Notes under the pieces: generated by a model
The model's database searches: none
What the model was told of the DNA's origin: nothing
What the model saw: the letters and a program-made list of their open reading frames with translations, nothing else
From: a virus
DNA length: 21,694 bases
Strand: one strand, 5' to 3'
Virus record (IMG/VR): IMGVR_UViG_3300009512_000102
Coordinates: 1-21,694 of that record
Program-made: the position numbers and the translations under genes
Part shown: positions 1-21,694 of the stretch, in pieces
Numbering within the stretch: the first letter of the stretch is position 1
How the letters are laid out: each line of letters opens with the position of its first letter

Positions 1-1
1 A

Positions 2-2239
2 AAAGTATATTCCTATACAGAGTATCAAGCTTTGTTTGGGGATTCATTCAAATCAGGTAGTGATTATTTTCAGTATTTCACATCTATTACAGCAAAAGAA
101 TATTTAAAGCATGGTGGTCCTTTAACTGTCTGTAGAGTATTAGGAGGGTTAACATATCTTCCAGCAACTGCATCTGCTCACATGGCTAAAGCTTCACAAG
201 CATTAGCTATTCCTGGTATATTTACATGGAGTTTTCAAAATCTAGTAGCAGCACCACTACAAAAATTTGGTGACGGTGGTTTGGTACAGTATACTGCATC
301 TAATGGTACAGCATATTTATTCCAAGCAGAATCAGGTGTAATACCACCGAATAATCCAGCGGCAGCTACAAACGCTGCAGGAACAACTAAAGGTATTTAT
401 TACTTTGCAATTGGTGCAGCACCACATACAGCTGGTGTATCAGCAGTAGGTCAAACAGTAAACAATTTCATAGCAGGTAATACAGCTTCATCTGGTGGTA
501 CGTTCGCTTCTATAACAGGCGATACTTTCGTATCTCACTCAAACGTTGCACTGGTATCACCTCACTTTACAATATCAGGTTCAACTGGAGCAACTGGAAA
601 CATTACAATTAAATCTGGTTCTATAAGTTCAGGCTCTGCTTTAGGTGGTTCTTCTGGATATTTAAACAACAACGCATTTAGTGCATCAGTTGGTGGAATC
701 ACTGTAATGAATGAACTATCTCCTACTACACCTCTTTCAGGTGTACCTAAAGCATTAGCTAATGATGGTAATCCAACAACATGGAATAACTTTACAGCTT
801 CATTCAAAATAAAAACAATCGGTGATGGTACAGTTATGAACAGTACTCCACAAACATCTGCTGGTGTTGTCGGTGTTGGTAAAAACGATTTACTTACAAC
901 AGGTTCTGTTAAATACGGAACAAAAGATAATTTAAGATGGGAAGTATCAAACATATCTCAAACAAAAGGTACATTCACTGTATTGATTAGACGAGGTGAT
1001 GATACAAAGAAACGTAAAGTTATTTTAGAAACTTGGAATGGTTGTTCATTAGACCCAGGTGCTAATAACTATATAGGAAACAACATAGGTACTCAATATA
1101 ATACTTGCGATCAATCAGGAGTCACTCCATTTATACAGCCTTTTGGTTCATATCCAAATCGTTCAAAATATGTTTACATTGATGAAGCATCAGTATTACA
1201 GACAGTTGATTATTTAGATGACAACGGTGAGTTAGTTGATACAAAACAAACAGGTTCTTTACCAATGGTAAGTTCAGGTTCATTCGGTGGTGGACACAAT
1301 GGTGTTGAAGCAATTCATCCCCATAACTTCTACGACAAAGTTGGTATATCTGACAATCAAGGATTAAATTTAACTTTAGGTGCAGATGCCAATAATTCTT
1401 ACATAAATGCAATTTCATTGTTATCAAACGCTGATGAATATGATATCAACTTGCTAATTGCTCCAGGTGTTAACGACAAAGACCATAACAATATTACAGA
1501 ACATATGCTTACTACATGTGAAGGACGTGGTGATATGATGACAATCATTGATCCTGTACCTTATGGAATGGCTCTTGCAAATGCAGTTACAGAAGCAAAC
1601 GACAAGGATTCATCATACGGCGCAATGTATTGGCCATGGGTACAAATTGCGGACTCACAAACAGGAAGATATGTTTGGGTTCCTCAATCGGCAGTTATGC
1701 CAGGTATCTATGCATTCAACGATAAGGTATCTGCAGAATGGTTTGCACCTGCTGGTTTGAATAGAGGTGGACAAGAAATAGTAGTACAAGCAGAAAGAAA
1801 ATTAGCACACGCTGACAGAGATACTTTATACGAAGCTAATGTAAATCCAATTGCAACCTTCCCTGGTGAAGGTGTAGTTGTTTGGGGACAGAAAACTCTC
1901 CAAAAGAAAGCATCAGCATTAGATAGAGTAAACGTTAGAAGACTACTAATCAATCTTAAAAAATTCATCGCTTCAGTATCTAAATACTTAATCTTTGAAA
2001 ATAACACAGCAACAACTAGAAACCGATTTTTATCACAAGTTAACCCTTACATGGAATCTGTACAACAAAGACAAGGTTTATATGCCTTTAAGGTTGTTAT
2101 GGATGAATCGAATAACACACCAGATGTGATTGATAGAAATATCATGAAAGGTGATATATTCATTCAGCCGGCTAAGGCAGCAGAGTTTATTGTTATTGAC
2201 TTTAACATTATGCCAACTGGTGCAACGTTTAACGACTAA
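2..2239 (+). CDS. 18: Contractile tail sheath protein, gp18-like (5' partial)
   Basis: This is the sheath subunit that polymerises around the tail tube and contracts to drive the tube through the host envelope. The reading frame is open from base 2, so the true start lies upstream of the window; the TTG at 32 is internal. The first residues (FGDSFKSGSDYFQYF, then GGPLTVCRVL) match the conserved N-terminal part of T4-like sheaths. The last 120 or so residues (KKFIASVSKYLIFENN, QRQGLYAFKVVMDE, then IQPAKAAEFIVIDF) are the classic sheath C-terminal domain. At least 745 residues are present, against 659 for all of T4 gp18. The extra length is mostly a Gly/Ser/Thr-rich section at roughly residues 90-330 of the visible part, probably a surface-exposed insertion. 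The tube gene follows after 35 bases. Confidence 0.93.
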   Translation, partial: KVYSYTEYQALFGDSFKSGSDYFQYFTSITAKEYLKHGGPLTVCRVLGGLTYLPATASAHMAKASQALAIPGIFTWSFQNLVAAPLQKFGDGGLVQYTASNGTAYLFQAESGVIPPNNPAAATNAAGTTKGIYYFAIGAAPHTAGVSAVGQTVNNFIAGNTASSGGTFASITGDTFVSHSNVALVSPHFTISGSTGATGNITIKSGSISSGSALGGSSGYLNNNAFSASVGGITVMNELSPTTPLSGVPKALANDGNPTTWNNFTASFKIKTIGDGTVMNSTPQTSAGVVGVGKNDLLTTGSVKYGTKDNLRWEVSNISQTKGTFTVLIRRGDDTKKRKVILETWNGCSLDPGANNYIGNNIGTQYNTCDQSGVTPFIQPFGSYPNRSKYVYIDEASVLQTVDYLDDNGELVDTKQTGSLPMVSSGSFGGGHNGVEAIHPHNFYDKVGISDNQGLNLTLGADANNSYINAISLLSNADEYDINLLIAPGVNDKDHNNITEHMLTTCEGRGDMMTIIDPVPYGMALANAVTEANDKDSSYGAMYWPWVQIADSQTGRYVWVPQSAVMPGIYAFNDKVSAEWFAPAGLNRGGQEIVVQAERKLAHADRDTLYEANVNPIATFPGEGVVVWGQKTLQKKASALDRVNVRRLLINLKKFIASVSKYLIFENNTATTRNRFLSQVNPYMESVQQRQGLYAFKVVMDESNNTPDVIDRNIMKGDIFIQPAKAAEFIVIDFNIMPTGATFND

Positions 2240-2240
2240 G

Positions 2241-2256
2241 TGATATTTATATTAAA
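2241..2256 (+). promoter_or_regulatory. Late-type promoter motif A1 (TGATATTTATATTAAA)
   Basis: The motif begins one base after the sheath stop codon and lies 18 bases before the tube ATG. Its core TATTTATAT recurs at 2828, 3969 and 15189 ahead of other genes. No -35-like partner is visible, which fits a T4-type late promoter with a single -10-like element. Promoter function is inferred from recurrence and position. Confidence 0.55.
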
Positions 2257-2274
2257 TAAACAGGAGAAAAAGAA

Positions 2275-2766
2275 ATGGCAAATTTAATCGACCCAACGGA
2301 AATGATGTTCACAGCATTTGAACCAAAGGTAAAAAATAGATACGTATTTTATGTGGACGGACTTCCATCATACTTAATCAGAAAAGCTGCAAGGCCAAAG
2401 ATTGCTAATGGGGACGTAACACTTAAACATATAAATAACGAAAGACACTTAAAAGGTAGAAGTACATGGGAAACTATAAGCTTAGAGCTGTATGATCCAA
2501 TTGTACCTTCAGGTGCTCAGGCTGTTATGGAATGGGTAAGACTACACCACGAATCAGTAACAGGTAGAAATGGTTATGCAGACTTTTACAAAAAAGACTG
2601 TACAATCAATATTTTAGGACCTGTAGGTGATAAGGTAGAAGAGTGGACACTTAAAGGTGCTTTCATTACAGAAGCTGACTTTGGTGAAGTAACATGGGAA
2701 AATGACAATGAGCCAGCAATCATTACAATGACTCTAAGATTTGATTACGCAATCTTACAATACTAA
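2275..2766 (+). CDS. 19: Tail tube protein, gp19-like
   Basis: This is the subunit of the inner tail tube, through which DNA passes into the host. At 163 residues it matches T4 gp19 in length. It has the N-terminal pattern of the family (FEPKVKNRYVFYVDGLPSYLIRKAARPK), the central WETISLELYDPIVPSGAQ and HHESVTGRNGYADFYKKD stretches, and ends in a beta-rich segment (EVTWENDNEPAIITMTLRFD; read as separate strands). The start is an ATG preceded by CAGGAG at a normal spacing. It follows the sheath gene as in T4, has its own upstream late-type motif and is followed by an intrinsic terminator, so sheath and tube probably form the end of one transcription unit. Confidence 0.93.
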   Translation: MANLIDPTEMMFTAFEPKVKNRYVFYVDGLPSYLIRKAARPKIANGDVTLKHINNERHLKGRSTWETISLELYDPIVPSGAQAVMEWVRLHHESVTGRNGYADFYKKDCTINILGPVGDKVEEWTLKGAFITEADFGEVTWENDNEPAIITMTLRFDYAILQY

Positions 2767-2788
2767 TTGATTATTCAATAACGAAATT

Positions 2789-2818
2789 ATAGCCCAATTT
2801 ATTTTGGGCTATTTTTTT
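2789..2818 (+). terminator. Intrinsic (rho-independent) terminator
   Basis: A perfect 9-bp stem, ATAGCCCAA (2789-2797) with TTGGGCTAT (2804-2812), encloses a 6-base loop and runs directly into six further T residues (2813-2818). It lies 22 bases after the tube stop and before the next promoter-like motif, so it should separate the sheath-tube transcript from the baseplate run. Confidence 0.9.
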
Positions 2819-2823
2819 GTTTA

Positions 2824-2838
2824 TATATATTTATATAT
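2824..2838 (+). promoter_or_regulatory. Late-type promoter motif A2 (core TATTTATAT)
   Basis: The core TATTTATAT at 2828-2836 follows the terminator immediately and lies 39 bases before the ATG at 2876. This copy lacks the TGA prefix seen in the others and sits in a TA-repeat run, so it is the weakest match by sequence. Its position between a terminator and a new gene is what supports it. Confidence 0.45.
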
Positions 2839-2875
2839 GCAAGTTATATTAAAACAAAAATAAAGGAGTAGCATT

Positions 2876-3739
2876 ATGACAAAAGTAACAGAAAATTACC
2901 CAGGAAAAGAATTATCAACTGATCAATTAAAGCAACAGTTAGTAGAAGATGCAAAGATTGTTCAAGCAAAGGAAGCTAAATTCCCAACAGAGATTATAGA
3001 TTTACCAAGTAAAGGTTTATTATATCATAAAGACCACCCACTATCAACTGGACGAGTAGAAATGAAGTATATGACTGCTAAAGAAGAAGATATTCTTACT
3101 TCTCAAAATCTTATTCAGAAAGGTGTTGTGATTGATATGTTATTAAGATCTCTTATTGTAGGAAACGGAGAAGGCAAGCGAGTTAATTATGATGACCTTG
3201 TGTTAGGAGACAAAAACGCAATTATGGTAGCAGCAAGAGTGTTAGGTTACGGTGCTGAATATCCTATTGAACAAACATGTCCTAAGTGCCAGGCTAAATC
3301 AACTGAAACTATTGATCTTGCAAACTTAGACAACAAAGACATAGATATAACATCTAAAAACGAAAATATATTTGAATTCACTTTACCTTTAAGCAAGAAG
3401 GTTATAGCATTCAAGATCTTGTCTCACTCAGATGAAGCTAAGATTGCTGAAACAGCTAAAAAAATGAAGAAAAAAGCTCATTCTTCTCAAATTTCATTTG
3501 AATTAACAAGCAGACTTAAAGCAATGATACTTTCAGTTGATGGCGAAGACGATAGAAGAGAAATTGATTCGTTCATTGAAAATGAATTTATATCTAGAGA
3601 CTCATTAGCATTTAGAAAGAACTTGGATCTAGTAACACCTGATGTTGATATGACTCACTTCTTTGAATGCGGCGAATGCGGACATGAAGACTCAGTACAG
3701 ATTCCTTTAACCGTTGAGTTTTTTTGGCCTAGGGTCTAG
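2876..3739 (+). CDS. Baseplate hub assembly protein, gp26/gp51-like, with paired CxxC motifs
   Basis: The 287-residue product resembles the T4 baseplate family that includes gp26. It has the IIDLPSKGLLY opening (residues 40-50), a helical MTAKEEDILTSQNLIQKGVVIDMLLRS-type stretch (split here by reading it as two helices) and two CxxC knuckles, C135/C138 and C265/C268, that could hold one zinc ion. It should act in building the hub at the tail tip. The start has AAAGGAG 7 bases upstream. The frame ends 26 bases into the next gene, across a run of seven T residues (3719-3725), which may be a recoding site. The family call rests on motifs and position before the tape measure gene; the exact T4 counterpart is not certain. 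Confidence 0.72.
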   Translation: MTKVTENYPGKELSTDQLKQQLVEDAKIVQAKEAKFPTEIIDLPSKGLLYHKDHPLSTGRVEMKYMTAKEEDILTSQNLIQKGVVIDMLLRSLIVGNGEGKRVNYDDLVLGDKNAIMVAARVLGYGAEYPIEQTCPKCQAKSTETIDLANLDNKDIDITSKNENIFEFTLPLSKKVIAFKILSHSDEAKIAETAKKMKKKAHSSQISFELTSRLKAMILSVDGEDDRREIDSFIENEFISRDSLAFRKNLDLVTPDVDMTHFFECGECGHEDSVQIPLTVEFFWPRV

Positions 3740-3968
3740 CTATAGGCCCATTCTACACGAGCAGATATTTCAGCTTCTGTATTTCTCTAATGGTGGGTTT
3801 TCCCACGATGATGTATATAATATGCCTGTTTATCTTAGAATATTTTATTATAAGAAATTAAACGAACAGCATAAGAAAGAAAACGAGCAGATGGATAAAG
3901 CTCAAGGGAAAGGCAAATCTCCTAAGGGAATAAACATTCCATCTTTTGCGAAATCTCAAAAATCTTGA
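3714..3968 (+). CDS. Small tail-assembly-chaperone-like frame overlapping the gp26-like gene
   Basis: An 84-residue frame overlaps the previous gene by 26 bases and lies in the +1 frame relative to it. The only start in the overlap is a TTG at 3714 with no Shine-Dalgarno sequence; the next in-frame ATG would remove 37 residues. The core (HEQIFQLLYFSNGGFSHDD, then VYNMPVYLRIFYYKKLNEQ) has the 'short helix, Gly-Phe turn, Met-Pro, aromatic helix' look of small tail assembly chaperones, and the tail is Lys-rich. In many phages such a frame sits just before the tape measure gene and is made by ribosomal frameshifting, which fits the weak start and the T7 run. It may instead start independently, or the junction may hide an assembly indel. 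Function is inferred. Confidence 0.6.
   Translation: MSFFGLGSSYRPILHEQIFQLLYFSNGGFSHDDVYNMPVYLRIFYYKKLNEQHKKENEQMDKAQGKGKSPKGINIPSFAKSQKS
3719..3725 (+). other. T7 homopolymer, candidate recoding (frameshift) site
   Basis: Seven T residues lie inside the 26-base overlap of the gp26-like gene and the chaperone-like frame. In the upstream frame they are read TTT-TTT-T. A +1 slip, or a -2 slip, would join the two frames and give a fusion of about 370 residues. I see no clear downstream pseudoknot. A homopolymer error in assembly would look the same. Confidence 0.35.
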
Positions 3969-3981
3969 TATTTATATTAAA
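3966..3981 (+). promoter_or_regulatory. Late-type promoter motif A3 (TGATATTTATATTAAA)
   Basis: This is a 16-base perfect match to motif A1. Here the TGA is also the stop codon of the upstream frame. The ATG of the next gene is at 4009, with a ribosome binding site between them. Two identical 16-base copies at equivalent places argue for function rather than chance. Confidence 0.58.
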
Positions 3982-3995
3982 CTATATAACAGTAC

Positions 3996-4002
3996 AAGGA
4001 GA
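3996..4002 (+). promoter_or_regulatory. Ribosome binding site that fixes the start at 4009
   Basis: AAGGAGA lies 6 bases before the ATG at 4009. The frame is open further upstream to a TTG at 3946, but that start would place the promoter-like motif inside the gene and has no binding site, so 4009 is preferred. Confidence 0.7.
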
Positions 4003-4008
4003 GATGTC

Positions 4009-4284
4009 ATGGGTATCAAAAAATTACGAGAGTATGTTAAAGAAAAGATAAAGCTTGAAATGTCAAAAGATAAAAATTTGACAAAAGAAGGTATTATCGA
4101 CAATATCGTTAATCACGTAACCAACGTGCTTAAGAAAGCAAACGACAAAAGATTTGACTCAGCTATGAACCAGCTAGCAAAGTCAGGGCCTGAAGGTAAG
4201 AAGGCAGCCGAGCATTACTATGATTCTGTAGATTTGATAGACAAAGCAGCCGCTAACATGACTAACTATAATAAATACGATTAA
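4009..4284 (+). CDS. Hypothetical small helical protein before the tape measure gene
   Basis: I do not recognise this 91-residue protein. It is Lys-rich, predicted mostly helical (KKLREYVKEKIKLEMSKD, then IIDNIVNHVTNVLKKAND) and has no cysteine, signal peptide or membrane segment. It has its own late-type promoter motif and a good ribosome binding site, and its stop codon lies 9 bases before the tape measure ATG. Position suggests a role in tail assembly, for example binding the tape measure protein or the tail terminus, but nothing in the sequence shows that directly. Confidence 0.75.
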   Translation: MGIKKLREYVKEKIKLEMSKDKNLTKEGIIDNIVNHVTNVLKKANDKRFDSAMNQLAKSGPEGKKAAEHYYDSVDLIDKAAANMTNYNKYD

Positions 4285-4293
4285 ATATAAATT

Positions 4294-7200
4294 ATGGCCA
4301 ATGATAAAACGCAAGATCAAGAAGAGCTAAACTCCTTATTAAGTCAGGAGTCTTCTGTACTAGAGAAGATTGTATCTCTTGAGAACGATGTCAAGAATGT
4401 GATGAAGCAAAAGCTTCAGCTTAGGAACGAAGATCTCCAAACACAGAAGTCATTTGTTCAGTTTGTTCAGGCAGGTTTAGATATCGATGAGAAGCGAGTA
4501 CAAAATGCTCGTGACTTGGCTCAGCTTGGTAACAAAATTTTACAAGTAAAGGTACAAGACCAGAACTTAAACAATGCAAATCTAGCATCTGAACAATCAA
4601 TGTATGACGCTTCAAACAAACAGAAGCTTATTCATAACCAGAACTATCAAACTGGCTTGCTTATGGCAGAAACAAAAGATGGAATTGTTGACGCTGAAGA
4701 AGCAATACTCAAAATAATTAGAGATAAGAAAAAATTAGAAGATCCTTTATATAAAGCTAAGAAGGAAGAGCTTAAATTACTAGAGAAGAAAGAAGATTAC
4801 GAGAATAAATCTAGAGAGAATGGCGAAAAAATAAAAGGATTTTTCGAAGATATAAATGTATTAGCAAGCGATCCAAAAATAGCAGCTGGTGTGTTCACAG
4901 CGGTTATGTTAAAAAACGGAGTCGATTTTGCTGCAACTATGAGTGGAATTGGTGGCGACATGGGGCTATCAAGAGATCAGTCAATGGAGATGGCAGGTGA
5001 TTTAGGTGTAGCTTCAATAAAAGCTTTTGCCTTTGGAATATCTGCAAAAGAAATAGGTGAAGCATTTGCAGGCGTATCAGAGCAGATGGGATCGATGACA
5101 CCTGAAATGGTGGGTATGGCAGAGAACGCTGCCCACATGGCAAAGAGATTGAAATTATCTGGATCCGAAGCAGGTAAGTTATTTGCACTCACAAGTATGA
5201 TAGACGGCGGATCAGCAGATACTGCAGAGGCAACATTAAAGACAGTTGAAAATCTAGCAAGAGGTGCTAACGTACCTATAGGTAAAGTCATGAAAGACGT
5301 AGCTAACAGTGCCGATTTGATTGCTAGTTTTGGATATGACAATGTTGAAGCACTAGGTAAGGCAGCAGTAGAAGCTGCTAAGATGGGTACATCATTAGAT
5401 CAAATGGGCAAGACTGCATCTAAGTTAATGGATATAGACAACGCAAGAAATGAAGCGATGCAACTATCTGTTCTATTAAACCGAAGCATTGATGTAAGCA
5501 AGGCTCAACAGTTAATATATAGTGGAGATTTAGAAGGCGGATATAAAGAAATGCTGAGCCAGCTTGGAGGTATAGATGCATTTAATAAAATGGATTATTT
5601 CCAGAAGGAGAAAGCTGCAGCATTGATGGGACTATCAACAGGCGAAATGCAAAAACAATTAAACTTGGCTGCAGGTCTTACAGAGACAGGGTCCAAACAA
5701 GCAGAAGGCTGGGCAGCTGGTGCTGGGTTCTTGTCAGATGGTTGGGAATTTGCAAAAGGAAACGCAGAAACTTTGGTTGCAACTCTTGCACTTACTAAAT
5801 CATTAGGTAATACTAAAATTGCTATGTACTTGAAAGAAAAAGCTCACATGCTATGGAAGAAAGCATTTGGTGGCGGTGGCTCTAAAATTGCACAAGCTGC
5901 AGCAGCAGGCCCAATGAAAGCTGATGGTACTCCAGATATGAGGTTTAACTCAAATAAAGGACTGTTAAGTAAGATACAGAAGCCAGTAGACTCTGGTAAC
6001 AAGCTTACAACAAAAATGAACAAAATGCCAAAAAAGGACGGCAATGTAATATCAAGGTTCTTTAACTCGTTTAGCAAAGTTAAGTGGGGATCAATTGCAA
6101 AAGGTATAGTAGCTATGATTGGTATGGGTATTGCACTATTAGCATTTGTGCCAGGCTTTGCAGCTTTGGCAAGTGTGCCTGTTAAAGGTATACTGGCAGG
6201 TATAGGAACTCTTATTGCAATGACAGTTGCAATGAAACTTATGGGTAAATCATCAAGCTCGATACTTAAAGGTTCAGCCGGGCTTTTAATAATGGGAGCT
6301 GCTTTAATACCAGCAGCATTTGCATTCGGTATGATAGCCGATGTGCCTGTTGACGCTATGATTGGATTTGCGGCAGTGTTAGGTGTGCTAGGACTTGCAG
6401 TTGCATTGATAGGTATGCTAGGTACTTTACCTATAGGTGCAGCAGGGTTACTTATTATGGCAATAGCAATGATACCTGCAGCTTTAGCATTCCAAATGAT
6501 AGCAGGAATTCCAATGGGTGAGATGTGGAATTTTGCAGCAGTAATAAGTGTGTTAGGTTTAGCATTTGCAGGAATTGGAATGTTAGGTACATTACCTATA
6601 GGTGCATTAGGATTATTGCTTATGGCGCCAGCTATGATAATAGCTGCAGTTGCTTTTCAGATGGTTGCAGGCTTGCCAATGGGTGAGATGTGGAACTTTG
6701 CAGCAGTACTTTCAGTACTCGCATTGGCCATTGCAGGAATAGGATTTTTGCCAACAATATTTATAGGAGCAGCCGGTCTAATGATGATTGCTGCAGCAAT
6801 GATACCAGCCGCATTAGCATTTCAAATGGTAGCAGGAGTACCTGTTGAAAACATGATAGCTTTTGCAGCAGTACTTATAGGGCTAGGTGGTGCATTTGCA
6901 TTTTTAGGATTTGGTGCAGGGCTTATAGTTGCAGGTTCTCTAGCAATGTTAGTTGCAGCAGGAAGTCTTATTGTGTTTGGTACGGCAATGGGAATGATAC
7001 CTACTGAGTTAATGCAAGGTGAGCAAATGCTAATGATGGCTGCAGGAATGGGAGCTATGGGAGCGGCAGGTGTTGCTATGCTGTTTGGAGCTCCAGGATT
7101 TATGGCAATGTCAATGGGGCTAGTTATGTTTGCAGGAGCTCTTACACTTATTGCACCATTATTACCAGTAATTGAAAAACTTGCACAGCTAGGCATAATA

Positions 7201-7386
7201 GGCGATGTAAGTGTTGGAGGTGAAGGAGGCGGTAAAAAAGGCGGAGGTGGTGAAGACGATGAAAATGTAGTTGTAGCAAAATTAGATGAATTGATAGCAC
7301 TAATTTCACAAGGAGGTAAAGTGGTTATGGACGGAAGGGAAGTAGGGAAAGTAATCAACTTAGCAATAGGACCACAGGGAAGTTAA
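4294..7386 (+). CDS. Tail tape measure protein with 55-residue hydrophobic repeats
   Basis: This is the longest gene here (1030 residues). A tape measure sets tail length and occupies the tube lumen before DNA ejection. Residues 1-180 are charged and coiled-coil-like. Residues 190-600 are Ala/Gly/Met-rich helical segments typical of tape measures. Residues 610-970 are strongly hydrophobic and include four 55-residue repeats (residues 662-881) plus a decayed fifth. After a Gly-rich linker (residues 973-990) the C-terminus ends in a short amphipathic segment with VVMDGREVGKVIN, a pattern common at tape measure ends. The ATG has no Shine-Dalgarno sequence; it follows the upstream stop by 9 bases, so translational coupling is likely. 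T4 gp29 is only 590 residues, so a longer tail is predicted. Confidence 0.85.
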   Translation: MANDKTQDQEELNSLLSQESSVLEKIVSLENDVKNVMKQKLQLRNEDLQTQKSFVQFVQAGLDIDEKRVQNARDLAQLGNKILQVKVQDQNLNNANLASEQSMYDASNKQKLIHNQNYQTGLLMAETKDGIVDAEEAILKIIRDKKKLEDPLYKAKKEELKLLEKKEDYENKSRENGEKIKGFFEDINVLASDPKIAAGVFTAVMLKNGVDFAATMSGIGGDMGLSRDQSMEMAGDLGVASIKAFAFGISAKEIGEAFAGVSEQMGSMTPEMVGMAENAAHMAKRLKLSGSEAGKLFALTSMIDGGSADTAEATLKTVENLARGANVPIGKVMKDVANSADLIASFGYDNVEALGKAAVEAAKMGTSLDQMGKTASKLMDIDNARNEAMQLSVLLNRSIDVSKAQQLIYSGDLEGGYKEMLSQLGGIDAFNKMDYFQKEKAAALMGLSTGEMQKQLNLAAGLTETGSKQAEGWAAGAGFLSDGWEFAKGNAETLVATLALTKSLGNTKIAMYLKEKAHMLWKKAFGGGGSKIAQAAAAGPMKADGTPDMRFNSNKGLLSKIQKPVDSGNKLTTKMNKMPKKDGNVISRFFNSFSKVKWGSIAKGIVAMIGMGIALLAFVPGFAALASVPVKGILAGIGTLIAMTVAMKLMGKSSSSILKGSAGLLIMGAALIPAAFAFGMIADVPVDAMIGFAAVLGVLGLAVALIGMLGTLPIGAAGLLIMAIAMIPAALAFQMIAGIPMGEMWNFAAVISVLGLAFAGIGMLGTLPIGALGLLLMAPAMIIAAVAFQMVAGLPMGEMWNFAAVLSVLALAIAGIGFLPTIFIGAAGLMMIAAAMIPAALAFQMVAGVPVENMIAFAAVLIGLGGAFAFLGFGAGLIVAGSLAMLVAAGSLIVFGTAMGMIPTELMQGEQMLMMAAGMGAMGAAGVAMLFGAPGFMAMSMGLVMFAGALTLIAPLLPVIEKLAQLGIIGDVSVGGEGGGKKGGGGEDDENVVVAKLDELIALISQGGKVVMDGREVGKVINLAIGPQGS
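6277..6936 (+). repeat. Four tandem 165-bp repeats inside the tape measure gene
   Basis: Units start at 6277, 6442, 6607 and 6772, each encoding 55 residues with the frame AGLLIM..AMIPAALAFQM, then AG.PMGEMWNFAAV..VLGLA, ending LGTLPIGA. Spacing is exact with no indels. A fifth, degenerate unit follows to about 7100. Units 2 and 3 are closest. Each unit holds two hydrophobic helices long enough to span a membrane. Confidence 0.85.
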
Positions 7387-7387
7387 T

Positions 7388-10183
7388 ATGGCATTTAAAT
7401 TTAGTAATTTAGAAGAATATCTTAAGAAAAATAGTAAAGGAAAACAGCCTGTAGGTTCGTCTGTAAACCCATTAGGTAATTTTTCTATAAAACCAATACA
7501 GCAAGATATTAAACCACGAGTAGCTTACCCAGCAGCAGAAATAGAGCCTTGGGATTTTGCAGCTAACCATCCTGCAAAAGATGGAGTAGCAGGAGAATCA
7601 GGAAAGCCTCACACAACAAGCGATCAAGCTTTTGGAATCAAAGGTCCTGACGCACTAGGTAAAATGCCAATACCCAATATTGAAGGTAAAAATCACACAA
7701 CAAAAAATAGAGCATTTAGTATACCAGGTGGCGATCACACAACAAAAGATAAAGCGTTTAGCTTAGATTCACCATCTTATACTCCAGAATATCCAAACAA
7801 GCCATTTAAGTTCAAACCTATATTCAGCACTGCAACCCCAGCTAAAGCTGTTGTCGGTTCAGAGCATACAACACAAGAGCCTATAAAGCCACGGTCGGCT
7901 GCTCCTGATTATCCAACACAGGATCCTATATCTAAAGTACCAGGCCCTGCTCATTCTACAAAAGAACCTCTTAAGCCAAGAGCAAGTGCTCCAGACTATC
8001 CAACACAAGATCCTATTGGTAGACCAGGAGCTCCAAATTATTCTACTGTAGATCCAATACCAAGACAAGGTCCACCTAGCTATACAACACAGGAGCCTAT
8101 AAAGACACAATTCAACAAAAAACACAAACTAGACAAGCTTTCACCATCAGCTGATGGCGCGCTACTAGAACTTCTTGTTAATACACAGTATAAAGATAGA
8201 AACGAATTATTTGGTTCATCATCTGATGGTGACAAAATAACTCACTTAAACAACAATCAAAGTAAATATCTAAAAGTAGATGGAACTCCTGGAAACATGA
8301 TATTCAAAATGGAGGACACCAAAGTACCTGCAGGTGGATCTTCAATATGGACACACACAAGGTTAGGAGGTCATTCACTTTCTCCAAAGTATGGAACAGA
8401 CTTTGCATTAGAAGGAGACAAGCCAGCTAGGCAAGGCCTTATGAAAAGATCTAATTTGCTAAGTGATGATGCACGCTCTAAAGGTTTGTATGAAAAAGTT
8501 GGCAAAAATAAATTCGTTGATATAAGAGATGAAGCACAGAGAAATAATCCTAGATCTCCTTTGTGGATGAAACAACCTTTTATACAGAGAGGTATGCAAA
8601 AAGGTGGAGGTGCAGAAAATCCAAATTCACCTGGGTTTTTACCTTCTTTAGATCCAGTAAATGGTGCTATAGGAATGATAACAGCTCCTATGATAGATAC
8701 TCTTAGAGTTGGTAAATATTTAATAAGCCCTGATGGTTTGTTGTTTATGGCAAAGCAATTCGGTTTACAGCTTACGAATCCTAGAAGTGAATGGAAAATA
8801 GGTTTACATAGAGGAAGAATTTTCAACCCTATAGCTCTTGCATTGCAAGTTCCTGCAAACGCATTAGGTATACACATGGACAGACATTGGCTAGGCCCGC
8901 TAAACGGAGAAGGAAGTAAATATGAAAAACTTATAACTGATTTAGATACTGAAGGGGACACGTTAGAAAGTTCTAAAAATAGATTAGTTAAGATGTTAGA
9001 TGAAATGGGTACTGGTATAATAGGTGTTGGAAAAACACCTGGTTCTAAAATAGATATGCTTTCAGGTCTTATGGGCCCTAAATCTTTCTTTGGAATCGGC
9101 CAGACAAGATTCTTTAAACACACAGCAGGTTTGGATGTATTCATGAGAAGTGACGTAGGGTTAGCGAATTATGAGCCAGAAACACCATACGTAAAAGGTT
9201 TAGCAAGCGGCGAAGCTTCAGAAGCTATGAAAGGTACACAAGGTGAATTGATACCTTTTGGTGCATTTGATCCTGGCTTCGTAGGTTATTCTCGAGAAGA
9301 CTTTGATGAGTACTGGGCAAACAAAGCTGAAGGTGAAGTTAACTTTCCTACTAATTTAGATATGAATGGTCCTAAAGGTGAAGGCATGGGTAGGTTTAAC
9401 ACTATGGACTACTCTACAATAGGATATTTCAGAAGAAGCAAAAAGCAGTTCAGAGACTTCAGGCAGATAGATGGTGAGTGGGACGAAGAAAATGCATATG
9501 ATGGTGAAGGTAGAACAAATATAATAAAAAGGCTAGGTCTTGTAGATTGGGGAGCGTATAGCCCTGGTTCTGGTTTAGCTGATGGTGAAATACATGACTT
9601 CTTTGAAGGTGACGATGCAAACGATTACGTAAAAGTAACGTTCTCAGACCCGGATGATGAAAACAAGGTTTATCTAAGAGCATATAATTTAGAAATATCA
9701 GACAAATTAAAGCCCTCATATAGTGCTGTAGCTTACTCAGGTAATCCTGCTGAATCACATGTGTTCGATAAGATAGGACGCTCGTGGACTTTGAAATTAA
9801 CCCTTGCAGCATTCACATCAAAAGAGTTATTGAATAACTATAAAAAATTAAATGCAATGATGCAATTAGCTTCACCTAAAATAATTTCATCATACGCTGG
9901 TGGTCACATAACTAAGATGACAGTAGGTTCAATATGGAAAGATATGCCAATTATAATATCATCTATAGATTACGAAATAAACAATGATGCTGGTTGGGAT
10001 ATAGGACACGGTAAAGATGCTGGATGGAACGACGGAATAGGGCATGCAGAAACAACAAAGAAAGAATTACCTATGATGTTTGATTTAAGCTTAGGTGGTG
10101 AGTTCTTGGCAAATGCTGATGGCAACTTATGGACAAACGAATCTAACTTTTTTCAAGAATCTATATTAGGAGTACAGGAATAA
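7388..10183 (+). CDS. Large baseplate/tube-initiator-like protein with Pro/Thr repeat leader
   Basis: The 931-residue product starts one base after the tape measure stop. Residues 72-242 are a low-complexity leader of about ten 14-residue repeats. The last 200 residues look like a tail-tube-type beta fold: SWTLKLTLAAFTSKELLNNY, then the IWKDMPIIISSIDYEIN stretch and KELPMMFDLSLGGEF. That arrangement, with 'MPIIISSIDYEI' and 'W-D-I' before a PMM strand, is what I associate with tube-initiator or tube-cap proteins (T4 gp48/gp54 class). The place directly after the tape measure and before a LysM gene agrees with that. The middle 400 residues match nothing I recognise. The gp48/gp54 relation is inferred; a structural comparison of residues 740-931 would settle it. 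Confidence 0.6.
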   Translation: MAFKFSNLEEYLKKNSKGKQPVGSSVNPLGNFSIKPIQQDIKPRVAYPAAEIEPWDFAANHPAKDGVAGESGKPHTTSDQAFGIKGPDALGKMPIPNIEGKNHTTKNRAFSIPGGDHTTKDKAFSLDSPSYTPEYPNKPFKFKPIFSTATPAKAVVGSEHTTQEPIKPRSAAPDYPTQDPISKVPGPAHSTKEPLKPRASAPDYPTQDPIGRPGAPNYSTVDPIPRQGPPSYTTQEPIKTQFNKKHKLDKLSPSADGALLELLVNTQYKDRNELFGSSSDGDKITHLNNNQSKYLKVDGTPGNMIFKMEDTKVPAGGSSIWTHTRLGGHSLSPKYGTDFALEGDKPARQGLMKRSNLLSDDARSKGLYEKVGKNKFVDIRDEAQRNNPRSPLWMKQPFIQRGMQKGGGAENPNSPGFLPSLDPVNGAIGMITAPMIDTLRVGKYLISPDGLLFMAKQFGLQLTNPRSEWKIGLHRGRIFNPIALALQVPANALGIHMDRHWLGPLNGEGSKYEKLITDLDTEGDTLESSKNRLVKMLDEMGTGIIGVGKTPGSKIDMLSGLMGPKSFFGIGQTRFFKHTAGLDVFMRSDVGLANYEPETPYVKGLASGEASEAMKGTQGELIPFGAFDPGFVGYSREDFDEYWANKAEGEVNFPTNLDMNGPKGEGMGRFNTMDYSTIGYFRRSKKQFRDFRQIDGEWDEENAYDGEGRTNIIKRLGLVDWGAYSPGSGLADGEIHDFFEGDDANDYVKVTFSDPDDENKVYLRAYNLEISDKLKPSYSAVAYSGNPAESHVFDKIGRSWTLKLTLAAFTSKELLNNYKKLNAMMQLASPKIISSYAGGHITKMTVGSIWKDMPIIISSIDYEINNDAGWDIGHGKDAGWNDGIGHAETTKKELPMMFDLSLGGEFLANADGNLWTNESNFFQESILGVQE
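7601..8113 (+). repeat. Tandem ~14-residue Pro/Thr-rich coding repeats
   Basis: About ten copies occur of a loose unit with the pattern [Y/H]-[S/P/T]-T-x-[D/E]-P-I-x-x-[P/R], for example HTTQEPIKPR, YPTQDPISKV and YSTVDPIPRQ. Earlier copies read HTTKDKAFS. Near-identical DNA copies appear at about 7900 and 7988. The stretch is probably disordered in the protein. Confidence 0.8.
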
Positions 10184-10187
10184 CACT

Positions 10188-10511
10188 ATGAAAAGATACG
10201 AAGATAACAAGTCACACATTACTACTAAATTTAATGATGGACTTAAAAAGGTTTTTAGGACAATAATATATCCTAAGATAGAATTGGACGTAGAGGATAT
10301 TTATATTGAATCACGACAAGGCGATAGATTAGATAACATAGCATATCAATATTACAGAGATACAACACTGTGGTGGGTTTTGGCAGAAGCAAATCATATA
10401 GGCAAAGGTACAATGTATGTTGACCCTGGTATGAAGATACGAATTCCTCACCCTGAAAAAGTATTTAGTATAATAAACAAGCTATATGACATAGAAAATG
10501 AAAGGTTATAA
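10188..10511 (+). CDS. LysM-like baseplate protein (gp53/gpX type)
   Basis: This 107-residue protein carries a LysM-type fold at residues 36-92. The core is SRQGDRLDNIAYQYYRDT, then LWWVLAEANHI, ending in PGMKIRIP, the usual 'leave the start, wait for the WxLxxxN helix, end at Pro-Gly-x-x-[IL]-x-[IV]-P' layout. In contractile systems such small LysM proteins (T4 gp53, P2 gpX and relatives) sit at the baseplate next to the hub rather than binding peptidoglycan. The neighbours on both sides fit that. The start ATG has CAGGAA upstream. The next gene starts 2 bases after the stop. Confidence 0.8.
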   Translation: MKRYEDNKSHITTKFNDGLKKVFRTIIYPKIELDVEDIYIESRQGDRLDNIAYQYYRDTTLWWVLAEANHIGKGTMYVDPGMKIRIPHPEKVFSIINKLYDIENERL

Positions 10512-10513
10512 AT

Positions 10514-11359
10514 ATGGGAATAAATTTATTTAACGGCGGTGCTTTAGCACCAAAAAATATAAAGATATTTGAAGCTAGAGCAAAGCGCGGTAGCTCACAC
10601 GCTTGGAAAAACGAAAAGCGTTCGTGGATGAAAATGACATCAAACTCGTCCTCACCTATGACCCTTAATGGTTCATCATCAACATGGAATCAAGCTGGCA
10701 TGTACAAAGAAGATGCAGGAGGTAGAATTACAGCAGCACCAACAATAGAATCAATAGATATAAAAACTACAGGTACTGCCGGATCAATGAGAAGGTGCAC
10801 AGTAAAGTTCAAAGTGTATTCATACGAACAGTTAAAGCAAGCACAAAAAGCATTTTTCATACCAGGGATGTCTGCAGTTGTTACGTGGGGGTGGAACATG
10901 AAAAACGATGGCAGTCCTATAAACCCAGACGCAGCTGTTGGCAGTAAAAGTTCGCTTAGAACTATAACGAAAGGAATTGCAAAGTGGGTAAAGAAAAACG
11001 ACGGAAATACAGATGGCTTAGGAGGTTTAATATCAGACTTCAATTGGTCAAAGACAACTGGAGGTGGTGCTGACGGAAAAGGTTTTGACTGTAGCGTACA
11101 GCTAGAATCTCCTTCTAAGACGTACATGCAAGGCCCAATACAGATACCTTCATGTAAAGGCTGTGGTTGCCCAGCACAAGGAGAAGATGGAGGTGCTAAA
11201 GCATCAGGTGGTTGGGTTAAGCAAGCAATTAAAGATCAGGCAGAATCTGAAATGAGTGTTGATGGAGCTGAAGGTTCGGTGTGGAAAAGTTCAAGTGGTG
11301 CAATAATGGGATTCTCAATTAAGTTTGATCAAGAATACCAAGCGGAGCCGGAGGCATAA
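10514..11359 (+). CDS. Baseplate hub-type protein with CxxCxC cluster
   Basis: The 281-residue protein has a central region (TAAPTIESIDIKTTG, CTVKFKVYSYEQLKQAQKAF, IPGMSAVVTWGW at residues 115-126) that resembles the first tail-tube-like domain of phage hub proteins, where a Pro-Gly turn precedes a strand ending Trp-Gly-Trp. A cysteine cluster, C214, C217 and C219, follows and could bind a metal. The C-terminus (GAIMGFSIKFDQEY) looks like the end strand of such a domain. The gene is one base from the next hub gene, so the two products may be halves of a hub that is a single gene in other phages. The ribosome binding site is AAAGG. Function is inferred from motif and neighbours. Confidence 0.6.
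   Translation: MGINLFNGGALAPKNIKIFEARAKRGSSHAWKNEKRSWMKMTSNSSSPMTLNGSSSTWNQAGMYKEDAGGRITAAPTIESIDIKTTGTAGSMRRCTVKFKVYSYEQLKQAQKAFFIPGMSAVVTWGWNMKNDGSPINPDAAVGSKSSLRTITKGIAKWVKKNDGNTDGLGGLISDFNWSKTTGGGADGKGFDCSVQLESPSKTYMQGPIQIPSCKGCGCPAQGEDGGAKASGGWVKQAIKDQAESEMSVDGAEGSVWKSSSGAIMGFSIKFDQEYQAEPEA
11350..11354 (+). promoter_or_regulatory. Ribosome binding site that fixes the start at 11361
   Basis: GGAGG lies 6 bases before the ATG at 11361, inside the end of the previous gene. The frame is open back to a TTG at 11325, but only 11361 has this strong site. Confidence 0.75.
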
Positions 11360-11360
11360 T

Positions 11361-13409
11361 ATGGGTGGAATAAGCATGTATAAAGGCGGTTCAGGTGGGA
11401 AGTCACTATGTTTGAAATTGGATTTTTGTGTAAACATTGATACATACGTATTAACTTGGAAGACCTGCTGGAAATATGAAGACTGTTTGCCTATGGACTG
11501 GCTGTTCGATTCGCTTGATTGGATAGACGAAAAATGGAACGAAATGTCAAGCTGGGTAGACGAGCAGATTGCCAAGCTTATGGCTTTTCTAGGCTTTCCT
11601 ACATTAAACTTTTTTGTAACATGGGACTGGTTCGAAACAATATGTATTACAGATGGTCTTTCTACGGTAGGTAAGAATTACGATGCTGGTGCATTAGAAG
11701 CAGCTGGCCTACAATCAGATGACAGATTTAAGAGTAATGTGTGGAGACTTGATAGTACAGGAGTTACGCTAGGATATCCTAAAGGTGATTTATATGCGTC
11801 TACAAACCCTTGGGTATGTATGCTCCCTGGTATGTCACATTGGGATGTAGCAGTATCGCTAGGTGAATTGGATGATGCAGCAGATGCTGGTATAGAAGCC
11901 ACATCAGGCTTTGATTCAATGGGAAAATGGGATGGCGATATAAAGCAGATATTACTAAATACAGGTTTTTTATGGGAAGCATACCTATCAGCTGAAACAA
12001 TAAGCGAATACGTAATGAAAGTTGCAGAAGGAGTAAATGATGCGTGTGGTGGATTTTGGGATTTGAAATTAGTAGAAGACCCACTTGATCCATCTAGACT
12101 TATGGTTGTAGATATGAAGGCTGTAAATGAATTAACTACAATACCTGTTTTAGATCTAGGTACTGTATCAGGAGATTATTCATTGGGTGGTGATGAAGGT
12201 GTGCACGGCAGATCGATAGCAAGAAGTTGGGGAATGAAAACAGATATAGATGATAGTCTTAAGCATTCTATAATGATGGGTTCAAACGGTAAAGATGGAA
12301 CAGGTCAGAACACAAATGAGTCAGTAAAGGTTTGGAAAATGTATGGAGGTTCAGTAACTGATAGAATATATAAAGATTTAAGTCCGAGCTGTGAATGTGC
12401 AGAGGAATCGAAGGCAAGTAATAATAAAGACTGTAAGGGTGGTGATGTCGAAGAAAAATCACCTTCAGATATAGAAGGTGATTTAGGTAAAGCAATGGAA
12501 GAGCTTTCGGATGATATCACAGATGAATCAATTGACACAGCTAACTCTGCTCTTAGAACTTATTATTCTGGCGCCAATGAACAGGCTGCTGCAGTACCAG
12601 ATAAACAAACGGTAATACCTATTGGGTTTGAATGCACATTTGACGGAATAGGAAGTTTGTATTGGGGAGAATCATTTGCAGTAAAGCAAATAGTTGATAA
12701 CAATTTATTACCTAAAGGTCATAGATTTATGATAGTTGATATAGCGCATAGTATAGATAGAACGGACTGGACTACTTCTATAGAAACTAGCATGATACTA
12801 GCAACAGGAAAATCAACACCAAGATATTCTGGTGGTGCTAGCGGAGGAACTTCAGGTGGTAGTAAAAAGAGTACTCATTCACCTAAAACAAACAAAACTA
12901 AAAACCCTGCTCTTAGACAGCCTATAGCAAACAAGTTAAGAGAATGTATGGACGACTTAGGTTCTAACATTATCGAAAAAGGAGTTGAAATAGATAACGG
13001 TGGAGACATCTCAACTTGCTTAAGAGACTATGCTTGTTCATTCTTTACATATATTTCTAAAAATTACCCAGAGCTTACGATAAGAGTTACAGGAGCTAAT
13101 GATGCATTCCATCACAAGCTATCATATACAAGCTCACACACATCAGGTGACGGTTTAGATTTTGTTGTAACACCGTGGAGTAAAGACGCGCAGAATAAAA
13201 TAAACAAAGCTTTAGGAGGCTTCCACAAGGCCGCTCCATCAAAATATCATTGGATCGACGAATATGCTAGAATGACTGCGAAAGCTTCTGGTAAACACTT
13301 CCACATGAGATGTGGAGTAGATGCAAGAGTTGAAAAATCAGTTGGTCATGGTAAAAAAGCTATAGCTGATTCAGGAGTACAAAAAATTAATGTTACACCA
13401 ATGGCATAG
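11361..13409 (+). CDS. Baseplate hub protein fused to a C-terminal M15-type zinc peptidase
   Basis: The 682-residue protein has two parts. Residues 1-500 are hub-like: the segment at about 420-480 (VIPIGFECTFDGIGSLYWGE, then KGHRFMIVDIAHSIDRTDW, TSIETSM) resembles the second tail-tube-like domain of phage hubs. After a Gly/Ser/Lys linker, residues 515-668 carry the peptidase M15 (LAS) signature: S591-x-H593-x-x-G596-x-x-x-D600 and H646-F-H648. H593, D600 and H648 are the expected zinc ligands. M15 enzymes cut peptide stems of peptidoglycan, so this domain should open the wall during injection, the job of the lysozyme domain of T4 gp5. Cysteines C344, C346 and C358 lie in the linker region. 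The gene starts one base after the preceding hub gene. Confidence 0.78.
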   Translation: MGGISMYKGGSGGKSLCLKLDFCVNIDTYVLTWKTCWKYEDCLPMDWLFDSLDWIDEKWNEMSSWVDEQIAKLMAFLGFPTLNFFVTWDWFETICITDGLSTVGKNYDAGALEAAGLQSDDRFKSNVWRLDSTGVTLGYPKGDLYASTNPWVCMLPGMSHWDVAVSLGELDDAADAGIEATSGFDSMGKWDGDIKQILLNTGFLWEAYLSAETISEYVMKVAEGVNDACGGFWDLKLVEDPLDPSRLMVVDMKAVNELTTIPVLDLGTVSGDYSLGGDEGVHGRSIARSWGMKTDIDDSLKHSIMMGSNGKDGTGQNTNESVKVWKMYGGSVTDRIYKDLSPSCECAEESKASNNKDCKGGDVEEKSPSDIEGDLGKAMEELSDDITDESIDTANSALRTYYSGANEQAAAVPDKQTVIPIGFECTFDGIGSLYWGESFAVKQIVDNNLLPKGHRFMIVDIAHSIDRTDWTTSIETSMILATGKSTPRYSGGASGGTSGGSKKSTHSPKTNKTKNPALRQPIANKLRECMDDLGSNIIEKGVEIDNGGDISTCLRDYACSFFTYISKNYPELTIRVTGANDAFHHKLSYTSSHTSGDGLDFVVTPWSKDAQNKINKALGGFHKAAPSKYHWIDEYARMTAKASGKHFHMRCGVDARVEKSVGHGKKAIADSGVQKINVTPMA

Positions 13410-13421
13410 AGAGGATAAAAA

Positions 13422-14138
13422 ATGTTAGTATTCAAAGAAAAGCATATAAAATACGGATTCACTCAGGATGATAGCTATGTATTCACAAAAGGAGCTCATA
13501 AAGGTAAATCTTACACTGGTCCTATAATGAATTACTTTAAGAAAGTGTTTGCAGGAGAAAAAATGACACATGAAGTAATGAAGTGGGATAGATTGATAAA
13601 TGCTAATGGAGAAGAATTAGCTCAAATTGACTACAACAAATTAAAACCAAAGTACGAAAAAGACTTTAACTTCCCAGAAGATGAACCTCAGTTGTTGACT
13701 GAGAAAGAAATTAAAGAAGGCAAGTATAAAAAATATTTTGTTGAATACTGTGGGGATATATGCGAAGTACCAGATTATAAGTTTAAGTATTATAAAAAAT
13801 CTAGCACACCATATCACAAAGCAGTAAGAACTGTAGAGTTAGATCTAGGCTTAAGTGTATATGATATCGACTCGAATCTTTCAGCAATAGCAGAAGGCTC
13901 AAAAACAATTAAAGAGTTAGATACTAGAATACAACCTACTGCATATATGGATGTATTAGAAGATTTAACAACTCTTAGTGATTATGAACTAGAATATCAA
14001 GACGGAGAGCCATACGCCGGCGATTACCATATCCACCCCATGCATGGCCCTATGGAGGGAAAGTTCCATACAGGAGTACATAATAGATTGTACTGGAGTC
14101 GTAAAGAGCGATACACACCAAAAGGTTTAGTTCCGTAA
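13422..14138 (+). CDS. Hypothetical protein with C-terminal histidine cluster, end of the baseplate run
   Basis: I do not recognise the 238-residue product. It is rich in Lys, Tyr and Glu, soluble and without a signal peptide. The C-terminal part holds a tight His cluster, H203, H205, H208, H216 and H220, in the stretch GDYHIHPMHGPMEGKFHTG. A 'YHIH...G...G..H' end of this kind is something I associate with structural proteins of marine T4-like phages, but I cannot name the family. Spike-tip proteins of contractile phages often bind metal through HxH motifs, so a tip or fibre-attachment role is possible. The ATG has AGAGGA upstream, and the gene lies 12 bases after the hub-peptidase stop. Confidence 0.7.
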   Translation: MLVFKEKHIKYGFTQDDSYVFTKGAHKGKSYTGPIMNYFKKVFAGEKMTHEVMKWDRLINANGEELAQIDYNKLKPKYEKDFNFPEDEPQLLTEKEIKEGKYKKYFVEYCGDICEVPDYKFKYYKKSSTPYHKAVRTVELDLGLSVYDIDSNLSAIAEGSKTIKELDTRIQPTAYMDVLEDLTTLSDYELEYQDGEPYAGDYHIHPMHGPMEGKFHTGVHNRLYWSRKERYTPKGLVP

Positions 14139-14169
14139 ATTTCCCTATATCAAAATTTTTTGTTATATT
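14137..14169 (+). promoter_or_regulatory. Bipartite promoter motif B1, polymerase gene
   Basis: AAATTTCC (14137-14144), 18 bases, then TTATATT (14163-14169), with TTTTTTG before the second box. The same two boxes at the same 26-base offset occur at 17414 and, with two changes, 18878. The upstream box overlaps the end of the preceding gene. The ATG begins 6 bases after TTATATT, which predicts a leaderless mRNA. Confidence 0.6.
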
Positions 14170-14175
14170 TCATAT

Positions 14176-15183
14176 ATGTTAATTGAAACAAAAATACTAT
14201 TAAAAACAAAGTACTATCTATTTAACAACAAGCAGATAGATGATAATAATATAGAGCTTCCTATAAACAAGTTTTATAAACGACTGTACGGTGATAGATA
14301 TAACATCTATGATATAATACCGCAGTGCAAGCAAGAAGAAGAAATAGAGCATCTACGCTCTATCTCGCATGCATTAGAGGGAGTGTCTGACCAGGATATT
14401 ATAGACTATAATGAAAATATAGTTGCAACCTTTAGAAAAATTGAACAAAGTGGGTTATATACTAAAGAAGGCATGGAGTATACAAAATACAACGTGTATA
14501 CAACAACAGGCAGGCCTTCTAATTCTAATAAAGGCATAAATTATGCAGCATTAAATAAGGAAGATGGAACTCGAAAGAAATACGTTAGCAGATTTTCAGG
14601 AGGTTATTTGGCAGAATTTGATTATGACGCTTACCATTTAAGACTTATAGCTTCTTTAATAAACATAGAACAACCTGAGGGAAGCTTCCATAGATATTTA
14701 GGTAAACTATACTTTGATTCAGACACGCTAACGAAAGAGCAGTACAATGAATCTAAAAAAATAAGTTTCCAAATTTTATATGGCGGCATACCAAAAGAGT
14801 TTTTACGAATTGAATATTTCAATAAGATATCTGTATATATTTCTAAGCTTTGGGATATTTATAATAGTAAAGGTTATATAGAAACACCAATATTAAAGCG
14901 AAGGTTATATAAAAGAAATCTAAGAGACATGAACCCTCAAAAATTATTTAATTATTTAATACAGGCATACGAAACTGAAATGAATTGCAAGGTATTAAAA
15001 AATATTTTAGAGTTATTAGAAGAACATTCTAGTAAAATGGTGCTGTATGTATATGATGCATTTATATTTGATGTAGACCCTGATGAAAAGTTTCTTCTTA
15101 AAGAAATTCAGAGTCTAATGTCATTTCCATCTAAGCTTAAGATTGGTAGAGACTACCATAATATGAAGCATTTGGACCTATAA
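14176..15183 (+). CDS. Truncated, divergent family A DNA polymerase (palm/fingers only)
   Basis: The 335-residue product carries the family A polymerase core and nothing else. It has TTTGRP (109-114), motif A around D149 (FDYDAYHLRL), motif B with K194, F198 and Y202 (SKKISFQILYGG), GYIET (233-237), N259/Q263 and motif C around D294 (YVYDAFIFDV). Both catalytic aspartates are kept. E. coli Klenow is about 605 residues, so the 3'-5' exonuclease and most of the thumb are missing. Several usual residues differ: the steric-gate Glu of motif A is H154, the Arg before motif B is Tyr, and VHDE is Val-Tyr-Asp-Ala. It could be a split polymerase whose exonuclease lies elsewhere, a gap-filling enzyme, or a decayed copy. 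It interrupts the structural genes and has its own type B promoter. Confidence 0.82.
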   Translation: MLIETKILLKTKYYLFNNKQIDDNNIELPINKFYKRLYGDRYNIYDIIPQCKQEEEIEHLRSISHALEGVSDQDIIDYNENIVATFRKIEQSGLYTKEGMEYTKYNVYTTTGRPSNSNKGINYAALNKEDGTRKKYVSRFSGGYLAEFDYDAYHLRLIASLINIEQPEGSFHRYLGKLYFDSDTLTKEQYNESKKISFQILYGGIPKEFLRIEYFNKISVYISKLWDIYNSKGYIETPILKRRLYKRNLRDMNPQKLFNYLIQAYETEMNCKVLKNILELLEEHSSKMVLYVYDAFIFDVDPDEKFLLKEIQSLMSFPSKLKIGRDYHNMKHLDL

Positions 15184-15184
15184 T

Positions 15185-15200
15185 TTGATATTTATATAGA
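15185..15200 (+). promoter_or_regulatory. Late-type promoter motif A4 (TTGATATTTATATAGA)
   Basis: The motif starts one base after the polymerase stop, with core TATTTATAT at 15189-15197, 16 bases before the HNH gene ATG. AAAGGA between them is the ribosome binding site. It places this gene in the same class as the tail genes rather than the replication genes. Confidence 0.53.
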
Positions 15201-15213
15201 TAAAAGGAATGCT

Positions 15214-16980
15214 ATGAACATAAATTATTTATTAAACGATTGGGCCTGGAGAGTTAACGACGGAATGCCAGACCCGAAAAATAGAAACCATCTTGATTTA
15301 CTTGAGGCAGCTCTTAGAGACCACAAGTATTCTGAAGAATTTATTGAAGCGTATATATCTGAAATTGAATTTCCATCTCCACAAGCTCTAGCGAAATACA
15401 AAGCTAAACACAAGATGAGAAAAACCACTAAAGTAAAAATAGCTGGTGATGAAACAACTGTTGGAGATGCTGAAAAAGCAGCTAAGTCAGGTGAAGAAGA
15501 CAAGCCGAAAGCCGATAATAAAAAGACAGTAGAAGCAAGCGCAGCAGCAAATAAAGATCTTTCAGATAAAATTGGTTCAGAAAAAGATCCAAAGAAAAAA
15601 GAATCTCTAAAAGCTGAATATCTTTCTAACCAACTTGATAACATGTTGAAAGTAAGTTCTATAGAATCAGGAGCTGGTAGATACAATATGAATACAGATG
15701 ATGTAAAATCATATAGAGGTTATTTAGAAAAAATAATAAATGACCCTGATGAGCCTGGAAAATCTATACAAAAGTTAAAAGATGACCAAGTAAAAAAGCA
15801 CGGTCCAATAACTGAAGATGATATAGATAAATTTATCGAAGAGTTAGAAGCAGGTTCAAAATCAGATGATCCTAATTTTGAAAAAAACATAAAGAGCAAG
15901 GTTAGAGGTAAAGGCGGACCAGGTTCAAGTTTTACTACTGGAGAAGCAGGAGCTCAAAGATACAGAAATGTAATACGAGCTTATTTAGAAACAGGCGGTA
16001 TAAGTCCTATAACTGGTAAAGTAGTTCCATTTAGTGAATGTCAGTTAGACCATATCGTATCGCTAGGAAACGAAGGAAAGGATGAGCCAAGCAATTGGAT
16101 GTTTATGGAAGAGCGGTTCAATCAATTCAAAGGAAAGAAGACTGATGAAGATATTAGAGCTGATTTAGAAGAAGATCATTATTTAACAGATGCTGAAATT
16201 GCTGCAGGTACTGAGAGTGACAAAGTTGAAACTGCACTTAAAAAAGAAGATAGAGCATTTTGGAAAAACAAATTTGCAAAATCAAAAGGCAGAGAGTTGG
16301 AGGCAGGTGTTACCAAAGCTCAAATTGAAAAAATGAGCAAGCCTGAATTGGCAAATTTAGTATATGGTTATAATTTAGCCAACCCTGAAAATGAATTATC
16401 AAGGTACCCAACACCTAAGGTAGATTATAAAGGAAAGAAATTATCATTTGCTAGAGGCGAAGGCAAAAATAGTCCTATAAAACCAGTTGAAGGGGACCCA
16501 AGTACTTATGGTCTATCTTTAGATGATGATAAGAAGGTAAATCAAGATAAATCTATGGATTACGAAGCTTCAATAAAAGCATTTAAAGACAATAGAGGTT
16601 CTGGTGGTAGAGAAAAGAACAAAGAACAATATATTGAAACAATAATGGAAGCAGGCCTTGCATCTGATTCAAAAGAGCTAGATGAAAGATTTAATAGTAT
16701 GCTTGAAGAACATAGAACTGGCCAGTTAAAGCGAAGTAGTGCTATAAAAGCCAAGATAAAAGCAGCAAAAGAAGCACCTGGATCTATGGAGCAGAAAAGA
16801 AAGATTGTAACTAAATCAATGAAGGAATTCATAAGACAGAATCCAGAACCATTTGGTGCAAAATCTGACAGTTTTATTAAAGACGCGAAAAAACGAAAGA
16901 AATCTGCTGAGTGGAAAGAATGGAAAACTTCTATGGACAACTACAGATATAAACAGTGGTCAAAGTTTGGAGAAAAATAA
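15214..16980 (+). CDS. HNH-domain protein with helical N-terminal module
   Basis: The 588-residue, highly charged protein has an HNH nuclease core at residues 240-310: the strand GISPITGKVVPFSECQ, then L278-D279-H280-I281, N294 and N303 (ERFNQFKGKK). The His and two Asn are in HNH order, but the zinc-binding CxxC pairs of many HNH proteins are absent. Residues 1-55 (NYLLNDWAWRVNDGMPD...) form a compact helical module I recall at the front of other large marine phage proteins. Residues 60-230 and 330-588 are Lys/Glu-rich and probably coiled or disordered. The late-type promoter suggests a role late in infection, such as DNA processing, or a virion protein, rather than host takeover. A homing endonuclease is less likely given the size. 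The next gene starts right after its stop. Confidence 0.72.
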   Translation: MNINYLLNDWAWRVNDGMPDPKNRNHLDLLEAALRDHKYSEEFIEAYISEIEFPSPQALAKYKAKHKMRKTTKVKIAGDETTVGDAEKAAKSGEEDKPKADNKKTVEASAAANKDLSDKIGSEKDPKKKESLKAEYLSNQLDNMLKVSSIESGAGRYNMNTDDVKSYRGYLEKIINDPDEPGKSIQKLKDDQVKKHGPITEDDIDKFIEELEAGSKSDDPNFEKNIKSKVRGKGGPGSSFTTGEAGAQRYRNVIRAYLETGGISPITGKVVPFSECQLDHIVSLGNEGKDEPSNWMFMEERFNQFKGKKTDEDIRADLEEDHYLTDAEIAAGTESDKVETALKKEDRAFWKNKFAKSKGRELEAGVTKAQIEKMSKPELANLVYGYNLANPENELSRYPTPKVDYKGKKLSFARGEGKNSPIKPVEGDPSTYGLSLDDDKKVNQDKSMDYEASIKAFKDNRGSGGREKNKEQYIETIMEAGLASDSKELDERFNSMLEEHRTGQLKRSSAIKAKIKAAKEAPGSMEQKRKIVTKSMKEFIRQNPEPFGAKSDSFIKDAKKRKKSAEWKEWKTSMDNYRYKQWSKFGEK

Positions 16981-17382
16981 ATGAGAACTCAATTACTTTG
17001 CACATTCACAAAAACAAAGCTACTTACAAAAACTGTCGATAGAATAATACAGGCATATGATATATTATATAATAAAATATTTGTATTAAATAACGAAGAA
17101 AATCAATCGGAGTTAATGTGCACATACAACATTGATTCATCAGTGAAAGTAGAAATACTTCCAGACACAATTTCACTGCATAGAAAAAAGCAAACTAACA
17201 CTCTATATACTATTAACGCACTCAACGAATGTATTAAGACAGTTAACAATGGAGTTTTAGATACAACATTCCAATTAGATTGGGGAAACTACCAAAACAG
17301 TATATTAGTTACGAACGAGTCCGGCCTTAGAAGAATAGATACATCTATAAAAGAAGTCGTGCACATTAAAGTTAAACGATAA
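16981..17382 (+). CDS. Conserved-looking hypothetical protein
   Basis: I do not recognise this 133-residue product. It starts with the base after the HNH gene stop codon, so translation is probably coupled. It is a mixed alpha/beta protein without signal peptide or membrane segment; the N-terminus (MRTQLLCTFTKTKLL, then DRIIQAYDILYNKIFVLNN) reads like a strand-helix-strand ferredoxin-like fold. Three cysteines (7, 47 and 85) are scattered. No catalytic motif is visible. It is co-transcribed with the HNH gene, which is the only hint to function. Confidence 0.72.
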   Translation: MRTQLLCTFTKTKLLTKTVDRIIQAYDILYNKIFVLNNEENQSELMCTYNIDSSVKVEILPDTISLHRKKQTNTLYTINALNECIKTVNNGVLDTTFQLDWGNYQNSILVTNESGLRRIDTSIKEVVHIKVKR

Positions 17383-17413
17383 TTGTTAATAACTTTATAA
17401 AAAAAACATCTAA

Positions 17414-17451
17414 AAATTTCCATATCTCGGTAAGTTTTGTTATATTTATAT
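17414..17451 (+). promoter_or_regulatory. Bipartite promoter motif B2 overlapping a type A core
   Basis: AAATTTCC (17414-17421), 18 bases, then TTATATT (17440-17446), the same spacing as motif B1. The late-type core TATTTATAT (17443-17451) overlaps its downstream box, so this gene may be read in both phases. The ATG is at 17491, leaving a leader of about 35-40 bases. The rest of the 108-base gap holds an AT-rich inverted repeat at 17367-17397 and nothing else I can name. Confidence 0.58.
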
Positions 17452-17490
17452 ATAATTAAACAATAACAAATAACAAAAGCGTAATAACAA

Positions 17491-17835
17491 ATGAAACAAT
17501 TGACACTAGCAATAGTACTTTTCTTTGCAGGCCAGTCTCTAATCTGGTTCCAAACAAACGGCCAGTTTCTATGGAAGTGGTTCGACAAAAATCCAATAAT
17601 TTTATCAGTAGGTATGGGAAGCATAATTTCATATATGTTTATATTTGCAACTAAGCACGTTGTAGGTCATTTCGATGGTCTGTTGTGGCCTGGTAGATTT
17701 ATAGGCTTTGGAACAGGCATGATATCATTCGTTATACTGACATGGTGTTTCATGGGTGAAGGTATAACAACGAAGACAGCAATATCACTTGTATTGGCAA
17801 CAACGTTAGTTTGTATACAAATACTATGGAAATAA
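17491..17835 (+). CDS. Small four-helix membrane protein
   Basis: The 114-residue protein has four hydrophobic segments, at about residues 3-20, 37-54, 67-86 and 92-111, with short charged turns (KWFDKNP, HFDGLLWPGR). It should lie in the host inner membrane. I do not know its function. The DGLLWPGRFIGFGTG loop and the WCFMGEGIT turn look conserved in style and resemble small membrane proteins I recall from other marine T4-like phages. There is no lysis-protein signature such as a holin-endolysin pair nearby, so a holin role is not supported. The leader has no strong Shine-Dalgarno sequence. Promoter motifs of both classes overlap upstream. Confidence 0.75.
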   Translation: MKQLTLAIVLFFAGQSLIWFQTNGQFLWKWFDKNPIILSVGMGSIISYMFIFATKHVVGHFDGLLWPGRFIGFGTGMISFVILTWCFMGEGITTKTAISLVLATTLVCIQILWK

Positions 17836-17865
17836 TTTTTATATGTCAATTAAATTTATTATATT
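17833..17865 (+). promoter_or_regulatory. Bipartite promoter motif B3, uvsE gene
   Basis: TTATATT (17859-17865) lies 6 bases before the uvsE ATG, the identical spacing seen at the polymerase gene. The upstream box at the expected 26-base offset is degenerate (AATTT at 17834-17838) and overlaps the preceding stop codon. Leaderless transcription is predicted. Confidence 0.5.
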
Positions 17866-17871
17866 AAGAAT

Positions 17872-18888
17872 ATGGCAAAGCAATTAGGATACGCATGTAT
17901 TAACATGCACTTACGAAATCAAGGTATATATACAGGTAGATCTATGATACGACGCACGTTTGATGCAAAAGGTTTAGACTATGTGTCTGAACTATGTATC
18001 GCAAATACTAAAGATCTTATCAAGATAATTCAGTGGAATGAAGACAATGGAATAAAAGTATTTCGTATGTCTAGTGAAATATACCCTTGGATGTCTGAAT
18101 ATGAATTCAAAGATCTTCCAGACTATAACAAGCTTTGTAAATTACTAAAGCAAGTAGGTGATCTTGCTCAGCAATATGGTCAACGTTTATCGTTTCACCC
18201 AGGCCAGTTTACAGTTTTAGCTTCACCTACACAAAAGGTTGTAGATGGCGCATGGAATGAATTAAACAAATCTGGCCAGATTATGGATCTTATGGGGTTA
18301 CCGCGATCTAGAATGGCAAAAATAAATATACATATAGGCGGCGCTTACGGCAACAAGGAAACTGCACTTGTTAGATTCTGCAATAACTTCGAAAAGCTAT
18401 CCGAATCTGCAAAGTCTAGACTGACAGTAGAAAACGACGATAAGGCCTCAATGTATTCTGTAGTAGATTTATACGAAGGTGTATACAAACGCGTAGGTAT
18501 TCCTATTGTATTTGATTATCACCACCACCAATTTTGCACCGGTGGCCTTACTGAGGAGCAAGCTTTAAAGCTAGCTGTATCTACGTGGGGCGATATAAAG
18601 CCTTGCACTCATTATTCTGAATCACGTAGACGTGAGCATACTTTAATAGTAGAGGACATAATGGCAAAAAATAAAATAACGGAAAGCACTTTGTCAGACT
18701 TTCCTACAATAAAAAAGCTACACCATGATGTAAGCAAGATAAGAGTACAAGCTCATTCAGATCTTATAGTAGATAAAATACATGACTATGGACTTGACAT
18801 CGATGTTGTAGTAGAAGCAAAACATAAGGAGTTAGCAGTAAAAGGATATATAAATAAATTCGAACAAACATTAACAAAAGTTTCATAG
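17872..18888 (+). CDS. uvsE: UV damage endonuclease UvsE (UvdE family)
   Basis: This TIM-barrel, metal-dependent endonuclease nicks DNA 5' to UV photoproducts and starts alternative excision repair. The 338-residue length is normal. The family's metal-site stretches are all present: LGYACIN near the N-terminus, FRMSSEI (E69), SFHPGQF (H109), INIHIGG (H154), LTVENDD (E187), FDYHHH (D215, H217), CTHYSE (H247), AHSDL and VVVEAKHKE (E315). The ATG directly follows the promoter motif with no Shine-Dalgarno sequence, so a leaderless message is likely. It opens the repair and recombination block and probably protects phage and host DNA in sunlit surface water. This is one of the surest calls here. 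Confidence 0.95.
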   Translation: MAKQLGYACINMHLRNQGIYTGRSMIRRTFDAKGLDYVSELCIANTKDLIKIIQWNEDNGIKVFRMSSEIYPWMSEYEFKDLPDYNKLCKLLKQVGDLAQQYGQRLSFHPGQFTVLASPTQKVVDGAWNELNKSGQIMDLMGLPRSRMAKINIHIGGAYGNKETALVRFCNNFEKLSESAKSRLTVENDDKASMYSVVDLYEGVYKRVGIPIVFDYHHHQFCTGGLTEEQALKLAVSTWGDIKPCTHYSESRRREHTLIVEDIMAKNKITESTLSDFPTIKKLHHDVSKIRVQAHSDLIVDKIHDYGLDIDVVVEAKHKELAVKGYINKFEQTLTKVS

Positions 18889-18910
18889 ATTAAGAAATTT
18901 TTGTTATATT
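18878..18910 (+). promoter_or_regulatory. Bipartite promoter motif B4, H1-gp32-uvsX operon
   Basis: AAGTTTCA (18878-18885), 18 bases, then TTATATT (18904-18910), preceded by AAATTTTTG. It overlaps the end of uvsE. Here a leader of about 25 bases with a good Shine-Dalgarno sequence (CAGGAG) follows, unlike B1 and B3. It should drive the next three genes. Confidence 0.57.
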
Positions 18911-18942
18911 AACTATAATAATAACTAAAACAGGAGAAAAAC

Positions 18943-19116
18943 ATGGTATCAATTGAAAACATGACAGCAACTTTAGAAACTCTTAAAGCAGATGTAGACA
19001 AGTTTAACAACGGAAATATGTCAGCTGGAACAAGAATTAGAAAAGCAATGCAAGAAGTAAAAGGTCAAGCACAAGACTTAAGAAAAGAAGTGCAAGAAAT
19101 CAAAAATAGTAAATAA
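18943..19116 (+). CDS. Small histone H1-like protein
   Basis: This 57-residue gene has CAGGAG 7 bases before its ATG. The product is a single long amphipathic helix pair: an acidic first half (ENMTATLETLKADVDKF) and a basic second half with GNMSAGTRIRKAMQEVKGQA, then LRKEVQEIKNSK. The 'AGTR-[IV]-RK-x-[ML]-QE-[VL]-K' run is what I recall from the short histone H1-like (Hc1-type) proteins of Bacteroidetes, which bind and compact DNA. Placed directly ahead of gp32 and uvsX under one promoter, it probably acts on DNA during replication, or modulates host nucleoid proteins. It may have been taken from a host. The assignment rests on recalled sequence style. Confidence 0.72.
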   Translation: MVSIENMTATLETLKADVDKFNNGNMSAGTRIRKAMQEVKGQAQDLRKEVQEIKNSK

Positions 19117-19135
19117 TAATTAAAAGGAGAAAAAG

Positions 19136-19891
19136 ATGGCAATAGATTTAGATGCAATCAGACGTAAGTTAAATAACTTACAAACACAAACAGGTAGACA
19201 AGACAGTCTATGGAAACCAGAACCAGGTAAGAACCAAGTAAGAATCGTACCATATCAATTTAATAAAGACAATCCATTCATTGAAATGTATTTTCATTAT
19301 GATTTAGGTAAGAAAAATTACTTATCACCAGTAACATATGGAGATCCAGACCCAGTTGATGAGTTCGCTCAAAAACTAAGAGCTACAGGTAAATCAGATG
19401 ATTTTAACTTAGCTAAAAAACTTACACCTAAGATGAGAGTATATGCTCCAGTATTAGTAAGAGGTAAAGAATCAGAAGGTGTTAAGCTTTGGGGATTTGG
19501 TAAACAAGTATATACTGAACTATTAGGATTTATAGCAGATCCAGATTATGGTGACATTACAGATGTACAAGCTGGTAGAGATATTTCAGTAGAATTTACA
19601 CCGGCAGAAGGAGTAGGAAACTATCCTAAGACAGCAATTCGTGTGAAGCCAAATCAAACAGCAGCTACTGAAGATAAAAATATAGCTGATAAAATTGTAA
19701 ATGGTCAGAAAGATATCTATGAGATATTTAAAAAGAATTCTTACGATAACTTAAAAGCAGTACTAGGTGAGTGGTTAGATCCAGACTCAAATCTTGAAGC
19801 TGAACAGGCTCCAGTTGCAACATCAACAGCAACAGGCGTTAAGTCAACTGAAAGTATTGAAACTGCATTCGACGATTTGTTTAACGAGTAA
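19136..19891 (+). CDS. 32: Single-stranded DNA-binding protein, gp32-like
   Basis: The protein coats single-stranded DNA during phage replication and recombination and works with UvsX. The 251 residues follow the gp32 plan. A basic N-terminal stretch (LDAIRRKLNNLQ) serves cooperative binding. The OB-fold core includes SLWKPEPGKNQVRIVPY, FHYDLGKKNYLSPVTYGD and KLWGFGKQVY. The tail is acidic and ends FDDLFNE. T4 gp32 is 301 residues and has a zinc-binding subdomain with three cysteines; this protein has no cysteine at all, so that zinc site is lost. AAAGGAGA precedes the ATG. The uvsX ATG comes 3 bases after its stop codon, so the two are translationally coupled, in keeping with their physical partnership. 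Confidence 0.9.
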   Translation: MAIDLDAIRRKLNNLQTQTGRQDSLWKPEPGKNQVRIVPYQFNKDNPFIEMYFHYDLGKKNYLSPVTYGDPDPVDEFAQKLRATGKSDDFNLAKKLTPKMRVYAPVLVRGKESEGVKLWGFGKQVYTELLGFIADPDYGDITDVQAGRDISVEFTPAEGVGNYPKTAIRVKPNQTAATEDKNIADKIVNGQKDIYEIFKKNSYDNLKAVLGEWLDPDSNLEAEQAPVATSTATGVKSTESIETAFDDLFNE

Positions 19892-19894
19892 AAT

Positions 19895-21025
19895 ATGGCA
19901 AAGGCAAAGAAAAACAAACGAGATGAATTGGCGTCAGTATTGGCTGACTCTCTAAATAAACAGTTCAAAGGTATGAAAGTTGCATACTTCTTAGATGGAG
20001 CAGAAGATACACCGACTGATTTAACTGAGTGGATAAGCACTGGTTCATCGATTCTTGACCTTGCTATTTCTAATAGGCCAAATGGTGGTTTACCTGTAGG
20101 TAGAATTACAGAAATTACTGGAATGGAAGCCTCCGGTAAATCACTATTAGCGGCTCACTTACTTGCAAACACTCAGAAAATGGGAGGTCTTGCTGTATAC
20201 ATCGATACTGAAAATGCTATGAATGAAGAGTTCTTAACAGCAATAGGTATGGATATGACTAAGATGCTTTATATTCAACTTGAAACGGTAGAAGATATTT
20301 TTGAGGTAATTGAAAATATAATTCTTAAAGTTAAAGAAAGTGATAAAAACAGACTTGTATCAATAGCAGTAGATTCTGTTGCGGCAGCAACTACTAAAGT
20401 TGAACAGGCTCAGGATTATGACAAAGAAGGGTGGGCAACGTCAAAGGCAATAGTACTATCAAAAGGTATGAGGAAAATTACTCAGCTAATAGGTAGAGAA
20501 AGAGTTGCTCTGTTCTTTACAAATCAATTAAGACAAAAGCTAGGAGTCATGTTTGGCGACCCTTGGACGACAAGTGGTGGTAAGGCAATTCAGTTCCACG
20601 CTTCATGCAGATTGAGATTAAAGGCAGCAGGACAGATCAAAGCTAAAATTGCAGGTAAAGAACAAGTAATAGGTATTAAGACTAAATGCGTTGTTGTAAA
20701 AAATAGAATGGGTCCTCCATTACGCACAGCAGAATTCAACATCTTTTTCGAATCAGGGATAGATGACACAGGATCTTGGCTGCAGGTAATGAAAGACTAT
20801 AGTTTAGTGAAACAAGGAGGGTCATGGTATACTTATACTTGCGACGTTACAGGTGAAGACATCAAGTTTTTATCTAAAGACTTCGAAGAAAAGATACTTT
20901 CTCATCCTGAAAGAAAAGAAAGTTTATATAAAAAGATTTGTGAAACAATGGTTATGTCATATAAAACTGATGGTATTGGTATCGATGATATCGAAATCGG
21001 AAATGATGATGTACCAATAGGATAA
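19895..21025 (+). CDS. uvsX: Recombinase UvsX (RecA-like)
   Basis: UvsX forms filaments on single-stranded DNA and carries out strand invasion for recombination-dependent replication and repair. The 376 residues include Walker A (GMEASGKS, 76-83), the catalytic glutamate E106 in YIDTENAM, Walker B ending at D160-S161 (VSIAVDS), and the DNA-binding loop region TNQLRQKLGVMFGDPW with TSGGKAIQFH (209-235). The C-terminus is acidic (GIDDIEIGNDD). Length and motif spacing are as in T4 UvsX (391 residues). It is the last gene of the H1-gp32-uvsX unit. No clear terminator follows; the next feature is the tRNA-like RNA 8 bases on. Confidence 0.95.
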   Translation: MAKAKKNKRDELASVLADSLNKQFKGMKVAYFLDGAEDTPTDLTEWISTGSSILDLAISNRPNGGLPVGRITEITGMEASGKSLLAAHLLANTQKMGGLAVYIDTENAMNEEFLTAIGMDMTKMLYIQLETVEDIFEVIENIILKVKESDKNRLVSIAVDSVAAATTKVEQAQDYDKEGWATSKAIVLSKGMRKITQLIGRERVALFFTNQLRQKLGVMFGDPWTTSGGKAIQFHASCRLRLKAAGQIKAKIAGKEQVIGIKTKCVVVKNRMGPPLRTAEFNIFFESGIDDTGSWLQVMKDYSLVKQGGSWYTYTCDVTGEDIKFLSKDFEEKILSHPERKESLYKKICETMVMSYKTDGIGIDDIEIGNDDVPIG

Positions 21026-21032
21026 CAACAAT

Positions 21033-21227
21033 GCTGTGTGTGGTGGAATAATTGAAAAGCTCAAAAGGCCTGGTAGATTTTGGAAAACACCCTTTTGCGG
21101 AAGGTAACTGAAGCGGTAACACCGACTCAATGTTCATAAAGAGTACATGAACATAATGGCTTTTTTTAAGTTTTTAGCCAATTAAGTAGTACTTGAAAAA
21201 CTGTGGGTTCGAATCCCACCGCACAGC
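21033..21227 (+). ncRNA. tRNA-like RNA with normal acceptor and T arm but enlarged centre
   Basis: The ends fit a tRNA. Bases 21034-21040 pair with 21220-21226 as a 7-bp acceptor stem (one G-U), extended by G21033-C21227. The T arm is perfect: GTGGG, loop TTCGAAT, CCCAC (21203-21219). T8 (21041), then G-T-G-G and A14 follow correctly, and the D region recalls tRNA-Leu (GTGGAAT ... TGGTAGA), but with about 21 extra bases inside the loop. The centre is about 160 bases where a tRNA has 40-60. It holds hairpins CAAAAGG/CCTTTTG (21062, 21091), an 8-bp ATGTTCAT/ATGAACAT (21130-21154) and AGTTTTT/AAAAACT (21169-21202). I cannot find a normal anticodon arm. An intron-bearing tRNA, a decayed tRNA or a new tRNA-ended RNA are all open. 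No CCA is encoded. Confidence 0.55.
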
Positions 21228-21228
21228 C

Positions 21229-21242
21229 TTTGTTGTTATATT
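21229..21242 (+). promoter_or_regulatory. Weak promoter motif B5, secreted protein gene
   Basis: TTGTTGTTATATT lies just after the tRNA-like RNA and 25 bases before the ATG at 21268. It shares the downstream box (TTATATT at 21236-21242) with the other type B motifs. The matching upstream position falls inside the T arm and does not fit the consensus well. Confidence 0.4.
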
Positions 21243-21267
21243 ATAATTAAAATAAAAAGAAAAAAAT

Positions 21268-21694
21268 ATGAAAAAGTATTTAGTAGTATTATTAGTTTCG
21301 CTTGGACTACAAACACAAGCACAAATCAACTATTGTGATTCAGTATCATATACTGTTGTACAAGGAACTCAAACATTAACTACAATAGGAGATGCATCGC
21401 CATTTATTAACATGGTAGATTCTATAGTATGGAGTTGGCAAGCATGCAACGCAACAATGTGCTATTCAGGTTATGGTGATACAGCAACATTTACAAATAT
21501 ACTACCAACAGATACAGTTAAAGTATGTTATGATGCATACATATATTATGACTCATCAATTTATATTTGCTCACAATGTGATTCATTAGTATATGATGCA
21601 AATTCATATTCATGGGTGTTAATGAATATGGGTAATCCAACTTCAATAAATGAATTAGAATTTACTTGGGAAGATGATGGTATCATATATGATA
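21268..21694 (+). CDS. Secreted hypothetical protein, Bacteroidetes style (3' partial)
   Basis: An open frame of 142 codons runs off the window end, so its length is unknown. Residues 1-18 form a clear signal peptide (MKKYLVVLLVSLGLQTQA), with cleavage before QIN. The mature part is Asp/Ser/Tyr/Thr-rich with cysteines in NYCD, QACNA, MCYSG, VCYD and CSQCD, suggesting an exported disulfide-rich beta protein. Near the visible end, NPTSINELEFTWEDDGIIYD resembles the linker of many Bacteroidetes secreted proteins, in which SINE(L) precedes the C-terminal sorting region. I do not know its function. A role at the host surface, such as adhesion or superinfection blocking, is only a guess. RBS is AAAAAGAAA-type, with no strong Shine-Dalgarno sequence. 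Confidence 0.7.
   Translation, partial: MKKYLVVLLVSLGLQTQAQINYCDSVSYTVVQGTQTLTTIGDASPFINMVDSIVWSWQACNATMCYSGYGDTATFTNILPTDTVKVCYDAYIYYDSSIYICSQCDSLVYDANSYSWVLMNMGNPTSINELEFTWEDDGIIYD

Follow-up and report, generated by a model that had tools for sequence, protein, structure and literature searches.

Two upstream motif classes separate virion from DNA-metabolism genes in a T4-like phage lineage

Genes and candidate promoters in the window

The window analysed here is a 21,694-nt stretch of viral DNA, numbered from its first letter, with two classes of candidate promoter on its + strand. An exact class A copy of TGATATTTATATTAAA at 2241–2256 (core GATATTTATA 2242–2251; PWM score 17.6) lies ahead of the tail tube gene (2275–2766), whose Shine-Dalgarno (SD) motif, AGGAG, is found by sequence at 2262–2266. 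A second exact copy at 3966–3981 (core 3967–3976; PWM 17.6) lies ahead of a gene for 91 residues (4009–4284; AGGAG 3997–4001) and overlaps the preceding ORF, whose TGA stop, ending at 3968, falls within the motif. TATATTTATA at 2826–2835 (PWM 14.9) precedes the gp26-like baseplate gene (2876–3739; AGGAG 2864–2868), and GATATTTATA at 15187–15196 (PWM 14.2) precedes gene 15214–16980 (AGGA 15205–15208), which was named 'HNH' in the initial annotation and has no PHROG or Pfam family match. That annotation had placed class A cores ahead of these four genes, with a 16-base identity in two places, and the PWM sites at 2242, 2826, 3967 and 15187 and the two exact copies bear it out. Its remark that class A directly follows stop codons holds at 2241, 3966 and 15187, but not at 2826, about 60 nt past the stop.

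Class B sites precede genes of a different kind. The site at 14133–14172 (TTGTTATATT 14160–14169; PWM 25.6) serves a DNA polymerase-like gene (14176–15183; PHROG DNA polymerase, 9.6e-16), and that at 17829–17868 (TTATTATATT 17856–17865; PWM 31.7) a UvsE-like endonuclease gene (17872–18888; PHROG endonuclease, 5.9e-51); the name uvsE comes from the initial annotation, the PHROG match itself saying endonuclease. Both genes lack an SD and are predicted to be leaderless, with ATGs at 14176 (6 nt past TATATT) and 17872, each at a distance of 16 nt from class B. The site at 17410–17449 (TTGTTATATT 17437–17446; class B PWM 29.6), ahead of a membrane-protein gene (17491–17835), is overlapped in register by a fifth class A PWM site, TATATTTATA at 17441–17450 (class A PWM 15.2). 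The last, at 18874–18913 (TTGTTATATT 18901–18910; PWM 23.7), precedes the H1-gp32-uvsX operon, whose H1-like gene (18943–19116; Hc1 Pfam, 1.2e-19) is a class B gene that has an SD (AGGAG 18932–18936). The final gene of the window matched no family in the PHROGs scan, and the window carries neither a sigma-2-like gene nor bS21.

Counting both strands of the window, TATTTATAT is matched 8 times, 6 in sense and 2 in antisense, where 1.10 would be expected and 0 of 100 shuffles gave as many, and the class A PWM finds 8 sense sites and 1 antisense, compared with a mean of 0.85 and a maximum of 2 in 20 dinucleotide shuffles; the antisense score above 8 lies at 18321. Class B consists of A[T/G]TT[T/G] and, after 20 nt, TATATT, which is often immediately preceded by TT-TTnT. 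The exact 26-base offset of its boxes, previously reported at 14137, 17414 and 18878, is present at all three (14137/14163, 17414/17440, 18878/18904), and the uvsE-like gene has a fourth such pair in front of it, at 17833/17859. Exact copies of AAATTTCC occur only at 14137 and 17414; the remaining two sites read AAGTTTCA and TAATTTTT. With one mismatch allowed, neither AAATTTCC nor TTGTTATATT alone is commoner in the window than in shuffles, whereas the composite exceeds them, the class B PWM giving 4 sense and 0 antisense sites in the window and 0 in the same 20 dinucleotide shuffles. A further TTGTTATATT at 21233–21242 was rejected as a class B site (score -7.8), because its upstream boxes are missing.

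Strand bias, position and gene function

In eight larger related records, GATATTTATA occurs 96 times in sense and twice in antisense, with 75 of the 96 sense copies in gaps that make up 5–11% of the DNA and 0 of the 2 antisense copies there, while TTGTTATATT occurs 40 times in sense (37 in gaps) versus 11 in antisense; L242, which has no callable genes, was excluded from this strand and gap tally. Word counts over nine genomes rank these motifs highest, with ATATTTATA in 122 of 411 upstream gaps (1.35 expected from coding frequency; antisense 1) and TTGTTATAT in 33 of 411 (0.62 expected; antisense 2). The motifs are thus commoner upstream of genes than inside them in the nine genomes, the window included, the opposite of what the initial annotation had named as grounds for its refutation. 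In a wide logo of class A sites, the consensus is [G/T]ATATTTATA, with nothing else conserved and no -35 box. Neither class is present in 190 of 436 gaps; a third distinct motif in such gaps was rejected, as the only enriched words were A-rich or A-like.

The proposal that the two classes part virion from DNA-metabolism genes is upheld in the nine genomes and agrees with held-out loci. Where a site lies immediately upstream, it is class A for 41 of 43 virion genes (class B for 2) and class B for 20 of 22 DNA-metabolism genes (1 A, 1 AB), the gene lists having been chosen by the analyst from the annotation of the isolate immuto and of the window. By nearest upstream site, virion genes divide into 96 A, 7 B, 1 AB and 1 with none, and DNA-metabolism genes into 62 B, 12 A, 3 AB and 1 with none. 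In immuto, which infects Flavobacterium sp. LMO8, 9 virion genes have class A directly upstream and 2 DNA genes class B. Since the PWM sites and this split were drawn from the same nine genomes, the independent test is a set of 148 held-out loci, from 153 of which 5 were dropped as near-identical to training genomes. In that set class A precedes 34/36 sheath, 57/70 tube and 32/72 gp26-like genes, none of them having class B, and class B precedes 14/18 polymerase, 13/20 uvsE and 7/7 H1 genes, although orthologues and near-duplicate loci, the latter found among the held-out, bS21 and sigma loci, are not independent counts. No site was found at 40/72 gp26-like and 34/48 tape-measure genes of the held-out loci. 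Exceptions include terminase with class B in G002 and G012, NrdB with class A in G002, and gp32, which at 10 of 60 held-out loci has only class A.

The distance from class B to the ATG is 15–16 nt in 16 of 115 sites, and none lies at 20–24 nt. It is very improbable that the boxes are AT-rich processing, RNA-stability or replication elements instead of promoters. Such a reading could draw on three sense-strand class A matches with scores above 8 that fall within genes (10296, 14854 and 20828) and on the predicted nature of the start sites, but it is opposed by the fixed strand and position just upstream of genes, by the sharp 15–16 nt peak to SD-less ATGs, and by the gene-function split together with a sigma-2-like protein in the lineage.

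Candidate sigma factors for the two classes

The window is probably a piece of a T4-like phage in which co-directional genes are served by class B promoters, read early or middle through a host sigma, and class A promoters, read late through a gp55-like sigma. In this scheme, host RNA polymerase would read class B through a host-type sigma and so express genes for replication and repair, several of whose mRNAs would be leaderless and begin at the ATG; in relatives class B would also drive the operon of the sigma-2-like protein, in most cases with bS21. Class A would then be read by the gp55-like sigma on the host core polymerase and drive the virion genes.

The earlier likening of class A to a one-box late promoter is supported by the logo without a -35 box, by the virion genes and by the sigma-2-like protein of the lineage. 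With the T4 late system, class A shares one box near -10 without -35 conservation, its place ahead of virion genes, and a small phage sigma-2-like protein, but its coding-strand consensus is [G/T]ATATTTATA instead of TATAAATA, and the gp45 clamp domain is undetected (PF02916 in 0 of 7 records, found in T4; a divergent clamp is possible). In each of the nine genomes, TATAAATA in gaps is mostly antisense, as the complement of class A. The called genes run one way, while TATAAATA in gaps is mainly the reverse complement.

The sigma-2-like protein is encoded in immuto, as gp118, and in G001, G002 and G005, and in all four genomes the closest promoter upstream of its gene is class B; the promoter check at sigma loci covered 41 of 80 loci. 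The top structural match of its model (pLDDT 82) is to the gp55-dependent open complex 7d7c, chain F (Z 10.1, rmsd 4.8, 118 residues), tied with the next matches at Z 10.0, 9.9 and 9.6, which are other sigma factors; the re-scoring was limited to Foldseek's candidates, and for an all-helical fold a Z near 10 needs caution. The best 50 structural matches listed are all sigma factors by their titles. Foldseek alone returned none for the model at E 0.001 (best E 0.23). Sequence comparisons gave weak matches, to phrog_234 (E 0.008 in 1 of 17 records), to Sigma70_r2 (below cut-off) and, by hhalign, to T4 gp55 (probability 5%, E 0.007). No confident family emerged when the sigma alignment was scanned against Pfam and PHROG, and the phrog_12791 profile matched in 0 of 17 records and nowhere in the search.

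Class B had been proposed as the equivalent of the T4 two-box middle promoter, and this part of the initial annotation is not supported. The two do resemble each other in having a pair of boxes, set a constant distance apart, upstream of replication genes. A T4-type middle mechanism, with a MotA-like activator on the upstream box diverting host sigma to TATATT, could account for the 'tca' block that some members of the clade conserve between TATATT and the -33-like box and for the B-led genes of known function being mostly for replication and repair. It is nevertheless unlikely, as neither MotA (MotA_activ, PF09114; T4 positive control 3.2e-63) nor AsiA (phrog_1166; T4 positive control 2.4e-42), the factors that act with the MotA box and -10 in T4, was detected in any of seven records, of which immuto is complete and the other six may be incomplete; a divergent activator is conceivable. 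In immuto and G009, moreover, the upstream box is GTTG, its TTG standing 20 nt from TATATT, which matches the host -33 element at host -33/-7 spacing, and 14 of the 28 immuto class B sites fall in a 15-kb stretch where the ORFs are very small, as is typical of early genes.

A host-type sigma acting early or middle fits class B better than the MotA/AsiA scheme. The Bacteroidota primary sigma is described in PMC6847099 as using a -33/-7 layout, TTTG / TAnnTTTG, with which TT[T/G]-N20-TATATT agrees in the -33 element and the TAnnTT part of -7. By the -7 geometry given there for F. johnsoniae, the class B +1 is predicted about 6–7 nt after TATATT. The differences are that G-5 of the host -7 box is missing from most class B sites (T-6 is present in about half of pooled sites) and that class B has extra conserved TTnT and tca blocks. 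The full host type, TTG-N17-23-TAnnTTTG, was rejected as an early promoter, with 1 sense gap match in the nine genomes.

Shine-Dalgarno use, phage bS21 and the host

SD motifs occur in 89/101 class A genes versus 22/52 class B genes and 0/16 leaderless-type class B genes. Since the gene caller used rewards SD in calling starts, SD was recounted without start calls, giving 83/101 for class A, 23/52 for class B and 4/16 for class B genes with an ATG within 19 nt. Bacteroidota ribosomes normally ignore SD. The lineage appears to infect Bacteroidota: four related genomes, all using SD, encode the T9SS sorting tail of this phylum, and on this ground the earlier suggestion of a host whose promoters differ from those of E. 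coli is accepted by inference. Late genes thus mostly carry a signal that such hosts ignore, suggesting that in the late phase of infection the virus retunes translation as well as transcription.

A candidate agent is bS21, whose Tyr54 helps hide the anti-SD. Aligned to Tyr54 of chain 9i5v_9, the bS21 of the lineage lacks this residue in 7/7 cases, with Ala or Arg instead; G005 was left out of the counts for a miscalled start, and in nine loci (L214–L218, L243–L246) residue-54 assignments were extrapolated beyond the local alignment. Chen et al. 2022 (PMC9723584) describe Bacteroidota-predicted myoviruses with their own bS21 and propose late ribosome redirection. The present phages share this predicted host type, morphology and gene, but those of Chen et al. 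keep an aromatic residue 54 (Tyr in 54/61, another aromatic in 7/61), in contrast to Ala/Arg and SD-bearing late genes here. In F. johnsoniae, according to PMC9976891, strong-SD reporters are translated more when bS21 is mutated or depleted, and a Y54A strain was made; both PMC9723584 and PMC9976891 describe as untested how phage bS21 affects the choice of mRNA.

These data can be drawn together as a coupled switch, a model that has about an even chance of being right. Class B mRNAs, often without SD or leaderless and usable by SD-blind Bacteroidota ribosomes, would come first and encode the late sigma and a Tyr54-less bS21; the latter would displace host bS21 and free the anti-SD, and the retuned ribosomes would then prefer the SD-bearing late mRNAs from class A. 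A competing account, plausible at somewhat under even chances, holds that the SD difference reflects inherited history (an ancestor with an SD-using host) or expression level, phage bS21 being unrelated. The correlation between bS21 type and SD is indeed confounded with host, because the loci with Leu/Lys at 54 (L235–L238, L243–L246) may infect other phyla, and 22/52 leadered class B genes also carry SD. GTDB contigs with a related tube point the same way, those titled Winogradskyella, Flavobacteriaceae and Flavobacteriales (L330–L332) being SD-poor and L327 (Flavobacteriales) and L328 (Alphaproteobacteria) SD-rich; a UvsX search of genome contigs found none. Nor was bS21 found in six partial SD-using records (G007, G008, G010, G011, G013 and G014). 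Inheritance is countered by immuto, a complete genome with the same class A, no bS21 and SD at 0/18 A-led starts, with low-SD held-out loci at 5/28, by the Bacteroidota T9SS tail in the four SD-using relatives, and by the absence of Tyr54 from the lineage's bS21.

Literature searches limited to open-licence PMC papers turned up no recognised report of these promoters, of how bS21 phages use SD or of a coupled switch. The two classes provide a candidate early/middle and late promoter map for a common, mostly uncultured T4-like lineage with immuto as a cultured relative. If the coupled switch is true, phage bS21 would serve to unmask the anti-SD so that late mRNAs win, with Ala or Arg at residue 54 as a natural state.

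Motif occurrence in the window and its relatives

The window, an entire IMG/VR virus record of 21,694 bases, encodes proteins with PHROG matches to sheath, tube, baseplate hub, baseplate wedge protein, DNA polymerase, endonuclease, gp32-like single-strand-binding and UvsX-like families, together with an Hc1 (H1-like) protein identified by Pfam. Among named phages, Flavobacterium phage immuto ranked top for the sheath and Microcystis phage Mel-JY01 for UvsX, and IMG/VR relatives of the window are very common (at least 599 candidate stretches). In our gene calls, all genes of the window and eight larger records lie on a single strand, so the antisense strand provides a good control; immuto's own annotation contains six small minus-strand ORFs.

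The initial annotation had described a one-box motif (class A) before virion genes and a two-box motif with a fixed offset (class B) before DNA-metabolism genes. Both were confirmed where it had placed them, and the class B offset is also kept at a fourth site, upstream of the uvsE-like gene. With one mismatch allowed, AAATTTCC or TTGTTATATT singly was no commoner than chance in the window, and TTGTTATATT upstream of the last window gene was rejected as a class B site by scoring. The composite class B matrix yielded 4 sense and 0 antisense hits (0 in 20 dinucleotide shuffles), and the class A matrix 8 sense hits and 1 antisense hit, where shuffles averaged 0.85 and reached at most 2. Class A cores also occur within genes on the coding strand at 10296, 14854 and 20828 (scores 14.6, 15.6 and 10.6), possibly representing internal late promoters. 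Between the tube and gp26-like genes, directly before the gp26-like class A site, a terminator-like hairpin of intrinsic type with a T run was recognized by eye at 2791-2818.

Across nine genomes (the window and eight larger relatives), all 9-mers were counted in the 411 gaps that precede genes, with expectations taken from coding frequency. The top 9-mer was ATATTTATA, in 122 gaps versus 1.35 expected (1 antisense); TTGTTATAT (33 gaps, 2 antisense) and TGTTATATT (32 gaps, 0 antisense) were likewise raised, each against about 0.6 expected. For TTGTTATATT, 37/40 sense copies and 0/11 antisense copies fell within gaps. Refined matrices placed class A in 151 and class B in 115 of 436 gaps, with both in 20 and neither in 190. 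At 15/115 class B sites, versus about 2 expected from base frequency, a class A core lies in register on the same TATATT (in the window at 17437), and such sites are possible dual promoters.

Two further features lie near the end of the window. A noncoding element of about 200 nt (21026-21230), 3' of uvsX and alignable in 10 relatives, contains a tRNA-like T-arm (GGTTCGAATCC), likely preceded by a pseudoknot; the L003 stretch used stops short of the T-arm. GTGGYGGAATG at the element's start recalls tRNA-Leu; ARAGORN and Rfam (gathering threshold) gave no match anywhere in the window. A secreted-looking gene at 21268-21693 is truncated by the record end and has similar proteins in the related records G004 and L008.

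Distribution by gene function

Gene categories were assigned by homology, independently of motif. Sites directly upstream of virion genes were 41 class A and 2 class B, and those of DNA-metabolism genes 20 class B, 1 class A and 1 both; by nearest upstream site, the counts were 96 A, 7 B, 1 both and 1 none versus 62 B, 12 A, 3 both and 1 none. Since orthologues repeat, the P value for the function split (2e-13) overstates independence. Where a site is present, class A directly precedes sheath, tube, gp26-like, head completion, tape measure and tail fibre genes, and class B precedes polymerase, primase, UvsE, DnaB, QueD and gp32 (one with both); exceptions are terminase, which is mixed, and NrdB, which is class A in G002.

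In a held-out set of 148 loci, class A preceded sheath (34/36), tube (57/70), gp26-like (32/72), tape measure (14/48), 91-aa (5/5) and 'HNH' (10/12) genes, with class B at none, and class B preceded polymerase (14/18), uvsE (13/20) and H1 (7/7) genes. The membrane gene had B in 3, both in 3 and none in 3, and gp32 (n = 60) had B in 28, both in 3, A in 10 and none in 19. Operon-internal genes were almost site-free (uvsX 0/71, LysM 0/22, gene 7388 2/28), and antisense controls over all rows gave class A at 3 places and class B at none.

Class B geometry and a sigma-like protein

In class B, TT[T/G] and TATATT are spaced 20 nt apart. The Bacteroidota primary sigma factor is described in PMC6847099 as using TTTG / TANNTTTG, T-12 to G-5, with the start 4 or 5 nt on; by comparison, class B retains T-12, A-11, T-8 and T-7, T-6 is seen at roughly half of the pooled sites, and G-5 is mostly lost. 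By that geometry, +1 is predicted 7 nt past TATATT. The ATG lies 15-16 nt from the TTnT block start, at or beside the predicted +1, in 16/115 class B sites; none has a distance of 20-24 nt, and most others begin from 25 on. Class-B-only starts with ATG within 19 nt, predicted to be leaderless, carry a Shine-Dalgarno (SD) core in 0/16 cases in the nine genomes and 0/33 held-out; those in the window are the polymerase and uvsE-like genes.

The earlier comparison of class B with the T4 middle promoter was not supported: searches of 7 records for MotA and AsiA came up empty in 7/7, with the T4 positive control detected, and the upstream box is GTTG in immuto and G009. The N-terminal domain of gp45 likewise went undetected in 7/7 records, again with T4 as positive control. 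In immuto, 14/28 class B sites fall at 60-75 kb, where the mean gene is about 300-340 nt. Given this small-gene region, the host-type geometry and the undetected MotA and AsiA, we read class B as early/middle and host-type.

Class A is a solitary box, no other position exceeding the logo threshold within 40 bases upstream or 30 downstream, and T4 late promoters are likewise described as a lone box in PMC2988020. Within gaps, TATAAATA is mainly antisense. Class A cores also stand 11-16 nt before the ATGs of look-alike genes in five relatives (G001, G002, G004, G005 and G009), for example GATATTTATATATG upstream of a family of about 100 aa, which hints at a start point very near the box, or at leaderless expression of these genes as well.

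The immuto gp118 family has members in G001, G002 and G005 and in 288/294 candidate IMG/VR stretches (one scan). Sequence supports a sigma assignment weakly. In a structural comparison among Foldseek's candidates, its AlphaFold model (pLDDT 82, pTM 0.50) matched best 7d7c chain F (Z 10.1, rmsd 4.8, 118 residues), which we take to be gp55, 7d7c being a gp55-dependent open complex; sigma-B, sigma-S and sigma-E chains tied with it (Z 9.3-10.0). Judged by titles, the best 50 structural matches are sigma factors, three integrative models (RPSH, RPSB and RPSD) being assumed to be so. In 4/4 genomes the nearest promoter upstream of the sigma-like gene is class B, at a distance of 1.7-2.5 kb with several genes between. 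Class B is also nearest in 8/8 held-out loci having a promoter in range; in 33 of the 41 loci examined, no promoter lay within range. Class B would thus drive production of the sigma-like protein, which may then recognize class A.

Shine-Dalgarno use and phage bS21

SD cores precede 47-62% of starts in the window and seven relatives, versus 17/205 in immuto and 55/822 in a control stretch; their spacing is most often 6-9 nt, with 0 occurrences of the complement motif. Among leadered genes, SD accompanies class A in 89/101 and class B in 22/52 (P 5e-9). Short class A genes carry it in 2/12 and sites with both classes in 1/19. Since gp32 and the H1-like gene are among the class B genes with SD, the class split in SD use is not clean. 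A low-SD group comprises 21/118 held-out loci having at least six genes; class A is unchanged there, and class A starts carry SD in 5/28, compared with 0/18 in immuto. Outside this group, SD occurs at 203/226 class A versus 41/81 class B sites (P 1.5e-12), at 0/32 short class B starts and at 5/8 with both.

G001, G002, G003 and G009 encode proteins of about 960-1150 aa with C-terminal type IX secretion sorting domains, a Bacteroidota feature; in 4/4 proteins chosen by tail motif, from four of the nine genomes, the ends exceed the Pfam cut-off for Por_Secre_tail, the domain of this system. A related tube is encoded on eight GTDB contigs, of which five bear the title Flavobacteriales or that of a group within it (L334 a partial match) and one Alphaproteobacteria, bin titles being weak evidence of host. 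SD use was 5/10 in L327 (Flavobacteriales), 4/5 in L328 (Alphaproteobacteria) and 1/14, 0/9 and 2/11 in the Flavobacteriales-type L330, L331 and L332.

According to PMC9976891, Bacteroidia ribosomes are blind to SD through bS21, bS18 and bS6 holding the 16S tail, and strong-SD reporters in F. johnsoniae rise when bS21 is mutated or depleted. bS21 was present in 8/17 phage records searched and was not found in immuto or in six SD-using partial records. At the column of Tyr54 in chain 9i5v_9, which we equate with F. johnsoniae Tyr54, 7/7 aligned phage bS21 have Arg or Ala. Among bS21-holding phage loci, SD occurs at 16/265 starts in 19 loci with Tyr54 versus 128/169 in 13 without, with no overlap in range, a comparison confounded by host phylum; only L214-L218 among the 13 are of this clade's type. 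Class B leads the bS21 gene in 6/6 genomes with a usable start, and the gene lacks SD in 5/6 (G001 has AGGA); in G006, the exception, neither class lies upstream and GAGG is present.

A link between late promoter, SD use and bS21 has to be weighed against these points: SD also occurs on 42% of leadered class B genes, and the short AGGAG is weaker than the extended SD reportedly needed by bS21-depleted Flavobacterium ribosomes (PMC9976891). Late promoters of the T4 type have been described before, as has phage bS21. Within the literature searched, the promoter sequences of this lineage and its leaderless class, as predicted from sequence, appear to be new, as does the proposed link of late promoter, SD use and Tyr54-less bS21, in which the role of phage bS21 is putative.

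What the first reader, a model, noticed from the sequence alone, without database searches (positions are those of the whole stretch)
14176..15183. Minimal, divergent family A polymerase without exonuclease or thumb
The palm and fingers motifs with both catalytic Asp (D149, D294), K194, F198 and Y202 are present in only 335 residues. Positions that are nearly fixed in Pol I differ: the motif A Glu that excludes ribonucleotides is His (H154), the Arg ahead of motif B is Tyr (Y190), the Gly after the motif B Phe is Gln (Q199), and VHDE is VYDA. The protein may be a distinct polymerase type with altered sugar selection or a helper enzyme.
Basis: partly seen in the sequence, partly recalled or inferred. 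Interest (0 to 1): 0.72.

Follow-up and report, generated by a model that had tools for sequence, protein, structure and literature searches.

The report
Thumbless accessory phage polymerase (divPolA1)
The gene encodes an intact, conserved, stripped-down relative of DNA polymerase I that marine T4-like phages carry beside their real replication polymerase; the family was named divPolA1 in 2024, so it is not new, but its shared changes at the sugar-selecting site and its constant small partner gene are worth testing.

Summary
ORF 14176-15183 (335 aa) is an intact family A polymerase core: catalytic Asp149 and Asp294, Lys194, Phe198, Tyr202, with His, Tyr and Tyr where E. coli Pol I has Glu710, Arg754 and His881. 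These changes are family signatures, not decay: invariant in 46 diverse representatives, absent from 10 ordinary PolAs, dN/dS 0.09-0.14. The thumb (~104 residues) is gone and the dead 3'-5' exonuclease domain has lost its first part. The family is known: divPolA1 (Yutin et al. 2024, PMC11348598), an extra polymerase kept beside a regular replicase. The window's closest relatives carry a family C replicase, not gp43; other members carry family B or A. Added here: the short form is one clade; a 133-aa protein of unknown function (16981-17382) accompanies divPolA1 in every locus long enough to tell; a FEN-type 5'-3' nuclease lies in the same cluster; the gene between the two partners looks like a hypervariable capsid-targeted cargo slot. 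Best explanation: an accessory gap-filling polymerase working with FEN, gp32 and UvsX as a 'split Pol I'. Relaxed sugar selection is plausible but untested; replacement of the primase is unlikely, because several of these genomes encode a DnaG-type primase.

The parts
14176..15183 (+). divPolA1 gene, 335 aa: exonuclease-dead, thumbless family A polymerase (short form)
14176..14463 (+). residues 1-96: helical remnant of the inactive 3'-5' exonuclease domain, ending in the IExxG exonuclease-thumb boundary motif
14512..14514 (+). R113 (E. coli R668), in the TGR motif at the start of the palm; the thumb should precede it and is absent
14620..14637 (+). motif A D149-Y-D-A-Y-H154: catalytic Asp (D705) and His at the steric-gate position (E710)
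14743..14784 (+). motif B Y190...K194...F198...Y202-G203 (R754 replaced by Tyr; K758, F762, Y766 kept); fingers shortened by about 16 residues just after it
15046..15060 (+). motif C Y291-V-Y293-D294-A295 (QVHDE of E. coli Pol I), catalytic Asp D882
15214..16980 (+). 588-aa protein: conserved ~50-aa N-terminal domain with an I/L-x-E site, variable C-terminal part with a weak HNH match; hypervariable slot between divPolA1 and its partner
16981..17382 (+). 133-aa partner protein 'c2' of unknown function, present with divPolA1 in every locus long enough to tell
17872..18888 (+). UV-damage endonuclease UvdE (in 8 of the 25 compared loci)
19136..19891 (+). gp32-like single-strand DNA-binding protein
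19895..21025 (+). UvsX recombinase; in relatives a FEN-type 5'-3' nuclease gene follows further downstream, beyond the window's end

Best explanation
The gene is a short-form member of divPolA1, an accessory family A DNA polymerase of T4-like marine phages. SHOWN from sequence, or predicted with high confidence: an intact palm and fingers with all core catalytic residues, no thumb, and a dead and here partly deleted proofreading domain. SHOWN in relatives: it stands beside a separate regular replicase (family C in the closest relatives, B or A in others), and sits in a cluster with gp32, UvsX, a FEN-type 5'-3' nuclease and (in GenBank relatives) a DnaB helicase. INFERRED: it performs short, distributive DNA synthesis, filling gaps left by FEN during Okazaki-fragment maturation, recombination or UvdE-started repair. 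Polymerase and 5' nuclease, which bacterial Pol I carries on one chain, would be separate genes here. INFERRED, weaker: the constant 133-aa partner (16981-17382) takes over part of the missing thumb's job (holding DNA, or docking on gp32, UvsX or helicase), and the family-wide His/Tyr substitutions around the nucleotide pocket alter nucleotide or sugar selection. The identification as divPolA1 is about 0.97 certain; the confidence given here is for the function.
For: Intact ORF over the Pfam cut-off. Of the 80 IMG/VR relatives kept, none has an internal stop. Catalytic and signature residues are invariant in 46 representatives under 90% identity. dN/dS 0.09-0.14. Confident AlphaFold2 model (pLDDT 92, pTM 0.88) aligns to the Bst Pol I large fragment at Z 25.6, 320 residues, rmsd 4.1. 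Thumb deletion of about 104 residues located by a profile slide. A regular replicase is found as well: PolC in G001-G005, PolB in 15 of 24 contigs, PolA in immuto and 11 related genomes. FEN nuclease in 24 of 27 records. gp32, UvsX and UvdE adjacent in the window. The published family description agrees (PMC11348598).
Against: No activity has been measured for any divPolA1, as far as the papers found here tell. Without a thumb it may bind primer-template poorly. Loss of Arg754, a triphosphate contact in Pol I (established knowledge), could lower activity. The FEN gene does not adjoin divPolA1, so joint action is inferred from the cluster. Yutin et al. suggested that it takes part in replication itself rather than only in repair. 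The partner's function is unknown; it has no credible match among known families or solved structures.
Confidence: 0.55

Rival explanations
1. divPolA1 is a core replication enzyme rather than a repair helper: it works at the fork (for example lagging-strand synthesis or primer extension) while the swappable regular polymerase does the other strand or bulk synthesis.
For: It keeps its place next to gp32/UvsX/helicase while the regular replicase changes between families A, B and C; Yutin et al. drew this conclusion from 14 genomes.
Against: No thumb and no proofreading suit low processivity; a full replicase is found in most of the longer records.
Confidence: 0.25
2. It makes RNA or mixed RNA-DNA: His at the steric gate and Tyr for Arg754 let it use rNTPs, so it primes or extends RNA primers.
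For: Invariant His at the D+5 steric-gate position in all members against Glu in 10 of 10 ordinary PolAs; Glu710 is the gate that excludes rNTPs in Pol I (PMC13228545).
Against: DnaG-type primases are found in G002, G006, G007, immuto, Mel-JY01 and LR756508, so a replacement primase is not needed there; His is itself bulky, and Phe198, which assists the gate, is kept.
Confidence: 0.1
3. It is catalytically weak or inactive and serves as a scaffold or DNA-binding subunit of the replisome together with the 133-aa protein.
For: Thumb and part of the fingers lost; Arg754 lost; constant pairing with a small protein.
Against: All residues needed for catalysis are 100% invariant and the motif neighbourhoods are the most conserved part of the protein, which a scaffold would not need.
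Confidence: 0.08
4. Decayed fragment or assembly error in a normal polymerase gene.
For: Short length only.
Against: Open in all 80 relatives kept, purifying selection, same gene order throughout, separate intact replicases in relatives.
Confidence: 0.01

Closest known systems
divPolA1 (Yutin et al. 2024, Virol J 21:200, PMC11348598; type example Flavobacterium phage vB_FspM_immuto gp001)
   Same: 35% identical over 91% of the window protein (E 7e-49); same D705/H710/Y754/K758/F762/Y766/Y881/D882 pattern; thumb lost, exonuclease dead, extra to a regular DNA polymerase, replication genes downstream.
   Different: The window protein belongs to one clade of short forms (332-354 aa against 408-449) that has also lost the first part of the dead exonuclease domain; whether the paper's 14 genomes include this clade could not be told from its text.
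divPolA2 (same paper; barbaviruses)
   Same: Also an extra, divergent phage PolA without a normal thumb or exonuclease.
   Different: According to the paper it has an unrelated N-terminal globular domain and a variable gene neighbourhood; not compared by sequence here.
Bacterial DNA polymerase I / Klenow, Bst and Taq large fragments
   Same: Palm and fingers fold and catalytic residues; a remnant of the exonuclease domain. Taq and Bst also have inactive exonuclease domains (established knowledge).
   Different: No thumb (about 104 residues fewer), fingers about 16 residues shorter, E710H, R754Y, H881Y; 5' nuclease on a separate gene.
T4 gp43 (family B) replicase system
   Same: T4-like neighbours: gp32, UvsX and tail genes.
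   Different: The closest relatives carry a family C replicase and no gp43 match; divPolA1 is unrelated to gp43.

Membership tests
divPolA1 | Sequence kinship with immuto gp001 | tested here: met
   tblastn E 7e-49, 35% identity over 91%; shares the signature residues that ordinary PolAs lack
divPolA1 | Palm catalytic residues conserved | tested here: met
   R668, D705, K758, F762, Y766, N845, Q849, D882 equivalents invariant
divPolA1 | Thumb truncated | tested here: met
   About 104 residues missing between the exonuclease-thumb boundary and the TGR motif
divPolA1 | 3'-5' exonuclease inactivated | tested here: met
   The part that would hold exonuclease motif I is absent from the window protein (model aligns from Bst residue 367); in long forms the DTE motif is not preserved (by eye)
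divPolA1 | Present in addition to a regular DNA polymerase | tested here: met
   Not in the 21.7-kb window itself, which is a fragment, but PolC in its closest relatives and PolB or PolA in others
divPolA1 | Conserved replication genes downstream | tested here: met
   gp32 and UvsX in the window; FEN in relatives; DnaB in immuto and Mel-JY01
Family A DNA polymerases (Pfam PF00476) | Score above the curated cut-off | tested here: met
   47.4 bits against 34.3
Canonical Pol I (polA) | Thumb, steric-gate Glu710 and Arg754 | tested here: not met
   NCBIfam polA models far below cut-off
Canonical Pol I (polA) | Polymerase activity | not testable with these tools
   needs purified protein
Single-subunit (T7-type) RNA polymerases | Motif and fold kinship closer to ssRNAP than to Pol I | tested here: inconclusive
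   all listed best structural matches are DNA polymerases, which does not exclude the other; use of rNTPs not tested

The most novel reading that the evidence does not exclude
divPolA1 and the 133-aa protein form an obligate two-subunit polymerase in which the small protein replaces the missing thumb, and the invariant His/Tyr pocket gives it a nucleotide preference (possibly ribonucleotides or modified bases) unlike any known family A DNA polymerase.
Probability: 0.15. Interest if true: 0.78.

Novelty: new member of a known kind. Interest (0 to 1): 0.42.

Why it matters
A family A polymerase that has shed its thumb and proofreading but kept every catalytic residue across very diverse marine phages asks how little a polymerase needs and what replaces the thumb. 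The phages keep it while their main replicase differs between families A, B and C, so it may be the constant part of their replication module. The invariant His at the steric gate and the constant 133-aa partner make the question directly testable with two small proteins.

Tried and rejected
Decayed fragment or assembly break: rejected. Sole replicase of the phage: rejected, because regular replicases of families A, B or C are found in relatives. A stand-in for a missing primase: judged unlikely, because DnaG-type primases are found in six of 27 records including the three GenBank phages; absence in the other, mostly fragmentary records proves nothing. Identity of the 133-aa partner: no match in Pfam, NCBIfam or solved structures, only chance-level PHROGs matches, and no match in T4 (which without a positive control shows little). 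hhalign with a shallow PolA profile placed the pre-palm helices on the thumb's end; the profile slide over nine PolAs put them on the exonuclease-thumb boundary clearly in E. coli, CRP-3, LfeInf, HTVC033P and Troll, weakly in HMO-2011, and not in SPO1L1, immuto gp199 or LIS04, so the latter reading was kept, in line with the published 'truncated thumb'. A search of prokaryote genomes gave only two MAG contigs, both flavobacterial. The tree was a quick search with long branches for Mel-JY01 and LR756508; their places are unsure.

Full report
WHAT IS THERE. The frame 14176-15183 (+) is an uninterrupted 335-aa ORF in a 21,694-base IMG/VR virus fragment that otherwise holds T4-like tail genes, UvdE, gp32 and UvsX. 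It scores above the curated cut-off for Pfam DNA_pol_A and is closest among solved sequences to Taq Pol I.

REAL AND CONSERVED. A scan of IMG/VR found 230 relatives; the best 80 were kept, at 38-90% identity and none with an internal stop in the match. In 46 representatives under 90% identity the catalytic residues and the odd ones (H154, Y190, Y293) are all invariant. dN/dS against six close relatives is 0.09-0.14. This is a functional gene, not debris.

RESIDUES. Mapped on E. coli PolA: R668, D705, K758, F762, Y766, N845, Q849 and D882 are kept; E710 is His, R754 Tyr, H881 Tyr, S707 Asp, I709 Tyr/Phe and Q879 Tyr. His at 710, Tyr at 754 and Tyr at 881 occur in 38 of 38 divPolA1 rows and in none of 10 ordinary PolAs. 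Glu710 is the residue that excludes ribonucleotides in Pol I (PMC13228545), so altered sugar selection is a fair but untested prediction.

ARCHITECTURE. The AlphaFold2 model is confident (pLDDT 92.3, pTM 0.88) and aligns to the Bst Pol I large fragment (Z 25.6, 320 residues, rmsd 4.1) starting at Bst residue 367. A long-form relative (424 aa; pLDDT 89.2) aligns from residue 301 (Z 25.9, 378 residues, rmsd 3.4). So long forms keep a whole but dead exonuclease domain, and the window's form has lost its first part. The helix before the palm ends in IExxG and, slid along ordinary PolAs, fits best at the exonuclease-thumb boundary in E. coli, CRP-3, LfeInf, HTVC033P and Troll; in E. coli that boundary lies 138 residues from the TGR motif, here 34, so about 104 residues of thumb are missing. 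About 16 residues of the fingers after motif B are missing too. The short forms are one clade on a quick tree (one change).

WHAT IT IS CALLED. Yutin et al. 2024 (PMC11348598) described exactly this family as divPolA1 in 14 phages: catalytic palm kept, thumb truncated, exonuclease inactivated, an extra polymerase beside a regular one of family A, B or C, with replication genes downstream. Each of these features was tested here and met.

THE REGULAR REPLICASE. The window is too short to hold it. Its closest relatives carry a family C polymerase (G001-G005); 15 of 24 contigs carry family B; immuto and 11 other records chosen by their regular PolA carry family A and divPolA1 together. On the tree the window's clade is consistently C and sits next to B carriers.

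PARTNERS. A 133-aa protein (16981-17382) is present in all 25 loci compared. It occurs in exactly the six GenBank phage records that carry the close divPolA1 relatives, in 25 of 27 records searched by profile (the divPolA1 gene of the other two, G006 and G019, lies near a contig end), and in the same 12 of 13 immuto-like records as divPolA1. A reverse search starting from the 133-aa protein gave 80 loci: all 40 with more than 3 kb upstream carry divPolA1, and the other 40 are too short to tell. It has no known relative. A FEN-type 5'-3' nuclease lies in the same cluster in 24 of 27 records, DnaB follows in immuto and Mel-JY01, and UvdE is present in 8 of 25 loci.

HOW IT MOST LIKELY WORKS. A polymerase without thumb or proofreading, clustered with a FEN nuclease, single-strand binding protein and recombinase: the simplest reading is short gap-filling synthesis, a split version of Pol I. 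This step is inference. Replication at the fork (the published suggestion), rNTP use, and a scaffold role are the rivals. DnaG-type primases in six records argue against a primase replacement.

LIMITS. No enzyme activity is known; the partner was not modelled; IMG/VR contigs are fragments; the quick tree has long branches. Whether the paper's genomes include the short clade could not be read from its text.

Noticed in passing
15214-16980 and the equivalent gene in 23 relatives (e.g. L003, L004, L006, L007): The gene between divPolA1 and its 133-aa partner is a hypervariable slot: a shared ~50-aa N-terminal domain followed by unrelated C-terminal parts even between close relatives. In 23 of 24 copies an L/I-x-E site lies at residues 35-66 (7.4 expected in random stretches of the same proteins; 0 of 1000 draws as high), like the T4 prohead-protease site; a prohead protease is found in four of 12 records. 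It may encode capsid-targeted, injected proteins like the T4 internal proteins.
   Followed up: partly
16981-17382: 133-aa protein family with at least 590 relatives in IMG/VR, no known relative, invariant HRK....T.YT.N.LN core; never seen without divPolA1 where the contig is long enough.
   Followed up: partly
17872-18888: UvdE-type UV endonuclease between the partner and gp32 in 8 of 25 loci; with FEN and a gap-filling polymerase this would make a UV repair path.
   Followed up: no
L169, L170: divPolA1 relatives on contigs binned into Flavobacteriales and Winogradskyella MAGs, fitting a flavobacterial host as for immuto.
   Followed up: no
L084 (LR756508, 484 kb): A huge phage carries a divergent divPolA1 (motif A DYDAFH), the 133-aa partner, FEN, DnaG and a family C polymerase.
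   Followed up: partly

Follow-up and report, generated by a model that had tools for sequence, protein, structure and literature searches.

The recA locus and the RNA element behind it

The window, by which we mean the whole stretch of DNA analysed here, is a 21,694-base virus record that encodes a tail sheath, a tail tube, part of a DNA polymerase, an endonuclease, a single-strand DNA-binding protein and a UvsX/RecA-like recombinase. Directly 3′ of the recombinase gene (recA) lies an RNA element with tRNA-like ends (Table 1), and the first paired base of the element, 21033, stands 8 bases beyond the end of the recA stop codon (21023-21025). A scan of the region for promoters and terminators gave nothing usable and no convincing promoter of the element's own. 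The gene that follows (21269-21694) varies among close relatives, encoding either a secreted-looking protein or small proteins starting MNDLIIKAIIAKA or MDMYYLARVKV, and the right side of the element is therefore a point of gene exchange. Elsewhere in the window, positions 15214-16980 encode a 588-aa protein that has, by eye, an HNH-like stretch (QLDHIVSLGNEG) and no PHROG match; it adjoins a DNA-polymerase-like protein of only 335 aa.

Table 1. Features of the recA locus and of the RNA element in the window
Feature	Coordinates	Strand	Remarks
recA, RecA/UvsX-like recombinase	19895..21025	+	PHROG 97, UvsX-like recombinase, E 2.6e-69
Outer closing stem, 5′ strand	21022..21031	+	ATAACAACAA; 10 predicted pairs with 21230-21239; contains the recA stop codon
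tRNA-ended RNA element	21033-21227	+	Directly 3′ of recA
Acceptor-like stem, 5′ strand	21033..21040	+	21034-21040 are positions 1-7; 21033 is position -1
U8, position 9, D stem 5′ strand, start of D loop (GAAT)	21041..21049	+	U8 at 21041; stem 21043-21045
D-loop insert	21050..21081	+	Hairpin and A-rich loop (CAAAA); an insert in 26/26 members
D-loop GG (positions 18-19) and D stem 3′ strand	21082..21090	+	3′ strand 21088-21090; 26/26 members
Anticodon-arm-like hairpin	21091..21104	+	CCTTT-TGCG-GAAGG, without an anticodon; from the fold
Hairpin V	21111..21128	+	Loop TAACA; two-sided changes in 6/6 pairs; 71.8% of cells paired
Hairpin A	21130..21154	+	21130-21137 with 21147-21154; loop AAAGAGTAC
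Pseudoknot helix 1, 5′ strand	21141..21146	+	GAGTAC, within the hairpin A loop; partner strand 21189-21194
Hairpin B	21158..21179	+	GGCT 21158-21161 with AGCC 21176-21179
Pseudoknot helix 2, 5′ strand	21169..21175	+	AGTTTTT, within the hairpin B loop; partner strand 21196-21202
Pseudoknot helix 1, 3′ strand	21189..21194	+	GTACTT; covariation test
Pseudoknot helix 2, 3′ strand	21196..21202	+	AAAAACT, abutting the T stem; covariation test
T arm	21203..21219	+	GTGGG-TTCGAAT-CCCAC; perfect 5-bp stem; 100% of cells paired
Acceptor-like stem, 3′ strand, and position 73	21220..21227	+	No encoded CCA
Outer closing stem, 3′ strand	21230..21239	+	TTGTTGTTAT; predicted pairing with 21022-21031

The element, which some marine phages carry, looks like a member of a conserved, uncatalogued RNA family. 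Searches with the recombinases of the window and of contig L023, together with a pattern for the 3′ part and a looser pattern, found it in 35 viral contigs in addition to the window; once identical elements had been dropped, 26 distinct sequences remained to be counted. Members span 193-264 bases from position 1 to 72. Twenty-four of them directly follow recA and the other two (L184, L190) follow an ATP-dependent DNA ligase, named by reading the sequence and from matches to phage ligases; these two ligase-linked copies are a second genomic place of the element. A tRNA-Glu gene lies within about 8 bases downstream of the element in L108, L109 and L189, and about 240 bases downstream in L023. 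The original prediction had proposed a covariance model built from relatives as a check, and such a model (R1), run on 47 whole records, recovered all 30 member records at E 3.2e-17 or better and matched none of the 17 non-member records below E 0.26, with extra weak matches in two member records (E 0.057 and 0.094).

Wider searches did not enlarge the family. Over 89 sources, the best R1 match beyond the four included members was L178 (E 0.099), which on reading is an ordinary tRNA's T arm, and a pattern scan of genome contigs gave 14 matches, none of which was the element on reading, so that no bacterial copy was seen. A blastn comparison with 50,697 phage records, in which the elements of the window, L109, L010 and L184 served as queries, found no homologue; the weak matches that were followed up (L225-L228) are tRNAs, a tRNA-like RNA that has no anticodon, a T arm that goes uncalled, or chance. 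Among 66 ligase loci the element was present at two, both already in the family (L260 is a tRNA-Thr), and the first ligase search had matched nothing but its query contig. A plain tRNA in the place of the element, in which the original prediction would have seen the sign that the window holds a decayed copy, was found in none of the relatives. One of the rejected blastn matches, L227:380-435 (Bacillus phage vB_BsuS_PJN02), lies in a tRNA array and combines a perfect T arm with a 3′ end like that of an acceptor, and ARAGORN does not call it as a tRNA.

In a tree of 97 recombinase proteins, from which identical proteins and two rows cut by contig ends were left out, the element is confined to a single clade of 22 rows (support 93/97, which is below the programme's star mark) and is present in 21 of them. 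Its presence requires 2 changes on this tree, against 19.2 when the labels are shuffled. The exception within the clade is L133 (a 147-kb contig, the same as L024), where the best R1 match has an E of 0.41. Such a distribution seems to reflect inheritance under selection and not scattered insertions; within one phage clade, the element has persisted behind recA mainly through vertical descent.

Two other RNA candidates occupy the place after recA in sister phages. The first (L158:4102-4260, CTGATACCAA ... ACTAGAAAATAC ... CTAATAGC) also occurs in L151, L155, L156, L160, L161, L175, L176, L177, L054, L037, L039, L040 and L174; it has no Rfam match, and by eye it may form the long-range pairings GGTGACC/GGTCACC and TATAGC/GCTATA, a structure that is unproven since an alifold of 14 rows gave little (-0.61). 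The second (L153:3929-4060, AAAGGCCACCTTC-CGTGGTG ... GTTAAAAGTCCTCAC ... GAGCCTTTT) also occurs in L033, L035, L039, L040, L154, L157, L171 and L174, has an alifold energy of -18.84 over 7 rows and is followed by a tRNA-Ala in L039 and L040.

The tRNA-like elbow and the double-pseudoknot core

The original prediction started from eight base pairs at the ends, a flawless T arm and a tRNA-Leu-like D start, and all three are present on direct reading: 21034-21040 and 21220-21226 form seven acceptor pairs, G21033-C21227 an eighth, and the D start reads GTG GAAT. Its judgement that such ends are beyond chance is borne out across the family. In the acceptor, 168 of 182 cells are paired, with two-sided changes in six of the seven pairs, and 1000 shuffles peak at 129 paired cells. 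The marks of the tRNA elbow, namely U8, G13A14A15, a D stem with the D-loop GG and the T loop TTCGAA followed by T or C, occur in all 26 members, so that every elbow residue of a decoding tRNA (U8, A14, G18G19 and the T loop) is kept. The D stem covaries as the acceptor does, and all 78 of its cells are paired, a count favoured by construction because the 3′ strand was located by complementarity; the counts for the 5′ half were made by script, since the 20-row alignment A1 misaligns the D arm. The D arm that flanks the insert in L109 and L189 reads GTGGAAT..insert..TGGTAGACAC, like the D arm of a tRNA-Leu.

Two regions vary, the D-loop insert and the hairpin after the D stem. The insert is 32-65 nt long and forms in most members a two-part hairpin with the loop AUAUAAAA. 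The hairpin after the D stem corrects the claim of the original prediction that a 160-base centre shows no anticodon arm: an arm-like hairpin does exist at 21091-21104, and its loop is a tetraloop that has no anticodon. The tetraloop is TGCG in the window, TACG in L003 and L104 and TAAG in L004, and in other members the hairpin is longer and in two parts. A small anticodon-less tRNA-like RNA at L228:360-431 (Tenacibaculum phage Larrie, a cultured phage with a flavobacterium host), reported by ARAGORN as a tRNA with a two-base anticodon, has an arm, CCTTC-TAAG-GGAGG, that resembles the tetraloop arm of L004.

Ahead of the T stem stands a core of two interleaved pseudoknots, with its strands in the order A, 1, A′, B, 2, B′, 1′, 2′. 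We examined the named pseudoknotted structure, comprising 34 pairs, in a 26-row alignment of the 3′ part. Standard pairs fill 93.0% of the 883 cells (77.6% when shuffled), 22 of the pairs show two-sided changes, and the covariation score of 0.430 (shuffled, 0.147) was reached in none of 500 shuffles. Relatedness of the sequences inflates covariation judged by shuffling, and this is corrected in part by a slid control in which partners moved by 1-3 columns pair in only 33.5-53.5% of cells. Pairing reaches 100% of cells both in hairpin A, with two-sided changes in 6/6 tested pairs, and in helix 1, with such changes in 4/6 pairs; helix 2 is paired in 98.9%, with compensatory changes in L023, L108, L109 and L189, and hairpin B in 84.5%, or 88.5% once realigned. 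Helix 1 is GAGTAC/GTACTT in the window, GACTAT/ATAGTT in L023 and GATTAC/GTAATC in L108, and at the second locus GTCTAC/GTAGAT in L184 and GCAAAC/GTTTGT in L190; helix 2 occurs as AGTTTTT/AAAAACT, AGTGTTT/AAACACT and AGTACTT/AAGTACT.

Both pseudoknot helices had been written down before L108, L109, L184, L189 and L190 were fetched, and in each of these five helix 1 has 6/6 pairs. L108 and L109 were found via RecA alone, and the pattern that found L184, L189 and L190 fixed parts of helix 2 and nothing in helix 1. Folded as a single sequence, the window element is mildly unusual (z -1.84), a modest value since the folding programme is unable to form the two pseudoknots. Over model R1 the 3′ core measures 128-134 bases and so hardly changes in length, while the insert and the next hairpin are variable, from which it follows that the constrained part is the pseudoknot core plus the elbow. 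The element is an RNA with a tRNA elbow, a D-loop insert and two interleaved pseudoknots, conserved and covarying in a family of 26, and the suggestion of the original prediction that it might be a different tRNA-ended phage RNA is the one that is supported.

Comparison with known RNA classes

Could the long centre nevertheless be excised, as an intron or inserted domain, so that a decoding tRNA-Leu(UAA) remains in which hairpin B serves as the anticodon arm? Some signs point that way, because TAAG lies, by reading, within the hairpin B loop in 20/26 members and because ARAGORN, with introns allowed and stringency lowered to 70%, proposes an intron-containing tRNA-Leu (taa) in the window, L003, L012, L094 and L119. 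At that stringency, however, the isotypes it reports are mutually inconsistent, and at normal stringency the intron-aware check suggested by the original prediction called only 5/26 members, with the disagreeing anticodons aaa, aaa, acg, tag and agt, and left the window uncalled. The triplet in hairpin B is GAA or AAA instead of TAA in six members (L002, L007, L008, L009, L097, L109), the loop is 10-14 nt rather than 7, helix 2 takes up the AGT of this loop in 26/26, and a free 7-base anticodon loop occurs in none of the 26; moreover, the D loop has an insert as well. The would-be intron is also the best conserved, covarying part. The proposal of a tRNA with a very small intron is not supported, none of the tests made shows the long centre to be a spliced intron, and we regard an interrupted tRNA as very improbable. 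A Leu(UAA) anticodon loop may have left the TAAG of hairpin B as a relic, and the ancestral anticodon arm may have become either hairpin B or the hairpin at 21091-21104.

A shortened or unusual tmRNA serving ribosome rescue would likewise have tRNA ends around pseudoknots, and the T arm does give weak matches to the tmRNA model (14.3 bits in the window; 3/16 records). These matches span only model positions 347-363. The original prediction disfavoured a tmRNA for want of the G3-U70 pair, and in this it was right: the pair is found in 0/26 members, ARAGORN in tmRNA mode called 0/26 at normal stringency, and none of the 16 member records exceeded the cut-off of the tmRNA model (three T-arm scraps), which 9/14 control genomes passed. 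The short frame ATG GCT ... TAA that it had noted is present in the window; the tag-like frame is found only there (1/26), although six of the 26 have an ATG at that place. A tag-coding tmRNA is refuted, and a shortened or unusual tmRNA in general seems to us even less probable than an interrupted tRNA.

A ribozyme or other self-processing RNA built on a tRNA chassis would account for unpaired residues that are invariant in 26/26 members, A residues before helix 1 among them, and for the first pair of helix 1, which is G-U in 23/26 and G-C in three. Read from the structure, the strand order is hairpin A, helix 1, hairpin B, which may correspond to P3-P7-P8 of the group I core. However, the element has no P4-P6 domain, with only three bases (AAA in the window) between the 5′ strand of hairpin A and helix 1; the group I model matched 0/16 member records at E up to 1 but 8/14 control genomes, and the elements of the window and L109 match no Rfam ribozyme family. 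We therefore hold a ribozyme to be improbable, if less so than the tRNA and tmRNA readings.

The last of these readings, a decayed tRNA or chance resemblance, could appeal to the acceptor defects in seven members and to the silence of the standard tools, as default ARAGORN and Rfam at the gathering score found nothing at the window element. The covariation and the 26/26 invariants refute it, and we give it hardly any credence. At the gathering score Rfam 15 gave no family for the window, and L010, L023, L104, L108 and L109 matched only through separate tRNAs; at E up to 10 the window element yielded only the tmRNA T-arm match and chance matches. The tRNA model, run like the tmRNA and group I models on 16 of the 30 member records, placed 0/16 elements over its cut-off (best at most 18.9 bits against a gathering score of 29), and the three records that did exceed it owe this to separate tRNA-Glu genes. 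An intron-bearing tRNA, a tmRNA, a group I intron and a decayed tRNA were all rejected on these grounds.

What, then, does the element resemble? It shares with tRNA-Leu (class II, RF00005) the acceptor/T stack, U8, A14, the D stem, the D-loop GG, the T loop TTCGAA and a leucine-like D arm; it differs in its D-loop insert of about 30 nt or more, in having no consistent anticodon and in the double-pseudoknot core, over 100 bases long, that precedes the T stem. A tRNA-Leu is the likely ancestor. Like tmRNA (RF00023), it has tRNA-like ends around pseudoknots and no anticodon but, unlike it, neither a conserved tag frame nor G3-U70; it differs from tmRNA also in having a D stem, in being shorter and in its pseudoknot arrangement. 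With the group I intron (RF00028) it may share the strand order P3, P7, P8, but it has neither P4-P6 nor a match to the model. Among other ornate RNAs, GOLLD and ROOL are phage and prophage RNAs of unknown function, often near tRNA islands, and many GOLLD RNAs exceed 800 nt (PMC12286853); the element, also a phage RNA, is far smaller and has no Rfam match. The raiA RNA is a compact, highly conserved bacterial RNA of unknown function, with other helices and no tRNA acceptor or T arm in the description consulted (PMC11751092), and to it, too, no Rfam match links the element. A search of the open-access literature by titles and abstract openings, a scope that takes in few subscription papers, found no paper on such an RNA.

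Possible processing and roles of the element

The acceptor is perfect in 19/26 members and imperfect in seven (L002, L004, L005, L094, L096, L099, L104), position 73 varies (A in 8, C in 4, G in 4, T in 10), and CCA is encoded in 0/26, as is also the case for the tRNA-Glu beside L108. The paired ends reach further out than the original prediction described: beyond the acceptor, 7-12 more pairs can form an outer helix in 17/26 members, most often with the recA stop codon inside it, in a scan that allowed at most 6 unpaired bases per side; in 300 trials with base-shuffled flanks the observed length was matched in at most 7.3% of trials for each of the 17, although the flanks are AT-rich and simple, so that single cases are weak. 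The helix is short or absent in nine, including the three with an adjoining tRNA-Glu; in one of the nine, L190, a 7-pair helix (GATAACC/GGTTATC) lies, by reading, just beyond the limits of the scan. In 17/26 the helix would cover the usual RNase P site, and in L004, L005, L096 and L099 its formation leaves a 3-4 base bulge in the 5′ strand of the acceptor. Together, the outer helix and the bulges indicate that the ends are joined in most members and do not always make a chargeable acceptor.

A cis-acting role, the main rival of the explanation favoured below, is kept in view by the length of the closing stem and by the constant position behind recA. On this reading the element would be a 3′-UTR or intergenic element of the recA operon that is never released, its closing stem starting at the stop codon, and it might shield the end of the recA mRNA from exonucleases or uncouple recA from the next gene. 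The direct succession to recA in 24/26 members, the inclusion of the stop codon in most outer stems, the want of a convincing promoter and the presence of other structured RNA candidates at the same place in sister phages all agree with this. However, two members follow a ligase gene instead, the outer stem fails in nine by the scan, a tRNA gene comes immediately after the element in L108, L109 and L189, and the full elbow is kept though a simple roadblock would have no need of it. We consider a cis-acting element possible but doubtful.

The explanation we favour, at roughly even chances, is that the family is a new structured phage RNA on a tRNA-Leu chassis which does not decode and which is probably a tRNA mimic cut from the recA transcript. 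We infer its transcription, processing and function as follows. The element would be transcribed together with recA and cut out at its paired ends via tRNA-type or stalk-type processing; the released RNA would be a stable mimic presenting its pseudoknot core, the putative active part, to a protein or ribosome site that recognises the tRNA elbow. The fold would in this way keep what readers of tRNA shape use, the elbow and the acceptor/T stack, and drop what decoding needs. Against a mimic stand the seven imperfect acceptors, the variable position 73 and the outer helix over the RNase P site in 17/26, and these features fit a cis-acting element at least as well. A bolder reading, possible but doubtful, is a dedicated non-decoding RNA machine derived from tRNA-Leu, whose elbow would dock on a host factor that reads tRNA shape and whose core would block or redirect that factor; such a factor might be an enzyme of tRNA processing, a site on the ribosome or a defence protein directed against tRNAs.

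To our knowledge, RNAs that are tRNA-shaped without being tRNAs are few, and those that are known have revealed how factors of the cell are captured through tRNA shape. Here a phage clade keeps, beside its recombinase gene, an element in which the elbow is intact, the anticodon is gone and a double pseudoknot covaries cleanly. If it is indeed an RNA machine derived from tRNA-Leu, it would be a functional RNA class without a known counterpart. Its size of about 200 bases puts direct synthesis, probing and structure determination within reach. The other structured RNA candidates 3′ of recA in related phages suggest, in addition, an unexplored layer of phage RNA biology.
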